64,000 nucleotides of DNA from Paenibacillus sp. BIHB 4019 (lineage in GTDB: Bacteria > Bacillota > Bacilli > Paenibacillales > Paenibacillaceae). This document shows, piece by piece, positions 1 through 64,000 of the stretch (positions within the stretch are counted from its first letter, which is position 1; every line of letters starts with the position of its first letter). Position numbers and translations under genes: made by a program. Below the pieces are notes generated by a model, which did not search any database, was not told where the DNA came from, and saw only the letters and a program-made list of their open reading frames with translations. The DNA lies in NCBI RefSeq assembly GCF_002741035.1, contig NZ_CP016808.1:2492001-2556000 (forward strand), read 5' to 3'.

Positions 1-1575
1 GCGGGCGATCGTAAGCAGCTGCCGCTGCCCTTGGCTGAGGTTGCCGCCACCAGCGGTAAGCGGCGTATCATAGCCCTCAGGCAGCTTGCTGATAAAGCTG
101 TGGGCGTTCGCCAGCCGCGCCGCCTGCTCAATTTCCGCATCGGTGGCATCAAGCCGTCCGTAGCGCAGGTTCTCACGCACCGTATCGGAGAATACGTAAG
201 CGTCCTGGAGCACAATGCCGAGCTGGCGGCGCAGACTATTGCGGTCCAGCTCGCGAATATTGGCATCATCGATTGTAATTTTGCCTTGGTCAATATCATA
301 AAAGCGCGTTAGCAAATTAATGATCGTTGTTTTTCCGGCTCCGGTCGGACCAACGAGAGCGATCATCTGTCCAGGCTTGGCCTCGAGCGATACATGGTTC
401 AAGATTGGATGGCCTTCGCGGTAGCTGAACGATACGTCATCAAAGCGGACATGGCCGCTGCATGCTTCAAGCTGCTTCGTGCCGTCTCCCTCGTACTCCG
501 TATCGGTATCGATCAGCTCAAATACGCGCTCGGCGCTCGCCACAGCAGATTGCAGCAAGTTAAACTGATTCGCAAGCTCGTTCAAAGGGCGCTGGAATTG
601 CTTTGAGTAGTTCAGGAAGCTGACAATGATGCCGACGGTCGTCCAGTCATGCAGCGCCATAAAGCCGCCAACGGCAGCGATAAGGGCGAAGCTGAGATTG
701 TTCATGACGTTCATGAATGGGCCGATTGTTCCTGAATAAATTTGCGCTTGAATGCTCGCATTCGTCAGCTCGCCGTTCATTTTATCGAATTGCTCCGCAG
801 CCCGCTGCTCGCGGCGGTACACCTGCACGACCTTTTGCCCAGCGACCGTTTCCTCAATAAAGCCATTCAGCTCGCCCAAATGCTGCTGCTGCTTGGAGAA
901 GAAACGGCGGGTGAAGCCCGCCACCTTCTTAGTGAATAGCAGCACGAACGGTATCGTTACCATGCTAAGCAGTGTCAGCCATAGATTGAGCGACAGCATA
1001 ATGGCGAGTGATCCGGCAAGCATGATGACGCTGGATAACAGCTGCGTGACGCTTTGGCTGAGCGTGCTGGACACATTTTCAATATCGTTCGTTGTCCGGC
1101 TCATCAGCTCGCCGTTTGTCTTGCCGTCGAAGAAGCGAAGCGGCAGCAGCTGCAATCGGCCGAATAGGTCGCGGCGCATGTCCAGCACCGTATTTTGGGA
1201 TGCGCTTACCACCAGCTTCTGCTGGAGCCAAGTCAGAATGGAGCTGCCTGCATATACAGCAAGCAGCAGGAAGCATAGCGACAGCAGCCCGTCATAGCTG
1301 CGCGGAATGATGTATTGATCGATGGCGTGGCCAATTAGATACGGCGCGGCGAGCGACAGCAGCGTTGCGCCTATCGTAGCAAGCAGCACGCTTATTAACG
1401 TTGTGCGGTAATGGCTCAAGTAGTTCCAAATACGGCGCAGCGTCTGAAGTGTATTTTTGGGCTTGGCTTTTGCAGTTGGGATGCCCGGAGGACCGCCGCG
1501 CATTCCAAGGTTCGGCAGAGCCGGCGCTGACGCCGGCGGGCGCTCGCTAGGAGAGAAATGCTTAGAATCAGCCAT
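1..1575 (-). CDS. ABC multidrug exporter, fused membrane/ATPase subunit (LmrD/BmrD/YfiC type), 3' end cut off
   Basis: This is an export-type ABC half-transporter in the membrane. From the ATG at 1575 the frame stays open for 525 codons to the window edge, so the C-terminus is missing. A proline-rich cytosolic extension of about 45 residues is followed by a six-helix membrane domain and an ATPase domain with Walker A GPTGAGKTT near residue 410. The window ends inside the ABC signature, which reads LSQGQ rather than LSGGQ. The gene overlaps the upstream ABC gene by 8 bases, so the two are translationally coupled. Long N-terminal extension and LSQGQ are features of the LmrD/BmrD-like partner of heterodimeric exporters. 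The Walker B glutamate lies outside the window and cannot be checked. The substrate is unknown. Confidence 0.92.
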   Translation of the reverse strand, partial: MADSKHFSPSERPPASAPALPNLGMRGGPPGIPTAKAKPKNTLQTLRRIWNYLSHYRTTLISVLLATIGATLLSLAAPYLIGHAIDQYIIPRSYDGLLSLCFLLLAVYAGSSILTWLQQKLVVSASQNTVLDMRRDLFGRLQLLPLRFFDGKTNGELMSRTTNDIENVSSTLSQSVTQLLSSVIMLAGSLAIMLSLNLWLTLLSMVTIPFVLLFTKKVAGFTRRFFSKQQQHLGELNGFIEETVAGQKVVQVYRREQRAAEQFDKMNGELTNASIQAQIYSGTIGPFMNVMNNLSFALIAAVGGFMALHDWTTVGIIVSFLNYSKQFQRPLNELANQFNLLQSAVASAERVFELIDTDTEYEGDGTKQLEACSGHVRFDDVSFSYREGHPILNHVSLEAKPGQMIALVGPTGAGKTTIINLLTRFYDIDQGKITIDDANIRELDRNSLRRQLGIVLQDAYVFSDTVRENLRYGRLDATDAEIEQAARLANAHSFISKLPEGYDTPLTAGGGNLSQGQRQLLTIAR

Positions 1576-3313
1576 GAACGGTCGCCTCCTTGCCAGCCTG
1601 CGACTGGTAAATTTCTTGATAAAGCTCTGAGGAGCGCAGCAGCTCGTCATGAGTGCCCTCTGCGGCAATTTGCCCCTCATCGAGCACAATAATATGATCG
1701 GCGTCGATGACGGAGGAAATGCGCTGCGCAATCATAATGCTGGTGCGTCCGTGCATCAGCTGCCTCAGCGCCGCTTGGATCTGCGCCTCCGTTCTCATGT
1801 CGATGGCGCTCGTGCTGTCATCGAGAATGAGCACCGATGGCTGGAGCAGCAGCGCACGAGCGATCGACAGCCGCTGCTTCTGCCCGCCGGACAAATTGAC
1901 GCCGCGCTGGCCAAGCTGCGTGTCGTACCCTTCGGGAAGGCGGGCAATAAAATCATGCGCCGCCGCGGCCTTGGCGGCGGCAAGCATTTCGGCTTCGGTG
2001 GCCTCTGGCTTGCCGAAGCAAATATTTTCACGAATGGTGCCCGTGAACAAAATCGACTCCTGAAGCACGATGCCAATGTGGCTGCGCAGGCTATTAAGCT
2101 CAATGTCGCGCACATCAACGCCGTCCAGAAGCACGCGCCCTTGTGTGGCTTCGTACAACCGGGGAATCAGGCTGACCAGCGTAGACTTGCCTGATCCGGT
2201 TGCTCCAATCAGCGCAAGCTTCTGTCCCGGCTTCGCCGTAAAGCTAATGTCGCGCAGCTCATAAGCCTTCTCTGACGCAGCTATGCCCGCATAAGCGAAT
2301 GAAACATGCTCGAACGCCACTTCTCCCGCTGTATCGTTATGCTGGGCAGCCGATGCAGCCGAGCGAATTTCCGATGACGTGTCCAGCACCTCCTGCACGC
2401 GCTGTGCAGAAACCTTCGCCGTTGAGAAGCGGACGAGCATCATGCCGATCATCGACAGCGAGAGCATGACCTGAGTCACATAATTGATGAAAGCAATTAA
2501 GTCGCCGACGGGCAGCGTACCTTTTTGCACATCAAGACCGCCATACCAGAGTACGGCAGCAATCGCTGCATTCAAAATAAAAGTGAGAATCGGCATATTA
2601 ATGGCGACCAATTGCATCGCCTTAATAGCCGAGCCCGTATAATCCCGATTCGCACGGCCAAACCGTTCGTTTTCATAGGTGGAGCGGACAAATGCTTTGG
2701 CGACCCGGATGCCGGTAAAGTTTTCTTGCAGCACCGTATTTACCGCATCCAGCTTCGACTGCATGCTCGCAAACAGCGGCAGAGTAGAGCGAATCAGCGC
2801 AAACATAACGATGAACAGCAGCGGAACGACAATGGCGAGAATGAGTGCCAGCTTCGGGCTAATCGTAATCGTCATAATAATGCTGCCGATGGCGAGCATT
2901 GGCGATCTGACAAAAATGCGCAGCAGCATTTGCACCATCGTCTGGAGTTGGACAATATCGCTCGTAAGCCGCGTAATCAACGATCCGGTCTTAAGCTCAT
3001 CCAGGTTTCGGAAGGAAAACGTCTGTACCTTGCGGAACAAATCGCCGCGCAGATCGGCTCCGAATTTTTGCGAGGCAATGCTGGAGTATACGGTGCAGCC
3101 AACCCCGCCTATCAGGCCAATTAATGCAGCTGCAAGCATATATAAGCCTGTTATTTTGATATGGCTTAAATCGCCTTTAATGATGCCTTCATCGACAATG
3201 CTTGCCATCAGCTTAGGCTGGAGCAGGTCCATGCATACTTCCAAAACCATCAGCAATGGGGCAAGCAATACAGCGGCCCAGTGAGGTTTTAAATATCGCG
3301 CAAGCTTGATCAT
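1568..3313 (-). CDS. ABC multidrug exporter, fused membrane/ATPase subunit with degenerate catalytic site (LmrC/BmrC type)
   Basis: This 581-residue ABC half-exporter should pair with the gene that follows it. An N-terminal membrane domain of about 310 residues precedes the ATPase domain: Walker A GATGSGKST near residue 370, signature LSGGQKQR near 475, and Walker B LILDDSTSAID near 495. The residue after the Walker B aspartate, normally the catalytic glutamate, is aspartate here (LDDS, not LDEA). That substitution marks the degenerate site of heterodimeric exporters such as LmrCD, BmrCD and TM287/288, and it fits the LSQGQ signature of the partner. The gene lies 12 bases downstream of a MarR gene, so the three form one operon. 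Multidrug export is inferred from family and regulator. Confidence 0.95.
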   Translation of the reverse strand: MIKLARYLKPHWAAVLLAPLLMVLEVCMDLLQPKLMASIVDEGIIKGDLSHIKITGLYMLAAALIGLIGGVGCTVYSSIASQKFGADLRGDLFRKVQTFSFRNLDELKTGSLITRLTSDIVQLQTMVQMLLRIFVRSPMLAIGSIIMTITISPKLALILAIVVPLLFIVMFALIRSTLPLFASMQSKLDAVNTVLQENFTGIRVAKAFVRSTYENERFGRANRDYTGSAIKAMQLVAINMPILTFILNAAIAAVLWYGGLDVQKGTLPVGDLIAFINYVTQVMLSLSMIGMMLVRFSTAKVSAQRVQEVLDTSSEIRSAASAAQHNDTAGEVAFEHVSFAYAGIAASEKAYELRDISFTAKPGQKLALIGATGSGKSTLVSLIPRLYEATQGRVLLDGVDVRDIELNSLRSHIGIVLQESILFTGTIRENICFGKPEATEAEMLAAAKAAAAHDFIARLPEGYDTQLGQRGVNLSGGQKQRLSIARALLLQPSVLILDDSTSAIDMRTEAQIQAALRQLMHGRTSIMIAQRISSVIDADHIIVLDEGQIAAEGTHDELLRSSELYQEIYQSQAGKEATVHG

Positions 3314-3325
3314 CGTCCACTTCCT

Positions 3326-3784
3326 CTAATCTTGATTTCCCTCGGCAGGGTTCATCGCGTTTATATTATCGCCAATCCGGTTCAGCATCCCTTTCAGGAT
3401 TTGCTTTTCTTCCTCGCTGAAGCCTTGCAGCGACTGCTCCTCCAGCAGGTGAAGCGTCTCGCGCAGCTTGCCAAGCATCGCTTTTCCTTTGTCGGTCATA
3501 AAAATGCGCGACACGCGCTGGTCACGTTGATCGGCTTCCCTGCGGACAATGCCGTTCTTCTCCATCCGGTTCAGCATCACGGTCAGCGTTGCCGCTTTAA
3601 TATCAAGCTCCTGTGCGAGCTCGTTCTGGCTCCGTCCTGGCCCGCGCTCCAAGGCGAACATAAGCGGCGGCTGCCCCGGATAAAGATCATAATCCTGGAG
3701 CTGGGCATGCAGCTGCTTCTGATGCTGGCGGGTTAAATGGCGGAAAATCCGCGTAATATGGTCAGGCCCTCTGCGAAATGGCAT
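3326..3784 (-). CDS. MarR family transcriptional repressor
   Basis: This 152-residue protein has the MarR winged-helix layout. The recognition region lies at about residues 45-95 (NELAQELDIKAATLTVMLNR), followed by the wing with the acidic/basic DQRDQRVSRIF segment, where MarR proteins carry the conserved DxRxxR motif. Helices at both ends would form the dimer. It is the first gene of the exporter operon. A near-perfect palindrome overlaps the start region of its own promoter, so it most likely represses itself and the two exporter genes until a toxic ligand binds. No cysteine is present, so oxidation sensing of the OhrR kind is unlikely. The ligand is unknown. Confidence 0.93.
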   Translation of the reverse strand: MPFRRGPDHITRIFRHLTRQHQKQLHAQLQDYDLYPGQPPLMFALERGPGRSQNELAQELDIKAATLTVMLNRMEKNGIVRREADQRDQRVSRIFMTDKGKAMLGKLRETLHLLEEQSLQGFSEEEKQILKGMLNRIGDNINAMNPAEGNQD

Positions 3785-3821
3785 AGCGGCACCCCTCTCT
3801 TTTTGAACATCATGCAGAAAT

Positions 3822-3870
3822 TAGTTTGTCGACTAACTATATTTTAAAACGGGGCTGGAACCGCCGTCAA
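3822..3870 (-). promoter_or_regulatory. Promoter and MarR-type operator of the exporter operon
   Basis: Reading the minus strand, TTGACG (3870-3865) and TAAAAT (3846-3841) are 18 bases apart and form a sigma-A promoter. Immediately downstream is an 18-bp palindrome, TAGTTTGTC followed by GACTAACTA (3822-3839), with one mismatched pair. Size, TAGTT/AACTA arms and position over the transcription start are as for MarR-family operators. Binding there would block transcription. Confidence 0.72.
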
Positions 3871-4142
3871 GCTTTATCCTTAGTGAAATGCAGCCTAATC
3901 CTAGTAATCATTGTGGTATGATAAAAAGTATATTTGTATAAATTTGTATTGAATGTTATTGGTAACTATATTAAAATATGAATTGAGATTAACATAATTT
4001 CCTTATTTTATAACATAATTGATTGGAACCTAATAAGCAGATAAGGGAGGGGTATATTTTTTAGTGGGGAATAATCAGTTATGGAAGCGTGCTGGACGTT
4101 TTGCAATAATAAAAAAATGAAACAAGATGGAGGAAAAAAACC
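3871..4142 (+). other. A+T-rich intergenic region with possible short leader ORF
   Basis: This gap before the secreted-protein gene is visibly A+T-rich. Near its end a purine-rich site (AAGGGAGGGG, from about 4043) precedes a GTG at 4064 that opens a reading frame of 18 codons plus stop (4064-4120), ending six bases before the ribosome site of the next gene. It could be a leader peptide or chance. The spacing of about 11 bases to GTG is long. No clear promoter was identified. Confidence 0.3.
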
Positions 4143-5240
4143 ATGACAAAGAAAAGAAAGTACGTGACTACGCCTTTTTTAGTTCTCATGCTGTTTTTCG
4201 TAATGGCTCTTCCCATTTCAGCCGAAGCCGTCACTTCTAATCAACCCGAAATGCTGCCCGCTATTCAAGCAGAACCTGAATTACTTGGGGAAGTAGAAAG
4301 CATTCAGACCGATTGGGAAAGCGGTGTAGCGCTCAGTCCGTCCGATCTGTTGAAAAAACCGAATCCAGCGAATGCGGCAAGCCGCTTAAATTATAATGTG
4401 GAAGGAGATATCCTGTTCCATAGCAGCTCATTAACGGCGAGCAATCCGCAAAATTTTTATTTCTTTAGTTTGCCGACGGCACGCAGCATCATTTTTCGGA
4501 CTCAATCTGCCAATGCCGGCTACCGTGTAGATTTGTACCAGATTGATTGGAGTACGGGAACGGCTTATCCGACAGGCATCGGCAATACAAGCGGCAATCT
4601 GTCAGCTGCCAACAATTTGCCGGCTGCCGACTTTGGACTATTAGTTACTTCTACGGGCACAGTAGGAGACACCTATAACATCCAGTCCAATGCTTCCGCT
4701 CCAAATGGCGCCATATCTTTTAATAGCGTTTCAAATCTTTTGCAATCCGTCGTATGGAAGTATTCGAATAATGATTTATATCTCAACAATAAGCGGATTG
4801 CCAATACAACCAATGCTGCAAATACGAACCCGCACTTGGATTGGGAGAGAAAGTATTATTTTTCTTATGGAGGCAACTATCAATCACGTACTCATAGCAT
4901 TTCAGATGCACGAGTGAATTATATTACAACGGCGGTAGACTATCATTCTACTAATGCAAGCTCCAACAATGCCGTACTTATAGTATTGAAGGAAGATACT
5001 TTATTCATGTATCACTATTCTACTTTCGCATCAGGGCCTCCGACACAGTATTTTCAAACCTTTGTTGATACGAAAGGGTATACAACGCCAAGACGGTTCG
5101 GCTTGCTGGACATGCTCGGAAATCCCCAAATTTTAGTTTATGACTTGAATACGAACAAGGTTATTGATTTTGTCAGCGACTTGAATTACTATTATGCAAA
5201 TGGAATCGAGCCTGCGCCTACCGTTAATTACTATAACTAG
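4143..5240 (+). CDS. Secreted protein of unknown function
   Basis: I do not recognise this 365-residue protein. It starts with a clear signal peptide: basic MTKKRKYV, a hydrophobic stretch to about residue 24, then Ala-Glu-Ala. The mature protein is rich in Asn, Ser, Thr and Tyr. A first half around residues 75-175 resembles a small extracellular beta-sandwich of the pre-peptidase C-terminal kind (inference from the beta-rich FYFFSL / RVDLYQID pattern). A second half has many aromatic residues and no catalytic motif I can name. The start has a good GGAGG site nine bases upstream. It has its own terminator and no operon partner. It sits in an A+T-rich patch next to a toxin-antitoxin pair, which suggests acquired DNA. 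Confidence 0.75.
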   Translation: MTKKRKYVTTPFLVLMLFFVMALPISAEAVTSNQPEMLPAIQAEPELLGEVESIQTDWESGVALSPSDLLKKPNPANAASRLNYNVEGDILFHSSSLTASNPQNFYFFSLPTARSIIFRTQSANAGYRVDLYQIDWSTGTAYPTGIGNTSGNLSAANNLPAADFGLLVTSTGTVGDTYNIQSNASAPNGAISFNSVSNLLQSVVWKYSNNDLYLNNKRIANTTNAANTNPHLDWERKYYFSYGGNYQSRTHSISDARVNYITTAVDYHSTNASSNNAVLIVLKEDTLFMYHYSTFASGPPTQYFQTFVDTKGYTTPRRFGLLDMLGNPQILVYDLNTNKVIDFVSDLNYYYANGIEPAPTVNYYN

Positions 5241-5292
5241 ATTCGTATAAATACTGCCTAGAGCTAATATTGAATACAAGGCTGGTTATGAC

Positions 5293-5345
5293 AAAAGCTA
5301 TCCCCTACACCGTTTTTGAACGGATTCAGGGATAGCTTTTTCTAT
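5293..5345. terminator. Bidirectional intrinsic terminator
   Basis: A 12-bp perfect stem (AAAAGCTATCCC at 5293-5304 with its complement at 5329-5340) is followed by T-rich sequence on the plus strand and preceded by A-rich sequence that gives a U-run on the minus strand. It lies between convergent genes and can end both the secreted-protein transcript and the toxin-antitoxin transcript. Confidence 0.8.
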
Positions 5346-5359
5346 TATTTGATGAAGCA

Positions 5360-5626
5360 TTATTTATCCCCATAATGTGTGCGAAAAGCATAGAATTCAA
5401 TCATGCCATTTTGAATCCGGTAGACTAAGCGATTGGTATCATCAATGCGACGACTCCAATATCCGGATAGATCCCCGCGAAGCGGCTCTGGCTTTCCAAT
5501 CCCTTCATAGCCATTGCGTTCAATGTCTTTAATGAGCTGATTGATCCTTTTCAAAGTTTTTCTGTCTTCGGTTTGCCAGTACAAATAATCTTCCCAAGCG
5601 AAGCTTGTAAAAACAAGATTACTCAT
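5360..5626 (-). CDS. yoeB: Toxin of a type II toxin-antitoxin pair, Txe/YoeB family mRNA interferase
   Basis: This 88-residue protein closely follows YoeB (84 residues in E. coli), a ribosome-dependent ribonuclease that cuts mRNA in the A site. Recognisable blocks are WEDYLYWQTEDRKTLKRIN, GKPEPLRGDLSGYWSRRID, RLVYR and a C-terminal FRTHY. By alignment from memory to the E. coli catalytic residues Glu46, Arg65 and His83, the equivalents Glu47, Arg66 and His84 are all present, so the toxin should be active. The tail extends three residues beyond the usual terminal Tyr. It overlaps the antitoxin gene by 8 bases, the usual arrangement for coupled expression with the antitoxin made first. Confidence 0.95.
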   Translation of the reverse strand: MSNLVFTSFAWEDYLYWQTEDRKTLKRINQLIKDIERNGYEGIGKPEPLRGDLSGYWSRRIDDTNRLVYRIQNGMIEFYAFRTHYGDK

Positions 5627-5897
5627 CAGCCATATGCTCTAAACCGCTCATCGTTTGCGTCACGGTTTTTCCTTGCTCCATTTGCTGAATGGATTGCTTC
5701 AACCTTCTCAGGTTGGCCGGGTTATAAAAAGGATCGGTTTGGGTTGTGATTTCAAAAGGAATTCCACCTTGGCGTATGGACTGACGAACAAAGATATTTA
5801 CCGCCGTAGTCATATTCAGCCCCAAATCCGAAAATAGAGACTCCGCTTCTTTTTTGAGGTCTTCATCCATACGAATATTGATATTGGTTTGTGCCAT
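5619..5897 (-). CDS. Antitoxin, RelB/DinJ family ribbon-helix-helix
   Basis: This 92-residue antitoxin binds and neutralises the YoeB-like toxin and represses the operon. The N-terminal ribbon-helix-helix is visible in TNINIRMDEDLKKEAESLF, then LGLNMTTAVNIFVRQSI, the RelB/DinJ signature. The C-terminal part (from residue 55) is polar and would wrap the toxin. The ATG at 5897 is chosen because AGAGGTG lies at proper spacing before it, whereas an upstream GTG at 5906 falls inside that ribosome site. YoeB toxins are classically paired with YefM/Phd-fold antitoxins, so this is a mixed-family pair. Confidence 0.92.
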   Translation of the reverse strand: MAQTNINIRMDEDLKKEAESLFSDLGLNMTTAVNIFVRQSIRQGGIPFEITTQTDPFYNPANLRRLKQSIQQMEQGKTVTQTMSGLEHMADE

Positions 5898-5927
5898 TTT
5901 CAACACCTCTTTCTATTAATATTATTT

Positions 5928-5966
5928 ACATTGTATTATATATTATGTACATTATGAATACAATGT
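5928..5966. promoter_or_regulatory. Inverted-repeat operator upstream of the antitoxin gene
   Basis: A 10-bp perfect inverted repeat (ACATTGTATT at 5928-5937, AATACAATGT at 5957-5966) flanks a TA-rich centre containing TATATTATGTACATTATG. It lies 30-70 bases upstream of the antitoxin start, as expected for a site bound by the antitoxin-toxin complex. The inner sequence can also supply a minus-strand -10 element. Confidence 0.6.
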
Positions 5967-6277
5967 GCGCATTATTTTATCTTTTGATTCAAAATGATTG
6001 TTATGGTTTGACGGTTTGAATGAACGTGCACCAGTTGAATTAGTACGCGTTGATTATATAGCTTTTTCTATTATTTGTGGTTTCAATGCTGTTACAACCG
6101 CCCTGGGTTCCTTATTTTTTTTCACAAATGAGCGCCATCCAAGGTGTTGGCTGCTTCATTCAGAAAGCGCTAGAACTGGCGGTTTTAAGAGATTAGACAA
6201 TATTTGCAGCGGCCTGTTTTTTGAAGTAGGATAAAGAAAGAAAAGGCATTCTTTTAAGAGCAAGGGGGAAAAGATCG
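5967..6277. other. Intergenic stretch, possibly decayed coding sequence
   Basis: Between the toxin-antitoxin operator and the ccdC-like gene there is no convincing gene. A 78-codon open frame (5998-6234, plus strand) has no ribosome site and a TTG-type start. It could be the tail of a lost gene, but I recognise no family. The last 20 bases hold the ribosome site of the next gene. Confidence 0.35.
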
Positions 6278-6760
6278 GTGCAGCTGTCTACTGAAATGCT
6301 TCAGGTAGGCTTCATTATAATGTCGGCTATCGCAGGGCTTATGCTCATCTTATTGCGTATCCGGGCAGGCAAGCAGCCGACTACCCTTCGTAAAATCATT
6401 ATCCCGCCAGTCGGCATGTCGACCGGTTTTATGATGTTTCTGGCGCCTATGACTCATATTCCATGGGGCTGGGGATTAGCTGCCTTCGGGACTGGCCTAT
6501 TGATATTTTCTTTCCCGCTGGTCGTTTCGACCCGGCTTGAGCGTATTGATGCCGATATTTATGTCAGGCGTTCCAAAGCTTTTATTTTCATCATGCTGAC
6601 CTTATTCATTATTCGCATGGCGCTGCATAGCGTTGTGGAGCAATATATGTCGATTCCGCAGACAGGGGCGTTGTTCTATCTCGTGGCCTTCGGCATGATT
6701 ATTCCGTGGCGGCTGGCCATGGTCAATGATTATCTCAGATTGTACAAGCTTTCTTCATAG
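6278..6760 (+). CDS. ccdC: CcdC-like integral membrane protein
   Basis: This 160-residue membrane protein has about five hydrophobic segments (residues 8-24, 38-55, 62-80, 100-120, 132-148) and matches the size and pattern of Bacillus CcdC (YneJ). In Bacillus that protein is encoded near the cytochrome c maturation gene ccdA, but its own biochemical role is not established. The short motifs RIRAGKQPTTLRKIIIPP and WGWGLAAFGTGLLIFS fit the family. Translation begins at GTG 6278, with AAGGGGG nine bases upstream. Here it stands apart from any ccdA or cytochrome gene and precedes a DUF2252 gene by 43 bases, so the two may be co-transcribed. Confidence 0.8.
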   Translation: MQLSTEMLQVGFIIMSAIAGLMLILLRIRAGKQPTTLRKIIIPPVGMSTGFMMFLAPMTHIPWGWGLAAFGTGLLIFSFPLVVSTRLERIDADIYVRRSKAFIFIMLTLFIIRMALHSVVEQYMSIPQTGALFYLVAFGMIIPWRLAMVNDYLRLYKLSS

Positions 6761-6803
6761 ATGAAGTCGGATAAAGGATAGAGCTGCCTAAGGGGGAACC
6801 GAA

Positions 6804-8147
6804 ATGGATGGATCATTGACAGAACGTGTAAAGCTTACGCAAAAGAGGCTTCGGAAACGGACGATTACCGCCGTTCTTAATGAATTTGATCATAAAATCA
6901 TGAGACTGGGCAGCGAGAAGCGCGAGGAAAAGTACCGCAAAATGTCGCTAAGCCCGTTTTCCTTTTTTCGCGGCAGCGCCTATTTATTTTATATGGATGT
7001 CACAAGGGAATGGTTTCCCTATCACACGCCGGCAGAGCGTCCGACCTGGATTCAGGGCGATTTGCATTTCGAAAATTTCGGGGCTTTCCGTAACGAGCAG
7101 GGGACGCTTGTCTATGATGTGAATGATTTTGACGAGGGCTATTTGGGCTCGTATTTATATGATTTGCTGCGCATGTCGGTCAGCATCGCACTTGTAAGCC
7201 GCATGAAAGGCGAGTCGGAGGAAGCCCAGAAAGAACAAATGGAAGCTTATCTGCGTGCCTATGTGAAACAAATGTGGAAATTCGTTAAGGGCAAGGATGA
7301 TCCGGCTTCGTTCACGATGGATGAAGGGCGGGCAAGCGGCAAGATCAGGAAGCTGCTTCGCAAGCTGCAGAAGCGTCAGGAGCAGCATTTTTTGGAAAAG
7401 GTTACGGCGCTCGTTCAGGAGCATCGCAAATTTGCCCATACGGACGAGATCGTCGCTCCAACGGAAAAAGAGCGCGCTGCGCTTCTAGAAGCTTGGCCGC
7501 AATATGTGGAAAGCCTGCATGCTGATGATGCGCAGGAGGCTGCCCATTATCACATTAAGGATATAGCGGTTAAGCATGGCTCTGGAACAGCCTCGATCGG
7601 GCTGGACCGTTTTTATGTACTGATTGAAGCGGGCAGCGGCGAGCAAGGGCACGAGGATGATATTGTGCTGGAAGTGAAAGAGGTGCGCGTTGCGGTTCCG
7701 GCATATTTTCTGCCCTATGATGATTCGTTCTGGACAGCGTTCGAGCATCAGGGCAAACGCGTGACGATGACCCAGCAGGCGATGCACCATGAGGCTGATC
7801 CATATCTCGGTCACCTGACAATTGGCAACCGGCAGTTTTATGTGCGTGAGCGCTCCCCTTATAAGAAGCGGCTCAAGCTCGATTCGCTGGAGACCGCTGA
7901 GGATATGCGAATCGTGACAGAGACGATGGGCAAGCTGACCGCGAAGCTGCATGCGCGGGCAGATCGGGATGTGCAAAGCGGCGTTCTGGATTACCACAGC
8001 GAGCAGGCCATCGTCAAAGCGATGGGCAGTGACGAAGAGGCCTTTAGCCGCTTCATTGCAGAGTGGGCGATGTGCTATGCGGATCAAGTCGAGCAGGATT
8101 ATGGGCTGTTTGTAGATTGGCTGGGCAATAAGGCAAATGCGGACTAG
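6804..8147 (+). CDS. DUF2252 family protein
   Basis: This 447-residue cytosolic protein belongs to the uncharacterised DUF2252 family. Visible landmarks are KMSLSPFSFFRGSAYLFY near residue 50, WIQGDLHFENFG near 85 and VYDVNDFDEGYLGSYLYDL near 105. The GDxHxxNFG and later aspartate pattern resembles the catalytic loop (HGDxxxxN) and metal aspartate of aminoglycoside-phosphotransferase and kinase-like folds, so a phosphotransferase activity is plausible but unproven. The start has AAGGGGG at good spacing. It lies between ccdC and a glutathione peroxidase gene; a redox or stress connection is only suggested by position. Confidence 0.85.
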   Translation: MDGSLTERVKLTQKRLRKRTITAVLNEFDHKIMRLGSEKREEKYRKMSLSPFSFFRGSAYLFYMDVTREWFPYHTPAERPTWIQGDLHFENFGAFRNEQGTLVYDVNDFDEGYLGSYLYDLLRMSVSIALVSRMKGESEEAQKEQMEAYLRAYVKQMWKFVKGKDDPASFTMDEGRASGKIRKLLRKLQKRQEQHFLEKVTALVQEHRKFAHTDEIVAPTEKERAALLEAWPQYVESLHADDAQEAAHYHIKDIAVKHGSGTASIGLDRFYVLIEAGSGEQGHEDDIVLEVKEVRVAVPAYFLPYDDSFWTAFEHQGKRVTMTQQAMHHEADPYLGHLTIGNRQFYVRERSPYKKRLKLDSLETAEDMRIVTETMGKLTAKLHARADRDVQSGVLDYHSEQAIVKAMGSDEEAFSRFIAEWAMCYADQVEQDYGLFVDWLGNKANAD

Positions 8148-8200
8148 CGGATATTGTGTTCCGAAATAATAAATAAACCTACTAATAGGAGTGTGCATTC

Positions 8201-8746
8201 ATGTCTATTTATGCTTATCAAGCGGATACGATAACAGGAAAGACGGTTAGCCTGGAGGCGTATAAAGGCAAGGTTGTTATTATTGCCAATACGGCAAGCA
8301 AATGCGGCTTTACGCCCCAATATGCTGATTTGCAAAAGCTTTATGAGCAGTACAAGGATCAAGGCCTGGAAATAATCGGATTCCCGAGCAATCAATTTGG
8401 CGAGCAGGAGCCGGGCGAAAACTCGGATGTACAAAGCTTTTGCCAGCTGAACTACGGCGTAACCTTCCCGCTGTTCGCGAAGACGGATGTGCGGGATGAA
8501 ACAGCACACCCGCTATTCAACTATTTGACGGCAGAGGCGCCGTTTAACGGGTTTGATACATCGGAAGCAAGCGGCAAAATGCTAAGCGCATTTTTGACTG
8601 AAAAGCTCCCGCATTTTATGGATGGAGACTCGATCAAATGGAACTTCACCAAGTTCCTCATTGACCGTGAAGGCCATGTCGTCAAGCGTTTCGAATCGAC
8701 CGAGGAGCCGCTCAGCATGAAGGAAGATATTGAGAAGCTGCTATAA
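8201..8746 (+). CDS. bsaA: Glutathione peroxidase family thiol peroxidase
   Basis: This 181-residue enzyme reduces hydrogen and organic peroxides. The peroxidatic cysteine is Cys35 in [12 protein letters not shown]; the other active-site residues are Gln65 in FPSNQFG and Trp/Asn in KWNFTKF near residue 150. Cys81 in the LNYGV-containing segment is a candidate resolving cysteine, typical of bacterial homologues that use thioredoxin rather than glutathione. Cysteine, not selenocysteine, is encoded. There is a good ribosome site (AGGAG) and its own strong terminator. A thioredoxin gene is present elsewhere in the window (53.1 kb). The gene name follows the Bacillus homologue. Confidence 0.94.
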
Positions 8747-8763
8747 TAAGCTGTTATAACAAA

Positions 8764-8812
8764 GGAAGCGGCTTCCGTCCTAAGTTCCATCGGACGGAGG
8801 CCGCTTCCTTGT
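8764..8812. terminator. Bidirectional intrinsic terminator
   Basis: Arms of 17 bases (8764-8780 and 8792-8808) pair with a single mismatch, around an 11-base loop. A short T-tract follows on the plus strand (CTTGTT) and an A-tract precedes it. It lies between the convergent peroxidase and siderophore-lipoprotein genes. Confidence 0.8.
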
Positions 8813-8822
8813 TCAATTCAAC

Positions 8823-9881
8823 CTATTTCCCCGTTACTGCAGCGACAACGTCATCGACTTCCCGGCTCTCTGCAATTGGACCAGATGACATCCAGTGCCT
8901 GGCGGATACTTTAAAAACATGGCTTTGCTTTACAGCAGGCATCTGCTGCCATAGGCTGAGCTTCTCAATGCCCAGTGCAACTCCTTCTTGCTTGTTGTAT
9001 TCCTCTTCTGTTTCAAGGGATCCGCCGTAAATGGCGAATACGTAATCGGCTGTAATGGAAGGCAGCTCCTCGAGAGAGGTGGTAATGCCCCAATCGTCGG
9101 AGGTTTTTTTCTGGAACATCGCGATACTGGCATCCGGATTCAAGCCCAAATCATTGTAAACCAGATTAAAGCTAGGGAAAAACACCTGCAAATCCTTCTC
9201 TGAAGGACGCATAAACACGACGGTTTTATCTGCTCCTACTGCATTGATAATCGTTTCTTTAGCCTGCTTGATTTTGCCTTCATGCGCTTGGAGCACTTGT
9301 TGCGCTTTATCTTCCATGCCAAGCACCTGGCCAATTTCAGCAAGGGCTTTTTTCCAATCATCTGGGGCAAAAGTTATGGTCGGAGCGATTTTGCTAAGCT
9401 CTGCGTAAGAATTGGCATCGACCGAATATTGCTGCACGATAATCAGATCCGGCTGTGATTTCAAAATAGCTTCCAAATTCGGCTGGAAATTCGTGTTGTT
9501 GGACAAAGGAATGCCAAGCTTTTGCAATTGATCATCCAAATAATAGCCTTTAAAGCTGTTTGCATAAACCATAGGGGCTTCCAGCGAGAGCATGACATCC
9601 TCAAGTCCGTATACGGCTACGCGCTTCGGCTTTATAGGAACTTCCGTTTCGGCATAGGCATGCTTAATCGTAATCGTTTGTGGTGCTGCTGCCGTAGGCT
9701 CGGCTGATGGTGCACTACTGGCCAGTCCAGCTGAATTTGAAGCGGCTGCGTTGGCTGCCGTATTCGCGCCATTGTTATTCCCGCAAGCGCTAATCATAGC
9801 TGCAAGCAGCATAAGCATCAGGAGCGTGAAACCTCTAAGTGTATATCGACCGCGTCCCATAGTCTTTTCTGAACCAAACAT
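8823..9881 (-). CDS. Iron-siderophore ABC transporter substrate-binding lipoprotein
   Basis: This 352-residue lipoprotein of the FecB/FepB/YclQ-like group would be anchored outside the membrane to capture a ferric siderophore. A signal peptide with lipobox (MISAC, lipidated Cys near residue 33) is followed by an Ala/Ser-rich linker. The binding domain begins with ITIKHAYAETEVPIKPKRVAVYGLED-type sequence, the usual N-lobe motif, and continues with QPNLEAILKSQPDLIIVQ. No permease or ATPase gene is adjacent, so it must share a membrane complex encoded elsewhere. Overlapping Fur boxes lie just upstream. The next gene upstream is an AraC regulator carrying a related domain, probably its regulator. 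Confidence 0.92.
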   Translation of the reverse strand: MFGSEKTMGRGRYTLRGFTLLMLMLLAAMISACGNNNGANTAANAAASNSAGLASSAPSAEPTAAAPQTITIKHAYAETEVPIKPKRVAVYGLEDVMLSLEAPMVYANSFKGYYLDDQLQKLGIPLSNNTNFQPNLEAILKSQPDLIIVQQYSVDANSYAELSKIAPTITFAPDDWKKALAEIGQVLGMEDKAQQVLQAHEGKIKQAKETIINAVGADKTVVFMRPSEKDLQVFFPSFNLVYNDLGLNPDASIAMFQKKTSDDWGITTSLEELPSITADYVFAIYGGSLETEEEYNKQEGVALGIEKLSLWQQMPAVKQSHVFKVSARHWMSSGPIAESREVDDVVAAVTGK

Positions 9882-9898
9882 TTTTTAACCCCCATAAA

Positions 9899-9919
9899 TG
9901 ATAGTGATAATCATAGTCA
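9899..9919 (-). promoter_or_regulatory. Overlapping Fur boxes
   Basis: Two overlapping 7-1-7 Fur sites (TGATAGTGATAATCA at 9899-9913 and TGATAATCATAGTCA at 9905-9919) each match the TGATAAT-N-ATTATCA consensus at 13 of 15 positions. They lie 18-38 bases upstream of the lipoprotein start codon, so iron-replete Fur should repress this gene. Further T/A-rich half sites continue to about 9937. Confidence 0.82.
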
Positions 9920-9973
9920 TTATAGTGGTAATGATTCGGGTTAACAATATGAAAAGATGCTGACTTTAGCCGA

Positions 9974-11587
9974 TTAGAGGGCACGAAATAACAAATTCAT
10001 TTCCTGCAGCAGATGATAATGCCGATTAGCTGTATATTCGAGAATGGGCTCTGCCTGCCACGTTTGGCCAGATGTGTAATAGACATTGTTATTGCAAACA
10101 GCCTTCAGCTCTTGATAGGGCTCTGATTTCTGGAGCTTGTCCCATAACGCTTGCGCCTGCTTGTCCTTTAAAATACTGACGAGAAGCACATCCGCATTAT
10201 AAGCAGGGAGTTGCCCCGCTTCTACCGATTCTGTAAATTCAATTTCCTCGACGTTATCCGCGCATGACAGCTGCAAGTCATCGTACAATACGGTTCCAGC
10301 TCTGCGTCCCCATGCATATATGCCATGGGGCGAAACGCTGAGCATGAGCACCCGCCCTTTGAAAGCGGGAGGAATGCGGTATCTAATGGCCTCCGCTTGC
10401 TTGTCATACCTAGCGAGCCAGCGCTCCGCTTGCTTTTCCCGATTCAGAAACTGGGCTGTCCTCTGCAAATGCATCCGCCAGCTCTCCGTATGCCATGGCA
10501 AAAAAAGCACAGGGGCAATTTTTCGCAGCTGCTCCCTTTCTTCCTCTGGCACCATTTCGTCCAGGGCAACAATATAATCCGGGCAAGCCCGCTCCAGCGC
10601 CTTTCGGTTAAAATCGTAATCATGACTGAGCGGAACTTTGACGTCGAAACGGTATTTTTTACGGTAATCATCTGTCCAGAACTGGTCAATGGGCGCCGCG
10701 TAAGGAATGATTTGCAGCGTCAGCAGAAGACCGATGTTCGGCCAACTGTAGGCCGCAATTTTCTGCTTCTGGTTTTCTACATAGCTTTTTGGGGATAAGC
10801 CAACATGCTTCTGGAACTGGCTGCTGAAATAGGGAGGGTCCATGTATCCAATTTGGCTGGCCACGTCGCTAAACGCATGTCCTTCACTTAGCAGCTGCTT
10901 GGCTTGATTGACGCGCAGCATAGTCAAATAATCCATCGCGCTTTGGCCAAACCTTTCTTTAAAGGATCGCATAAAATAAAACCGGCTCATGCCGGACAGG
11001 GCTGCCAAGCTTTCAACGGTAATCGCTTCACTATAATGGTGCTTCATATATTCATAAACCTGATCCAGCGCTGCTTCGTGCTGGCCTTGCTTTTTATACA
11101 GCAGATGCAGCAGCTCTTGGAATCCCGCTTGGCTGGCAAACTGGTCTACCGGATCGCCGCTATGCCAATGCCTGACTATTTTGTCGCAGAGGGCAAGCAA
11201 GGAGGGGATAGATGAGGAGGGGACGATGTCAGGTATGGGGAGCGCATGGTTCAAAGGCAGCGGCGCTTGTTCCAAGTCTACTATTTCAAAATGGAATACA
11301 TAAAAGTCCCGTTCTTCTCTATATGGAGAAATGACTTCGACCCGCTGTCCGGGGAGCGCAAGATGCACCTTGCCCGGTGCTGCCGGATGCAGAAGTCCGT
11401 CAATGACTGTGCTGCAAAAATCCCCCTTCAGAATAATGAGCATGTGGGAGGGGGAGCTGGCATCTATTAAACGGTGCAAAAAAGAGCTATTTTCTTCTTT
11501 AATAGCTTGCTTCAATTTAATCCAAGCTTGCTGAAACCATTGTGTTCCTAACGGCTCGGCAGGAGGCTGGTGGGATCTGCTTGTCAC
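9974..11587 (-). CDS. AraC family regulator fused to a siderophore-binding domain (Btr type)
   Basis: This 537-residue cytosolic regulator has three parts: an N-terminal cupin-like region (to about 150), two AraC helix-turn-helix motifs at about 170-265 (VESLAALSGMSRFYFMRSFK and VASQIGYMDPPYFSSQFQKH), and a C-terminal domain homologous to siderophore-binding proteins (from about 270). In Bacillus, Btr (YbbB) has this layout; it binds Fe-bacillibactin and activates the uptake operon. The start is GTG at 11587, preceded by AGGAT. It likely activates the adjacent lipoprotein gene. No signal peptide is present, so the fused binding domain senses ligand inside the cell. Confidence 0.92.
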   Translation of the reverse strand: MTSRSHQPPAEPLGTQWFQQAWIKLKQAIKEENSSFLHRLIDASSPSHMLIILKGDFCSTVIDGLLHPAAPGKVHLALPGQRVEVISPYREERDFYVFHFEIVDLEQAPLPLNHALPIPDIVPSSSIPSLLALCDKIVRHWHSGDPVDQFASQAGFQELLHLLYKKQGQHEAALDQVYEYMKHHYSEAITVESLAALSGMSRFYFMRSFKERFGQSAMDYLTMLRVNQAKQLLSEGHAFSDVASQIGYMDPPYFSSQFQKHVGLSPKSYVENQKQKIAAYSWPNIGLLLTLQIIPYAAPIDQFWTDDYRKKYRFDVKVPLSHDYDFNRKALERACPDYIVALDEMVPEEEREQLRKIAPVLFLPWHTESWRMHLQRTAQFLNREKQAERWLARYDKQAEAIRYRIPPAFKGRVLMLSVSPHGIYAWGRRAGTVLYDDLQLSCADNVEEIEFTESVEAGQLPAYNADVLLVSILKDKQAQALWDKLQKSEPYQELKAVCNNNVYYTSGQTWQAEPILEYTANRHYHLLQEMNLLFRAL

Positions 11588-11676
11588 ATCATGACATCCT
11601 TTCGATTATGAATGGCATGATGATTGTAGTTGAAAAGGTTTCATAGCGTCAATGATTTGGAGCTAGGCTGCCCGTG

Positions 11677-12435
11677 TCATTCTCCCTTTGATATCCCGCG
11701 CTCCTCCCAGCGAACAAGCCGGGGGTTCGGATCAAGAATCGAGGCATAGTGGGCAAGGCTGCGCCATTTGCCATCCGGGTCAAACTGCATATGCCGCTCA
11801 TATTTGCGAAGGCGCTCCTCCGCGCTTCCTGCCCAGCCGAAATGCTTGATGCGCAGTTCGGTCTGCGCTCCGGGAAGCGCGCTGCAGGTAAGCGGAAGAC
11901 GAGGCGCATGCTGCGCCCATTGCGGGTACGCATAATGGTAACCTGGCAAGTAGCGAGCGAGCGCCACCGTCGGGCGTTGATGCAAATTCCACAAGGCATC
12001 CTCCCGGTAATGCGTTGCTGAGCCCCAGAAATCATACTTCCGAAAAGCAAACCAGTCGTACTCGCCCTGATTTATCAGGCTCCTCATCTCAGCCTTGGCG
12101 GCATCCTCATAAAATTCGTCCGCATCGACCGCAAGCAGCCAATCCGGCTCGGTTTCTTCGGCTGCGCGCCAGAGCATTTGGCGCAGCCGCCATTCGCAGC
12201 CGAACAATCGCCCCTCGTTTTCTACCAGCTTCACCACTTTGCGGCTGGCTTTGCAAATCGCGACGGTTGCATCGGTGCTGGCATCGTCCACAATGACAAT
12301 TTCATCGACGAAGCTGGACAGGTCGGCAAGCAGCGTCTCCAAATAACGGCCTTCCTCATTGCGTACCTGCATGATAGCGGTGAGCTTATTGCCTGAAATT
12401 TTGCGAGGAATACGAAATGGCTCCAAGCCGCTCAT
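11677..12435 (-). CDS. Glycosyltransferase family 2
   Basis: This 252-residue GT-A fold glycosyltransferase transfers a sugar from a nucleotide sugar. The N-terminus shows the family pattern: TAIMQVRNEEGRYLETLLADL, then VDEIVIVDDASTDATVAICK (nucleotide-binding aspartates near residue 52) and WLLAVDADEFYE (DxD-type metal site near 102). There is no membrane segment. It overlaps the preceding gene by four bases (ATGA), so the two are coupled. The acceptor is unknown. Similar small GT2 proteins act in surface-glycan or glycopeptide decoration; nothing here decides which. Confidence 0.9.
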   Translation of the reverse strand: MSGLEPFRIPRKISGNKLTAIMQVRNEEGRYLETLLADLSSFVDEIVIVDDASTDATVAICKASRKVVKLVENEGRLFGCEWRLRQMLWRAAEETEPDWLLAVDADEFYEDAAKAEMRSLINQGEYDWFAFRKYDFWGSATHYREDALWNLHQRPTVALARYLPGYHYAYPQWAQHAPRLPLTCSALPGAQTELRIKHFGWAGSAEERLRKYERHMQFDPDGKWRSLAHYASILDPNPRLVRWEERGISKGE

Positions 12436-13661
12436 GGCTGATCCTCCCTGCCGCGATGGTGCGCCTGCTCCATTATAATGCTATCGAGCTTGGCGAGTTC
12501 AATGATGCTGCTAAGCGCTTTGCTGTTAGTTTCCGCCGCGATAAGGCAGCTTTGAATCGCCTCATGGCGCTTGCCCTGCAGCAGCAGCACCGTGCTGGTC
12601 ATCAGTTGAAACTGCTCGCGTTCGGCTATGCTGCCGAGCGGTTCCTTCGCCAGCAGCAGGTAGGCACATTCCAGCCTGCCGCTTTGCAAATAAAGCTCCG
12701 CAAGCAGCCTGCTGGCTTCCGGCTCGGCTTGCTGTGGCTCAAGCAGGGCAATTGCGGAGCGATAATCAGCGTTGAGCCGGTACAGCAGCGCCTCGGCTAA
12801 TAGGCGCTTGCCACTATCCATCCATTGGAGCAGCCGCTCGCCCTGCCGCTGCTCCTCTTCGGTGAGCGCAGTATACAGATAGGTGCGCACCGCATCATCC
12901 GTCAATCCCAGCTCCAGCTGCATGGCGGAACGAAACCGGTAAATATGCTGCAGCGCCTGCTCGCGCCCATCCAGCACAGCTTGCTCGAAGGCGGCGAGCA
13001 GCTCGCCCTGCGCTCGCAAGCTTTCGCCGGTCAAGTAACGGTATAACGCATGGGAAAAAAGCTGATCTGCCAGCCGCTCTCTTGCTACAGCAGACGGGCC
13101 AGCCGCACGCGTCCTGTCGGCTTGCTCCTCATGCCATATCGCGCGGTAGCGCTGCTGCAGCCGTATGAGCGTCTGCGAGGCATAGCCGTCCAAATGCCAT
13201 TCAATCGCTTGTCTCGCCAGCAGATCGGACGTTTCGTCGGTGCCATCAAGCAGAAAAACATCGCCACGGCAAAAGGCCTGCTCCAAATAAAATGCCTCCG
13301 TATAGGCAATGACGAGCGTCGCCCGCGCGCACAGCCAACTGCGGTAGGAGCGCCATCGCTCTTCTTCCTGGGGCTCTGAATCGGGAAAGTAGGCAATCAG
13401 GCTTCGCGTTGCCAGCGGTGCTGCAATATGCGTCCAGCAAGGATGGAGCACTAGCGCGCAAGTGCTGTCCCAATCCAACTCAGTCAGGCGAGCGAGCGAT
13501 AGGGGAGCAATAGCTGAGGTGATTGCCCAGTCAGGGAGCGCATCCTCGGCGACCATATAGATTTGGCGCTGCTTTCCGAGCTTATTCAGCCAATCGCGCT
13601 CCGCCGCCGGGAACGCTCCAAAACGGCTGTAGGGAAAAATAACGATCGGCTTCCCAGTCAT
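12432..13661 (-). CDS. Unknown protein with glycosyltransferase-like N-terminus and TPR-like C-terminus
   Basis: I cannot assign this 409-residue protein to a named family. The first 160 residues (KPIVIFPYSRFGAFPAAE..., LVLHPCWTHIAAPLATRSL) have the alternating strand/helix look of a Rossmann-like, glycosyltransferase-B-type or PMT-like lobe. From about residue 190 to the end the sequence is a run of helical pairs rich in Ala, Leu, Glu and Arg with spacing like tetratricopeptide repeats (QGELLAAFEQAVLDG, SGRLECAYLLLAKEPLG, QGKRHEAIQSCLIAAETNS). It is translationally coupled to the GT2 gene, so it may be a scaffold or a second transferase for the same glycan. Confidence is high that it is a gene, low for function. 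Confidence 0.7.
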   Translation of the reverse strand: MTGKPIVIFPYSRFGAFPAAERDWLNKLGKQRQIYMVAEDALPDWAITSAIAPLSLARLTELDWDSTCALVLHPCWTHIAAPLATRSLIAYFPDSEPQEEERWRSYRSWLCARATLVIAYTEAFYLEQAFCRGDVFLLDGTDETSDLLARQAIEWHLDGYASQTLIRLQQRYRAIWHEEQADRTRAAGPSAVARERLADQLFSHALYRYLTGESLRAQGELLAAFEQAVLDGREQALQHIYRFRSAMQLELGLTDDAVRTYLYTALTEEEQRQGERLLQWMDSGKRLLAEALLYRLNADYRSAIALLEPQQAEPEASRLLAELYLQSGRLECAYLLLAKEPLGSIAEREQFQLMTSTVLLLQGKRHEAIQSCLIAAETNSKALSSIIELAKLDSIIMEQAHHRGREDQP

Positions 13662-13865
13662 GATGTCTTCACCATCCGTTCAGGTTGCCCCAGCCTCTGG
13701 CAGCGCACGCCGTGCCGCGAGCAAATACATGATTAATAGAACCTATGAAAACAAAGGTTGAACACATGCCATCTATTTTATTAACCGGTCGGTTGATCTT
13801 ATAATTTTGCGGGATTTTGTGTATTATAGAAAGATATCTATTTTTCGTGGGAAAGGTTGGTCACA

Positions 13866-15539
13866 ATGGAAAACAACGTGGACACAAAGCTGTCATCCTC
13901 TAACTTTATAAAAAATATTGTGAGCGAAGATTTGAAGACCGGCCATGTCCAGGAAATCGTGACGCGCTTTCCGCCGGAGCCGAATGGCTATTTGCATATT
14001 GGACATGCGAAGTCGATTTGCCTGAATTTTGAGCTGGCTGACGATTTCAAGGGCAGAACGAATCTGCGCTTTGACGATACGAACCCGGTCAAGGAAGATA
14101 CCGAATACGTCGATTCGATTCAAGAGGACGTGAAGTGGCTGGGCTTTGATTGGGACGAGCTTCGTTTTGCCTCGGACTATTTTGAAGAGCTTTACAATCG
14201 GGCGGTGCTGCTCATTAACAAAGGCAAAGCCTACGTATGCGACTTGTCCGCCGAGCAAATTCGCGAGACTCGCGGAACGCTGACACTGCCGGGACAAAAC
14301 AGCCCTTACCGTGAGCGCGACGCCAAGGAAAATCTCGATTTATTCGCCCGTATGCGTGCCGGAGAATTTCCTGACGGCTCCAAGGTGCTGAGAGCAAAGA
14401 TCGATATGGCTTCGCCGAATATTAATCTGCGTGATCCGGTGCTGTACCGTATCGCTCATGCCCACCATCACCGGACTGGCGATGCGTGGTGCATCTATCC
14501 GATGTACGACTATGCGCATCCGATCAGCGATGCGATTGAAGGCATTACCCATTCCATCTGTACGCTGGAGTTCGCCGATCACCGTCCGCTCTATGATTGG
14601 GCGATTGCTGAATGCGAGATGCCAGCGGTGCCTCGTCAATACGAGTTCGCTCGTCTGAACGTTACCAATACCGTGATGAGCAAAAGAAAGCTGAAGCAGC
14701 TTGTGGACGAGAAAGTCGTAACCGGCTGGGATGATCCGCGCATGCCGACGATTAGCGGTCTGCGCCGCAAAGGCTTTACAGCGGAAGCGATTCGCGCCTT
14801 CTGCCGCGAAATCGGGGTTGCCAAGGCGAACAGCACGGTCGATGAGCGGATGCTGGAGCATTTTATCCGTGAGGATCTTAAGCTTAAGGCGCTTCGTACG
14901 ATGGCTGTATTGCGACCGCTCAAAGTCGTCATTACGAACTATCCAGAAGGCCAAACCGAGTTGCTGGATGCAGAAAATAACGCCGAGAACGAAGAAATGG
15001 GCGTGCGCCAAATTCCGTTTGGCCGCGAGATTTATATTGAGCAGGACGATTTTATGGAAAACCCGCCGAATAAATATTTCCGCTTGTTCCCTGGCAATGA
15101 GGTGCGTTTGAAGCATGCGTATTTCATTACTTGCCAAGAGGTTATAAAAAATGAAGCAGGCGACGTGATTGAGCTTCGCTGCACCTACGATCCGGCAACG
15201 AAAAGCGGCTCGGGCTTTAACGCCCGCAAGGTGAAGGGCACCATTCACTGGGTTGAGGCGTCGCAGGCGGTGCCTGCGGACTTCCGCTTGTTCGAGCCTC
15301 TGATTACGAATGAAGCAGAAGAGGATGGCAAGCCATTCCTTGAATGCATCAACCCGAACAATTTGGAGCTGCTTCAAGGCTTCGTAGAGCCGAACATGAA
15401 GGATGCCGAAGGACAAGCGAAGTTCCAGTTTTTCCGCCACGGCTATTTCAATGTGGATCCGAAGGATACGACGCCAGAGAAGCTTGTTTTCAACCGCATC
15501 GTTTCGCTGAAGAGCTCTTTTGATCCAGCGAAAGCATAA
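13866..15539 (+). CDS. glnS: Glutaminyl-tRNA synthetase
   Basis: This 557-residue class I synthetase charges tRNA-Gln directly with glutamine. It shows [17 protein letters not shown] (the HIGH motif) near residue 35, [10 protein letters not shown], and [11 protein letters not shown] as the KMSKS loop near residue 270, plus the anticodon-binding beta-barrels at the C-terminus. GlnRS is distinguished from GluRS by the length and the C-terminal barrels. The ATG at 13866 is preferred because AAAGG is nine bases upstream; an in-frame TTG at 13857 lacks a site. Most Firmicutes lack GlnRS and use GatCAB transamidation, so the gene is a probable ancient import. No T-box leader was found. It ends at its own terminator. 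Confidence 0.95.
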
Positions 15540-15562
15540 TAACAGCGGTCGAGCAATAGGAT

Positions 15563-15612
15563 AAGCCGTGAATGCCTGCCTTATGGGGGTATTCGCGGCT
15601 TTTTGCTTTTTT
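15563..15612 (+). terminator. Intrinsic terminator after glnS
   Basis: The arm AAGCCGTGAATGCC (from 15563) pairs, with wobbles, to GGTATTCGCGGCTT ending near 15602, followed by TTTTGCTTTTTTT. Confidence 0.8.
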
Positions 15613-15706
15613 TGAGCTGCAAGCAGGAATTTGTCACTTTTTGGTGAATTTTACCTAGTGGCTGCTGCGAAAAAAAGAAAGCACAAAAACATAACTAGGA
15701 GCTGAA

Positions 15707-16192
15707 ATGATGAAAAAACTGGAAATTAAAGGGATAGGTACGGTCAGTGCTTTTAAAGCGACGGCGTATATGATGATTATTCCTGCAGTGCTGTTATTTT
15801 TACTCGGTATTATTTTTACATTGATAGGAGTAGTTGCTCAAGAGCCTACCTTACTGGCAATAGGAATTCCGTATATACTGATGCCGGTTTTTCTAATCGG
15901 TATTTATGGTGCAATTAGTATGTTGGTTGCCCTTCTGTATGGCGTATTGGCTAAGAAATTCGGCGGCTTGGAGCTGATCGTTGAAGAGAAGACTGAGCTG
16001 GATCTAACAAAGGGACCAGCAGGAAACGGCTATGCGCCGGGGCCGCAGTCCAATTTTGGCCCGTCCAGCAGCCCGGCCAATAACGCAACCAACAACCCGT
16101 TCAACTCTGGAAGCGCGAGCCCGCAATCCAATATGACGCCGCCTCCACTGCCCAATCTGCCTACAGGCCCTGATCAAAACAACAATACGTAG
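15707..16192 (+). CDS. Small membrane protein with disordered C-terminal tail
   Basis: This 161-residue protein has a short N-terminal segment (LEIKGIGTVSAFKATAY), two strong hydrophobic helices at about 18-45 and 52-82, a short amphipathic part (KKFGGLELIVEEKTELDL), and then a tail of about 55 residues made almost only of Gly, Pro, Asn, Ser and Gln, ending in an Asn run. The tail looks intrinsically disordered. I do not recognise a family. There are two adjacent ATGs (15707, 15710) behind AGGAG; either may be used. It sits alone between two terminators. Confidence 0.75.
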   Translation: MMKKLEIKGIGTVSAFKATAYMMIIPAVLLFLLGIIFTLIGVVAQEPTLLAIGIPYILMPVFLIGIYGAISMLVALLYGVLAKKFGGLELIVEEKTELDLTKGPAGNGYAPGPQSNFGPSSSPANNATNNPFNSGSASPQSNMTPPPLPNLPTGPDQNNNT

Positions 16193-16252
16193 GTGCTGTT
16201 TTGATTTATTGCCCCCATTCGAAATAGGAGTCCGGAAATAATCTCAACCACG

Positions 16253-16288
16253 AAATCCTTCTGATCTCCAAGAAGGATTTTGTTTTGT
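16253..16288 (+). terminator. Intrinsic terminator
   Basis: The nine-base perfect stem AAATCCTTC (16253-16261) / GAAGGATTT (16272-16280) is followed by TGTTTTGTCT. It ends transcription of the small membrane-protein gene. Confidence 0.75.
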
Positions 16289-16344
16289 CTTCTTAGATGC
16301 AAGATGTCCAGTTCAACCAATACACGAAAATAGGGGGATGACAT

Positions 16345-17157
16345 TTGGATACAACGATCGTAAGAGAAGCACAGCGAGTGGCAGTTTTGGCGGCGAGGGA
16401 GGCGGGAGCGCTGCTGAAAAAGCTTTTTGAAAAGCTGGATTCCAGTGCCTTTCAGCATAAAGACGACTCCGGCGACTTGGTGACCGAAGCCGACCATCAG
16501 GCGGAAGCGATCATTTTGGGCAAAATTAAGCAGGCGTTTCCGGGACATCAAGTGATTTCGGAGGAGTCGGGGGACAACCGTTTGGCCAGTGACTGGCTGT
16601 GGCTGGTTGATCCGCTTGATGGGACGAATAATTTTGCGGTCGGGATGCCGTTATTTGCCGTATCTATTACGCTTATGTATCAGCGCGAAGCGGTTATGGC
16701 GGTCATTTATGAGCCGCTGACGGACCGCTTGTATGAGGCAGCGGCAAGCGGCGGTTTTCGCTGCAATGGGCGGATCATTCGAATGGGCGAGCCGCGTCCC
16801 TTTAAGAGAGCGACGGTCGGCTGGATTCAAGGGCATAAAGTACAGCAGGAGCAGCGGGCAGTAAGGCTGCGCCAGCATATTGATGCAAACACGAAGCGAA
16901 TGATGCGGCTATGGGCGCCTACTTTGCAATGGAGCATGCTGGCGAAGGGCGATTTGGATGCGATTATTTTATACAATTCGGAGGGCGAGGATCTTTATTC
17001 GGGGATGCTTATGGTGCGCGAGGCTGGCGGCGTCATTACCGACTATGACGGCAGGCCATTCAAAGGCATGAGCAAGGAGCCGTACCTTATTGCATGCCAT
17101 CCGCAGCATTTGCCTTTTTTTCGCGGGCTTGTGCATAATGGTCTTGTTGGGAAGTAG
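16345..17157 (+). CDS. Inositol monophosphatase family phosphatase
   Basis: This 270-residue Mg-dependent sugar-phosphate phosphatase shows the family metal motifs: DLVTEADHQAE near residue 53, ISEESG near 73, and WLWLVDPLDGTNNFAVG near 90 (the DPxDGTxxF signature), with WAPTLQWSMLAKGDLDA near 190 as a variant of the C-terminal WDxAAG motif. In that variant the WD aspartate is not conserved (WAPT). Substrates in this family include inositol phosphate, fructose-1,6-bisphosphate, PAP and histidinol phosphate; none can be chosen here. The start is TTG at 16345 with AGGGGG seven bases upstream. An ADP-ribosylglycohydrolase gene follows after 57 bases. Confidence 0.88.
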   Translation: MDTTIVREAQRVAVLAAREAGALLKKLFEKLDSSAFQHKDDSGDLVTEADHQAEAIILGKIKQAFPGHQVISEESGDNRLASDWLWLVDPLDGTNNFAVGMPLFAVSITLMYQREAVMAVIYEPLTDRLYEAAASGGFRCNGRIIRMGEPRPFKRATVGWIQGHKVQQEQRAVRLRQHIDANTKRMMRLWAPTLQWSMLAKGDLDAIILYNSEGEDLYSGMLMVREAGGVITDYDGRPFKGMSKEPYLIACHPQHLPFFRGLVHNGLVGK

Positions 17158-17214
17158 GCGAAGCTGGTTTACGAAACCGCTGCACCAAGCTGGCAGCAGC
17201 AGGAGGTTTGCGAA

Positions 17215-18156
17215 ATGAATCTATCTATTCAAGCAGGGTTAATAGGGCTTTGTATTGGGGATGCATTAGGCGTTCCCGTGGAGTTTAGCAATCGGAAGAC
17301 GCTAGAGAAGGCACCTTTAACGGACATGGTCGGTTATGGCTCTCATCAGCAGCCGCCAGGCACTTGGTCGGATGATGCGTCCTTGACCTTATGTCTGGTG
17401 GAGAGCCTTGCCTATTGCAAAAGCGTAGAGGTGCATGATATTGCGAGCCGCTTCGTAGAATGGAAGCGGGGCGAGCGCTGGACGCCGCATGGCGAGGTGT
17501 TCGATATTGGCATAGCGACGAGCGAGGCGATCGACCGGCTTGCGCGTGGGGTAGAGCCTGAGTTGGCAGGCGGCAGCGGCGAATACAGCAATGGCAACGG
17601 TTCATTGATGCGTATTTTGCCGATGGCCTATTGGATGCTTGATGCTGGCATAGAGGAACGGTCAACTGCGGTTGGCAGGGTTTCATCGCTAACCCACAGG
17701 CATCCTATATCGATGATGGCCTGCGTCTATTACACGGAGTATGCCGTGCAATTGTTGAGGGGCCACAGCCCGCAGGAGAGTTATGCGGCAACGAATCGGA
17801 CAATCCAACTTTTTTATGCGGGCAACAGCGATCTGGATCGTTTTGAACGTCTGCTTAGCGGGCAGCTGGCAAGCCTGAAGGTGGACAGCATTGCTTCGTC
17901 AGGCTATGTCATGCACACGCTGGAAGCCAGTATCTGGAGCCTGCTGACGACCGGCAGCTATGCCGCAGCGGTACTTCGCGCTATTAACTTGGGCGAGGAT
18001 ACGGATACGACAGGTGCGGTAACAGGCGGTCTTGCAGGCATCTATTATGGTCTTTCGTCCATTCCCTCGCATTGGCTGAAGCAGCTTGCGCGAGCGGATG
18101 AGCTATTTCAGCTATGCGACAGCTTTAACGAAGGGCTTGCAGAGCTGAAGCGATAG
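17215..18156 (+). CDS. ADP-ribosylglycohydrolase family protein
   Basis: This 313-residue all-helical enzyme belongs to the DraG/ARH family, which removes ADP-ribose from proteins or small molecules using two metal ions. The metal-site motifs are clear: IGDALGVPVEF near residue 13, GTWSDDASLTL near 45 (the T-x-D-D motif), and NLGEDTDTTGAVTGGLAG near 260 (second D-x-D-T cluster). The length is normal. A strong AGGAGG site supports the ATG. It may share a transcript with the preceding phosphatase. No ADP-ribosyltransferase was seen in the window, so the target is unknown. A macrodomain ADP-ribose hydrolase is encoded at 56.4 kb. Confidence 0.93.
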   Translation: MNLSIQAGLIGLCIGDALGVPVEFSNRKTLEKAPLTDMVGYGSHQQPPGTWSDDASLTLCLVESLAYCKSVEVHDIASRFVEWKRGERWTPHGEVFDIGIATSEAIDRLARGVEPELAGGSGEYSNGNGSLMRILPMAYWMLDAGIEERSTAVGRVSSLTHRHPISMMACVYYTEYAVQLLRGHSPQESYAATNRTIQLFYAGNSDLDRFERLLSGQLASLKVDSIASSGYVMHTLEASIWSLLTTGSYAAAVLRAINLGEDTDTTGAVTGGLAGIYYGLSSIPSHWLKQLARADELFQLCDSFNEGLAELKR

Positions 18157-18206
18157 GGCCATTTGGGGCTGGTTAGGCTCCCACAGCTCCAAAAATAAAT
18201 ATAAAT

Positions 18207-18252
18207 AACCGCCGCCGACTCCCTTAGCTCTACCTAGGGGCGGCGGTTTTGC
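18207..18252. terminator. Bidirectional intrinsic terminator
   Basis: The perfect 10-bp arms AACCGCCGCC (18207-18216) and GGCGGCGGTT (18239-18248) are followed by TTTGC on the plus strand and preceded by A/T-rich sequence. It separates the convergent glycohydrolase and monooxygenase genes. Confidence 0.78.
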
Positions 18253-18255
18253 TTA

Positions 18256-19611
18256 TCAATGGCTCGTTGCTTTAGTAAAGCGATTGCGCGGCAGCGGCAG
18301 GTTGAAATGCTCCCGGAGGGTAACGCCTTCATATTCGGTGCGGAAAAGGCCGCGCTGCTGCAAAATCGGCACGACACGATCGACAAACAGCTCCAGTCCA
18401 TCCGGCAGCAGCGGAGCCATAAGCATAAAGCCGTCAGCCGCCTGCTCGGCGAACCATTCCTCCAAAGTGTCTGCGATTTTCTCGGCGGTGCCAACGAGAT
18501 GATCCCCGCTGAAGGAGCCTGTGAGAAAGGAATACACCTCGCGCAGCGTCGGGTTTTCCCTTGCAATAACCGGCTGGTGCTTGAGGTAGTCCGTTTTGTT
18601 CAGCTTAATGCGGTCGAGCCCAACCTCGCGGGCGCGTGATTCCAGCGTATAGCCAGAGAAATCGATCGCCTGAAAATAATCCGCCAGAAAGCCGATGCCC
18701 TGCTCCTCTGTAATCAACGCCTCTAGCTGCTTGAGCTTCGCCCGCGCATCCTCCTCGGTATCGCCAATAATCGGCGATATGCCTTGCAAAATATATATAT
18801 CCTCAGGTGCGCGCCCCCATTTAGCGGCTTTCCCTTTAAACGATTGATAGAATGCCTGCGCTTCCTCCTTGCTGTGCTTGATAGAGAAAATGACTTCCGC
18901 CGTTCGCGAGGCAAAATCCTGCCCGGCCTCAGAGTTTCCGGCCTGCACGAGCACAGGATGCCCCTGCTGCGAGCGGCTAATATTTAGCGGCCCTTCCACC
19001 GAGAAGAACTCTCCTTGATGCTGAAGCCGATGCAGCTTCTCCTTGCGGAAAAACTGCCCTGATTCCTTGTTGCGGACGAAGGCGCCGTCCTCCCAAGAAT
19101 CCCATAACCCTTGCACCACCTCGAGAAATTCCTCCGCCCGCTTGTAGCGAAGACTATGCTCGAAATGCTCATCCCGGCCAAAATTGCGCGCCGTATTCCC
19201 GGACAGATCCCTTGTAGTTACGATGTTCCAGCCAACCCGTCCCTTGCTGATCTGATCGGCAGACAGAAGCAGCCGAGCCAGATTGAACGGCTCAATATAA
19301 GAGGTTGAGGCGGTGGCGACTACGCCGATATGCGTCGTGGCGCATGCTAAAGCCGTGATCAGTGTAATCGGCTCGAACCGGTTTAGTATGTTTGGATGAG
19401 ACTGCTCGTTAATTGCCAGGCTGTCCGCGATAAAAGCGATATCGAATTTCCCGCGCTCAGCGGTTTGGGCGAGCTTCCGGTAATAGTCGATGTCGATGCT
19501 CGCATCCGGCTGTGCATGGGGATGGCGCCAGCCCGCCACATGCATGCCTGTGCCAACCAAATAAGCGGATAATTTTATTTTCTGGCTTTTTCCCGCAGGT
19601 TGTTGGGACAT
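18256..19611 (-). CDS. Flavin-dependent monooxygenase, NtaA/SnaA/DszA/YxeK class
   Basis: This 451-residue bacterial-luciferase-like TIM barrel uses FMNH2 and oxygen. It contains the class sequence GWRHPHAQPDASIDIDYY near residue 27, FDIAFIADSLAI, ATASTSYIEPFNLARLL near 100 and GRVGWNIVTTRDLSGNTARNFG near 120. The C-terminal GTAEKIADTLEEWF and LPLPRNRF segments are also typical. Members oxidise nitrilotriacetate, sulfur heterocycles, pristinamycin or N-acetyl-S-succinocysteine, and many serve in scavenging organic sulfur. A reduced-flavin source must come from elsewhere. It is divergent from a methionine-type ABC importer, which supports a sulfur role (inference). Confidence 0.92.
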   Translation of the reverse strand: MSQQPAGKSQKIKLSAYLVGTGMHVAGWRHPHAQPDASIDIDYYRKLAQTAERGKFDIAFIADSLAINEQSHPNILNRFEPITLITALACATTHIGVVATASTSYIEPFNLARLLLSADQISKGRVGWNIVTTRDLSGNTARNFGRDEHFEHSLRYKRAEEFLEVVQGLWDSWEDGAFVRNKESGQFFRKEKLHRLQHQGEFFSVEGPLNISRSQQGHPVLVQAGNSEAGQDFASRTAEVIFSIKHSKEEAQAFYQSFKGKAAKWGRAPEDIYILQGISPIIGDTEEDARAKLKQLEALITEEQGIGFLADYFQAIDFSGYTLESRAREVGLDRIKLNKTDYLKHQPVIARENPTLREVYSFLTGSFSGDHLVGTAEKIADTLEEWFAEQAADGFMLMAPLLPDGLELFVDRVVPILQQRGLFRTEYEGVTLREHFNLPLPRNRFTKATSH

Positions 19612-19730
19612 GTCAAGCTCCTCCTCGATAAATATGTATAATATAAGTGAACAGGGTGGTTTAGTTTGTTTTAATTAATTTATCACCTTCAATTTCTAGC
19701 GTCAATCCCGATTATTGCCAAAAAAAGAAG

Positions 19731-19759
19731 TTGACACCGCCGGGCATTTGCTTTAAATT
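19731..19759 (+). promoter_or_regulatory. Promoter of the methionine-type ABC operon
   Basis: TTGACA (19731-19736) and TAAATT (19754-19759) are spaced 17 bases. The transcript would start near 19767 and carry a leader of about 240 bases. Just downstream, TAGGAATAGTTGG resembles sulfur-control operator sequence of Bacilli, but that is only a suggestion. Confidence 0.68.
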
Positions 19760-19825
19760 TATAAAACAAATAGGAATAGTTGGTTTTTGGGCAATCAGCC
19801 CATAACTAGTTGACCAGAACACTGG

Positions 19826-19879
19826 AAACTAAACTCTCCACCGAGCAGATTGAACGGTGCTGTAGTTTGGTTTTTTTTT
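19826..19879 (+). terminator. Intrinsic terminator inside the leader (probable attenuator)
   Basis: A long hairpin (outer arms AAACTAAAC at 19826-19834 and GTTTGGTTT at 19865-19873 with one G-U pair; inner arms CACCG at 19839-19843 and CGGTG at 19855-19859) is followed by an unbroken T-run to 19879. It lies between the promoter and metN with no gene in between. Upstream GGGC/GCCC and CCAG/CTGG helices could compete. No SAM-I (S-box) or T-box core was found, so the controlling ligand or protein is unknown. Confidence 0.72.
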
Positions 19880-19883
19880 ATTT

Positions 19884-19982
19884 AAATATAGGAAAGTATA
19901 TGATTTCGCCAACCTTTCTCTATATTTCTCGGACTGAAACGCGCCGCGCCGCCAAAGGATGGCTTTCGGCCGTTTCGCCTTA
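19884..19982 (+). repeat. Structured repeat, copy A
   Basis: This is one of three related elements of about 90-100 bp in the window. Hairpin 1 has arms AAATATAGGAAAG (19884-19896) and CTTTCTCTATATTT (19914-19927). Hairpin 2 begins GAAACG (19936) and ends CGTTTC (19976) around a G+C-rich core containing GCCGCCAAAGGATGGC. Compared with copy B (51541-51639, opposite strand), both arms of hairpin 1 differ while pairing is kept. Copy A lies between the leader terminator and the metN start. Confidence 0.8.
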
Positions 19983-20007
19983 TCACGGAGGAGAGGAGTT
20001 TTTTCGC

Positions 20008-20793
20008 ATGATCGTCATAAAGGATTTGCACAAAACCTATACAAGCGGAAGCAGCACGATTACCGCCTTGAATGACATTAACCTGACGATTGATAAGGGG
20101 GATATATTCGGCATTATCGGCTTTAGCGGGGCAGGCAAATCATCATTGATCCGCTGTCTGAACCGGCTCGAGGAGCCTGATTCGGGCTCGATCGAAGTTG
20201 GCGGCAAGGTGCTGACGGATCTGTCTGGCAAGGAGCTGCGGCTGGCCAGGCGGAAGATTGGAATGATTTTTCAACAGTTTAATTTGCTGGATTCACAAAA
20301 TGTGTTTCAAAATGTCGCGTTTCCGCTTCAAGTGGCTGGTTATCCAAAGCCGTTCATTCAAGAGCGCGTGCGGGAGATGCTGGAGCTGGTCGGGCTGACC
20401 GACAAGGAGCATATGTATCCGTCCCAGCTCAGCGGCGGCCAGAAGCAGCGGGTGGGCATTGCCCGGGCGCTTGTGAATGAGCCGGATGTGCTGCTCAGCG
20501 ATGAGGCGACCTCGGCGCTCGATCCGCAGACGACCTACTCCATTTTGGAGCTGCTCCAGGATATTAACCGCAAGCTGAAGCTGACTATCGTCTTAATTAC
20601 ACATGAGCTGGATGTGCTTCAGCATATTTGCCGCCATATGGCGGTCATTGAGCATGGCACTATCGTCGAGACAGGGACGGTCGACAAGCTGTTTATGAAC
20701 CCCGTCAGCTACACCGCCCGGCGGTTCGTCAGCATCATCGATTATTACCGAGACAAACGGTCGATCATGGAGGGGCTGGGAGCTGGAATATGA
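20008..20793 (+). CDS. metN: Methionine-type ABC importer ATPase (MetN-like, short form)
   Basis: This 261-residue ATPase energises import of methionine or a related sulfur compound. It has Walker [10 protein letters not shown] near residue 38, Q-loop [16 protein letters not shown], signature LSGGQKQR near 140 and Walker [14 protein letters not shown] near 160, with the catalytic Glu present. Usual MetN proteins are about 340 residues and end in a NIL domain that binds methionine and inhibits transport; this protein stops before that domain. The ATG at 20008 is chosen because GGAGAGGAG lies just upstream. An open frame extending upstream to 19810 crosses the leader terminator and repeat and is not coding. 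It overlaps metI by four bases. Confidence 0.9.
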
Positions 20794-21455
20794 GAGATGA
20801 TCTGTTCGAGCTGCTATGGGAGGGACTGCTGGAGACGCTGTATATGGTTGCTTGGTCGTCGGTATTCGCTTTAATCATTGGCATTTTGCTAGGCATTACG
20901 CTAGTCGTCAGCGAGAAGGGCGGCATTTTGGAGGCGCCGATTATCAACAAAATGATTGGGACGGCGATTAATGGCGTGCGCTCGCTGCCCTTTATTATTT
21001 TAATCGTGCTGCTGCTGCCGTTGTCCCGGCTAATTGTAGGCACCTCGCTTGGCCCGACAGCAGCCATCGTCGCTTTATCGATTGGGGCCTCGCCGTTTCT
21101 GGGCCGCATTATTGAAAACTCCTTAAAGGAGGTGAGCGCGGGCAAAATAGAAGCGGCCAAAGCGATGGGAGCGACGCCGCTAACCATCATATTCCGCGTG
21201 CTGATTCCCGAAGCGCTTCCGGCCCTTGTTCGGGGGATAACCATCGCCGTCATTGCGATTACGGAATTTACAGCGGTAGCAGGAGCGATTGGCGCAGGGG
21301 GACTTGGCAGTCTGGCGATCCGCTTCGGCTATCAACGGTTCCGCGAAGATATTTTAATTGCTACTGTTATCGTCATTATTTTATTAGTGCAGGCAATTCA
21401 GCTGTCAGGCGATAGCGTAGCTAAAGCGATTTTGAAAAAGCGTCATCTAGGGTAG
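20790..21455 (+). CDS. metI: Methionine-type ABC importer permease (MetI-like)
   Basis: This 221-residue inner-membrane permease has five predicted helices. The cytosolic coupling helix is visible as [20 protein letters not shown] near residue 115, with the EAA-loop glycine. The segments [17 protein letters not shown] near 65 and [20 protein letters not shown] near 160 match MetI. The start codon overlaps the metN stop (ATGA), showing translational coupling. It forms the membrane channel with the ATPase upstream and receives substrate from the lipoprotein downstream. Confidence 0.93.
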
Positions 21456-21500
21456 CTATAACGGCCCTCAAACCTAAATAGAGAAAGCAGGAGTGTAACG

Positions 21501-22403
21501 ATGAAAACAACGAAATGGACCTTTATATCCGCCCTTATTCTTATATTTAGCCTTATCGTCTCAGGCTGCGGCACCGCAGCCAATAATGCCCCGGCAAGCT
21601 CGCCGGAAGCGAGCGCAGCTGCTAGCCCTGCCGAGCAAACCCAGTCGCCGGAAGCTTCCGCTTCGGCAGCCCCGCAAGAGGCAGTGACGCTTAAAGTAGG
21701 CGCTGCTCCAGTGCCGCATGCTGAAATTTTGGAGTTCGTTAAGCCGCTGCTTAAGGAGCAGGGCGTTAATTTGGAAATCGTTGTGCTTGATGATGAAGGC
21801 CAGCTCAATCCTGCGCTATTTGAGAAGCAGATTGATGCAAACTACTTCCAGCACGTTCCGTATCTGGACTCGATTAAAGGGGAGAAGGGGTATGATTTTG
21901 CCGTAACCGCGAAGGTGCATGTCGAGCCGATTGGCTTTTATTCCGAGAAGCTGAAAGCGAAGGATGACATTGCGGATGGCGCAACGATTGCGATTCCGAA
22001 CAACCCGTCGAATGAATACAGGGCGCTGGTGCTGCTTGAGCAGCAGGGGCTGATCAAGCTGAAGGAAGGCTTGGAAAATACGTACGAGGCAACGCCGAAG
22101 GACATCGTAGACAATCCTAAAAATCTTAAGTTTGAGGAAGTAGATTCGGCAACTTTGCCAAGGGTATTGCCTGACGTAGATGGCGCCATTATCAACACGA
22201 ACCTGGTTTTGGAGGCGGGCATCGATCCGAACACTGCGCTGTTCCGCGAGGATGCAGACTCGCCTTACGCGAACATTATCGTCGTCCGCAGCGGGGATGA
22301 GAACCGCGAAGAAATCAAGAAGCTGGATGCGGCGCTCGTATCGCCCGAGGTGAAAAAGTTCATTCAGGACAAATACGGCGTGGCGGTTGTGCCAGCTTTT
22401 TAA
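21501..22403 (+). CDS. metQ: MetQ/NlpA-family substrate-binding lipoprotein
   Basis: This 300-residue lipoprotein binds the substrate of the importer. The signal peptide ends in the lipobox VSGC (lipidated Cys near residue 23). A Pro/Ala/Ser/Glu-rich linker of about 45 residues tethers the mature domain, which begins LKVGAAPVPHAEILEFV, the NlpA family pattern. FEKQIDANYFQHVPYLD near residue 115 and VDGAIINTNLVLEAG near 230 are also characteristic. It may bind D- or L-methionine, or another sulfur compound released by the adjacent monooxygenase (inference). Confidence 0.94.
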   Translation: MKTTKWTFISALILIFSLIVSGCGTAANNAPASSPEASAAASPAEQTQSPEASASAAPQEAVTLKVGAAPVPHAEILEFVKPLLKEQGVNLEIVVLDDEGQLNPALFEKQIDANYFQHVPYLDSIKGEKGYDFAVTAKVHVEPIGFYSEKLKAKDDIADGATIAIPNNPSNEYRALVLLEQQGLIKLKEGLENTYEATPKDIVDNPKNLKFEEVDSATLPRVLPDVDGAIINTNLVLEAGIDPNTALFREDADSPYANIIVVRSGDENREEIKKLDAALVSPEVKKFIQDKYGVAVVPAF

Positions 22404-22451
22404 ACAAAAATAAAAGAGGCCAAACGGCAAGCTGCGCTCGGCCAACCCTTG

Positions 22452-22500
22452 AAAAGCATGTTCCGTACCGCTGCTGCGGGAAAGAACATGCTTTTTATTT
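22452..22500. terminator. Bidirectional intrinsic terminator
   Basis: AAAAGCATGTTC (22452-22463) pairs with GAACATGCTTTT from 22484 and is followed by TATTT. The desR stop codon lies at its far edge. It serves the convergent metQ and desR transcripts. Confidence 0.78.
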
Positions 22501-23094
22501 AAACCAGCCCTTCTCCTTAAAACGGGTAATCGCCTCAATACGATTGCTCACGCCCAGCTTATCCAAAATGACCGAAATATAATTGCGCACGGTGCCATTG
22601 GTCAAATAGAGCTGGTCGGCGATTTCCTTCGTATTTTTGCCGTCGGCGATGAGGCCGAGAACTTCCTTCTCGCGTTCGGTGAGCGGGTTCTCCTGCCCGT
22701 AGGCGTCGTCCACCAGTTCGGGCGCATAAATGCGGCGGCCTGTCATGACGCTGCGTATGGAGCTCGCCAGCTCCTCGCTAGGGCTGTCCTTGAGCAAATA
22801 GCCGCACACGCCGGCCTTGAGCGCACGGTCGAAATAACCGCTTCTGGCGAAGGTGGTCAAAATGATGACCTTGCAGCCTAGCTGGCGGATTTCTTCCGCT
22901 GCCTCCAGCCCGTTCTTGACCGGCATTTCAATGTCCATAATGCAAATGTCCGGCTTGTGAAGCTGGACGAGCGTGATCGCTTCTTCGCCGTTGCCAGCTT
23001 TGCCAACTACGGTCATATCATCCTCCAGATCAAGCAGGGAAGCAAGCGCCCCCAGCAGCATTCGCTGGTCTTCGGCGATAACAATTCTTATCAT
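22495..23094 (-). CDS. desR: DesR response regulator
   Basis: This 199-residue NarL/LuxR-family response regulator has exactly the length of Bacillus DesR. The receiver domain carries the acidic pocket AEDQ and the phospho-acceptor Asp54 (CIMDIEMP). The LuxR DNA-binding domain begins ENPLTEREKEVLGLIADGK near residue 134. When phosphorylated by DesK in the cold, DesR activates the desaturase gene. It overlaps desK by four bases. Candidate binding sites lie upstream of des at about 25.5 kb. Confidence 0.93.
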   Translation of the reverse strand: MIRIVIAEDQRMLLGALASLLDLEDDMTVVGKAGNGEEAITLVQLHKPDICIMDIEMPVKNGLEAAEEIRQLGCKVIILTTFARSGYFDRALKAGVCGYLLKDSPSEELASSIRSVMTGRRIYAPELVDDAYGQENPLTEREKEVLGLIADGKNTKEIADQLYLTNGTVRNYISVILDKLGVSNRIEAITRFKEKGWFK

Positions 23095-24239
23095 AGCGTG
23101 GGCTCCTTTTCCGGCTTCTGGACGACATTGGGCGCTTTAATGACGAGCATCGTGCCGTCTCCGCAAATAATGTCCAGACTGCCATTAATAAACTCCAGTC
23201 TTTCCTTCATGCCTCTAAGGCCATTTCCCCGGTAATAGCTGCGCGACTCCTTGCCGCCTGTAGCAATGCCCGTGCCATTATCCTGGACGCGGACAATAAG
23301 CTCTGTGCGGGTCGGTTCAATCTCGACCAGGCACTTGGTGGCGGAGCTATGCTTGACGATATTCGTAATAGCTTCCTTGAGGCACATGCTGACGACATTT
23401 TCGGCAAGCAGTGAAGTGTCGGTATGCGCCGGATCGCCTTCTACCAGAAGCTGAATATCGGCAGCCTTCAAAATTTGCTTTACCCGAAAAAGCTCATCCT
23501 CAAGCCGTGTTCCACGCATTTCAGTGACAAGCTCCCGCACTTCCTTGAGAGCGGTGCGCGCCGTTTGGCGCACATCATCGATTTCCTCCTGCGCCTTGGC
23601 CGGGTTTTTGTGCATCAGCTTGCCCGCCAGATCGCTTTTCAGCCCGATAAGCGACAGCTTCTGTCCAATCGTATCATGCAGGTCGCGGGCGATCCGCTGC
23701 CGTTCCTCCAGCTTGACGAGCTCTGAAATCCGCTTGTTGGCATGCTCAAGCTCCCCTTCGAGCTTGTCCCGCTTGTTGCGGTTGTACGTATTGACCGGAA
23801 GCAGAATGACGCCGATCAAGCTAATGAGCACGAAGGGGAACTGCGCGAGAAAGACCGGATTTTGCACAGCCAGCCCAAAGTTGATGCTCAGGAAGGTCGT
23901 GACGATATGAATGGAATACAGCGTAAAGAAGCCGATGCGGTTCTGGATATTGCCGATAAAATAAGCGAGAAAAATCGAGAAATACACATAACCGAACATG
24001 AGCGTCATCGCAATGGAAATAATAATTTGGATGCTGGTCCAGAAATAAACCTGCCAGCCCTTGGATACGAAGGAGAGCATATAACAGATGAAAAATAAAA
24101 TGATCATCACAATGCCGGACGTCGCTTGGTAGGGCGATGAATTGCGGAAAATAAAGTAGAAGGGCAGGATGTAGAAAACGACCCAAACGTAAGGGCTGAT
24201 TCCCGTATTTTTATGAAAAATATGATGCCATTTTTGCAT
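23091..24239 (-). CDS. desK: DesK membrane-thickness/cold-sensing histidine kinase
   Basis: This 382-residue sensor has about five hydrophobic segments in the first 150 residues, then a HisKA_3 dimerisation domain and a C-terminal ATPase. The phospho-acceptor is His188 in RIARDLHDTIGQKLS, the same number as the well-studied His188 of Bacillus DesK. The ATPase shows the N-box CLKEAITNIVKHS and the G-boxes DNGTGIA and YRGNGLRGMKERL. In the cold, thicker membranes switch DesK from phosphatase to kinase toward DesR. It is followed by desR with a four-base overlap and preceded by the desaturase gene after a terminator-like hairpin. Confidence 0.93.
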   Translation of the reverse strand: MQKWHHIFHKNTGISPYVWVVFYILPFYFIFRNSSPYQATSGIVMIILFFICYMLSFVSKGWQVYFWTSIQIIISIAMTLMFGYVYFSIFLAYFIGNIQNRIGFFTLYSIHIVTTFLSINFGLAVQNPVFLAQFPFVLISLIGVILLPVNTYNRNKRDKLEGELEHANKRISELVKLEERQRIARDLHDTIGQKLSLIGLKSDLAGKLMHKNPAKAQEEIDDVRQTARTALKEVRELVTEMRGTRLEDELFRVKQILKAADIQLLVEGDPAHTDTSLLAENVVSMCLKEAITNIVKHSSATKCLVEIEPTRTELIVRVQDNGTGIATGGKESRSYYRGNGLRGMKERLEFINGSLDIICGDGTMLVIKAPNVVQKPEKEPTL

Positions 24240-24302
24240 ATGCGTCCCGCCTTTTTAAATCGCTGTTGCAGCAATAAGAGCTGCTTTGAAGCTATTTTAA
24301 CA

Positions 24303-24339
24303 TAAAAGAGGCTCGCGCATTTGGTTCGGCGCAGCCTCT
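24303..24339 (-). terminator. Terminator-like hairpin between des and desK
   Basis: On the minus strand AGAGGCTGCGC pairs with GCGCGAGCCTCT (arms at 24329-24339 and 24307-24318) and is followed by TTTTATG. Read-through would give a lower level of desKR than des, as in Bacillus. Confidence 0.65.
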
Positions 24340-24363
24340 ATATATGCATTTGTTCCTTGCTTG

Positions 24364-25410
24364 CTAGCCTACGCGTCTTGTATCAAGCTTGGTGCTTGCT
24401 CCCTTCGGCTTGCGCAGACGGTGCTTCAAGCCTTTGAAGCTGACGAACATTTTGTTCTCTTCATCCCACAAGCGGAAACGCAGGGCGGTCAAGCTTGTTT
24501 TCAAAGTGATTGTCGTAGCCTGTTGAAGCGGAACGGAGGAGTTATGCGCATCCTCCAAATAATAGTTGGGAACCTTAGGGCTCAAATGATGCACATGATG
24601 GAAGCCAATGTTTCCGCTCATCCATTGAAGGATACGGGGAAGCTTGTAATAAGAGCTGCCTTCAACGGCTGCTTTCACGTAGCTCCACTCATCGTCATGT
24701 TCAAAATACGTATCTTCAAACTGGTGCTGGACGTAGAACAGCCAAATGCCGAAAAATCCTGATAAAAACATAACCGGCAGTTGAACCATTACGAAGGCCT
24801 GCCAGCCCAGCATCCAGCCCAGACCTGCATATAAAGCGACAATCGACGCATTGATTAAATAGGTGTTGATGCGTTCCGGGCGTCTTGCATCTTTGCGGTT
24901 AAAACGGTGCTGAATTAAGAAGACGGCAATGGGACCAAGGCCGAACATCACAATCGGATTACGATAAACCCGGTAATAAAAACGTTGCATAGGCGTTGCT
25001 GCGATATATTCATCCACCGTCATAATCCAGATGTCGCCAACGCCTCTTTTATCGAGGTTGCTGCTGGTTGCATGATGGATGGAGTGGCTGCGTTTCCACT
25101 GCTGGAAGGGGACGAGCGTAATGACGCCGGTAATGTTGCCGACAATAGCGTTTGCCCGTTTGCTTTTGAAAAAAGAACCGTGGGTGCAATCATGGCAAAT
25201 AATAAAGGCCCGAATGACAAAGCCGGCGGTAATCAAGGAAAAAAGAATCGTCAACCAATAGGAGATTGGCATGACGGCATATGCCGCGTACCAGAAAAAG
25301 ACGAGTGGGACTAGTGTATTGATTAATTGTTGTATGCTGGTTTTCATATTCACTTTTTCGTAAGGGGCAAGGCTCTTTTTCAAGCTCGCTTGCTTGGCTT
25401 TCTGATCCAT
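24364..25410 (-). CDS. des: Acyl-lipid desaturase (Delta-5 type)
   Basis: This 348-residue membrane di-iron desaturase introduces a cis double bond into phospholipid acyl chains to keep membranes fluid in the cold. The three histidine boxes are present: HDCTH near residue 98, HSIHH near 134 and HHVHH near 265. Hydrophobic segments flank them as in Bacillus Des (352 residues). The gene order des, desK, desR matches the Bacillus locus, which makes the assignment strong. DesR-like palindromes lie upstream of the start. Electron donors (ferredoxin or flavodoxin) are not encoded nearby. Confidence 0.94.
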   Translation of the reverse strand: MDQKAKQASLKKSLAPYEKVNMKTSIQQLINTLVPLVFFWYAAYAVMPISYWLTILFSLITAGFVIRAFIICHDCTHGSFFKSKRANAIVGNITGVITLVPFQQWKRSHSIHHATSSNLDKRGVGDIWIMTVDEYIAATPMQRFYYRVYRNPIVMFGLGPIAVFLIQHRFNRKDARRPERINTYLINASIVALYAGLGWMLGWQAFVMVQLPVMFLSGFFGIWLFYVQHQFEDTYFEHDDEWSYVKAAVEGSSYYKLPRILQWMSGNIGFHHVHHLSPKVPNYYLEDAHNSSVPLQQATTITLKTSLTALRFRLWDEENKMFVSFKGLKHRLRKPKGASTKLDTRRVG

Positions 25411-25499
25411 AATGAAGCTCCTCCTTCAATAACAAGACGTACATCCTCTGTTCGAGATGCTCGCATCCTGCTAGCTATATTTATATTGTAAAGAAAAAC

Positions 25500-25552
25500 G
25501 TCATGAGCCATAAGTCATAAACGTCAGTTCAGCTATATGACATATGTCATAT
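25500..25552 (-). promoter_or_regulatory. Candidate DesR binding region upstream of des
   Basis: A perfect 18-bp palindrome, ATATGACAT followed by ATGTCATAT (25535-25552), and further TCATGA (25501-25506) and GTCAT (25514-25518) elements lie 90-140 bases upstream of the des start. The A/T-rich segment at about 25473-25492 can supply the -10 region. Tandem GTCAT/ATGAC sites next to a weak promoter fit DesR activation. Confidence 0.65.
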
Positions 25553-25738
25553 GAACACGCTTCTGCATGCCCATAAATGCATGTTTTTAACAATATTATT
25601 GCAGGGACTGGAATAGATAGAGGGCAGTTGGATGGGGGCTGGACGAATAGGCTGAGCCGATAGCGTTTGTATAAGAAAATTGTAGCGTATGTGCATTGTA
25701 GGCAGGATGGGCGATGGGCTACACTTGATCAAGTTGTT

Positions 25739-25753
25739 TGATAATGATAATCA
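25739..25753 (+). promoter_or_regulatory. Fur box
   Basis: TGATAATGATAATCA matches the 7-1-7 Fur consensus at 14 of 15 positions and lies about 30 bases upstream of the ATG at 25780, over the likely promoter (TTGATC upstream). It predicts iron repression of the lipoprotein gene. Confidence 0.85.
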
Positions 25754-25779
25754 CTGATTTAGAGGGGAGTCGAACAGAG

Positions 25780-26811
25780 ATGTTGCGATGGGGAAAAAAG
25801 AGGTTCAAAGGTAAAATGACGGCGCTCACGTTAGTGGCATTAGCCGTTATCATAGCGCTCGCGGGTTGCGGTTCGCAAGGCGAGACAGCTGTTAATACGG
25901 AGGCTAGCGATGCAGCGGCTACTGTTAGCCCATCTCCTGCGGCAGCGGATGAGCCGGCAGCTGCCGAGCAGGAAGCGGAAACGCGAGTACTGAAGGACGA
26001 GTTTGGCGAGGTGACGGTTCCGGCGCATCCGAAGCGCGTTGCGGCGATTTATTTGGAGGACTATTTGACGGCGCTTGGCGTAACGCCAGTTGTCCAATGG
26101 TACCATCCGAGCTGGGGCACACAGGAGTATTTGAAGCTGGATTTGCCAACCTTTGATATAACGGGCAATATCGAGGCACTGCTTGCCTATGAACCGGATC
26201 TGATTATTTTAGATGGCTGGGCGGACAAAACCAAATATGACATGTTTTCGAAAGTAGCGCCTACTTACCGCTTGCCAGAAAATATTTTACAGGATACCAA
26301 AGCGGTAATGCAGACGGTTGCTGATGTATTGAATATGAAGGAAGATAGTGAAAGCGTACTGAGTGCTTACGAGCAGAAAATTGCCGATGCCAAGGACAAG
26401 CTGACCCAATCGCTTGGCGAAGAGACGGTCGCGGTTGTGCGCTTGAATGTCGATGACCAGACGCTCTCCCTGTTCGGAATCAAAAACCGCTATACCGGCT
26501 TTATATTCTCCGATCTGGGCTTGAACCCAGATAAGTGGACGAAGGAGATGACCGATTACCACCAGGTGCTTTCGGAAGAAAGCATTCCAGATATCGATGC
26601 TGACCAAATTATTATTTTCCCATCGAACGGCGCTTGGGACTCTCCTGAAAATGCGGAGGCCATTAAGCTGCTGGACGGAAACATGTGGCAGGCTGTGCCT
26701 GCAGTGAAAGCTGGACATGTGCACCGTGTAGAAAGATCACATTGGCAATCCGGAGCAGTTACAGCTAACTCGATGAAAATTGATGATATTTTGAAAATGT
26801 TCGTGAAATAA
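25780..26811 (+). CDS. Iron-siderophore ABC transporter substrate-binding lipoprotein
   Basis: This 343-residue siderophore-binding lipoprotein has a lipobox ALAGC (Cys near residue 29) after a basic N-terminus, then an Ala/Glu-rich linker. The binding domain starts RVLKDEFGEVTVPAHPKRVA and contains EDYLTALGVTPVVQWYHPSW near residue 100. The ATG at 25780, with AGGGGAG ten bases upstream, is preferred; an in-frame upstream ATG lies inside the Fur box. No permease or ATPase gene is adjacent. The downstream AraC regulator carries a domain whose sequence closely parallels this protein, so both probably bind the same siderophore. Confidence 0.92.
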   Translation: MLRWGKKRFKGKMTALTLVALAVIIALAGCGSQGETAVNTEASDAAATVSPSPAAADEPAAAEQEAETRVLKDEFGEVTVPAHPKRVAAIYLEDYLTALGVTPVVQWYHPSWGTQEYLKLDLPTFDITGNIEALLAYEPDLIILDGWADKTKYDMFSKVAPTYRLPENILQDTKAVMQTVADVLNMKEDSESVLSAYEQKIADAKDKLTQSLGEETVAVVRLNVDDQTLSLFGIKNRYTGFIFSDLGLNPDKWTKEMTDYHQVLSEESIPDIDADQIIIFPSNGAWDSPENAEAIKLLDGNMWQAVPAVKAGHVHRVERSHWQSGAVTANSMKIDDILKMFVK

Positions 26812-26852
26812 GCAGCGCCCCTAGCAAGCGTGCTATTGAAGAAATAAAGAGG

Positions 26853-26887
26853 AAGGCCCATCGGTGCATTGATGGGCTTTCTTTTTT
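26853..26887 (+). terminator. Intrinsic terminator
   Basis: AAGGCCCATC (26853-26862) pairs with GATGGGCTTT (26871-26880), apart from one bulged base near the end, followed by CTTTTTT. It separates the lipoprotein gene from the regulator gene. Confidence 0.8.
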
Positions 26888-26902
26888 CATTTATACTAGT
26901 TG

Positions 26903-26917
26903 TGAAAATCATTCTCA
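26903..26917 (+). promoter_or_regulatory. Fur box upstream of the AraC regulator
   Basis: TGAAAATCATTCTCA matches TGATAAT-N-ATTATCA at 13 of 15 positions and lies about 65 bases before the regulator start. The regulator is therefore probably iron-repressed together with its lipoprotein. Confidence 0.78.
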
Positions 26918-26982
26918 TTTACTTCGGCATGTGCAGGCATAACGCATGCGGTGTGCCCAAGACATCCTAAGGGGGATATGAA

Positions 26983-28575
26983 TTGAGCGACGAGGGGAAT
27001 AAGCCGCAGCTGTGCCATACGATTTTCTATAGGCTGGCTGCGATACAATATAGGAACGTAAAAAATGGGCAGGAGCAGGTGCTGCCCACCGCTGATGAAC
27101 ATATCATCATGATCGTGACGGGTGGAACGGGAACGCTGTACGTGAATAGCGAGCAGCATGCTCTGGGCCATGGCGCCTGTTTTATTTTTGGCCCGGGTAC
27201 GAGGATGGAGTTTGCAGCTGGCGGATTTGAGGGCGGAGAAGAGGGGCTGTCGTTCTACTATATTGCCTTTGATGGAATTGGAGCGGAACCGGGGAAAGCC
27301 TCCTTTCCATGCCTGGGCGAGGTATCCTGCAAGCCTTTCTCCTACTGCATAAGTGAGCTGCAGGCGCTCCATGATAAGCGGGAGGTGGAGGACGAGCTGG
27401 AGGCTTTCCGTCATGCGATCCGTTTTCAGCAGCTTTTATTGTTCATCATGCAGCAAAACTTGTCTCTGCGCTCAGAAAGCGGCGAAAGGCGAGCGATGGA
27501 ACAGTCCATTGCCCATATTCGGCAAAACTTCCGGGAAGAGCTGACGGTAGACAGGCTTGCTGACCATGCAGGCATCGTGCGCTGGCGCTATTCCCGTCTT
27601 TTCAAGGAGCTGACGGGCGAAATTCCGCTGCATTATTTGAATGGCGTACGTGTGGAGCAGGCGAAAAAAATGCTGGCAAGCACGGATGAACGGCTGTTCA
27701 GCATCGCGCAAAGCGTCGGCTACAGCAATGAATATTATTTTAGCCGCCGCTTCAAGCAGTCGGTTGGCCTTACACCAGGCCAATATCGCCGCCATCAGCG
27801 GGAAAATATTCGGGTCTTTGCTCCTTTCATCGAGGATTATTTGCTTGCGCTTGGCATTAGGCCCATCATGCAGTTCTCCCATGATCATTGGGGGCGGCAG
27901 GAATATCTTGGCCTCGATGATGTGCCAGAATTTAATGTGGTTACCGATAACGAAGCGACCTTATCTGGCTTTGCACCGGAATTTATTTTGATGGATACGG
28001 GCATTGAACGTTGGGGCATGGACAAGCTCGCCAGCCTTGCACCGAGCATTCAGCTTTCCTATAAAGGCGAGGAATGGCGTACAACGCTGCACAGCATTGC
28101 GGATTTGCTCGGAAAGGCTGAGGAAGTAAGCCCTGTTATTGCTGATTATGAAAATAAAGCGGCTGCCGCAAAGGCAAAGCTGCTGCGGGTGGTGAAGCGG
28201 CAGACGGTCGCCTGTTTGCGTTTGTCAGCCGATAGAGTGCAGTTATATGGCGGTCCTGATCATGGCTACACCGGCCCGGTGCTTTACCGCGATTTAGGAC
28301 TGAGCCCGCATGCGCTCGTAGAGAAACTGGCTAAAGGGCTGCGGTTCGTTGAGCTGACGATGGAGGAGCTGGCGCTGCTTGACGCTGACCATTTGTTTAT
28401 TACAATTGATCCGACTGCAGGCAGGCAGATCGAGCTGCTGCATTCGCCGCTCTGGCGGTCGCTGCCCGCTGTGCGCAGCGGCAGCGTGCATGAGGTCGAT
28501 TTTTTGTCGTGGATGAATTATGGCGTGCTGTCCCATCATCGAAAAATCGACGATGTGCTGCGCGTATTGTGTTAA
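26983..28575 (+). CDS. AraC family regulator fused to a siderophore-binding domain (Btr type)
   Basis: This 530-residue regulator combines an N-terminal cupin-like sensor (to about 150), two AraC helix-turn-helix motifs (about 170-270; VDRLADHAGIVRWRYSRLFK and IAQSVGYSNEYYFSRRFKQS) and a C-terminal siderophore-binding-protein domain. The latter shares EDYLxALGxxPxxQ, an H-x-x-W-G-x-Q-E-Y-L block and YTG...DLGL with the lipoprotein upstream. It starts at TTG 26983 behind AAGGGGG. By analogy to Btr it activates siderophore uptake when the ferric ligand enters the cell. Confidence 0.92.
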   Translation: MSDEGNKPQLCHTIFYRLAAIQYRNVKNGQEQVLPTADEHIIMIVTGGTGTLYVNSEQHALGHGACFIFGPGTRMEFAAGGFEGGEEGLSFYYIAFDGIGAEPGKASFPCLGEVSCKPFSYCISELQALHDKREVEDELEAFRHAIRFQQLLLFIMQQNLSLRSESGERRAMEQSIAHIRQNFREELTVDRLADHAGIVRWRYSRLFKELTGEIPLHYLNGVRVEQAKKMLASTDERLFSIAQSVGYSNEYYFSRRFKQSVGLTPGQYRRHQRENIRVFAPFIEDYLLALGIRPIMQFSHDHWGRQEYLGLDDVPEFNVVTDNEATLSGFAPEFILMDTGIERWGMDKLASLAPSIQLSYKGEEWRTTLHSIADLLGKAEEVSPVIADYENKAAAAKAKLLRVVKRQTVACLRLSADRVQLYGGPDHGYTGPVLYRDLGLSPHALVEKLAKGLRFVELTMEELALLDADHLFITIDPTAGRQIELLHSPLWRSLPAVRSGSVHEVDFLSWMNYGVLSHHRKIDDVLRVLC

Positions 28576-28609
28576 AATGGTGATATTATGACGCTAAGGA
28601 GAGCGGTTT

Positions 28610-29137
28610 ATGGCAAAGGAAACGTATCGAATTCGCGATGCCGTGCAAGAGGATTTGCCCGGCATTGTAGCTATATATAATTCAACGGTTGCGTCGCGCC
28701 AGGTGACGGCAGATTTGGAGCCTTCAACGGTGGAAGCGAAGCAGGCTTGGTTTGACGAGCATGCGCCGGATACCCGGCCGCTTTGGGTGGTGGAAGAGGA
28801 CGGGGAGCTGCTGGCTTGGTTCAGCTTTCAGTCCTTTTATGGCCGTCCTGCTTATCAGGCGACAGCCGAAATCAGCATCTACATAGCGGAGCAGCATCGT
28901 GCGCGCGGATTGGGAAGCATGCTGCTGAAGCATGCGCTTGAGGCATGTCCGGCGCTGCATATTCGGACGCTGCTCGGCTTTATTTTTGCCCACAATGCTC
29001 CTAGCCTTGGCTTGCTCGGCAAGTTCGGCTTTGAGCAATGGGCGTACATGCCGAAAGTGGCGGAGCTGGATGGGGTGGAGCGCGATTTGGTTATTATGGG
29101 GCTCCGAGTTGGAGAAAGGGCGAAAGGGGAAAAATGA
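28610..29137 (+). CDS. GNAT acetyltransferase, phosphinothricin-acetyltransferase-like
   Basis: This 175-residue N-acetyltransferase uses acetyl-CoA. The N-terminal [19 protein letters not shown] is the typical first strand and helix of PAT-like proteins. The acetyl-CoA loop is visible as [19 protein letters not shown] near residue 95 (R-x-x-G-x-G/A pattern), and [20 protein letters not shown] near 125 is the conserved C-terminal part. The substrate may be a phosphinothricin-like amino acid or another amine. The stop overlaps the start of the next gene, so the two are coupled. Confidence 0.88.
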
Positions 29138-29802
29138 TGCAGCGAGGAAATTGGAAATATTGGTTTCGCGTATGGATTCATCCCCGTCAGACGGTTAGGC
29201 ATTTTCTCAAACATCCGGGACCATTCTGGCCGCTTGTTGTAATAGCTTTATTCAGCGGCATCTTTCAGTTTTTGGATACCGGCGCGGATAATGAGTGGGG
29301 TAATCATATTTATTTGGGCTTGATATTGCTGCTGGCGGTTTTAGTTGGCGCACCGCTTGGAATCGGGGGGTTATTTTTATCCGGCGTTTTGTATAAATGG
29401 GTGGGCTCATGGTTCGGCGGCACTGCCACCAGGCATCAGATGTACATTGCATTTGCCCGTGGCGTTTTGGCGCCTTCCGTATTAATCGGGCTGCTTTGGA
29501 TTCCGCAGTTTGTGCTATTAGGAAGAGGCAGCTTTACCGATACGCTTGTATATTCGGGTGGACTGGCCTCAGGGCTTGACCTTCCAGGCGGCGTGCTGAT
29601 GGCTCTTAGCCTGCTGTTCGCTATTATCAAAATTATCTTGAGCATATGGGTGTTCATTATTATGCTGCATGCGGTCGGCGAGGCCCATCAGTTTTCCGCT
29701 TGGCGCGCACTTGGCGTTTCATTAATTATTACGTTCGCCTTATTTGTACTTATTTTGATTCTTGTATTGCCTTTTTTAGTCATTGGCATAATCGCAAATT
29801 AG
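29134..29802 (+). CDS. YIP1-family membrane protein
   Basis: This 222-residue polytopic membrane protein has a conserved N-terminal [19 protein letters not shown] segment (the W...I.P..T.R.. motif of bacterial Yip1-like proteins), followed by about five hydrophobic helices. Its function is unknown; some relatives are thought to act in membrane organisation. The ATG at 29134 overlaps the acetyltransferase stop codon (ATGA). An in-frame start further upstream would overlap that gene by 100 bases and has no ribosome site. Confidence 0.8.
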
Positions 29803-29899
29803 TGGATGCATTCGGCAACAAAATGTTTTATGCTGAATGAGGATGAATAAAGCGGACAAACGGCAGGGGCCGTTAATCGAAAAGAAGGGAGCTTGACTC

Positions 29900-30964
29900 A
29901 TGAGTAAGTTCTGGAGCCCACTTGCGGCATCGTTAGTACCTTATGTGCCGGGCGAACAGCCAAAGGATAAGCAATACATTAAACTCAACACGAATGAAAA
30001 CCCGTATCCGCCTTCACCGAAGGTAATCGAGGCGATCCAAGCGGCGGCTAATGAGGATTTGCGCTTATACCCTGATCCGACAAGCGGAGCGCTGGTGCAG
30101 TCGCTGGCTGCTTATTTTAAAGTTTCCCCGAGCCAGGTTTTTGTAGGCAATGGCTCCGATGAGGTGTTGGCGTTTGCTTTCGCAGCATTCTTCGATCCTG
30201 CAAAGCCGGTGCTGTTTGCCGATATTACATACAGCTTCTATAAAGTGTATGCCGAGTTTTACGGGCTGCAGGCAGATTTAATTCCACTGGATGAGCAGTT
30301 CCGCATGCCGCTGGAGCAATTTAATACGCGTGAAAATGGCGGCATTGTCATTCCAAACCCGAATGCTCCTACAGCGATGCTTGTTCCAGTTGACGAGTTC
30401 CGCTCAATCCTTGAGCATAACCGCGACCAAGTCGTCATCATTGATGAAGCTTATATTGATTTTGGCGGCGAATCGGCCGTTAAGCTGGTTGCCGATTATC
30501 CGAATGTGCTCGTCATTCAGACGTTATCGAAGTCGCGTTCGCTTGCCGGCTTGCGGGTAGGCTGGGCGATCGGAAGCGAGGAGCTTATCGACGGCCTTAA
30601 TCGTGTGAAAAATTCATTCAACTCCTATACGATCGACCGCTTAGCGCTTGCAGGTGCTGTTGCCGCTATAGAAGATGATGCTTATTTCCATGAGATTACG
30701 GCTAAAGTGAATCAGACTAGGGATCAGACGGCTGTGCGTCTGCGGGAACTCGGCTTTGCCGTGACCGATTCCACAGCCAATTTCCTGTTCATTTCCCACC
30801 CTGACCAAGCGGCGGAGCACCTTTTTCAAAAGCTGCGCGAGCAGGGCGTACTCGTTCGGTATTTCAAGCAGCCTCGCATTGACCACTATTTGCGGGTAAG
30901 TATTGGTACGGATGAGGAAATGGATGTTTTTCTTAACGTAATCGCTGATATTGTAAAGTCGTAA
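29900..30964 (+). CDS. hisC: Histidinol-phosphate aminotransferase
   Basis: This 354-residue class I/II PLP aminotransferase converts imidazole-acetol phosphate to histidinol phosphate. Landmarks are LNTNENPYPPSPKVIEAI near residue 28, the PLP-phosphate region GNGSDEVL near 85, NPNAPT near 152, DEAYIDFGG near 180 and the Schiff-base lysine in TLSKSRSLAGLRVGWAIG near 215. Some HisC-type enzymes also act on aromatic amino acids. No other his genes are adjacent. A small membrane protein follows with a one-base overlap of stop and start. Confidence 0.93.
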   Translation: MSKFWSPLAASLVPYVPGEQPKDKQYIKLNTNENPYPPSPKVIEAIQAAANEDLRLYPDPTSGALVQSLAAYFKVSPSQVFVGNGSDEVLAFAFAAFFDPAKPVLFADITYSFYKVYAEFYGLQADLIPLDEQFRMPLEQFNTRENGGIVIPNPNAPTAMLVPVDEFRSILEHNRDQVVIIDEAYIDFGGESAVKLVADYPNVLVIQTLSKSRSLAGLRVGWAIGSEELIDGLNRVKNSFNSYTIDRLALAGAVAAIEDDAYFHEITAKVNQTRDQTAVRLRELGFAVTDSTANFLFISHPDQAAEHLFQKLREQGVLVRYFKQPRIDHYLRVSIGTDEEMDVFLNVIADIVKS

Positions 30965-31386
30965 TGACCAAGGAAAATCGATCGTCGTTCGGCCCTGCTA
31001 TGCGGAGGGCAATACTTCTTAGCTTAATTTTCTCGTTAATCGGCAATACTTTGTATTATGCGACAGCGTACAGCGTGACAGTTTTGAATGGCGTAATCAC
31101 CTTGCTGGTCCTGATTGGCGTACTTTATACGATAGCCATCGTTCGAAGCTTTAGCGGGCGTTATTGGTATTTTCCGCTATTTATTCCGGTGCTTTGGGTA
31201 CCCCTTACGGTCATTTTAACGTATGGGCTAGGACTGTTGTTCCCTTTATCCGATGAAGCGACATCCAGAGGTTTGCTCGTTATTTATATTCACGGGCTGA
31301 ATTTATGCACGGTGGCCGCATCGGCTTTTATGGGAATGTTTGTTAAAGGCTTGCTTTACATTTTGGGTCGAATGAACAAGGAATAA
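30964..31386 (+). CDS. Small integral membrane protein of unknown function
   Basis: This 140-residue protein has four predicted membrane helices (about 15-35, 42-62, 72-97, 108-133) and short polar loops. The start ATG shares a base with the hisC stop (TAATG), so it depends on translation of hisC. I do not recognise the family. Its coupling to hisC does not by itself indicate a role in histidine metabolism. Confidence 0.72.
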   Translation: MTKENRSSFGPAMRRAILLSLIFSLIGNTLYYATAYSVTVLNGVITLLVLIGVLYTIAIVRSFSGRYWYFPLFIPVLWVPLTVILTYGLGLLFPLSDEATSRGLLVIYIHGLNLCTVAASAFMGMFVKGLLYILGRMNKE

Positions 31387-31413
31387 AAGGCGAATAAGCC
31401 TATTTCCTTTTTA
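31378..31413 (+). terminator. Intrinsic terminator
   Basis: AAGGAATA (31378) pairs with TATTTCCTT (31401-31409), with an inner AGGC/GCCT helix, and is followed by TTTATT. It overlaps the end of the preceding gene. Confidence 0.65.
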
Positions 31414-31424
31414 TTAAATTTTCG

Positions 31425-31433
31425 TGCTATAAT
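31425..31433 (+). promoter_or_regulatory. Extended -10 promoter of the RNase J gene
   Basis: TGCTATAAT is a perfect extended -10 element (TGN + TATAAT) about 80 bases upstream of the RNase J start. The -35 region is weak (TTCCTT), which is common for extended -10 promoters. Confidence 0.65.
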
Positions 31434-31512
31434 GGTGACAAGTGACTGGTTCGGATCTTTTTAGTTTGATGTATATTAATCGTCGTCAGTCTTATAAAAT
31501 AGGAGGATTATT

Positions 31513-33189
31513 TTGAATAACAGAACAGAAAACAAACTATCCATTTTTGCCTTGGGCGGCGTAGGTGAAATTGGGAAAAATATGTACGCAGTACAATACG
31601 CTAACGATATTATTGTCATTGATTGCGGTTCCAAGTTTCCCGATGAAGAGCTGCTGGGCATCGATATTATCGTGCCGGACATTTCTTATCTAATCGAGAA
31701 CAAGGACAAGGTCAGAGCGCTGCTTATTACGCATGGCCACGAAGACCACATCGGTGGATTACCTTATATTTTGAAGCAGCTTAGCCTGCCTGTCTACGCA
31801 AGTCGTCTGACAATGGGACTGATCGAAGGCAAGCTGAAGGAAGCTGGCCTGCTGGGCGCAACGGAAAGACATCTGATTCATGCGGAATCCGAGCTTAAAT
31901 TCGGGACGCTAACTGCAAGCTTTTTCCGTACGAACCACAGCATTCCGGATTCCCTCGGTGTTGTACTGGATACGCCTGAAGGTGTCGTAGTACACACAGG
32001 CGACTTCAAGTTTGATCAGACGCCGGTTAATGATCACCATGCTGATCTTCACCGCATGGCTGAAATTGGCCGCAAGGGCGTGCTGGCGCTTCTATCGGAG
32101 AGTACAAATGCAGAGCGTCCGGGCTTTACGCCTTCGGAAAGAAACGTCGGAGCGAACTTCATAGACGCTTTCCGCAAAGCAGAGCGCCGTGTTATCGTAT
32201 CGACGTTCGCATCGAACGTATACCGTTTGCAGCAAGTTATCGACGCGGGTGTCGCGACGAACCGCAAGCTGGCGATTATTGGCCGCAGCATGGTCAATAT
32301 GATTACGATTGCTTCTGAGCTAGGCTATTTGAATATTCCAGACGGGATGCTTATTGAAACGAATGAAGTGAACCGTTATGCTGACAATCAGGTCGTCATT
32401 TTGTGCACGGGCAGCCAAGGCGAGCCGATGTCGGCGCTTACGCGCATGGCGCGTTCCAATCACCGCCAGATTGAAATTCTGGAAGGAGATACGGTCATCA
32501 TTTCCGCTACGCCGATTCCAGGCAACGAGCGGAGCATTGGCCGTACTGTAGACGAGCTGTTCCGCCTTGGCGCGAACGTGATCTACGGTCAGGGCGCTGC
32601 TACCGGCATGCACGTATCCGGCCATGCCAGCCAAGAAGAGCTGAAGCTGATGCTTCACCTGATGGCTCCGAAATATTTTATTCCGATTCACGGCGAATAC
32701 CGGATGCAGCTTCACCACAAGAAGCTTGCTGAAGCAGTAGGCGTTGCGAAGGAAAATATTTTCCTTGTCGATAACGGCGAGGTGGTCGAGATTGCGAATG
32801 GCCAAGCACGCAAAGCGGGCAAAGTTTCGTCCGGCAATACGTATATCGATGGCCTAGGTATTGGCGATGTCGGCAATATTGTATTGCGCGATCGCAAGCA
32901 TTTGTCGCAGGACGGCATTCTCGTTGTCGTAGTAACGATCAGCAAGCAGGACAAAACGATTAAATCAGGTCCGGATATTATTTCGCGCGGTTTCGTCTAT
33001 GTACGTGAATCGGAAGGTCTGCTCGACGAAGCAGGCCGCATCGTATCCCGCACCATTACTAAATCAATTAGCGATAATGTCAACCAATGGACAACGCTAA
33101 AATCTAATGTAAAAGACGCGCTCGGACGATTCTTATATGAGCAAACGAAAAGAAAGCCGATGATTCTTCCGATCATCATGGAAGTATAA
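31513..33189 (+). CDS. rnjA: Ribonuclease J (RnjA type)
   Basis: This 558-residue metallo-beta-lactamase/beta-CASP ribonuclease carries out 5'-3' exonucleolytic and endonucleolytic mRNA decay and rRNA maturation. The metal site is seen in LITHGHEDHIGGLPY near residue 75, then FFRTNHSIPDSLGVV near 140, HTGDFKFD near 160 and the beta-CASP segment; HVSGHASQEELKLML near 365 and IPIHGEYRMQ near 390 complete the site. The C-terminal domain is present, so it is full length. Initiation is at TTG 31513 behind AGGAGG. RnjA rather than RnjB is inferred from overall similarity and length. Confidence 0.94.
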   Translation: MNNRTENKLSIFALGGVGEIGKNMYAVQYANDIIVIDCGSKFPDEELLGIDIIVPDISYLIENKDKVRALLITHGHEDHIGGLPYILKQLSLPVYASRLTMGLIEGKLKEAGLLGATERHLIHAESELKFGTLTASFFRTNHSIPDSLGVVLDTPEGVVVHTGDFKFDQTPVNDHHADLHRMAEIGRKGVLALLSESTNAERPGFTPSERNVGANFIDAFRKAERRVIVSTFASNVYRLQQVIDAGVATNRKLAIIGRSMVNMITIASELGYLNIPDGMLIETNEVNRYADNQVVILCTGSQGEPMSALTRMARSNHRQIEILEGDTVIISATPIPGNERSIGRTVDELFRLGANVIYGQGAATGMHVSGHASQEELKLMLHLMAPKYFIPIHGEYRMQLHHKKLAEAVGVAKENIFLVDNGEVVEIANGQARKAGKVSSGNTYIDGLGIGDVGNIVLRDRKHLSQDGILVVVVTISKQDKTIKSGPDIISRGFVYVRESEGLLDEAGRIVSRTITKSISDNVNQWTTLKSNVKDALGRFLYEQTKRKPMILPIIMEV

Positions 33190-33252
33190 TCGGCGCCTAA
33201 CCAGTCCACTTCACTTTGCTTAGTGAGCCGATCATTGAATAGATTTATGAAC

Positions 33253-33310
33253 AAGAAGACCGTATAACCGGCCTGTTTCGTCAGGCGGCTATACGGTCTT
33301 CTTTGCGTTT
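33253..33310. terminator. Bidirectional intrinsic terminator
   Basis: The perfect 14-bp arms AAGAAGACCGTATA (33253-33266) and TATACGGTCTTCTT (33290-33303) plus an inner helix are followed by TGCGTTTATT. It separates convergent genes. Confidence 0.8.
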
Positions 33311-33327
33311 ATTCTAGAGCTGCGGTC

Positions 33328-34191
33328 TTAATAACGTTCCAATACAAGCTGCGTTTTCAATCCGTCTGCCGGCACGAGCCAGCCGAGGTTGTTCAAGCTG
33401 TTAATGAGCGCAGTACGGTTCGTATTAGCGATGCTGTATTCATCTGTTTTGAAGGAAATTTCCACAATTGGGTCAATGCCTGTACCGGCAGCATTGCGGA
33501 TTGGCCAAATTTCAACATCTACCTCAAGGCCATTCCAAGTGCCTGTGTGCTTCGTTGTGAGGACAGGGCCGTATGCACGCGAGTTTTGCAGCTGCGTCTT
33601 GCCCCAATTGCTTGTCCCCCAGTTTTTCAGCTTGCCTGGCAGCTCGTCGAGCAGCATTTGGCGGGCGGCTGATTCGGATGGAAGTCCAAGTGCGCCGTTT
33701 AGCGATTGGCTTACCTTTTTATCGACGGACATGCTGAGCGTCTGCTTGCTGTAGCCCCAATCAATCTCCGCTTTGTAATTGTCATCCGTAATGTCAAAGC
33801 CTTCTGTGTTTGCAAGCGTCAGCGCCGCGTCAATATTGCCGTTTTGCACAGCATAGCGTTTTTTGTACGTGAGCTCGTAGTTGTTTTTATCCTCTTTTTT
33901 GCGAAAACGTGCGTTCCAGCCTGCATCATCCAAACCAAGACTGTTGGTATCGAAATATTCCACATTGGTTTGTCTCGAAGTAGTCAGATTGAACTGGGAG
34001 GCAGCAGCGGAACTCAGCGTCAAATTGCTGTTCAACACCTTCGTAGAATCCAGCAGCAGCTTGACCTCATAGGATGGGACCATATTCGCTTCCTGCTTTT
34101 TTGCCTGTACAGTGTCCGGTGCCTGGAACGCCGACAGCAGCAGCGTCGCACTCAAAACCATCGTTCCTGCTTTCGTTAACCAATGTTTCAT
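33328..34191 (-). CDS. Secreted CYTH-like (triphosphate-tunnel) protein
   Basis: This 287-residue exported protein has a signal peptide (MKHWLTKAGTMVLSATLLLSA, cleavage after the AQA-type site TVQA near residue 30). The mature part begins YEVKLLLD, has VEYFDTNSLGLDDAGWNARFR near residue 80, then YELTYKKRY near 107. That order (E-x-K strand, Y-F-D-T, L...G...R-x-R, L-T-x-K) is the pattern of CYTH/VTC triphosphate-tunnel domains, which bind polyphosphate or nucleotides. Here the family ExExK is reduced. Catalytic competence and an extracellular role are therefore uncertain. It stands alone, with a shared terminator downstream. Confidence 0.72.
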   Translation of the reverse strand: MKHWLTKAGTMVLSATLLLSAFQAPDTVQAKKQEANMVPSYEVKLLLDSTKVLNSNLTLSSAAASQFNLTTSRQTNVEYFDTNSLGLDDAGWNARFRKKEDKNNYELTYKKRYAVQNGNIDAALTLANTEGFDITDDNYKAEIDWGYSKQTLSMSVDKKVSQSLNGALGLPSESAARQMLLDELPGKLKNWGTSNWGKTQLQNSRAYGPVLTTKHTGTWNGLEVDVEIWPIRNAAGTGIDPIVEISFKTDEYSIANTNRTALINSLNNLGWLVPADGLKTQLVLERY

Positions 34192-34278
34192 TATCTCATC
34201 TCCTCTTCATAATGGACCTACAACCTTTACTTTAGGGAGCCATTGTTCGCGAGGAATCAAGCATGGAAACGGATTATG

Positions 34279-35202
34279 TTAATTTTTCCAATAATTAATG
34301 GATGGAGCCGGAGAATTTTTAAAGCTTCTATGGAGGGTATCAATAAATTGTTCGGTTAGCCGGGAGTCATAGCGATCCTTGTTATAGCAGCAATAAATCG
34401 AGCGCTGAAAGCGGGTATTGGGAATTTTGCGCATAAGCAGCTGTCCCTTTCGAACTTCCTCCTGTACGGAAAGCTCCGAAATAAAAGCAATATGTCCGCC
34501 CTGCTGCACCGTCTGCTTGATGGCTTCAATCGAATCAAGCTCAATCGGCCCGATGAGGTCAATGCGGTGATTGTTCAGCCATCTCGTCGTCATTTCCCGT
34601 GTACTGGACTGCTCGCCATGCAGCACAAAGTTGGCTGTAGCAATAAGCCCCGGATTAAGCGTCTCATAGGCTGCGAGATGATGATTAGGAGCAAAAATAA
34701 CGACCAGCTCATCTTCGCAAATGCTATGGGTGGACAAGGAGGGCTGCTCGAACGGCTCGGAGGAGATAAGGCCAAGATGGATGTCATGGTTCCACAGCTT
34801 TTCCTTAATAATAGGCGCTGGCTTCACCAGCACGGAAATTTCAATGCCCGGATGATGTTTGGAAAAATCGCTCAGCACCTCCGGCAGCACATAGGTGGCC
34901 GGGACGTAGCTCGCTCCAATGGTCAGCTTTCCGCGGGCCAGGCTGCCATATTCCATAACGACACGCTCGGCTTCCTGCGCCAGCTTATTGATGCGCACCG
35001 CATAATGAAGCAGCGCCTTGCCGGGAGCGGTCAGCAGCATTTTATCCGCCCGCGCCTCGAACAGCTTGACGCCCATTTCCTGCTCCAGGCTTTTCATATG
35101 ATAGGTAATGGTCGGCTGCTTGAGATCCAGCTCGTGGGCAACAGGGGTAATTTTCTTATGCTTGTCGAGCAGCTCAATAATTTTCAGCTTCAATAAATTC
35201 AC
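34279..35202 (-). CDS. LysR family transcriptional regulator
   Basis: This 307-residue LysR regulator has an N-terminal helix-turn-helix (NLLKLKIIELLDKHKKITP and TITYHMKSLEQEMGVKLFE) and a C-terminal effector-binding domain like a periplasmic binding protein. The start is taken at GTG 35202, because AGGAGG lies nine bases upstream; an open frame extending to 35244 lacks a site. It is transcribed divergently from the ABC transporter operon, the classical LysR arrangement, so it very probably controls that operon. The effector is unknown. Confidence 0.93.
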   Translation of the reverse strand: MNLLKLKIIELLDKHKKITPVAHELDLKQPTITYHMKSLEQEMGVKLFEARADKMLLTAPGKALLHYAVRINKLAQEAERVVMEYGSLARGKLTIGASYVPATYVLPEVLSDFSKHHPGIEISVLVKPAPIIKEKLWNHDIHLGLISSEPFEQPSLSTHSICEDELVVIFAPNHHLAAYETLNPGLIATANFVLHGEQSSTREMTTRWLNNHRIDLIGPIELDSIEAIKQTVQQGGHIAFISELSVQEEVRKGQLLMRKIPNTRFQRSIYCCYNKDRYDSRLTEQFIDTLHRSFKNSPAPSINYWKN

Positions 35203-35416
35203 AGGCGGTTGCCTCCTACTATCGGATACGTATAAAAGTAGCATAGAAAAATTCGATGAATGTTAAAACAAATCCACTAAAAAGTTAATCTTTCATTTAC
35301 ACAGCTCAAATAAACAACGAATAGTCGGAGGCTATACTGAGGTCAAGCTTAAAGCCTAGCGGACAAGGAAGCCTCGGCTGCTTGCTCCGCCAGTCATTTA
35401 ATAGACAGGCAGGTTA
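35203..35416. promoter_or_regulatory. Divergent regulatory region between LysR gene and ABC operon
   Basis: This 214-base spacer should carry LysR sites and both promoters. A plausible plus-strand promoter is TAAACA with TATACT 16 bases downstream (about 35310-35337); TTTACA with AATAGT at 18 bases is an alternative. I did not find an unambiguous T-N11-A repeat. Confidence 0.45.
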
Positions 35417-36397
35417 ATGCATATGGGACATATCGTAATGAATCATTTGGAAAAGTCTTTCGGCGCTGTTCAGGCGCTGCGGCCTTCCAGCTTATCGATT
35501 GCCAAAGGCAGCTTTACGACGCTGCTCGGCCCGTCAGGCTGTGGCAAAACGACGCTGCTGCGAATGCTTGCAGGACTTGAAACGCCGGATGGCGGCGAGA
35601 TTCATGTGAATGGAGAGTGCTACTATTCCAAAGTGAAGCGGATTAATAAGCCGGCTCATCAAAGGCAGTTCGGAATGGTTTTTCAAGACTTTGCGCTTTG
35701 GCCGCATATGACGGTGTTTGAAAATGTCGCCTTCGGCCTCCGTGCTGCGGGCATGAAGGCTGGACTTCAGGAAGCGGTGCTAGGCGCGCTCCAGACCGTC
35801 CGTCTTGGGGGCATGGAGAAGCGTTATCCGCATCAACTGTCGGGCGGACAGCAGCAGCGCGTCGCATTTGCAAGAGCGATCGTTATGAAGCCGCAGCTCG
35901 TGCTGTTCGACGAGCCGCTCAGCGCACTGGATGCGCTGCTGCGCGATGAAATGCGGGCGGAGCTGCTCCATCTGGTGAAGGAAGCCGGCGTGACGGCGCT
36001 TTACGTCACCCATGACCAGACGGAGGCGATGAGCATGTCGGATGAGGTTGTTGTGCTGCAAGGCGGCGAAATTTTGCAGCAGGGGACGCCGGAGCAAATA
36101 TACAGCGCCCCGGAGCATCCATTCGTTGCCCGATTCATCGGCAAGTCGAATTGGCTGATGAAGGATAAGTGGATGCTGCGGCCGGAGCATGTACGCTTTC
36201 GAGAGGCGGATGCGGAGGACCACCGCTTTGAGGCGGAGGTGCGACATGCCAGCTACATGGGCGACCGCTATGAGGTAGAGCTTGAGATGCAGGAAAATCT
36301 GGGCATTTGGACGGCCTACTCTCCGTCGAGGCTGCTCGTTGGCGATAAGGTGCAGGTTTACGCCTCGCCGGAGCATGTGCATGAAGTGGTGTCCTAA
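35417..36397 (+). CDS. ABC importer ATPase, ferric/2-aminoethylphosphonate (FbpC/PhnT) class
   Basis: This 326-residue ATPase of the iron/phosphonate/polyamine class has Walker A GPSGCGKTT near residue 43, signature LSGGQQQR near 143, Walker B VLFDEPLSALD near 160 and an H-loop TLYVTHDQTEAMS-like segment near 196. A C-terminal TOBE-like regulatory domain (MLRPEHVRF onward) follows. The ATG at 35423 has better ribosome-site spacing than 35417; either is possible. It is the first gene of an operon with binding lipoprotein, fused permease and a beta-CASP enzyme. Confidence 0.9.
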   Translation: MHMGHIVMNHLEKSFGAVQALRPSSLSIAKGSFTTLLGPSGCGKTTLLRMLAGLETPDGGEIHVNGECYYSKVKRINKPAHQRQFGMVFQDFALWPHMTVFENVAFGLRAAGMKAGLQEAVLGALQTVRLGGMEKRYPHQLSGGQQQRVAFARAIVMKPQLVLFDEPLSALDALLRDEMRAELLHLVKEAGVTALYVTHDQTEAMSMSDEVVVLQGGEILQQGTPEQIYSAPEHPFVARFIGKSNWLMKDKWMLRPEHVRFREADAEDHRFEAEVRHASYMGDRYEVELEMQENLGIWTAYSPSRLLVGDKVQVYASPEHVHEVVS

Positions 36398-36456
36398 ACG
36401 AGCGGGTTAAATGTTTTGACAAATAAAAAAATGAGAACAATCGGGAGGCCCTACCA

Positions 36457-37542
36457 ATGAAATTAGCTAAAAAAGGCATGATGCTTGCATTAACCGCATT
36501 TATGGGAGTCAGCTTGGCAGGCTGCGGAACAGCAGCAAGCAATGGACAAGCAAGCAGTGAAGCTTCTGCGTCACCTTCGGCGCCAGCCGCTTCTACAGCA
36601 GCAGAGCAGCCGCAGCAAACAGAGGTTAAACTGAGCGGCAGCGTAGTCGTATACAGCGCAGGACCAGAAGGGCTTGCGAACAAAATTAAGGAAGGCTTTG
36701 AAGCGAAGACCGGGGTGAAGGTCGAAATGTTCCAAGGCACAACGGGCAAAATTTTGGCCCGCATGGAGGCGGAAAAATCGAATCCAGCGGTTGATGTGCT
36801 TGTACTGGCGTCGCTTCCGGCGATGCAAGGACTGAAAGAGGAAGGCATATTGATGAGCTACCCGGAAGCGGCTAATGCGGACAAGCTAATTGCCGACTGG
36901 TCGGATAAAGACGGACAATATTTCAGCTACAGCGCCTCTGCGCTTGGCATTGTGTATAATACCAAGCTTGTACAGACGCCTCCAGCTTCATGGGCGGATC
37001 TGGCTAAGCCGGAGTGGAATGGCAAGGTCAACATTCCAGATCCATCCTTGTCCGGCTCGGCACTTGATTTTATTTCCGGCTATTTGAGCGCATCGGGCGA
37101 TAGCGGCTGGTCGTTATTCGAAAGCTACAAGCAAAACGGCGTAGCGATGGCGGGCGCGAATCAAGAGGCGCTTGATCCAGTCATTACAGGAGCGAAATCC
37201 GTTGTAGCTGCCGGCGTCGATTACATGGCATACAAAGCGAAAGCGGCTGGCGAGCCGGTGGATATTGTTTATCCAAAAGAGGGCAGCGTCATTAGCCCGC
37301 GTCCGGCTGCTATTGTCGGCACGGCCAAAAACGCCGACAATGCTAAAGCTTTTATCGATTATCTGCTTTCCGATGATGCTCAGCAAATGGTTACTGGCGC
37401 ATATTTGCTCCCAGGCCGCTCGGATGTGGAAGCGAAGGATCGCGCAAGTGTGGACGAAATTCCTACCTTCAACGTGAACTGGCAGTGGATGAACGAAAAT
37501 AGCGACAGCGTAACGACGAAGTTTACCCAATTGTTTAAATAA
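36457..37542 (+). CDS. ABC importer substrate-binding lipoprotein, ferric/phosphonate class
   Basis: This 361-residue lipoprotein has lipobox LAGC (Cys near residue 23) and a Ser/Ala/Pro-rich linker to about residue 60. The mature domain begins GSVVVYSAGPEGLANKIKEGF and has QGTTGKILARMEAEKSNPAVDVLV near residue 95, the FbpA/FutA/PhnS family pattern. Ligands in this class include ferric ion, 2-aminoethylphosphonate, thiamine and organophosphates. There is no obvious tyrosine cluster that would prove iron binding, and no Fur box was seen upstream, so iron is not favoured. Confidence 0.9.
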   Translation: MKLAKKGMMLALTAFMGVSLAGCGTAASNGQASSEASASPSAPAASTAAEQPQQTEVKLSGSVVVYSAGPEGLANKIKEGFEAKTGVKVEMFQGTTGKILARMEAEKSNPAVDVLVLASLPAMQGLKEEGILMSYPEAANADKLIADWSDKDGQYFSYSASALGIVYNTKLVQTPPASWADLAKPEWNGKVNIPDPSLSGSALDFISGYLSASGDSGWSLFESYKQNGVAMAGANQEALDPVITGAKSVVAAGVDYMAYKAKAAGEPVDIVYPKEGSVISPRPAAIVGTAKNADNAKAFIDYLLSDDAQQMVTGAYLLPGRSDVEAKDRASVDEIPTFNVNWQWMNENSDSVTTKFTQLFK

Positions 37543-37550
37543 AGCGAACA

Positions 37551-37602
37551 CCAGCCGCCTGATATCTGCTGCCCTAAGGCATCAGGTATCGGGCGGTGCT
37601 GG
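37551..37602 (+). other. Intercistronic hairpin between binding protein and permease genes
   Basis: CCAGC (37551-37555) pairs with GCTGG (37598-37602), with further GCC/GGC and GATA/TATC helices inside. There is no T-run. Such hairpins often protect the upstream mRNA so that binding protein is made in excess over permease. Confidence 0.5.
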
Positions 37603-37634
37603 CAATAGACAGGTAATAGACGGGTGGTCTGACG

Positions 37635-39305
37635 ATGCAATCCTCTTTATTTAAAAACTATGTTTGGCTCGGCATGGGGCTGGCGCTGGCGCTTCTCGGC
37701 ATGCTGGTGCTCGCGCCGCTGCTGATCGTATTCGGCACGAGCTTATATACGGACCAGAAGCTGGATTTGCTTGCTCCGCTGCAAATCATTAGGCAAAGCG
37801 AGCTTAGCGAGGTGCTGTTCAATTCGATTTGGCTTGGACTTTGCGTCATCGCGGCTACGACGGTGCTTGCTTTCCCGCTCGCTTGGATCATGGCGAAGAC
37901 GCCGCTGCGCCGCCACAAGTGGCTGGATATCGTGCTGCTTATCCCCTTCATGACGCCGCCTTACATCGGGTCAATGGGCTGGATGCTGTTCATGCAGACG
38001 AATGGCTACATGGAGCAGTTCATTCCGGCATCTAAGGCGATCACGCCTGCCTTCTTCAGTTTTGGCGGCATGGTGGCGATTATGAGCCTGCATTTATTTC
38101 CGTTTCTGTATTTGCTGCTGCGCAATGCGCTTCTGCAAATCGGCGGCAGCATGGAGGAAGCTGCGGCGGTGCATGGCGGCGGCTTCCTATACCGCCTGCG
38201 GCGCATCGTGCTGCCGCTGCTGCTGTCCAGCTACGTCATGGGCAGCCTGCTCATTTTTGTAAAAACGATTGCCGAGTTCGGCACGCCCGCCACCTTCGGG
38301 CGCAAAATCGGCTTTTACGTTATGACCTCGGAAATCCATAAATATATTTCCAGCTGGCCGATTGATTTTGGCAAGGCGACTTCTCTCGCTTCGGTGCTGC
38401 TCGCGGCTTGTCTTGTGATGTGGTATATCCAAAGCACGATAAGCAGCCGCTATTCGTATCGCTTAGTCGGCGGCAAGGGCGCTATCAAGCAGACAGCGAC
38501 GATGAGCCGCTGGGGCCGGATATTGTGCTCGCTGTACATTGGGGTACTGCTCCTTGCCTCTATCGGTATTCCGTATTTTTCGATTATTACGGCATCGCTC
38601 TTGAAGCTGCGCGGCGTAGGCCTCGCATGGGACAATTTGACGCTTCAGCATTATGTGGAGCTGCTTACGCCGGGGTCTTCGAGTCTGAATGCGCTGCTTA
38701 ACAGCTTCGGCCTGTCGATTGTCGCCTCCACGATTGCCGTCGTGCTGGGCACATGGTTCGCCTTGACGGTGCAGCGCTCGCGTACGCCGGGGCAGAAGCT
38801 GGTCGATTTATTCAGCTTGCTGCCGAATACAGTACCTGGCATTGTTATCGTCGTAGGGCTGATTTTGTTATGGAATGCGAAGTGGATGCCGATTCCGCTT
38901 TACAATACGTATGGCATGGTCGTACTGACGTATGTTATTTTGTTCCTGCCTTATACTGTGCAATATGTGAAAGCAAGCTACGGGCAAATCGACCCGATGC
39001 TGCTGCAGGCGGGACAAGTGTTTGGCGGACGCAGGCTTTATGTGCTGCGGCGGATTTTGCTGCCGCTGCTGCTGCCCGGCATGCTGGCGGGCTGGATGAT
39101 GACGTTCACGATATCCAATCGGGAGCTGGTGGCGTCGCTGCTCGTCCTGCCGCCGTCGATGAAAACGTCGGCGACGTATATTTTTGCCCAGTTTGAGCAG
39201 GGAGAGGTGTCGATGGGGATGGCAATGGCCGTCATCTCGGTTGGCATCACGACGGTGCTGCTGCTGGCGATGAATGTTTTTAGCTCACAACAGAAAGTGG
39301 AATAG
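37635..39305 (+). CDS. ABC importer permease, fused two-domain ferric/phosphonate class
   Basis: This 556-residue permease contains two binding-protein-dependent transport domains in one chain, with about twelve membrane helices. Two EAA loops are visible: EEAAAVHGGGFLYRLRRIVLPL near residue 175 (first domain) and QAGQVFGGRRLYVLRRILLPL near 455 (second domain), each with the conserved glycine. Fused permeases of about 550 residues are typical of FbpB/SfuB and PhnU2-type importers. It works with the ATPase and lipoprotein upstream. It ends three bases before the next gene. Confidence 0.91.
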   Translation: MQSSLFKNYVWLGMGLALALLGMLVLAPLLIVFGTSLYTDQKLDLLAPLQIIRQSELSEVLFNSIWLGLCVIAATTVLAFPLAWIMAKTPLRRHKWLDIVLLIPFMTPPYIGSMGWMLFMQTNGYMEQFIPASKAITPAFFSFGGMVAIMSLHLFPFLYLLLRNALLQIGGSMEEAAAVHGGGFLYRLRRIVLPLLLSSYVMGSLLIFVKTIAEFGTPATFGRKIGFYVMTSEIHKYISSWPIDFGKATSLASVLLAACLVMWYIQSTISSRYSYRLVGGKGAIKQTATMSRWGRILCSLYIGVLLLASIGIPYFSIITASLLKLRGVGLAWDNLTLQHYVELLTPGSSSLNALLNSFGLSIVASTIAVVLGTWFALTVQRSRTPGQKLVDLFSLLPNTVPGIVIVVGLILLWNAKWMPIPLYNTYGMVVLTYVILFLPYTVQYVKASYGQIDPMLLQAGQVFGGRRLYVLRRILLPLLLPGMLAGWMMTFTISNRELVASLLVLPPSMKTSATYIFAQFEQGEVSMGMAMAVISVGITTVLLLAMNVFSSQQKVE

Positions 39306-39308
39306 CTG

Positions 39309-40676
39309 ATGATGCAACTGACCATTTGGGGTGGAGCGGGCGAACACGGCCGCTCCAGCTATTTGCTGCAATATAAAGACGAAGCGGTTTTGCTGGACTG
39401 CGGCGGGAAAAAAGAAGGCGGAGGACAATATCCGCTCATTCGTCCGGAAGTGATTCCGCAGCTTAAAGCGGTATTTTTATCGCATGCGCATGAGGATCAT
39501 TCCATGGCGCTGCCGCTGCTGTATAAGCACGGTTATGAAGGTGAAGTATGGACGAGCCGCGTGACGGAGCAGCAGCTTCCGGGCTATTTTCAGGCATGGC
39601 GCCGTTATGCCCGCTCGCAGGCTGCCGAGCTCCCCTATACGGATGAGCATATTGCGGCCATCCGCTATGCCTATTTAGAGGAGCGATCCATCGCGGCTGA
39701 ATGGAGCAGCGTGTTCCCCGGGCTGCGCATAAAATGGGGCCGCAGCGGGCATTTGCCAGGCGCCGTTTGGCTGGCGCTCGATTGGCATGGCAAGCTGGTT
39801 TATTTCTCAGGCGATTACACGGCTGAATCGGGCCTGCTTGCGGCAGACGAGCCGCTGCTGTCAGCGATTGGCGAGGGCGGCGAAGGAGCGGATGCCGCCC
39901 GCCGCCCGATTTCTGAGACAAGGCGCATCGCCGATCTTGCGATCATCGATGCGGCTTACGGGGCGAACCCGGATTCGCAGGCGGTTCGGCTGGCGGAGCT
40001 GGAGCGGGCGACCGAGGAGGTACTGCGGGCGCAGGGCTCGGTGCTGTTTCCTGTGCCGACGAGCGGGAGAGGGCAGGAGCTGTTGGTATGGGCGAGCGAG
40101 CGCTTCCCAGAGGCGCAGCTTATAGTGGAGCGGGCGCTAATGGAGCCGCTCCGCCAGCTGGCTGCGCTGCCGGAATGGCTGGGCGGCGGAGCGCTGGCCC
40201 GTATGGAGCCGCTGCTGGCGAGTGGCAGGCTTACGATTGTCGCAAATGAAGAGGAGCGGCTAAGGGCGCTTGCTCGCAAGGGCAGCTCCCTGATTTTTAC
40301 GAATGATGGCATGATGCAGTCTGAAGTTGCCCGGTGGTATTATGAGCAGCTTTCGGGCGCCGCCCGCCATGCCGTATTGCTGACCGGACATCTGGCCGCA
40401 GGCTCTTATGGCGAAATGGCGCTGCGAAGCAGCGAGGACAGTGGCGGCAGCAGCGGGGACCGCGCCTCTGACTTCCCAATTCCAGTACAGCATATCCGCT
40501 ATAAGGTGCATCAAGGCTTGCCGGATGTCAGGCAAATGATGAAGCGGGTACCAAGCCGCTCTGTCGTGCTGGCGCATGCCGTTAAGCCAAGAACCGATCA
40601 ATTGCTTGAAGTGTTGGAGGAAGAGGGCTATGAGGGCGTGTATTCGCTGAGCCCGGGTGACCGGTTGATTTTTTAA
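39309..40676 (+). CDS. Metallo-beta-lactamase/beta-CASP fold hydrolase
   Basis: This 455-residue cytosolic hydrolase is the last gene of the transporter operon. Motifs: TIWGGAGEHGRSSYLLQY at the start, metal site SHAHEDHSMALPLL near residue 58 (HxHxDH), GHLPGAVW near 145, VYFSGDYTAESG near 160, then the beta-CASP motif A region IIDAAYG near 215, motif B LTGHLAAGSYG near 360 and motif C LAHAVKPRTDQLLE near 425. All metal ligands therefore appear present. Relatives are RNases (RNase J, CPSF73) and related esterases. Linkage to an importer suggests processing of the imported compound or of RNA that controls the operon; this is speculation. ATGs at 39309 and 39312 are both possible. Confidence 0.86.
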   Translation: MMQLTIWGGAGEHGRSSYLLQYKDEAVLLDCGGKKEGGGQYPLIRPEVIPQLKAVFLSHAHEDHSMALPLLYKHGYEGEVWTSRVTEQQLPGYFQAWRRYARSQAAELPYTDEHIAAIRYAYLEERSIAAEWSSVFPGLRIKWGRSGHLPGAVWLALDWHGKLVYFSGDYTAESGLLAADEPLLSAIGEGGEGADAARRPISETRRIADLAIIDAAYGANPDSQAVRLAELERATEEVLRAQGSVLFPVPTSGRGQELLVWASERFPEAQLIVERALMEPLRQLAALPEWLGGGALARMEPLLASGRLTIVANEEERLRALARKGSSLIFTNDGMMQSEVARWYYEQLSGAARHAVLLTGHLAAGSYGEMALRSSEDSGGSSGDRASDFPIPVQHIRYKVHQGLPDVRQMMKRVPSRSVVLAHAVKPRTDQLLEVLEEEGYEGVYSLSPGDRLIF

Positions 40677-40694
40677 ATGAAAAATGAAAAATAG

Positions 40695-40750
40695 AAAACA
40701 GCTGAGATTCGCGGCGGCAAAATGTCGTAATGAATCGATGCTGTTTTTTT
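40695..40750 (+). terminator. Intrinsic terminator
   Basis: AAAACAGC (40695-40702) pairs with GCTGTTTT (40740-40747), with an inner GATTC/GAATC helix, followed by a T-run. It ends the ABC/beta-CASP operon. Confidence 0.72.
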
Positions 40751-40979
40751 GCGGTCTGCTAAAGTTTTCATTCGTGTTGGAATTGGGGAATATTATTTAC
40801 AAGTTAGATACAAGCTGGACATAGTCTTGAGATATTCGCTTTATATACTGTATTCATCAGGAGGACGCAGCAGCGGCAAACAAGGAGGGACAGCAGCAAC
40901 GTCCAGCTAGAGCGTCCAGTTATTGAAATTATAAAAATAGAGATAAAAAAAACGGAGTATTCAAAAGGAGATTATAAAG
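40751..40979 (+). promoter_or_regulatory. Upstream region of the copper-amine-oxidase-N-like gene
   Basis: Candidate promoter elements are TTTACA...CATAGT (18-base spacing, about 40797-40826) and TTGAGA...TGTATT (16-base spacing, about 40836-40864); neither is decisive. A good AAAAGGAGA ribosome site lies just before 40980. Nothing else was recognised here. Confidence 0.4.
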
Positions 40980-41675
40980 ATGAAAAACAACATGAAAAAA
41001 GGAATCGTATCGATGGTAGTTGTCGGAATGACGTTGACGGGCGCAGCGGGCGTATATGCTGGAGCGAGCCTCCAAAAAATTTCAGCGTATTTGAACGGCA
41101 ATATTAGTATTAAAGTCGATGGAGCTGCTTATACCCTTAAAGATGAGAACGGCCACAAGCTTTCGCCAATTATGTATCAGAATAAAATGTATTTGCCTGT
41201 CCGCTCGCTAGCGGGAGCACTTGATACACCGATTCAATATGATTCGAAAAATAACCAGGTGCTAATTGGCAAAGGGCAGCAAGCATCCGAGCAGTATGTC
41301 GAGGTCAAATACAGCGACGCGCAAATCAAACTCATTAAGAAGGAGTTTGCTGCATTTGAAGGCTTTGAAACGGCATATGCGCCTAAGCAGATGGCAGCCG
41401 GAGATGCTTATGTCAAATCGTTTGCCGGGGGCGACGGCGTTAGTGTGATTTTCAAGCATATGAACGTCAATGTATCTCCAAGAGACTATTCGGACGGTTA
41501 TGAAAGCAAGGAGGTCGTGCTGTCGAACGGGGTAAAAGCGAAATGGTATACGCCGAGCGACCTGCCGATGCTGAGCTTCCAGCTCGATGACCGCACGATT
41601 ACGATTAGCTCCCCTGATAAAGCGTTGACCGAAGCGCAAATGGAGAAAATCGCAGTTAGCGTAGCAAAATTGTAA
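40980..41675 (+). CDS. Secreted protein with copper-amine-oxidase N-terminal-like domain
   Basis: This 231-residue exported protein has a signal peptide (MKNNMKKGIVSMVVVGMTLT..., cleavage near residue 27, AGA). It continues with a 60-residue domain of the copper amine oxidase N-terminal-like (stalk) type: KISAYLNGNISIKVDG, then MYQNKMYLPVRSLAGAL near residue 68, the hallmark YLPVR motif. In Paenibacillus and Bacillus such domains sit on many wall-associated or secreted proteins and are not enzymes by themselves. The remaining 120 residues have no recognised family. It stands alone with its own terminator. Confidence 0.85.
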   Translation: MKNNMKKGIVSMVVVGMTLTGAAGVYAGASLQKISAYLNGNISIKVDGAAYTLKDENGHKLSPIMYQNKMYLPVRSLAGALDTPIQYDSKNNQVLIGKGQQASEQYVEVKYSDAQIKLIKKEFAAFEGFETAYAPKQMAAGDAYVKSFAGGDGVSVIFKHMNVNVSPRDYSDGYESKEVVLSNGVKAKWYTPSDLPMLSFQLDDRTITISSPDKALTEAQMEKIAVSVAKL

Positions 41676-41717
41676 GCTTAACCTAAGTCATAATTATTCC
41701 GTGACACCTACAAATAA

Positions 41718-41768
41718 AAATAAGCCGCCTCTGCCGCATGAAAGCCGCAGGGGCGGCTTATTTTTATT
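41718..41768 (+). terminator. Intrinsic terminator
   Basis: The perfect arms AAATAAGCCGCC (41718-41729) and GGCGGCTTATTT (41752-41763), with an inner CTGCCGC/GCCGCAG helix, are followed by TTATTGG. Confidence 0.82.
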
Positions 41769-41799
41769 GGCCCCGCGAATTTGGCTTTCCGAAGGAGTC

Positions 41800-41856
41800 T
41801 TGACTTTTTATCTGGGGTATTTTACAATAGCATGATTCTAACTAACGTTCGTTAGG
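41800..41856 (+). promoter_or_regulatory. Promoter and TetR-type operator of the SMR operon
   Basis: TTGACT (41800-41805) and TACAAT (41824-41829), 18 bases apart, form the promoter. An 18-bp near-palindrome, CTAACTAAC followed by GTTCGTTAG (41839-41856), lies just downstream, with one mismatched pair. TAACGNNCGTTA-like operators are typical of TetR repressors, so the first gene likely represses itself and the exporter genes. Confidence 0.72.
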
Positions 41857-41890
41857 TAAAACCTTTGCCGATTGAAAAGGAGGGATTGCA

Positions 41891-42499
41891 ATGGCGGAAA
41901 AACAGGAGCGTGTGCCGCGAGCTACGGCAGAACGCCTGAAGCAGGCGGCGCTGACGGTGTTCACGGAATTTGGCTATGAAGGAACGTGCATGTCTGATAT
42001 TGCCAAGGCGGTCCAGATTAAGACACCTTCTATATATGCTCATTTTGCGTCAAAGGAGCAGCTGTTTTTAGAGCTTTGCGGCGACGTGATGGCCGAAGAG
42101 GGCATGTTGTTTGATGCGCTTATTGGGCAGTCGCAAGGCAAGCCTGTTATCGAGCGGATGCGCGAGGTGTATGATTTTTTCACTGATTTCCCGCATTTGA
42201 CGGCCGGGCAGTGGTTTTTGAAACGCATGATGATAGTGCCACCAAAACATTTGCAGCAGCAGTTCCGGATTGATTTTTTGGCGCATGAACATCGGATAGA
42301 TGCGGCAGTAGGTGCGCTAATCGTGGAGGGGCAGCAGTCGGGCATCTTTTCTAAGCAGGAAGTGGATCATATGATTGCGGTTTTTTATACGCTGCTTGAT
42401 GGCTTGCTGGTTGCCAACCAGATTTATGAGCAGTCGGTATTTGTTTCACGCAAGCAAGTCGTTTGGGAAATGCTAATGAAGAGCTGGACGACAGCTTAA
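41891..42499 (+). CDS. TetR family transcriptional repressor
   Basis: This 202-residue regulator has an N-terminal helix-turn-helix (LKQAALTVFTEFGYEGTCMSDIAKAVQIKTPSIYAHFASKEQLF region, residues 15-58), with the TetR hallmark of a helix ending in YxHFxxKEQLF. The C-terminal ligand domain is unassigned. It begins behind AAGGAGG and is followed by two SMR exporter genes, so the ligand is probably the exported cation. A palindromic operator overlaps its promoter region. Confidence 0.93.
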   Translation: MAEKQERVPRATAERLKQAALTVFTEFGYEGTCMSDIAKAVQIKTPSIYAHFASKEQLFLELCGDVMAEEGMLFDALIGQSQGKPVIERMREVYDFFTDFPHLTAGQWFLKRMMIVPPKHLQQQFRIDFLAHEHRIDAAVGALIVEGQQSGIFSKQEVDHMIAVFYTLLDGLLVANQIYEQSVFVSRKQVVWEMLMKSWTTA

Positions 42500-42538
42500 G
42501 CAAGGCGGATTTAACGGAGGGTACAGAGAGGGGTTTTT

Positions 42539-42949
42539 ATGATGAAGGCTTGGCTTTATGTCATTTTCGGGGGCATATTTGAAGTGTTTTGGACCTTCGG
42601 TCTTAAATATTCGAAAGGATTTACAGACCCGCTAGTGAGCGTCATTACTGTTATTTTGATTATTATCAGCTTTGTGCTGTTCGCCCGTTCGATGCAATTG
42701 CTGGAAATCGGCACAGCTTATGCGGTATTTACTGGAATAGGTACGGCTGGTACGGTCGTATTCGGCATTTTGGTATTAGGCGAGTCTGCGGATATTAAAC
42801 GCCTGCTGCTGGTCGGAACGCTGATTATCGGCATTATCGGGCTTAAGCTCGTATCCAGTGAGAAGCCAAAGGAAGAGCAGGCGGCAGATGCAGGGATCGA
42901 GCAGAGTGCGCAAGCGGCACAGGTCGTGCAGGGAAGGGGCGGAAAATAA
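42539..42949 (+). CDS. SMR family exporter subunit (YkkC/Gdx-like)
   Basis: This 136-residue protein has four membrane helices and belongs to the small multidrug resistance family. Membrane-embedded Glu14 (GGIFEVFWTFGLKYSKGF) is the proton/substrate site, and GTAYAVFTGIGTAGTV near residue 60 is the family motif. LKYSKGFT and VLGESA resemble Gdx/SugE guanidinium exporters. A 30-residue Gln/Ala-rich tail is unusual. The second subunit gene follows immediately, so the pair should work as a heterodimer like YkkCD. Confidence 0.9.
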   Translation: MMKAWLYVIFGGIFEVFWTFGLKYSKGFTDPLVSVITVILIIISFVLFARSMQLLEIGTAYAVFTGIGTAGTVVFGILVLGESADIKRLLLVGTLIIGIIGLKLVSSEKPKEEQAADAGIEQSAQAAQVVQGRGGK

Positions 42950-42950
42950 G

Positions 42951-43265
42951 ATGGCATGGATCTTTTTAATTATTTCCGGCCTTGGCGAGGTCGGCGGCGT
43001 AACATTCATGAAGCTGTCGGACGGCTTTAAACGCTGGAGAGGGACGGTCGGAGCCATTGTTTTCGGCTTCATCAGCTTCTACTTTCTGTCGCGGTCGCTT
43101 CAGGACATTCCAATCAGTACCGCTTACGGCATTTGGACGGGAATCGGCTCGGTCGGCAGCGTTATTCTGGGGATGATTTTTTTCAAAGAATCGCGCGACT
43201 GGCGTAAAATCTTCTTCGTCCTCATGATTATTGGAAGCGTCATTGGTCTCAAAATGGTAGGCTAA
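42951..43265 (+). CDS. SMR family exporter subunit (YkkD-like)
   Basis: This 104-residue four-helix partner has Glu13 in ISGLGEVGGVTFMKLSDGF and STAYGIWTGIGSVGSVILG near residue 57. The ATG at 42951 follows the preceding stop directly, with a purine-rich site (GGAAGGGGCGG) in the end of that gene. An in-frame start upstream at 42858 would overlap the first subunit by 90 bases and is rejected. Two unequal subunits in tandem imply an obligate heterodimer; quaternary or guanidinium-type cations are the likely cargo. Confidence 0.9.
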   Translation: MAWIFLIISGLGEVGGVTFMKLSDGFKRWRGTVGAIVFGFISFYFLSRSLQDIPISTAYGIWTGIGSVGSVILGMIFFKESRDWRKIFFVLMIIGSVIGLKMVG

Positions 43266-43404
43266 TAATTGCGATATGGATAATAGTAGACAATAAACCT
43301 AAAGAAGGAGAGTGAACCTATGTCGCTCTTCTTTTCTTTTCGCCGTTTCCGATTTAAAATAATAGAATAGAGTATAGACATGGCGAGAGAGGCAGGCATA
43401 GGGC

Positions 43405-44070
43405 ATGGAAGTGAAACGGCTGGAGAAATGGATTGAGATGACAGAACGAACGCTGCTTGAAGAAGTGAGGCTCCAAAGCGTTAACCATGGCGAGCCCATT
43501 CAAGTGGATGTTTTGCCGGAAGGCTGGGAGCTGCTTGGAGCGGGCAATTACGCTGGCGTATTCGTCCATCAAGGTGCGCAGGATATAGCGGTGAAGGTGT
43601 ATGCGCCGGGCAGAGAAGGCTGGGAAGCGGAGCGGGAAGTTTATCGCCGTTTGGGCGATCATCCTGCATATTCGACCTGCTACCATGCTTCCACAAGCAA
43701 TGGGCTGGAATATTTGATGCTGCGCAGGCTTGAAGGGAAGACGCTGTACAAGTGTGTGCTGGAGGGTGTGATCATTGAGGATCGCATTATCGCGGAAATT
43801 GATGCTGCTTTGGATTACGCTCGTGAGCAGGGACTGTTTCCACATGATGTTCATGGCAAAAATGTCATGGTATCCAGCGATGACCGCGGCCTTGTCGTGG
43901 ATGTATCCGATTTTCTTAAAGAAGAGCCTTGCATGATGTGGGATGATTTGAAAAAAGCGTACAACCGGATTTATATGCCGTTTCTATCCAAGCATTCCAT
44001 GCCCGTGCCTGAGTGGGTCATGAATGGTGTGCGCAAAGGCTATCGCTGGGTGCGTGCTTCATCCAGATAG
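43405..44070 (+). CDS. Small serine/threonine-protein-kinase-like protein
   Basis: This 221-residue soluble protein has a kinase-like core: a glycine-rich loop LLGAGNYAGVFVHQG near residue 45, IAVKVYAPG with the lysine near 63, then catalytic loop FPHDVHGKNVMV near 150 and VVDVSDFLK in place of DFG near 170. It is shorter than a full kinase, resembling the YrzF/YbdM type of Bacillus minimal kinases. D-x-x-G-K-N and VDVSDF retain the catalytic Asp, the Asn and a metal Asp, so activity is possible. There is no membrane segment. The substrate is unknown. Confidence 0.82.
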   Translation: MEVKRLEKWIEMTERTLLEEVRLQSVNHGEPIQVDVLPEGWELLGAGNYAGVFVHQGAQDIAVKVYAPGREGWEAEREVYRRLGDHPAYSTCYHASTSNGLEYLMLRRLEGKTLYKCVLEGVIIEDRIIAEIDAALDYAREQGLFPHDVHGKNVMVSSDDRGLVVDVSDFLKEEPCMMWDDLKKAYNRIYMPFLSKHSMPVPEWVMNGVRKGYRWVRASSR

Positions 44071-44079
44071 CTGTGCGCA

Positions 44080-44112
44080 GCCGGGCACCCGCATAGATGA
44101 TGCGTGCCCGGC
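44080..44112. terminator. Strong hairpin between convergent genes
   Basis: GCCGGGCACCCGCAT (44080-44094) pairs with ATGCGTGCCCGGC (44100-44112) apart from a small bulge, with a five-base loop. No U-run follows on either strand, so termination may be Rho-assisted or weak. Confidence 0.5.
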
Positions 44113-44124
44113 CCGCGCCTGTGC

Positions 44125-44331
44125 TTAAGGTTCGGAGTCGAAAGCGTCCAGCTGTTGCTGAGCGGCTTCAACGTCCTTCTTAAGTACATGAAGCCGTTTC
44201 AAATTGCCTTCCAGTGTAATTTTTGCCTTAATGCCGCTTGCCTTCAAATGAGCCTCCAATCGGTCAATGATATCCGCCCTAGAACCGCTTTCGGTTCTAA
44301 TGGCAACCCATCGCCGCCACAGCAGCCCCAT
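44125..44331 (-). CDS. Small protein of unknown function
   Basis: This 68-residue cytosolic protein begins MGLLWRRWVAIRTESGSR. It appears to have a beta strand, a helix (ADIIDRLEAHLKASG), two strands (IKAKITLEG, KRLHVLKK) and a C-terminal helix. The ATG at 44331 has GGAGG eight bases upstream; an upstream GTG at 44355 in the same frame lacks a site. I do not know the family, but the ribosome site and coding-like composition support a real gene. It converges on the kinase-like gene. Confidence 0.6.
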   Translation of the reverse strand: MGLLWRRWVAIRTESGSRADIIDRLEAHLKASGIKAKITLEGNLKRLHVLKKDVEAAQQQLDAFDSEP

Positions 44332-44480
44332 CCTATGCACCTCCGAGTTCTGCACAGATTATCCGTTCAAGCTATATATATTCCGGATCCTCCCGCTGCC
44401 ATGACAGATTTATTCAAAGGGCCGGAGGATAAGCTCGCATTTCCCGGAAGCGGCATTATAAGCTTTCCAGAAATGACATG

Positions 44481-44496
44481 ACATAGTATACTAGGT
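44481..44496 (+). promoter_or_regulatory. Candidate operator shared with the mannosidase promoter
   Basis: ACATAGTATACTAGGT contains the perfect palindrome TAGTATACTA and is closely repeated at 45928-45944. It lies 60-80 bases upstream of the GntR/LacI-type regulator start, consistent with autoregulation. GTATAATCATG just downstream may include its -10. Confidence 0.55.
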
Positions 44497-44558
44497 GGAT
44501 ATGTATAATCATGACATCGTCCCGGTACGACCAAATAGATGCTGAAGGTGAATGTATA

Positions 44559-45725
44559 ATGGAAGGCATGAACGCTTTAAAGCCTAGATATGAACAAATG
44601 TATCTTATGCTGCGCGAAAAGATCCAAATCGGAGATTATACGGTCGGTGACCGCATCCCTTCGGAGAAGGAGCTGATGGAGGAATTTTCCGTCAGCCGGA
44701 TTACCTCCAAGAAAGCACTGGATATGCTCGTTCAAGACGGCTATATTATGCGTCAGCCGGGCCGCGGCTCGTTCGTCATCGAGCATGCAATTCAGGAGCA
44801 GGGCGAAGCTCTGCCTGCACAAGACCAGGCCGCTCAGGCAGTTGCTTCAGTGCGCACACAGCAGATTGTATTAGGGCTCATCATGGAGGATTTCAGCGAC
44901 AGCTACGGCAAGGAAATGCTGTCGGAGATGGAGCGGACGGCGCAGGCGCTCGGCGTTTATTTGATGCTGCGCATCTCTTTTTCCCAGCCCGATGTAGAAG
45001 AGAAGGCGATTCAGATGCTGCGCCAATACGGCGTAGATGGCCTGATTATTTATCCGACACGCGGTCAAAACTTCAGCCCGGAAATTTTAAAGCTGGTCAT
45101 CGACAAATTCCCGCATGTGCTGGTAGATCGTTATTTGAAATGGACGGATACAACGGCAATCAGCTCAGACAACGTAGAAGCGGCGCGGATGGGTGTCCAG
45201 CATTTATTCAACTATGGCCATCGCCATATTGGACTGCTTGCTTCGCGGGTGACGGACAATGTGGCCATTGAGGAACGGATTGAAGGGTTTGTGCAGGCGC
45301 ATGCTGAAGGCGGCATTTTGCTGGACCGCTCGTCCTGGCTGACCGATATGAACTGGACGTCCAATGACAATTCCAGCAGCCACCTCATCGACAAATATGT
45401 AAAAATCATTCAGCAGATGCTGCGCGAGCACCCGCGGATTACCGCATTGTTTGCAATGGAATATGAGCTGGCGCTCATAGCGAAGGAAGCGGTAGAGAAG
45501 ATGGGCCTGCAACTTCCGCAGCAAATTTCGATTATTTGCTTTGACAGTCCGCAGAGCACGTCGGCGCTGTATCCGTTCACGCATTTGGAGCAGAACGAGA
45601 AAGAAATTGGCCGCCTCGCTGTCAATAATGTGCTGGAACTGATTCAGGGCGCTACGCTTCCTAGCAAAATATCGCTGCAAGTAAAGCTTGTCCAAGGCAA
45701 ATCGACAGGGCCAGCCCCCCAATAG
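44559..45725 (+). CDS. GntR/LacI chimeric transcriptional regulator (AraR type)
   Basis: This 388-residue regulator joins an N-terminal GntR winged helix (YEQMYLMLREKIQIGDYTVG near residue 10, SVSRITSKKALDML near 45) to a LacI-type sugar-binding domain (VLGLIMEDFSDSYGKEM onward). Within that domain VDRYLKWTDTTAISSDNVEAA and GHRHIGLLASR are typical LacI-like motifs. The ATG at 44559 is preferred (GAAGGTGA at good spacing). Arabinose regulator AraR has this architecture. It is next to a mannosidase and sugar ABC importer, so the effector is likely a mannose-containing sugar. The same operator-like sequence stands before both transcription units. Confidence 0.9.
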   Translation: MEGMNALKPRYEQMYLMLREKIQIGDYTVGDRIPSEKELMEEFSVSRITSKKALDMLVQDGYIMRQPGRGSFVIEHAIQEQGEALPAQDQAAQAVASVRTQQIVLGLIMEDFSDSYGKEMLSEMERTAQALGVYLMLRISFSQPDVEEKAIQMLRQYGVDGLIIYPTRGQNFSPEILKLVIDKFPHVLVDRYLKWTDTTAISSDNVEAARMGVQHLFNYGHRHIGLLASRVTDNVAIEERIEGFVQAHAEGGILLDRSSWLTDMNWTSNDNSSSHLIDKYVKIIQQMLREHPRITALFAMEYELALIAKEAVEKMGLQLPQQISIICFDSPQSTSALYPFTHLEQNEKEIGRLAVNNVLELIQGATLPSKISLQVKLVQGKSTGPAPQ

Positions 45726-45805
45726 GCAAGCATGCTGCTGAGCAGCTTTTGCGTGCTTGGCATATTTTTAAGCTCGCGTGGGAAACTAAATGCAAGTATA
45801 GAGAT

Positions 45806-45848
45806 AAAGCCCTTCTGTCAATTGGGACAGCAAGGGCTTTGTGTTTAT
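45806..45848 (+). terminator. Intrinsic terminator
   Basis: AAAGCCCTT (45806-45814) pairs with AAGGGCTTT (45832-45840), with inner TGTC/GACA pairing, followed by GTGTTTA. It ends the regulator transcript. Confidence 0.78.
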
Positions 45849-45927
45849 ATTTCATTATAATTTAAGGACATGGATAGGGAATTTGCCCAGCAAACAATTA
45901 ACATGCTATTTGTTTTTAAATAATATA

Positions 45928-45996
45928 ACATAGTATATTGACATACCATGAAATATAGATTAATATCGGTACATAAACTACTTGAAAGCGCTTATA
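45928..45996 (+). promoter_or_regulatory. Mannosidase operon promoter with regulator operator and cre site
   Basis: TTGACA (45938-45943) and TAATAT (45961-45966), spaced 17 bases, form a strong promoter. The operator-like ACATAGTATATTGACAT (45928-45944) overlaps the -35. TGAAAGCGCTTATA (45983-45996) matches the catabolite-control cre consensus TGWAANCGNTNWCA except for one base and lies just after the start point. Induction by the local sugar regulator plus glucose repression by CcpA is predicted. Confidence 0.75.
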
Positions 45997-46014
45997 TAGA
46001 AAGGGATGCTTGAA

Positions 46015-47331
46015 ATGACTGAAGTAATGGAAACGCTGCCGACATCGGTGCAGTCGTTGATCCAGGAAGTAGAAGGGAAGCTCGGTTCGCGTACGAAGCT
46101 GGCCCGGATGTTTGCAAACTGTTTCTCCAATACGTTGACGACGACGTTGAAGCCTCAGCCGGACGGTGCTATTTTCGTCATTACGGGTGATATTCCAGCG
46201 ATGTGGCTGCGGGATTCGGCAGCTCAGGTTCGTCCGTACTTAATTTTAGCGAACGAAGATGCAGAGATGGCGCGCTTAATTGAAGGCGTTGTCAAACGGC
46301 AAATTCAACATATATTGCAGGACCCTTATGCGAATGCGTTTAATGAACATGCCAACAGCAAGGGGCATCAGAACGATTTAACGGAAATGACGCCTTGGCT
46401 ATGGGAGCGCAAGTATGAAATTGACTCGCTCTGCTATCCGATCCAGCTTGCTTATCTGCTGTGGAAGACAACGGGAACTACAGCGCATTTTGATGAGGCG
46501 TTCACTGAAGCCTGCTTCAGCATTTTGCGGGTGTGGAGAACGGAGCAGAACCACGATGGGCAGTCGAGCTACCGTTTCCAAAGAACGGATTGTCCGCAGT
46601 CGGATACGCTGCTGAATGAAGGCAAAGGAACGCCAAGCGCAGTAACGGGCATGACCTGGTCAGGCTTCCGCCCAAGTGACGATGCTTGCGACTACGGTTA
46701 TCTCATTCCATCGAACATGTTTGCTATCGTCGTACTGGATTATATGGCTGAAATTGCGGTTGAAGTGCTTGACAATCAAGAGCTCGCGAAGCAAGCGGCT
46801 GCTCTCCGTCAGGAAATTCAAGCGGGCATTGAGCAGTATGCGACAGTCGAGCATGAGCAGTTCGGCAAAATTTTCGCTTATGAGACAGATGGCCTTGGCG
46901 CTTACAATTTGATGGACGATGCGAATGTGCCAAGCTTGCTGTCCTTGCCGTACCTTGGCTGCTGCAAGCTGGATGATCCTATTTATTTGAACACAAGACG
47001 CTTCGTGCTGAGTGAGGGGAATCCCTATTACTTCACAGGTACGGCGGCGCAAGGAATTGGCAGCCCTCATACTCCGGAAAACTATATCTGGCACATTTCG
47101 CTTGCTATGCAAGCGCTGACTTCACAAGATGAGGCAGAGGTTGAACGACTTCTGAACGTGCTGGAGAGCACGGATGCCGGAACTGATTTTCTGCATGAAG
47201 GCTTTCATAAAGATGATCCAAGCGAGTATACTCGCGAATGGTTTTCTTGGGCCAATGCCTTGTTTAGCGAATTGATTTTGACGTATTGCGGCTTTAAGGT
47301 TCCATCGAGCATGAATGCTCGTTCAATATAG
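46015..47331 (+). CDS. Glycoside hydrolase family 125 (exo-alpha-1,6-mannosidase)
   Basis: This 438-residue inverting mannosidase removes alpha-1,6-linked mannose from non-reducing ends. The hallmark GDIPAMWLRDSAAQVRPYL lies near residue 55; the NDLTEMTPWLWERKYEIDSLCYP segment near 125 and TGMTWSGFRPSDDACDYGYL near 215 also fit GH125. There is no signal peptide, so it acts inside the cell on imported mannosides. The ATG at 46015 is preferred because AAAGGG is nine bases upstream; the in-frame ATG at 46006 is too close. It is the first gene of an operon with a sugar ABC importer. Confidence 0.92.
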   Translation: MTEVMETLPTSVQSLIQEVEGKLGSRTKLARMFANCFSNTLTTTLKPQPDGAIFVITGDIPAMWLRDSAAQVRPYLILANEDAEMARLIEGVVKRQIQHILQDPYANAFNEHANSKGHQNDLTEMTPWLWERKYEIDSLCYPIQLAYLLWKTTGTTAHFDEAFTEACFSILRVWRTEQNHDGQSSYRFQRTDCPQSDTLLNEGKGTPSAVTGMTWSGFRPSDDACDYGYLIPSNMFAIVVLDYMAEIAVEVLDNQELAKQAAALRQEIQAGIEQYATVEHEQFGKIFAYETDGLGAYNLMDDANVPSLLSLPYLGCCKLDDPIYLNTRRFVLSEGNPYYFTGTAAQGIGSPHTPENYIWHISLAMQALTSQDEAEVERLLNVLESTDAGTDFLHEGFHKDDPSEYTREWFSWANALFSELILTYCGFKVPSSMNARSI

Positions 47332-47378
47332 GAACAAATAATAAGCGTAACAGACGGACAATAAGGGGAGCGATCAAG

Positions 47379-48752
47379 ATGGCAGGTAAAAAAACAATTC
47401 TGGCAGGTACGGTTGCAGCTTTAACTGTTTTCACAGCAGCATGTTCAGGAAATGCAGGCACAAACAGCACGGAAAGCCCAAGTGCATCTTCTGCTAGCGG
47501 AGCGACAAAGACGGTTAAAGTCGCTTATGGCAAATGGAATGAGACGGATAACTGGGGCAAGTGGCTGACGAGCGTGAAGGCGGATTTTGAAAAAGCGAAC
47601 CCGGGTGTTACCGTTCAACTGCAGCCGATTGAAGGCTCGCAATATGCAACGAAAATTCCGCTGCTGATGATGGATGAGAAAACAGCACCTGAAGTGCTTG
47701 CAGAAGATTCCTTCATGATTAATGCTGACAGCGAAGCGGGCTACCTGCAGCCGCTAGATGTGGCTTCATGGGAAGATTGGGGCAAATTCAACGAGGGCAT
47801 TAAAGCGGCTGTAACAGGTACGGACAGCAAAATTTATGGCGTGCCTTTCTCCACGGACGTTCGCGGCTTGTACTACAATAAAGAGCTGTTCAAGCAAGCA
47901 GGTCTGCCTGTGCCTTGGGAGCCGAAGAGCTGGGATGATGTACTGAGCGCTTCCCGCACGATTAAATCCAAGCTTACGGACATTATTCCTTTCTGGATGA
48001 ACTCCGGCAAAGCGGGACAAGAAGCAACAACGATGCAAACCTTCGAAATGCTGCTATACGGAACTAACGACACACTTTATGAAGATGGCAAATGGGTGAC
48101 GCAAAGCCCAGGCATTCTGAGCTCGCTGAATTTCATTCACTCCATCTACTCCGAGGGCATGGGTCCAAAAATGTCGCAAGTACTGACTGCTCAAGCAGGC
48201 CAAGTATTGGAGACCGATCTGATGCCGAATCAAAAAGTCGCTATCGTTCTTAACGGCAACTGGCTGACAGGCAACTGGTCCGCTAGCGGCGGCAAGCCTT
48301 GGCCGGAAGCGCTTGATGTATATGATTTCGTGAAAATGCCGACTGAGAAAGGCCAAGAGCCTGGATTCACTTCGATGTCTGGCGGCTGGACGCTTAGCGT
48401 TGGCGCGAAATCCGCTGAAAAAGAGCTTGGCTTCGAATTTATTAAAATGGCTATCAATGAGCAGCACAACAAAGAGTTCGCTATGCTGGACGGCGCTCTA
48501 ACGCCTCGTACTGACGTAGCTGCTGATACGGAATACACGGGCCAGCCTGGCACGTTGTATGGCGTAGCTGCTGAATTTATTACGTACACGCATGTTCGTC
48601 CTACTAATGCGAACTATCCAGCCGTATCAACTTCGATTCAGGAAATGGTTGAGAAAGTGGCATCGGGCTCACTTGCGCCTGAGGCGGCAATGAAAGAATA
48701 TGCAACAAGCGTAGAAAGAACAGTAGGCGCTGATAAAGTAGCGACGAAGTAG
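47379..48752 (+). CDS. Carbohydrate ABC importer substrate-binding lipoprotein
   Basis: This 457-residue binding protein of the CUT1 class has lipobox TAAC (Cys near residue 22) and a short Ser/Ala linker, then TVKVAYGKWNETDNWGKWL and the typical ADFEKANPGVTVQLQPI near residue 70. YGVPFSTDVRGLYYNKELF near 155 is a conserved sugar-binding-protein motif. It delivers oligosaccharide, probably mannoside, to the two permeases downstream. An internal terminator hairpin separates it from them. A cognate ATPase is not encoded here; CUT1 systems commonly share an MsmX-type ATPase encoded elsewhere. Confidence 0.93.
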   Translation: MAGKKTILAGTVAALTVFTAACSGNAGTNSTESPSASSASGATKTVKVAYGKWNETDNWGKWLTSVKADFEKANPGVTVQLQPIEGSQYATKIPLLMMDEKTAPEVLAEDSFMINADSEAGYLQPLDVASWEDWGKFNEGIKAAVTGTDSKIYGVPFSTDVRGLYYNKELFKQAGLPVPWEPKSWDDVLSASRTIKSKLTDIIPFWMNSGKAGQEATTMQTFEMLLYGTNDTLYEDGKWVTQSPGILSSLNFIHSIYSEGMGPKMSQVLTAQAGQVLETDLMPNQKVAIVLNGNWLTGNWSASGGKPWPEALDVYDFVKMPTEKGQEPGFTSMSGGWTLSVGAKSAEKELGFEFIKMAINEQHNKEFAMLDGALTPRTDVAADTEYTGQPGTLYGVAAEFITYTHVRPTNANYPAVSTSIQEMVEKVASGSLAPEAAMKEYATSVERTVGADKVATK

Positions 48753-48764
48753 CACACAGCTGGG

Positions 48765-48803
48765 AAGCCGATTGTTGCTTAACAACAATCGGCTTGTCTT
48801 TTT
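48765..48803 (+). terminator. Intercistronic terminator between binding protein and permeases
   Basis: The perfect 13-bp arms AAGCCGATTGTTG (48765-48777) and CAACAATCGGCTT (48783-48795), with a five-base loop, are followed by GTCTTTTTC. It lies inside the operon and would keep permease levels below binding-protein levels. Confidence 0.78.
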
Positions 48804-48827
48804 CAAATTCAGTCAGGAGGATACCAG

Positions 48828-49739
48828 ATGGAAGCGATAAACTCGCGATTTCCCAAAGCGAAAAGGAAAGGGAACGGAAGTGAACAGTGGAGGGCGGCGC
48901 TATTTTTATCGCCTAGCTGGCTGTTGCTTTTACTCTTTTTCTTCGTGCCGGCAGTTTTAACTTTTTATTTCGCGTTTACAAATATGGCTTTGACCGGAGC
49001 GGCAGCAGCGAATACGCAGTTTGTCGGGTTCCAAAACTTCACGAACATGTTTCAGGATGCGACATTCCGCACTTCTGTAGGCAACACCATCGTATTCCTC
49101 ATTTTCTCGGCCGTTGTTGGCCAGCAAGTTATGGGTTTTCTTATCGCTTTTTTAATGAATGGCAGAAACCGCGTATTCCGCAGTGTTGTCGGCTCCATCG
49201 TTATTTCGGGCTGGGTAGCACCAGAAGTGGTATGTGCGTTTGTATGGTTCGCTTTTCTGAATGATACCGGAACGGCTAATGCGGTCATTCAAGGCATCGG
49301 CTTTGAGCCTATCGCTTGGCTGTATACGTTCCCAATGGTATCCGTTATTATTGCAAACGTATGGCATGGAACAGCCTTCTCGATGATGGTATTCCAGGCT
49401 GCACTAGGCGATGTGCCTAAAGAGGTTGAGGAAGCGGCAATGATCGATGGCGCTTCGGCTTGGCAGAGACTTATCCGCATTACCATTCCAATGATTAGCG
49501 GTTCAGTTGTAACGAATATGGTACTTGTAACGCTTCAAACACTAGGCTCCTTTACACTCATTTATGCGCTGACAGGTGGCGGTCCAGGAAATGCAACGGA
49601 AACGCTGCCGATCTATATGTATCATCAGGCCTTTGTCAACTATCAGCTTGGCTACGGCACAGCTATTTCTCTTGTTCTGCTGTTGATCGGTATTATTGCC
49701 AGTCTGTTGTATATGAAGCTTCTGAAAGTGAAGCTGTAG
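48828..49739 (+). CDS. Carbohydrate ABC importer permease 1
   Basis: This 303-residue MalF/UgpA-type permease has about six membrane helices after a basic N-terminal tail. The EAA loop is visible as VPKEVEEAAMIDGASAWQRLIRITIPMI near residue 208 (conserved E-A-A, D-G-A). It pairs with the next permease to make the channel. There is a strong AGGAGG site. Only weak coupling to the preceding gene is expected, because of the terminator between them. Confidence 0.94.
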   Translation: MEAINSRFPKAKRKGNGSEQWRAALFLSPSWLLLLLFFFVPAVLTFYFAFTNMALTGAAAANTQFVGFQNFTNMFQDATFRTSVGNTIVFLIFSAVVGQQVMGFLIAFLMNGRNRVFRSVVGSIVISGWVAPEVVCAFVWFAFLNDTGTANAVIQGIGFEPIAWLYTFPMVSVIIANVWHGTAFSMMVFQAALGDVPKEVEEAAMIDGASAWQRLIRITIPMISGSVVTNMVLVTLQTLGSFTLIYALTGGGPGNATETLPIYMYHQAFVNYQLGYGTAISLVLLLIGIIASLLYMKLLKVKL

Positions 49740-49787
49740 TTCCAACGCAAAGCTTGGATAATGGTTTATTAAAAGGAGGACGCGCAA

Positions 49788-50642
49788 ATGAGCAGCAACG
49801 TACGCAAGCGCCCCAGAATGAATCGGTTTATGGTCGGCCGGGTGCTTCCTTATATTATTTTGAGTTTTATCGCCTTATTGTTTCTGCTTCCTATGCTGTG
49901 GCTCGTATTGGCTTCGTTCGACGGAGCAGCCACTCTTGCTCTGAAGGTGCCTGATGAGGTAACGCTGAGCAATTATACCTCTACGCTGTCGAGCTCGGAC
50001 AATCAGCGCTCTTTCGGCAATGGCTTGCTTCTGGCTCTTGGACAAGCGCTGCTTGTCGTCACTGCGGCGGGGCTAGCTTCTTATCCGCTGTCACGTTACC
50101 AGCTGCGGTATAAGCGTCCGTTTATGTACGTCATCCTGTTCGCAACAGGCTTGCCGATTACGGCAGTTATGGTTCCGGTTTATCAGTTTTTCCTTTACAT
50201 GAAAATTCAAGATTCCCTGTTTTTCACCATTTTGTTCTTGGCCGCATCCGCGCTGCCATACTCCATCTGGATGATGAAAAACTTCATGGATTCCGTACCT
50301 TTGGAGCTGGAGGAAGCTGCTTGGGTGGACGGCGCGTCCATCTGGACGACGCTTCGCCTTGTCGTTGCTCCACTGATGCTGCCAGGCATTTTCACCGTCG
50401 GCATTTTCGCCTTTGCAGGCAGCTGGGGGAACTTCCTCGTTCCATTCATTTTGCTGCAAAGCCCGCAGAAGCTTCCTGCTGCCGTTACCATTTACCAGTA
50501 TTTTGGGCAAAATGGCATCGTGCAATATGGCAAGCTGGCGGCCTTCTCGATTATTTACACGATCCCTGCGGTCGCGCTTTATGTGTTCGGCCAACGCTTT
50601 ATGTCCCAAGGCTTTAGCTTTGGCGGGGCGAACAAGGGTTAA
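49788..50642 (+). CDS. Carbohydrate ABC importer permease 2
   Basis: This 284-residue MalG/UgpE-type permease has the EAA loop VPLELEEAAWVDGASIWTTLRLVVAPLM near residue 173 and a C-terminal GQRFMSQGFSFGGANKG-like end. Six membrane helices are predicted. It lies 48 bases downstream of permease 1 with an AGGAGG site. The system lacks a local ATPase gene. The operon ends with a terminator directly downstream. Confidence 0.94.
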   Translation: MSSNVRKRPRMNRFMVGRVLPYIILSFIALLFLLPMLWLVLASFDGAATLALKVPDEVTLSNYTSTLSSSDNQRSFGNGLLLALGQALLVVTAAGLASYPLSRYQLRYKRPFMYVILFATGLPITAVMVPVYQFFLYMKIQDSLFFTILFLAASALPYSIWMMKNFMDSVPLELEEAAWVDGASIWTTLRLVVAPLMLPGIFTVGIFAFAGSWGNFLVPFILLQSPQKLPAAVTIYQYFGQNGIVQYGKLAAFSIIYTIPAVALYVFGQRFMSQGFSFGGANKG

Positions 50643-50665
50643 TTACGGAGTAATAGTTTTAAATG

Positions 50666-50716
50666 AAAAAGCAGCAAGCCCCACCACTTAGTCGGATGGG
50701 CTTGCCGCTTTTTTTG
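50666..50716. terminator. Bidirectional intrinsic terminator
   Basis: AAAAAGCAGCAAGCCC (50666-50681) pairs with GGGCTTGCCGCTTTTT (from 50698) with one mismatch, followed by T's. It separates the permease gene from the convergent nuclease remnant. Confidence 0.82.
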
Positions 50717-50728
50717 GTATTCGTAACA

Positions 50729-51454
50729 TTAGCGCTCGTGGCGTTTTTGTTTCATGTTTAAGATTTCGGATTCAGTAAGACCGGATGCTTTAGCAATAAT
50801 ATGCGCTTCAACTCCAAGAGCTATAAGCTCGGAAGCAATTTCGATTGTTTTTTTTCGCTCGCCGCGGGCCTCCCCTTCTGCTAAAGCACCTTCAATCATG
50901 GAAGCCTCGTCGTGCAAATACTTTTGCCGATCCTCATACAGGCGACGCGCTTCTGTATCCTGGCTAAGAAACTCAAGTGTATTCATAGCTTTCTTTAATA
51001 CAGGATCGTTCATGGTGAGCACCTCCCAATTGGATTTATTCGTACTCTTTAGAAACAGCAGCCAATTGACCAATCCTCCATTTCCAACAGGTACTGCGAG
51101 GCCATCTAGCTTGGGCAATTCTAAAAAATGCAGTTCTATATCATCGATTAGGGAAATGCCACTGCGATCTTCTCGAAGGTGAAACACGTTATGATACTGT
51201 TCGTTAGGCAAAAATGAGTAATTAAGAATATTGATTGTGACACATTTTTTGAGCAGCTTATAAGATTGACCTTCTTGCAATTGTCCATTGTAGAGCTTAC
51301 TCCAATAAAAAAGAGTGCGCTTCTCAGTGTCATATTTATTGAACAGTTGCATTTCAACATTAATTAGTTCACCTTCGGCGGTTTTACCCCGAATATCTAA
51401 GATCGATTGTTTGTCTCGTGGAGCATCTTATTCTGTATAGGGATTGAGAAGAAG
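50729..51454 (-). pseudogene. Rpn-family recombination-promoting nuclease/putative transposase, 5'-truncated and interrupted
   Basis: The open part (207 residues from 51352) has the C-terminal two thirds of an Rpn (PD-(D/E)XK) protein: VEMQLFNKYDTEKRTLFYWSKLY, FHLREDRSG, a long E/A/R-rich helix (EGALAEGEARGERKK) and a C-terminal helix. Reading upstream in the same frame the protein continues (LDIRGKTAEGELIN, DAPRDKQS) and then meets TAA at 51428-51430, with five further family-like codons (NPYTE) and LLL before another stop at 51455-51457. The N-terminal 50-70 residues are absent. Nuclease residues Asp (LDIR) and Glu/Gln (VEMQ) are still present. I read it as a decayed gene. Confidence 0.8.
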
Positions 51455-51540
51455 TCAAAGGAATAGGTTGACCCATCCGTCTTTTGTTGTTACTATTTTG
51501 TGGAAAATACTTTTACGGCAATCGTTCATCACTTTTCTCA

Positions 51541-51639
51541 AGGTGAAACGGCTGTCGCCGTCCTTTGGCGGCGCGGCGCGTTTCATTCCGAGAAATATAA
51601 GCTTAATGATAAGTGTGAAGCTTATGCAAGCTTATATTT
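51541..51639 (-). repeat. Structured repeat, copy B
   Basis: Reverse-complement counterpart of the element at 19884-19982. Its first hairpin has perfect 12-bp arms, AAATATAAGCTT (51593-51604) and AAGCTTATATTT (51628-51639). The second runs GAAACG (51545-51550) to CGTTTC (51579-51584) around a G+C-rich core with GCCGTCCTTTGGCGGC. It lies between the Rpn remnant and the aldo/keto reductase gene. Confidence 0.82.
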
Positions 51640-51663
51640 TAAAAAAGAACAGGAGGAACAAAG

Positions 51664-52497
51664 ATGACTAAAGCTGCAATAAGCACAGAAGTAACGACGC
51701 TGAATAACGGGGTGCAAATGCCGCGGCTGGGGCTTGGCGTATACTTGTCGAAAGAAGGCGATGAGGTTGAGCACGCTGTGCGTTACGCCATAGAAGCAGG
51801 GTATCGCAGCATCGATACGGCAAGCGCTTACAACAATGAAACGGGCGTAGGCCGTGCCATTGCCGAGAGTGGGATTGCGAGGGACGAGCTGTTCATTACG
51901 ACGAAGGTATGGAACCGGGACCAAGGCTATGAGACGACACTGCAGGCATTCGAAGCTAGCCGCAAGCGTCTAGGGCTCGATATCATAGATTTGTATTTAG
52001 TACATTGGCCGGTGGCGGGCAAGTTTACAGAAACGTACCGCGCGCTGGAAAAGCTTTATAAGGATGGTTACGTTCGGGCTATCGGCGTGAGCAATTTTCT
52101 GCTGCCGCATTTCGACGAGCTGCTGCCGGGCTGCGAAATTAAGCCGATGGTCAATCAGGTGGAATTCCATCCGCTGCTGACACAGCCGGAGCTGCAAAGC
52201 TTCTGCCGCGAGCAGGGCATCCAGCTTGAGGCTTGGAGCCCGCTCATGCAAGGGAATTTAGACGTGCCGCTGCTTCAGGAGCTGGCTGGCAAATACGGCA
52301 AAAGCCCGGCACAAGTCGTCATCCGCTGGGATTTGCAAAAAGGCGTTATTACGATTCCGAAATCGGTTCGAAAAGAGCGCATTATCGAAAATGGCGATGT
52401 GTTTGATTTTGAATTGACGGAAGCGGAGGTTGCGGCGATTGATGGGTTAAATGAAGGCCGTCGTTATGGCTCCAATCCGATGAATTTCAATTTTTAA
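51664..52497 (+). CDS. Aldo/keto reductase
   Basis: This 277-residue NADPH-dependent aldo/keto reductase shows the family pattern: GVQMPRLGLGVYLS near residue 15, SIDTASAYNNETGVGRAI near 50 with the catalytic Asp and Tyr, TKVWNRDQGYE, the Lys-containing strand, DLYLVHWPVAGK near 105 (catalytic His) and IPKSVRKERIIEN near 235 (cofactor binding). It resembles YvgN/YtbE of Bacillus, which reduce methylglyoxal and other carbonyls. There is an AGGAGG site. The structured repeat copy B lies immediately upstream. Confidence 0.93.
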   Translation: MTKAAISTEVTTLNNGVQMPRLGLGVYLSKEGDEVEHAVRYAIEAGYRSIDTASAYNNETGVGRAIAESGIARDELFITTKVWNRDQGYETTLQAFEASRKRLGLDIIDLYLVHWPVAGKFTETYRALEKLYKDGYVRAIGVSNFLLPHFDELLPGCEIKPMVNQVEFHPLLTQPELQSFCREQGIQLEAWSPLMQGNLDVPLLQELAGKYGKSPAQVVIRWDLQKGVITIPKSVRKERIIENGDVFDFELTEAEVAAIDGLNEGRRYGSNPMNFNF

Positions 52498-52574
52498 AGG
52501 TAGGTTGGACGGCCCGTGCATAATAGATGAAGAGTCATCGCATCCTAATGATGAATATTAGCGGGAACGGACTA

Positions 52575-52609
52575 TTGACAGTTTGAACTGTAATTGATAA
52601 AATTACAGT
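52575..52609 (+). promoter_or_regulatory. Promoter with perfect inverted-repeat operator of the Rrf2 gene
   Basis: TTGACA (52575-52580) and TAAAAT (52598-52603) are spaced 17 bases. Perfect nine-base arms ACTGTAATT (52587-52595) and AATTACAGT (52601-52609), five bases apart, overlap the -10. This is a strong site for the Rrf2 dimer encoded directly downstream, so autorepression is likely. Confidence 0.82.
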
Positions 52610-52632
52610 ACTAAACAGGGAGGCCGTTCACA

Positions 52633-53052
52633 TTGAACAGCGAATTTACAATTGCCGTACACAGTCTTGTATATTTAGCTCATTTGCCGGAAAACATGGC
52701 GAGCAGCGAAATGATTGCCGTCAACGTAGGCACTCATTCAGCCCGCGTTCGCAAGGTGATGAGCGGCTTGCGCCGCAGCGGTTATGTGGATACGCGCGAA
52801 GGATCGGGAGGCGGCTATCGGCTGACGATTGATCCGAGTGTAGTAACGCTTGCCGATGTTTACCGAGTGATGGCGCAAGGTTCGCTTATTCCAAGCTGGT
52901 GCTCGGGCGATCCGGGCATGGAGTGCGTCGTCGGCTCCAATATGAACCAGGTGATGTTCCGGATTTTTTGTGAGGCGGAGAAGCAGCTGGAATCGCATTT
53001 CAGTCACACGACCATTCAGGATGTGCTTGGCCAGATTCATGCGTGTGAATAG
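52633..53052 (+). CDS. Rrf2 family transcriptional regulator
   Basis: This 139-residue Rrf2 protein has an N-terminal winged helix (FTIAVHSLVYLAHLPENMASS, then VNVGTHSARVRKVMSGLRRSGYVDTREGSGGGYRL, the family's R-x-G-x-x-G-G-Y-x-L). Cysteines occur at 90, 98, 113 and 138. They could sense redox state or hold an iron-sulfur cluster, but the spacing is not that of IscR. It resembles YwnA-type Rrf2 proteins. It starts at TTG 52633 behind GGGAGG. A thioredoxin gene follows after 67 bases and is a likely target. Confidence 0.9.
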   Translation: MNSEFTIAVHSLVYLAHLPENMASSEMIAVNVGTHSARVRKVMSGLRRSGYVDTREGSGGGYRLTIDPSVVTLADVYRVMAQGSLIPSWCSGDPGMECVVGSNMNQVMFRIFCEAEKQLESHFSHTTIQDVLGQIHACE

Positions 53053-53119
53053 GCAACTGATTATAAAGACGGTGTGAGGGGTATTCCCTTAGCATACACA
53101 ACTGGAGAGGATGATTGAA

Positions 53120-53431
53120 ATGGCAGTAGCATTAACGAAAGACAACTTTTCATCTAACGTAGAGAGCGGCGTATCTCTGGTGGATTTCTGGGCACCATGG
53201 TGCGGACCTTGCAAAATGCAGCTTCCAATCGTTGAAGAATTGGCAACTGAGCTTGCAGGCCAAGCTACAATTGCAAAAATCAATGTCGATGAAGAGCCTG
53301 AACTGGCTTCGCAATTCGGCGTAATGAGCATTCCAACCCTTATTTTGTTCAAAGACGGACAGCCCGTTGACAAAATGGTAGGTCTGCAAAGCAAAGATGC
53401 TTTGAAAGCAAAAATCAGCAATCAACTGTAA
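53120..53431 (+). CDS. trxA: Thioredoxin
   Basis: This 103-residue thioredoxin reduces disulfides of other proteins. The active site FWAPWCGPCKM has Cys28 and Cys31, and the cis-proline is in MSIPTLILFKDG near residue 75. The ATG at 53120 with GGAGAGG nine bases upstream is preferred over the ATG at 53111, which directly abuts that site. It follows an Rrf2 regulator gene and ends at a strong terminator. It may serve as reductant for the peroxidase at 8.2 kb. Confidence 0.94.
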   Translation: MAVALTKDNFSSNVESGVSLVDFWAPWCGPCKMQLPIVEELATELAGQATIAKINVDEEPELASQFGVMSIPTLILFKDGQPVDKMVGLQSKDALKAKISNQL

Positions 53432-53462
53432 GACCTTTGGTCGCACATTGATTCAATGAAGG

Positions 53463-53507
53463 GAAGCTGCATCGCCGATGGTTCATCGGTGTGCGGCTTC
53501 TTTTTTT
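53463..53507 (+). terminator. Intrinsic terminator
   Basis: GAAGCTGCATCGCCGATG (53463-53480) pairs with CATCGGTGTGCGGCTTC (53484-53500), with small mismatches and a three-base loop, followed by seven T's. Confidence 0.82.
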
Positions 53508-53599
53508 ATTGTGCAAAAATTGTTTCAAAAGACGCAACTTCCCGCAAAGCTTGGGCGTCTATAGGATATTCAGGAATGTATTGGAGGGGGAAGCAGGAG

Positions 53600-55948
53600 A
53601 TGGGAAGCAAAAAAAGGTTGATTGCATTTGTTGCGTTGGTCGCGATAACAAGCAGTGTGCCTACCGCCGCTTTTGCAAACGGAGCGAACGTGGCGATTGA
53701 TCGCCAGACTAATCTGGCAGACCGCATTTCCGGGGAGGGCTCCATGGAAGCTGCTGAGAATGTATCGGTTTCAAAGGATAAGGCTGAGAAGCTGGCCCGT
53801 GAGCGTGTGAGTATTCCGAAGGAATATACGCTGCAGGGCGCGTCTTTGGCGGTCACTGTGCTGGCGCAGGGCAAACGCAATGTGTGGGGGCTTGATTTCG
53901 TTAAGAAAGTGAATGGCAAGCATAAGGGCAGCATTTATGTGCAAATTGATGCTGACGGCGGTCAGTTGCTTGCTTTTAGCTCCTATTTAGAAAATGCAAG
54001 CTCCAAGCCGACGTATCCGCTCAAGGTAGAGCGTTCGGCTGCCCAGGATATTGCTGCTTCCTTCATGAAGCAAATTGCTGCTTCGTACGCAGACCAGGTG
54101 CGCTACAACCCCGAATACGGGGCTCAGGTGCTTCCCCCACTGACAGGCGAGGTAGTTCATAAAATTCGCTATGACCGAATCATTAATGATATTCCTTATG
54201 TAGACAACTATATTGAACTCGATGTGGACAGCGAAGGCCATATTACTAATTATAAATTGCAATGGGACGACACGCTGCAGTTTCCAAAAGCAGACTCGCG
54301 CATTACGCTAGCTGAGGCCAATGCCAAGCTTCGTGAGCTTGCCCAGCCCGAGCTGCAATACATTGTGCCCTATAGCCCGCAAGGCCAGCGTTTCCCAATG
54401 CTTAGCTACGAGATGGGCAGTCTGGCGATTGATGCACTCGATGGCTCGCTGATTAAGAAGCTATACGATCAGACAAGCAGCGTATCCGCTACTCCAATTG
54501 CGCCAGCAGCGCTTGGCGAAGCGCCCAAAGCAGGCAATATGACGGACAAACAGGCGATTGCGCTTGTAGAGACTTCTTTCAAGCTGCCAACAGGCGCTGT
54601 GCTGTCCAATTCGAGCTACAATGAGTACAACGACGATACAACAGGCCATAACGAATCGTATTGGAACCTCAATTGGACGACGAAGAGCGGATCTAGAGAG
54701 ACCGGCTCTGTATCGGCCACTGTGGACAGCAAGACGGGGATTATTCGCAGTTATTATGCCTATTCTTACGATGGCGGGGATACTTCGGTAAAGCCTTCCT
54801 TGACCTACGAGCAGGCGGAGAAGATTGCAACCGATACGGTGAAAAAGCAGCTTTCTTGGGCGGCTGACCAGCTTTACGTTGTAAAGCCTGATCCGAAGCA
54901 GTACAGCGATGCGCCAGCAGGCACGATTAATTCCTATTATATTTCCTTTGTCCGCAAAATTCAGGGTGCTACGGTGTCCTACGATCGGGTCAATGTCAAT
55001 GTCGATGCCCGGACGAATGAAGTGACGATGTATGACGCCCAGCTCGCTTCCTTCAACTACCCGGCGCAAGCACCCAAGGTTATTGAGAAAAAGGAAGCGA
55101 TTGAAAAATGGCTTAGCTACTATCGTACAGAGCTGACTTATTATGTAGAGCGGGAATATTCCCTCCAAGGCCAGCCGATCCCTATTGATAAATATAACCT
55201 GATGCTGGCGGCTGGCGAGCTGGATTCCGAGCAGGTGGAAAGCAAGACGGATGTGAAGCTTGTTTACCGCCTTGTGCCGGCTGCGATTGATGAATCCGTA
55301 TTCCTGGATGCCCAAAGCGGGCAATGGCGGAATCGCGAAAGTGGCGAGGTTACGGCGTTAGAGAAGCCTAAGGCGCTTGATGTCGAAGGCCACTGGGCGC
55401 AGCGCCAGCTGGAGCTGATGGTTGCCTACAAGGCGCTGGATGTGAAGGATGGCAAGGTGCGTCCAAATGCGATTGTGACACGCGGCGAATTGATTAAAAT
55501 GCTCGTGCTTGCTATGAATAGCGGCCGTGGGCCGGTTGTGATGGCGAATGCTGAATCGGGCAGTGCGGCTTTTAGCGATGTAGCGGCGGGTTCAGGCTAT
55601 TATGTATATGTCCAAAGCGCGCTTGAGCAAAATCTGATTGATATTGGCGACGGCACCTTTAATCCGGCAGGCGAGGTAGACCGTGAGGAAATGGCCGAGC
55701 TGATCGTCCGGGCATTGGGCTACAATACGCTGGCAAATTATGACCAGCTGTTCAATATCAATTTTAAAGATGCGGACAAAACAGAGAAAAAAGGCCAGGC
55801 GGCAATCGTGGTCGGCCTCAACATTATGTCGCTGTCGGACGGAAGCTTCCTTCCGGAACGTAAGGTGACGCGGGCCGAGGCGGCGACGGCATTTTTCCGT
55901 TACCTGCAAACGCGGGCGGATTTAAAGGAAGCGCCGATTCGCAACTAA
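53600..55948 (+). CDS. Secreted YcdB/PepSY-like protein with C-terminal S-layer homology domains
   Basis: This 782-residue surface protein has a signal peptide (MGSKKRLIAFVALVAITSSV..., cleavage near AAFA, residue 26). Two or more YcdB/YcdC-like modules with PepSY-type beta-helix-beta pattern follow (VWGLDFVKKVNGKHKGSIYV near 95; LNWTTKSGSRETGSVSATVD near 360). Three SLH-like segments close the protein (DVEGHWAQRQLELMVAYKAL; FSDVAAGSGYYVYVQSALEQ; LPERKVTRAEAATAFFRYL), which anchor it to wall polysaccharide. Start ATG 53600 has GGAGGGGG nine bases upstream; the open frame extends upstream through the terminator and is not coding there. The role is unknown; PepSY modules often inhibit proteases or sense the wall. 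Confidence 0.88.
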   Translation: MGSKKRLIAFVALVAITSSVPTAAFANGANVAIDRQTNLADRISGEGSMEAAENVSVSKDKAEKLARERVSIPKEYTLQGASLAVTVLAQGKRNVWGLDFVKKVNGKHKGSIYVQIDADGGQLLAFSSYLENASSKPTYPLKVERSAAQDIAASFMKQIAASYADQVRYNPEYGAQVLPPLTGEVVHKIRYDRIINDIPYVDNYIELDVDSEGHITNYKLQWDDTLQFPKADSRITLAEANAKLRELAQPELQYIVPYSPQGQRFPMLSYEMGSLAIDALDGSLIKKLYDQTSSVSATPIAPAALGEAPKAGNMTDKQAIALVETSFKLPTGAVLSNSSYNEYNDDTTGHNESYWNLNWTTKSGSRETGSVSATVDSKTGIIRSYYAYSYDGGDTSVKPSLTYEQAEKIATDTVKKQLSWAADQLYVVKPDPKQYSDAPAGTINSYYISFVRKIQGATVSYDRVNVNVDARTNEVTMYDAQLASFNYPAQAPKVIEKKEAIEKWLSYYRTELTYYVEREYSLQGQPIPIDKYNLMLAAGELDSEQVESKTDVKLVYRLVPAAIDESVFLDAQSGQWRNRESGEVTALEKPKALDVEGHWAQRQLELMVAYKALDVKDGKVRPNAIVTRGELIKMLVLAMNSGRGPVVMANAESGSAAFSDVAAGSGYYVYVQSALEQNLIDIGDGTFNPAGEVDREEMAELIVRALGYNTLANYDQLFNINFKDADKTEKKGQAAIVVGLNIMSLSDGSFLPERKVTRAEAATAFFRYLQTRADLKEAPIRN

Positions 55949-56011
55949 GAGCTGAAAGCTATCCCTAGCTCAGCAATTCGAGGCATAGCCTACGGGAAGC
56001 AATGAACAACG

Positions 56012-56065
56012 GAAGAGCCTTCGGCCAAGCAGCTAATTGGCTGGAGGCTCTTCTGTGTTCTTTTT
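56012..56065. terminator. Intrinsic terminator
   Basis: GAAGAGCCTTCGGCCAA (56012-56028) pairs with TTGGCTGGAGGCTCTTC (56037-56053), with two mismatches and an eight-base loop, followed by TGTGTTCTTTTTT. It lies before the small convergent gene. Confidence 0.8.
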
Positions 56066-56095
56066 TACCGGAAGAATAGATGGGTTTAGGGATGG

Positions 56096-56239
56096 TTAGT
56101 CGGTTTTTTTCTTCTTGTCTGTGAAGTTGGATACGGATTTCGTATCCTTAATGTTATCGTTTACGAATGCCATGTCCTGATTTTTCGCATGCATTTTCGT
56201 TGTGCCTTTGTAATTGCCTTTATGAGTGTTGTTTTCCAC
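56096..56239 (-). CDS. Small lysine/asparagine-rich protein of unknown function
   Basis: This 47-residue protein is read from GTG at 56239, behind a perfect AGGAGGTG site, to TAA at 56096-56098. It is very hydrophilic: it begins MENNTHKGNYKGTTKMHAKN, has a middle ...QDMAFVNDNIKDTKSVSNF and ends in a lysine run (DKKKKTD). There is no cysteine and no hydrophobic core, so it is probably unstructured. Size and composition recall small basic spore or DNA/RNA-associated proteins of Bacilli, but I cannot match one. The ribosome site is strong evidence for translation. Confidence 0.68.
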   Translation of the reverse strand: MENNTHKGNYKGTTKMHAKNQDMAFVNDNIKDTKSVSNFTDKKKKTD

Positions 56240-56431
56240 GGCGCTTCACCTCCTGACTGCGGGTAACCCCAGCTATAGTATGACCGAAGCGTTCTGAAGC
56301 ATGCGTGAAAAAAAGGACATGAGGGGCTGCAAAACGGAGTTGTACAAGCATAATAATGTATAAATCATAATTCCATGTGTGTATTCGCTGCTAGTCATTT
56401 TGTGGCTCTGTTAGCTGTGTTTCCATCAAGG

Positions 56432-56854
56432 TTACAAGGTGCATACAACGATTTCGATTTCCGTCTCAGCAAAAACATTTTTAATAATTTCTTTGACTTG
56501 CCCCCATTGCAGTTTATCGAGTCCGCAACCGATTTGCGGCATGGCGAGCTGGGTGATGCCCTCCTGCAAGCAAATGTCCTTCATGGATACGATGGCTTGG
56601 GTAAGCGTTTGATAGGTGGGCTTGTGAAAATATTTTGTTTTTGTAACTAAATTCAAAGCTCTGTCGACTTTATAGCAGGTTCCTACAGCTAATGGGCTAT
56701 TGTCAGCCATATTTTGCAAGGGTTTGAGTTTAAAATGTTTACGGAATAAAACGGCGATTCCAGCGCCCATTTTAGCATCGGCAGAAATGCAATGGGCAAG
56801 GCAATAGGTTTCTGGCATCGTAAATAAGTCCTTTTTCATTTCGGTAAAATGCAT
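56432..56854 (-). CDS. Macrodomain ADP-ribose hydrolase, TARG1/OARD1-like
   Basis: This 140-residue stand-alone macrodomain closely resembles human TARG1, which releases ADP-ribose from glutamate/aspartate and deacylates O-acyl-ADP-ribose. Conserved blocks are CLAHCISADAKMGAGIAVLF near residue 18, VTKTKYFHKPTYQTL near 70 and AMPQIGCGLDKLQW near 105. By alignment from memory, TARG1 catalytic Lys84 and Asp125 (41 apart) correspond to Lys72 and Asp113 here (also 41 apart). No ADP-ribosyltransferase is adjacent. The bacterial role could be repair of DNA or protein ADP-ribosylation. Confidence 0.9.
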   Translation of the reverse strand: MHFTEMKKDLFTMPETYCLAHCISADAKMGAGIAVLFRKHFKLKPLQNMADNSPLAVGTCYKVDRALNLVTKTKYFHKPTYQTLTQAIVSMKDICLQEGITQLAMPQIGCGLDKLQWGQVKEIIKNVFAETEIEIVVCTL

Positions 56855-57084
56855 GTAACGTCACTCCTCTGCTCTGATTTTATCACAAGGTCAAAGCGGC
56901 GGGGATTAATCGGCGGAAATCAGACAAAAGCTATGGGAAGAAATAAACAGCAAATATGAATTTGAATACGGATTCTAATTTAATGCTCTTGCCCGAACGC
57001 TGGCTGGAACAGGGTGTATGAACACCACAGCAGGGGCATTTTGCTAAGCGGGTAAGCGAACTCGCCCTTTTATTGTTTATACGC

Positions 57085-57096
57085 ATCGGGTATAAT
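57085..57096 (+). promoter_or_regulatory. Candidate promoter -10 of ychF
   Basis: TATAAT at 57091-57096 lies about 40 bases before the ychF start. The -35 (TTTTAT near 57068) is weak. Confidence 0.45.
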
Positions 57097-57137
57097 GACG
57101 AGAGCTTGTTACTTCGGAAAATGGGGTGTCTTTACGC

Positions 57138-58238
57138 ATGGCTTTAAAAGCTGGTATCGTAGGCTTGCCGAATGTCGGCAAATCGACTTTGTTTAATGCA
57201 ATTACGCAAGCGGGTGCTGAATCCGCTAACTATCCTTTTTGTACAATTGATCCTAACGTTGGTGTTGTAGAGGTGCCGGATCCGCGTCTGAACAGGCTCG
57301 TTGAGCTTGTAGTGCCGAAAAGCATCGTGCCTACAGCATTTGAGTTTGTTGATATTGCCGGTCTGGTAGCAGGCGCGAGCAAGGGCGAAGGGCTTGGCAA
57401 CAAGTTTTTGGCGCATATCCGTGAAGTCGATGCGATTGTTCATGTCGTTCGCTGCTTCCAAGACGAGAATATTACGCATGTAGCGGGCAAAATCGACCCG
57501 ATCGACGATATTCAGACGATTAATCTGGAGCTTATATTGGCGGATATTGATTCCGTTGATAAAAAGATCGAGCGCTCCCGCAAAAATCTCAAGGGCGGCG
57601 ACAAAAAAGTTGTGCAAGAGGTTGAAGTGCTTGAGCGTGTAAAAGAAGCGCTCTACAATGATATGCCAGCGCGCAGCCTGGAGCTGTCCGAGGATGAGAA
57701 GCTGCTCATTCGCGATCTTCACTTGCTGACAATGAAGCCTGTGCTTTATGCAGCCAATGTAAGCGAAGCTGAAGTGGCTGACACGGACAATAACGAATTC
57801 GTTAATAAAGTTCGCGAGTTCGCTGCTGCTGAAAATGCAGAAGTGGTGCCTATTTCCGCGCGCGTTGAGGAAGAAATTGCCGAGCTGGAAGGCGAAGACA
57901 AGGCGATGTTCCTTGAGGAGCTTGGCCTTGCGGAGTCGGGCCTTAACCGTCTGATTCGTGCGGCGTACAAGCTGCTTGGCCTTTATACGTATTTTACGGC
58001 AGGCGTGCAGGAAGTTCGCGCTTGGACGATTCGCAGCGGAACGAAAGCGCCGCAGGCAGCTGGCGTTATTCATACGGATTTTGAGCGTGGCTTTATTCGC
58101 GCCGAGATTGTATCGTTTGACGATTTGTCTGCTGCCGGTTCGATGAACGTGGCGAAAGAGCGTGGCCAGGTTCGCCTGGAAGGCAAAGATTATGTCGTAA
58201 AAGACGGCGATGTTATCCATTTCCGCTTTAACGTTTAG
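57138..58238 (+). CDS. ychF: YchF ribosome-associated ATPase/GTPase
   Basis: This 366-residue Obg-related protein of the YchF/OLA1 family hydrolyses ATP rather than GTP and binds ribosomes. G1 is [11 protein letters not shown] near residue 9, G3 DIAGLV near 70, and the G4 position reads NVSE ([10 protein letters not shown]) rather than NKxD, which explains the ATP preference. The C-terminal TGS domain begins near [17 protein letters not shown] (residue 290) and ends [13 protein letters not shown]. The ATG at 57138 follows GGGGTG at nine bases; a GTG at 57126 lies inside that site and is rejected. Confidence 0.94.
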
Positions 58239-58383
58239 ATTTTTCACAGAAGAGGGAGCTTTCGATCTGCTATTTAAGCGGATTCGGAGGCTCCTTCGTC
58301 TAGGTATGCGAACTTAATAAGCGGAAAAGTAGAAAACTGGGCGCGGCGGCAGTAATTCGCTTGTCGATAGAATGCTGCGCATA

Positions 58384-58392
58384 TGTTATAAT
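58384..58392 (+). promoter_or_regulatory. Extended -10 promoter of prfA
   Basis: TGTTATAAT (58384-58392) is a perfect extended -10 about 35 bases before the prfA start. TTGTCG upstream (58361) is a poor -35 at 20-base spacing. Confidence 0.6.
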
Positions 58393-58427
58393 GGAGTATC
58401 AAAGTGTGATAACAGAGGTGAATGATG

Positions 58428-59498
58428 GTGTTGGACCGTTTACAAGCACTGGCTGATCGTTACGAGAAGTTGAGTGAGCTGCTGTGTGATCCAGATGTAG
58501 CAAGTGATCCGAAGCGTCTGCGGGAATATTCCAAGGAGCAGTCCGATCTGCAACAATCTTATGAAGCTTATACTGAATATAAACAAGTGTCGGAGCAGTT
58601 GGACGATGCGAAGGTTATGCAGGGCGAGAAGCTGGATGATGAAATGCGCGAGATGGTCAAGATGGAGATTGATGAGCTGTCTGACCGCAAGGAAGAGCTG
58701 GAAGAAAAAATTAAAATTTTGCTTCTGCCGAAAGATCCGAACGATGACAAAAACGTTATCGTGGAAATTCGCGGCGCAGCTGGCGGCGATGAAGCGGCTT
58801 TGTTCGCTTATGAGCTGTACCGCATGTACACGAAGTTTGCGGATACGCAAGGCTGGCGTGTAGAGCTGATGGATTTTAATGAAAATGACTTGGGCGGCTT
58901 TAAAGAGGTTATTTTCATGATTACGGGCAAAGGCGCCTACAGCAAGCTGAAATTCGAGAGCGGCGCTCATCGGGTACAGCGTATTCCGGTAACGGAATCA
59001 GGCGGCCGTATTCATACGTCCACCTCAACCGTTTCGGTTATGCCGGAGGTTGAGGAAGTGGAAGTCGAGATTTTCGACAAGGATATTCGGGTAGATACGT
59101 TCTGCTCCAGCGGCGCAGGCGGCCAGTCGGTTAATACGACAAAATCCGCTGTCCGGGTGCTTCACGTACCGACGGGCATTATGGCGACTTGCCAAGACGG
59201 CAAATCGCAAAATGAGAACAAAGCCAAGGCGTTGCAAGTATTGCGTGCGCGTATTGTCGATGTACAGCGTCAAGAGGAAGAAGCAAAATATGCTGGCGAG
59301 CGTAAAAGCAAAGTCGGAACGGGCGACCGCAGTGAGCGGATTCGCACGTATAATTTCCCGCAGAGCCGCGTGACGGATCACCGTATTGGTCTTACGCTGC
59401 ATAAGCTGGATTCGGTTATGAACGGCGACATGGCGGAAATTATTTCGTCGCTGACGATTGCTGAGCAAGCCGACATTATGGAGAGAGAACTGAACTAA
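58428..59498 (+). CDS. prfA: Peptide chain release factor 1
   Basis: This 356-residue class I release factor terminates translation at UAA and UAG. Motifs: [13 protein letters not shown] near residue 110, [15 protein letters not shown] with the tripeptide stop-recognition loop Pro-Val-Thr near 185, and the universal GGQ in [17 protein letters not shown] near 227, whose glutamine is methylated by PrmC encoded downstream. I choose GTG 58428 because it aligns with the Bacillus start and has AGAGGTG at suitable spacing; ATGs at 58422 and 58425 are too close to that site. The order prfA-prmC-spoIIR matches Bacillus. Confidence 0.94.
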
Positions 59499-59547
59499 CT
59501 GAAGTGCTTTCCCAAGATGGCTGCCGGATCAGGCATGCTGCGTGAAG

Positions 59548-59590
59548 AGGCAGGATTTTCGAGCATCAGTGCTTGGAGACCCTGCCTTTT
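59548..59590 (+). terminator. Terminator-like hairpin between prfA and prmC
   Basis: AGGCAGG (59548-59554) pairs with CCTGCCT (59581-59587), with an inner GAGC/GCTT helix, followed by TTTATG. It probably only attenuates read-through into prmC. Confidence 0.5.
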
Positions 59591-59650
59591 ATGCGGCTAT
59601 GCGTTTTATTGGCGGGCATTTAGGGAAGTAAAGAAAGGGACGTTGGATAC

Positions 59651-60736
59651 ATGGGCGACAATAGCAAGGAGTGGAAGGTTTTGCTGCCTTGTACCATTAG
59701 AGAAGCCTGCTTGCAGGCTTCTTCGTTTTTGGCGGGGCAGGGCGTCGAGGAGCCGCGCAATAATGCGGAGCTGCTGCTCCTGCATCTGCTGGGCATCGGC
59801 CGCATGGAGCTGCTGCGAGACGGCGGCGATTCTTTTCCGAGCGAGCTTGCTCCAGCATGGGACGAGCTCATTCGGCGTAAAGGGAATGGCGAGCCGGTGC
59901 AATATATCATCGGCGAGCAGTGGTTCTACAGCAGGCCGTTTGCGGTTACGCCGGCCGTGCTGATTCCGCGGCCCGAGACGGAGCTGCTCGTCGAGGCTGT
60001 GCTTGAGGCGGCGGATCGCCTGTGGCCGGAATCGGCACAGGCGGACGCAGAGGGCGCGCCAGCGGAAGGCGCGGCCGAGGCGGGGGATGCCGCTGCGAGC
60101 AATAGCGCTAGCGAGCAGGCGGAGCAGGAGGGAGAGTCAGCGATAGCGGCTGGCTCGGCTAAGGGCTTGGCTGCGCGGCCGACGGTGCTTGATGTCGGCA
60201 CGGGCAGCGGCGCCATCGGCGTGACGCTGGCTGCGCTGCGTCCGCTCTGGCGCGTATGCGCGTCCGATCTTTCGCCGGACGCGCTGGTTGTCGCCCGCAC
60301 GAATGCGGCCCGCCATGGAGCGGCGGGCCGCATGGCGTTCGTGCAGGGCGACCTGCTGGCGCCGTTCCTCGGAACGGGCGGCGCCGCCGCAGCCCAGGCA
60401 CTCGGCGCGGAAGACCTCCGCGTCGATGTGCTGGTATCTAATCCGCCGTATATACCGGCGGATGACCTCCCTGGCTTGCAGCGCGAGGTGCGGGATTACG
60501 AGCCGCACCTCGCGCTGGATGGCGGAGCGGACGGGCTAGACCCGTACCGCCGCATGGTAGAGCAGCTGCCGCTGCTGAGGCAAATGCCGCGCATCGTCGC
60601 TTTCGAGCTGGGCATGGGCCAAGCGGAAGCGGTGGCGGAGCTATTAAGGAAAGCGGATATGTGGGACGAGGTACGGACGATTACAGATTATGGCGGCATT
60701 GACCGCCATGTTATTGCGGTGCGTACCAACGGGTAG
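59651..60736 (+). CDS. prmC: Release factor glutamine methyltransferase
   Basis: This 361-residue SAM-dependent enzyme methylates the GGQ glutamine of release factors. An N-terminal helical domain (about 1-90) is followed by IIGEQWFYSRPFAVTPAVLIPRPETELL, the SAM site VLDVGTGSGAIGVTLAAL near 185, and the catalytic NPPY in LVSNPPYIPADDLPG near 265. Usual PrmC is about 285 residues. This one carries an insertion of roughly 55 residues of Ala, Glu, Gly and Ser (about 125-180) between the first conserved block and the SAM site, plus a short GGAAAAQ run near 245. The insertions do not touch the motifs, so activity should be kept. Confidence 0.93.
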   Translation: MGDNSKEWKVLLPCTIREACLQASSFLAGQGVEEPRNNAELLLLHLLGIGRMELLRDGGDSFPSELAPAWDELIRRKGNGEPVQYIIGEQWFYSRPFAVTPAVLIPRPETELLVEAVLEAADRLWPESAQADAEGAPAEGAAEAGDAAASNSASEQAEQEGESAIAAGSAKGLAARPTVLDVGTGSGAIGVTLAALRPLWRVCASDLSPDALVVARTNAARHGAAGRMAFVQGDLLAPFLGTGGAAAAQALGAEDLRVDVLVSNPPYIPADDLPGLQREVRDYEPHLALDGGADGLDPYRRMVEQLPLLRQMPRIVAFELGMGQAEAVAELLRKADMWDEVRTITDYGGIDRHVIAVRTNG

Positions 60737-60785
60737 GCAGGATGAATAATCTCCCTTGTGAAGCACACCTGCGGCATGCCACTTC

Positions 60786-60990
60786 TGCATGCCACGAGTA
60801 TGCATCAGCATAATGCAAGTTCGCTCTGCATGCCACGAGTGTGCATCAGCAAACTGAAAGTTCGCTCTGCATACCACGAGTGTGCATCAGCAAACTGCAA
60901 GTGCTATGCATGTCACAAGTGTGGCATCAGCAAACTGCAAGTTTGCTCTGCATGCCACGAGTGTTTATCAGCATACTGCAAGTGCGCTCC
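60786..60990. repeat. Tandem repeat, five units of about 41 bp
   Basis: Units begin TGCATGCCACGAGTGTGCAT and continue CAGCAAACTGCAAGTTCGCTC. Starts are at 60786, 60827, 60868, 60907 and 60949, with lengths 41, 41, 39, 42 and about 41. Each can form a small hairpin (ATGYCAC with GTGNCAT around a 4-base loop). Units are contiguous, without spacers, so this is not a CRISPR. Because 41 is not a multiple of three, no single protein frame reads through all the units in the same way. Confidence 0.88.
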
Positions 60991-61003
60991 TGCAGGAGCG
61001 CAC
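60982..61003. repeat. Perfect 22-bp palindrome at the end of the tandem array
   Basis: GTGCGCTCC (60982-60990), TGCA, GGAGCGCAC (60995-61003) is perfectly self-complementary. It overlaps the last unit of the 41-bp array and has no T-run, so it is not a simple terminator. Confidence 0.8.
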
Positions 61004-61064
61004 AGCTCCGAAAATTGCTAGAGGGCAGTAACAATAGAATAGCCCAGGGGTCTGTTTATTTTTG

Positions 61065-61155
61065 AAATATAAGAAAGTATATGTTTCCTTACTGAGCTTC
61101 AATTTCTCTGTCTGAATAGCAACGCTAAAGGGCGGCGACAGCCGTTTACGCTTGT
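61065..61155 (+). repeat. Structured repeat, copy C (divergent)
   Basis: Shares AAATATAAGAAAGTATATG (from 61065) with copy A, then ATTTCTC-x-CTGAA and AAAGGGCGGCGACAGCCGTTT (61118-61147 region) with copies A and B. The first hairpin is degraded here. It lies directly upstream of the spoIIR promoter. Confidence 0.72.
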
Positions 61156-61179
61156 CTATTAAAATTTAATAGGTTTGAG

Positions 61180-61208
61180 GTTTATAGAACGGGAATCGCG
61201 GACATACT
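61180..61208 (+). promoter_or_regulatory. Sigma-F promoter of spoIIR
   Basis: GTTTA (61180-61184) and GGACATACT (61200-61208), 15 bases apart, match the forespore sigma-F consensus (GYWTA, GGNNANAMT) at every defined position. SpoIIR is a known sigma-F gene in Bacilli. An inverted repeat, CTATTAAA/TTTAATAG (61156-61172), lies just upstream. Confidence 0.85.
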
Positions 61209-61274
61209 TACGGATAGATACGTTCCGGAACGCAAGCAGAGGTACCGACGGGTGCCATCGAGAGGAGCTTGTGT

Positions 61275-62027
61275 ATGTCCCGCAATTATTCCCGTATTTC
61301 TTATCGTAGATCCGTCGTTCTTATTATGGTGGTGCTTGCTGTACTTGTAATGAGCTGGGAGCTGCAAAAAGTAGATGCCGCTGTAGCTGGCAGTCAGATT
61401 CCGGAGGAGTCGATCAGGCTCCGCATATTAGCTAATTCCGACGCCCCTGCCGATCAGGCAGTTAAACGTGTCGTTCGTGATGCTGTGGTCGAGGCAATGA
61501 ACAGCTGGGTAACTGGACCGCAGACGATAGAAGAAGCTCGTGCCACGATGCGCGAGCATATGGATGAGATGGAGCTTCTGGTTGGCAAAGTATTGAGCAG
61601 CCGGGGTTTTGATTATGCGTTTCACATTGAGCTTGGCCAAGTTCCTTTCCCTACTAAAATGTACGGAAGTGAAGTATATCCTGCTGGCAACTACGAAGCG
61701 CTGCTCATTACGTTAGGCGAAGGCAAGGGGCAAAACTGGTGGTGCGTGCTGTTCCCGCCATTGTGCTTCATCGACGCAGCTTCCGGCGAGGCGGTAGCCG
61801 CCGATGGCGAGGTGGAGGCAGCAAATGCAGCAAGCAATGAAGAATCCAAAGAAGCGAAAGCTTCTGTAGAAAAGGCATCTGTACAAAAAGAAAATGCCGG
61901 CGAAGTTGTCCATGCGAAGCAGGATTCTGCTCCTAGCAAAGCGGAAGGCGAAGCGCCGGAAGCAAAGTTTTTCCTTTGGGAAATGCTGCAAAAGCTGATT
62001 GCTTGGATGCAAAGCCTGTTTGCCTAG
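61275..62027 (+). CDS. spoIIR: Stage II sporulation protein R
   Basis: This 250-residue protein is secreted by the forespore and triggers processing of pro-sigma-E by SpoIIGA in the mother cell. A short N-terminal signal/anchor (RRSVVLIMVVLAVLVMSWEL) is followed by the conserved core: IPEESIRLRILANSDAPADQ near residue 45, VKRVVRDAVV, and QNWWCVLFPPLCFIDA near 160. The C-terminal part has a roughly 65-residue insertion rich in Ala, Glu, Lys and Ser before the final helix. The ATG at 61275 has AGAGGAG seven bases upstream; a TTG at 61269 is too close. A perfect sigma-F promoter lies upstream. Confidence 0.93.
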   Translation: MSRNYSRISYRRSVVLIMVVLAVLVMSWELQKVDAAVAGSQIPEESIRLRILANSDAPADQAVKRVVRDAVVEAMNSWVTGPQTIEEARATMREHMDEMELLVGKVLSSRGFDYAFHIELGQVPFPTKMYGSEVYPAGNYEALLITLGEGKGQNWWCVLFPPLCFIDAASGEAVAADGEVEAANAASNEESKEAKASVEKASVQKENAGEVVHAKQDSAPSKAEGEAPEAKFFLWEMLQKLIAWMQSLFA

Positions 62028-62668
62028 GGCGTGTATGCAAGCCAGCTCAATACTCTTCATTTCAGGGCTTTAGTCCCTGTAAAAAATTAGACTTGGCGGA
62101 CACAGCAGCCGCTATTTTAATAGAATTACGTGTTAAGGCATAGGTTGCGGACTCAGAAGCAGCTAATGCGATGCCACTAGCCATTTTGACGACAAAATGA
62201 GGACGATAGCGGATTTCCTGTCCACTTATGGCCTGAAATGGATTCAAAAGCCAAAATAGCGGAATCTCAGTCCTCAAAAAGAAATGAGTGCCCCGAGCTC
62301 CCGAGCTCCCAAGCTCCCGCTCGTCCCGAGCACCCGAGCACCCGAGCTATGAGGTCTTTGCAACAATGCTCTCAGCTACAGGCGGTCTCAGTAGCAATTG
62401 CATGCTTCGGTTCTCAGGCCCACGGTTCTCAGGCTTCGAATCGCCAGATGAGATTGCCGCGATTAAGCTCTGAACAAGGGGTGGCAGAGCTGCTCCTGTT
62501 TACATACACACTCTAGCATCCAACAGCTAATAGCCAGATTTGGGCCAGTGAGCATCCGCGGGCTGCGGTTATGCTGCTGGCTCCGTTTTTATCCAAGCGT
62601 ATGGTATACTTACGGGAGTATACAGACTAGAAGGATGACTATAACAGAGCAAGGATTGAAGGATAGAG
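62028..62668. other. Long non-coding region before sua5
   Basis: I see no convincing gene in these 640 bases. Open frames here lack ribosome sites and overlap low-complexity sequence. The first part holds a small palindrome (CAGGGCTTTAGTCCCTG, about 62064-62080) and two related blocks in which GCGGA...TCC and GCTATTTT/AATAGC motifs recur, suggesting an old repeat. Then comes a tandem 8-bp repeat (62292-62348). A possible promoter for sua5 lies near TTGCAT/TATACT-like sequence at about 62590-62615. Confidence 0.6.
62292..62348. repeat. Short tandem repeat, 8-bp unit CCCGAGCW
   Basis: Seven units run 62292-62348: CCCGAGCT twice, CCCAAGCT, a 9-base CCCGCTCGT, CCCGAGCA twice and CCCGAGCT. This is a small microsatellite prone to slippage. 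It lies in the non-coding spacer. Confidence 0.82.
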
Positions 62669-63742
62669 ATGACTACGACGAAGGTATGGGGCATGACGGA
62701 CGAATATGCGGAGGCGTCTATCGCGGAAGCAGCAGAATTGCTTCGCCGTGGCGAGCTTGTAGCTTTCCCGACGGAGACGGTATACGGGCTAGGTGCCGAT
62801 GCTCGCAGCTCGGAGGCGGTGGCGCAGATTTTTCAGGCCAAAGGCCGTCCCTCCGATAATCCGCTTATTGTTCACATCGCAATGATTTCGCAGCTTGATG
62901 AGCTGGTACTGCCTTACTCGGCACTTGCGAAGCAATTGATGGAGCAGCTGTGGCCAGGACCGCTTACGCTTGTGCTTCCCGTTCAGCCGGGAGCGGTGTC
63001 GCCGCTTGTGACGGCTGGCTTATCCACTGTTGGCGTTCGGATGCCTTCCCATCCGGTGGCGCTGCGCCTCCTTGCAGCTGCTGGCTGTCCGGTTGCCGCG
63101 CCGAGCGCTAATCGTTCAGGCAGGCCAAGCCCTACGCTCGCCGAGCATGTGGCTGAAGACCTCAGTGGCCGGATCAGCGGCATTGTCGATGGCGGCGCTA
63201 CAGGCATCGGCCTTGAATCGACCGTCATTGAACTGACGGGCGAACAGGCGCTTCGCATTTTGCGCCCAGGCGGCGTAACGGTGGAGCAGCTGCGCAAGGC
63301 GGCGCCGCAAGCGGAAATTGACGCGCCTGCGGAAGCTGGGTCGGCAGTGGAGGAGCTGAGTGCGCCACGTTCGCCAGGCATGAAATATACGCATTATGCA
63401 CCGAAGGGCGAGCTAAGCGTTGTACAAGGAAGCTCAGCTGCCAAGCGTGTGGCTTATATGCAGGAGCAGGTGTCGCAAGCCGCGAACGCCGGACTGAAAG
63501 CAGGCGTTCTTGTATTCGATGAGCAGGCCGCTGCTATGGAGGACGGCTCCGCTCTCGTGCTGACCTACGGAAGCGGGCAGCAGCTGGAGCAGGCTGCCCA
63601 CCGCCTGTATGCAGCATTGCGGAAGTTTGATGCTGCTGGCGTTCAGCGAATTTGGGCAGAAGGCTGCGAGCCAGATGGTATCGGAGCCGCACTTATGAAT
63701 CGGCTGCTCAAGGCAGCCGGTCATCGTACCCATCAGGTATAA
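62669..63742 (+). CDS. sua5: Threonylcarbamoyl-AMP synthase (Sua5, long form)
   Basis: This 357-residue Sua5 makes threonylcarbamoyl-AMP from threonine, bicarbonate and ATP, the first step of t6A37 tRNA modification. The N-terminal YrdC domain has GELVAFPTETVYGLGADA near residue 30 and KGRPSDNPLIVHI near 60, CPVAAPSANRSGRPSPT near 150 and RPGGVTVEQL near 215. The extra C-terminal Sua5 domain starts with SPGMKYTHYAPKG near 235. Full length is typical of the Bacillus YwlC type. The gene follows spoIIR as in Bacillus. Confidence 0.94.
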   Translation: MTTTKVWGMTDEYAEASIAEAAELLRRGELVAFPTETVYGLGADARSSEAVAQIFQAKGRPSDNPLIVHIAMISQLDELVLPYSALAKQLMEQLWPGPLTLVLPVQPGAVSPLVTAGLSTVGVRMPSHPVALRLLAAAGCPVAAPSANRSGRPSPTLAEHVAEDLSGRISGIVDGGATGIGLESTVIELTGEQALRILRPGGVTVEQLRKAAPQAEIDAPAEAGSAVEELSAPRSPGMKYTHYAPKGELSVVQGSSAAKRVAYMQEQVSQAANAGLKAGVLVFDEQAAAMEDGSALVLTYGSGQQLEQAAHRLYAALRKFDAAGVQRIWAEGCEPDGIGAALMNRLLKAAGHRTHQV

Positions 63743-63918
63743 GACCAGACCAGCTTAAGCCGGCGAACTATTTTTTTACTACAAAAATTGAAGGTCGTGC
63801 CGGTTATACCGGTCGTGCCTGCCATGCGATTTTTTGACTTATGTTTTGCGGTTTGCCTGGCGCTTTACAAGGGTAAGAATATCTCCAAGACCGATTAAAC
63901 AAGCTATAGTATGTTTGT

Positions 63919-63968
63919 CCCCATTGCCGCATATGTTGGGTTAAGAATGTTTGCGGACGTGGGGGGAG
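63919..63968 (+). promoter_or_regulatory. Hairpin that can mask the ribosome site of the last gene
   Basis: CCCCA (63919-63923) can pair with TGGGG (63960-63964), and CCGCA (63927-63931) with TGCGG (63952-63956). The ribosome site GGGGGGAG (63961-63968) lies in the 3' arm. This could control translation of the following gene. Confidence 0.5.
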
Positions 63969-63974
63969 ATCATT

Positions 63975-64000
63975 TTGTGGAGTAGCCATATGCTTGGAGG
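63975..64000 (+). CDS. Beginning of a gene, cut by the window edge (mntP candidate)
   Basis: TTG at 63975 follows GGGGGGAG by six bases and opens a frame (MWSSHMLGG) that runs out of the window. In Bacilli the gene after sua5/ywlC is commonly a manganese exporter of the MntP/YwlD family; assignment rests on order only. With nine codons the identity cannot be confirmed. Confidence 0.4.

Follow-up and report, generated by a model that had tools for sequence, protein, structure and literature searches.

Members of the IS200/IS605 family carry hairpins at their ends and insert just 3′ of a short target without duplicating it. The IS91 and Helitron elements likewise have ends without target-site duplication and can form tandem arrays, and in these a 3′ hairpin lies near a terminal CTTG-like motif, the terminus being CTRR. 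In the sections of PMC6006769 cited here, the ends of IS200/605 elements bear a guide tetranucleotide immediately 5′ to the foot of the hairpin, and REPs are described in parts of the same source and of PMC3733652 and PMC8266576 as 21-65 nt long, mostly with a 5′ GT[AG]G tag. The classic bacterial MITEs named in the portion of PMC3733652 drawn on here are bcr1, RUP and NEMIS, and the passages of PMC4424553 that concern insertion report a preference of group IIC introns for intrinsic terminator motifs, with a smaller fraction at attC sites. Here we describe a family of units of about 98 bp from Paenibacillus sp. BIHB 4019 that sits just after T-rich tracts without duplicating them and is probably moved in trans, as single-stranded DNA, by a putative HUH-type nuclease. 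We recognised no published description of the repeat in the literature searched, on topics that included group IIC introns and IS91; descriptions elsewhere may exist.

The window, that is, the whole stretch of 64,000 nucleotides that was analysed, contains three copies, A, B and C (Table 1), which lie where a first-pass annotation had placed them, with copy B found to be two bases longer and the end of copy C redrawn. A covariance-model search recovered all three, each at E 4.4e-14 or better, as the only strong matches in the window, using a model whose alignment of 48 units includes copies A, B and C themselves; a fourth, weak match (E 0.16) falls on the opposite strand of copy B and reflects its palindrome. 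Each copy was said to lie less than 150 bases upstream of a gene start, and this holds: 25 bp separate copy A from the start of a MetN-like ABC ATPase (ATG 20008), 24 bp separate copy B from that of an aldo/keto reductase (51664), to which the copy is antisense, and about 120 bp separate copy C from that of spoIIR (ATG 61275), all three distances depending on our choice of start codon. MetN is the top NCBIfam match of the ATPase, at a score under the cut-off of that family, and copy A is placed between the T-tract of a leader terminator on one side and the RBS of this gene on the other. A 5′-truncated Rpn-family nuclease adjoins copy B; it has one further match in the sequence examined, and no link between it and the element was seen in the pieces examined.

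Table 1 Positions in the window of the three copies, their hairpins and their T-rich insertion targets
Feature	Position	Strand	Basis
Copy A, whole unit, 99 bp	19884..19982	+	Match to 48-unit covariance model, E 8.7e-19
Copy A P1, 5′ hairpin	19884..19927	+	Fold; P1 covariation in 48 units
Copy A P2, 3′ hairpin, closing stem GAAACG..CGTTTC, then terminal GCCTTA	19936..19976	+	Fold
Copy A T-rich insertion target, TTTTTTTTTATTT	19871..19883	+	Tract unbroken without element in relatives
Copy B, whole unit, 101 bp	51539..51639	-	Model match, E 6.6e-21; empty site in G041
Copy B T-rich insertion target, TTTTTTA on - strand	51640..51646	-	Sequence; empty site in G041
Copy C, decayed unit, 90 bp	61065..61154	+	Model match, E 4.4e-14

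The units consist, in order, of the P1 hairpin with an outer stem of AAATATA type, a short linker (TCTC, TCAC or similar), the P2 hairpin and a terminal YTTR, mostly CTTG. Among 315 distinct units, counted after removal of duplicates from overlapping pieces, the 3′ end reads CCTTG in 193, GCTTG in 60 and CCTTA in 17, and in 215 of 268 distinct right halves the final paired base stands 3 to 5 nt before the unit end. Three types of P2 can be told apart by eye, GG..TGAAACG/CGTTTCA.CC, GCG-AAACG/CGTTT-A-CGC and GCAAA..TTTGC, the last of which occurs with either a AATTCTAAG or a AAATATAAG P1. The folding of copy B beats that of 200/200 shuffles both as DNA and as RNA, and copy A beats 198/200 as DNA and 196/200 as RNA. 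Copy C folds at the level of its shuffles (69/200 at least equal as DNA, 142/200 as RNA) and so gives no structural evidence; the same neighbourhood in P. algorifonticola XJ259 (L178), the closest record that bears a name, with a PrfA identity of 100%, holds a more intact copy.

Covariation in P1, first suspected because its arms differ between copies A and B, which nonetheless both fold with these arms paired, extends to the family. Across 48 distinct units, 12 of the 15 P1 pairs have changed on both sides, and there are 61 double-change cells against 23.4 ± 3.8 after shuffling (0/500 shuffles as high) and a covariation score of 0.259 against 0.116, in a comparison where kinship alone can beat shuffles without structure and where the structure was read from the same sequences. 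Slid registers score no higher than 0.13, and this control, together with the variety of pair types, argues for P1 as a real stem. From a preceding alignment of 25 units, RNAalifold recovered no more than the near-invariant core of P2, with covariation absent. Rfam gave no match above its gathering score in the window, and a permissive scan of a five-unit array returned only unrelated matches below gathering. The covarying stems provide a clean model for annotating the family.

The complete 7.25-Mb genome of the strain holds at least 150 units, and all 150 scored candidates reach E ≤ 1.4e-10 with the first covariance model; grouped where no more than 600 bp apart on one strand, they form 115 sites, 19 of which carry 2 to 5 scored units. 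The core pattern occurs at 52 places in this genome, compared with 1 for the reversed pattern. The first-pass annotation had staked its reading on further copies in the genome and on an excess of compensatory changes, and the search returned the former, while the changes exceed those in 500/500 shuffles. In relatives of the same genus the number of scored units runs from 0 up to at least 93. In a sample of the order Paenibacillales in which at most 16 candidates per genome were scored, matches turned up in 112 of the 246 genomes, representing 23 of the 46 genera. One genus (g14) has at least 16 candidates in 27 of its 29 listed genomes and another (g15) has 0 to 2 matches in those listed, and these high- and low-copy lineages offer a basis for comparison. 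An origin in phages or plasmids was considered and dropped. Two replicons of Paenibacillus cellulosilyticus were matched, at 7 places. No phage record matched the element; nine viral contigs that match the core pattern have no P1 ahead of the match and look like chance.

We compared 114 of the 115 sites with a relative (G041) that is about 90-93% identical at the metN locus. Both flanks lay within the G041 sequence examined at 29 sites, of which 10 are empty there, 18 are filled in both genomes and 1 is unscorable, a split that is not a random sample because this sequence comprises about 1.2 Mb of large pieces and 31 short loci, mostly picked because they bear an element. At each of the 10 empty sites one flank continues directly into the other, with an ambiguity of about 1 nt at most, and the target-site duplication that the first-pass annotation had proposed looking for appears in none of these comparisons. 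The empty site of copy B reads TTTTTTA|AGAAAAG in G041, or TTCTTTTTTA|AGAAAAGTG in longer form. Copy A has no counterpart at the orthologous site in G041, where the T-tract continues, and among eight relatives compared at the metN locus the leader tract is unbroken in G041, G006, G045, G008 and G054, whereas the leader is missing from G053 and G051. G021 carries a unit in this tract that is plainly unlike copy A, an indication of two separate insertions instead of a single loss. Taken singly, an empty site may reflect the exact removal of a unit from G041.

Unit number differs between the two genomes at 8 of the 18 shared sites. At seven of these (1805391, 1919132, 2177624, 2185353, 2821536, 6417736 and 6557271) the additional units follow the shared unit at its right end, and at the other, 6193663, they do not. 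At site 2666094 the second unit of our strain is a partly deleted remnant, the difference being a partial deletion in its own genome, and at site 5292757 each genome has two units, the second ones unlike. Counted with the same removal of duplicates as the units, 80 distinct pairs of neighbours lie within 60 bp of each other, 79 of them abutting with 0 bp between and one 46 bp apart. The abutting units are at least 95% alike in 33 pairs, 85-95% alike in 17 and less than 85% alike in 29; for the 45 abutting pairs of our strain alone the corresponding numbers are 24, 11 and 10. Near-identical neighbours could stem from slippage or unequal crossing-over. Recent local duplication hardly accounts for the dissimilar ones, which fit insertion at the right end of a resident unit. 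The part of the first-pass annotation that had suggested a mobile miniature element is well supported by copy number, by the 10 clean empty sites, by the tandem arrays and by a patchy, order-wide spread.

The target was characterised at the 101 sites that do not have another unit on their left. T predominates from position -8 to -2, at 63 to 90 of the 101 sites (90 at -3 and 76 at -2), and position -1 is A in 50, G in 30, T in 18 and C in 3. T-tracts adjoin 84/101 left ends and 6/101 right ends, the right flank having no such motif. A hairpin, defined by a GC-rich stem ending no more than 12 nt from the insertion point, precedes 23/84 insertion tracts compared with 11/226 T-tracts in intergenic parts of the window (odds ratio 7.4, P 1.7e-7), and 45/804 T-tracts overall have one upstream; by this criterion 61/84 insertion tracts have none. 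Between hairpin and insertion point lie anywhere from 0 to 11 nt, so that the hairpin may be favoured without serving as a fixed point of recognition. Base -1 of the left flank follows the empty site and not the donor, so that no core is shared, and an integron, IS110 or a serine or tyrosine recombinase was set aside on this ground.

By simple ORF picks, 49/114 sites are followed on their own strand by a gene start no more than 150 bp away, and 71/114 have a gene 3′ end within 150 bp. The units are co-directional with both neighbours at 48 of the 114 sites, between divergent genes at 21, antiparallel to both neighbours at 21, between convergent genes at 16 and inside an ORF at 5, and at 3 no downstream gene was seen. 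The G-rich strand carries 80/114 units. Among sites with a clear skew, this placement tracks the direction of the upstream gene, with 63/65 on the G-rich strand where unit and gene are co-directional compared with 12/39 where they are antiparallel; a lagging-strand bias, which we had considered, is not separable from the direction of the upstream gene.

We propose the following route for the movement of the element, as the analysis suggests it. One strand would fold into the P1 and P2 hairpins. The enzyme would make two cuts, one behind the terminal YTTR of the element (mostly CTTG) and one behind a T-rich, YTTR-like motif in the target, and the ends would be joined without overlap. To such an enzyme an intrinsic terminator, with its hairpin and T-tract, may resemble the right end of the element itself. 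This likeness would account for the bias towards terminator-like sites. The head-to-tail arrays would follow as well, because the right end of a resident copy would itself be a target. Single-strand joining of the HUH type best matches the hairpin ends, the lack of overlap and the constant side of the target. Against single-strand transposition stands the absence of an independent replication-strand bias, its expected mark.

The search for the enzyme covered 51 genomes of the genus for each Pfam family. The complete genome of our strain has no match to any of five HUH families (PF01797, PF04986, PF01446, PF02486 and PF05840), the Y1 transposase (PF01797) and the Y2 transposase (PF04986) being found in 8/51 genomes each, and none of the five is common to all high-copy genomes (our strain, G010, G011, G016, G022 and G041). 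No autonomous parent, with a left end, an ORF and a right end, was found in 3,796,089 bases of partly overlapping pieces: right ends stood alone in 41 rows and left ends in 5, and in no case did an ORF link a pair. Of these lone left ends, four have the third P2 type, and the fifth is cut off where its piece stops. The enzyme could be a divergent HUH protein beyond the reach of Pfam, a visitor on a phage or plasmid, an enzyme of another kind, or lost. The element is best read as a non-autonomous miniature mobile element, and there is a real chance that its enzyme is new. Whether it is also an element of the whole order Paenibacillales, moved by a kind of enzyme outside current HUH, IS91, Rep and reverse-transcriptase models, with terminators and its own right end as one and the same target and arrays as a by-product, is a more tentative matter, which we judge possible and somewhat doubtful. 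A high-copy element in a complete genome without a recognisable enzyme makes the missing transposition system searchable, and if our reading is true, terminators can act as safe landing sites.

Other origins were weighed against transfer by an HUH-type nuclease. A classic MITE of a DDE transposon was rejected, no target-site duplication having been seen. The family could instead be a relic whose transposase has been lost from the lineage, leaving only slippage and decay, and the lack of a candidate enzyme in the own genome among the families searched and the decay of copy C would both agree with this. We nevertheless consider it unlikely, since ten sites are empty in a relative as close as G041 and the arrays contain near-identical units; together these suggest activity after, or shortly before, the split from G041. 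Somewhat less likely again is a retro-element, in which reverse splicing or reverse transcription would carry an RNA copy of the unit into the T-tract that follows a terminator, in the manner of group IIC introns. Insertion is exact and without duplication, the covarying stems are compatible with RNA, and the intrinsic terminator motifs at which group IIC introns insert in the part of PMC4424553 cited above recall the target seen here. Yet RVT_1 (PF00078), present in 28/51 genomes of the genus, has no match in the complete genome of our strain or in the equally high-copy G022, and a unit of about 98 nt has no relevant Rfam similarity and no ribozyme domain that we recognised.

A cis-acting RNA, whether a regulator, a processing site or a terminator helper, that spread by duplication and was kept for regulating its neighbours is, in our estimate, improbable to a degree between the last two. 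The covariation of P1 is strong, a gene start lies within 150 bp on either side at 64/114 sites, and another genus has, in 8 genomes, a copy fixed immediately ahead of the RBS of a gene, its P2 half being 99.5% identical compared with 84.8-98.6% in flanking 50-bp windows. The neighbours of the three window copies are, however, unrelated genes, orientation to genes is mixed, copies are gained or lost between close relatives and the number of units per site varies. The regulatory RNA module that the first-pass annotation had offered as the other reading is thus unsupported as a primary role, given the mixed gene context and left ends that lie on T-tracts regardless of the downstream gene; individual copies may be put to a secondary regulatory use.

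Transfer by an HUH-type nuclease can finally be set beside the described systems. With classic MITEs the element has in common that it is short, non-coding, intergenic and dispersed, but it lacks both target-site duplication and terminal inverted repeats that would join its ends: AAATATA.. and ..CACCTTG are not complementary, and its palindromes are local hairpins. Terminator-like hairpins, which recall the target of group IIC introns, are enriched at its insertion tracts (23/84 against 11/226), yet 61/84 tracts have no hairpin by our criterion, and at about 98 nt the unit is not a full ribozyme with a reverse transcriptase. REP, REPIN and BIME sequences are also high-copy, intergenic, non-autonomous hairpin repeats that are sometimes tandem, whereas the present unit has about 98 bp, two hairpins and head-to-tail arrays with zero spacing, and no conserved GT[AG]G was seen by eye before P1 or P2 in the unit alignment; RAYT (TnpA_REP) proteins, which we take to fall in PF01797, were not found in the genome of our strain, that family having no match there. 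The IS91 and Helitron elements share the lack of duplication, the 3′ hairpin before a CTTG-like end and the tandem arrays, but here a T-tract takes the place of a fixed tetranucleotide as target, the unit ends in CTTG where those elements end in CTRR, and the Y2 transposase has no match in the genome. With the IS200/IS605 family the element shares its hairpins, insertion 3′ of a short target and the absence of duplication, seen at 10/10 empty sites; it differs in that P1 starts at the first base, leaving no room for a left guide, and in that its own genome has no match to the Y1 transposase.

A single unit, the roughly 98 bp repeat of hairpins P1 and P2, stands at the same place immediately upstream of the ribosome-binding site in eight genomes of g15, a genus other than that of the studied genome; these eight carry very few copies overall. 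Because its P2 half, 99.5% identical across the eight genomes, is more conserved than every flanking 50-bp window, host use of this unit is suggested. The gene downstream is presumably a flavin reductase. Elsewhere, position 5292757 of the studied genome (G000) and its counterpart in the close relative G041 each hold a two-unit array, and since the second units are unlike, it looks as if each lineage had gained its own separately. P2-like cores without P1, reading GCCAAAGG..GGC....GCCGTTT, possibly represent remnants or a related single-copy element; those of the sequence pieces L213, L218 and L257 apparently occupy one common location.

Features beside and related to the repeat units.
Feature	Location	Strand	Remarks
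g15 fixed unit	L432, L433, L434, L435, L438, L440, L441, L446, ~1501-1598	unit-strand orientation	
P2-like cores, no P1	L213:17404-17434, L218:16341-16375, L257:16645-16677, L234:17083-17120		
Rpn-family recombination-promoting nuclease	window 50729-51352	-	start missing; profile match from position 71-73
Irregular repeats	window 60900-61020		between prmC and copy C
Conserved leader of MetN-like gene	window 19807-19880		also in L259, L260, L261, L262, L265, L266

Within the window, the nuclease gene lacking its start adjoins copy B, and the profile match begins only at position 71-73. The irregular repeats ahead of copy C comprise GCATGCCAC / GTGTGGCATCAGC and GCTCCTGCAGGAGCGCA. Upstream of the MetN-like gene near copy A lies a conserved leader in which GTTGACCAG..CTGGAAACTAA precedes a terminator hairpin plus T-run. 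Rfam, searched with a relaxed threshold included, gave no meaningful family match for this leader, which may be an undescribed regulatory leader RNA.
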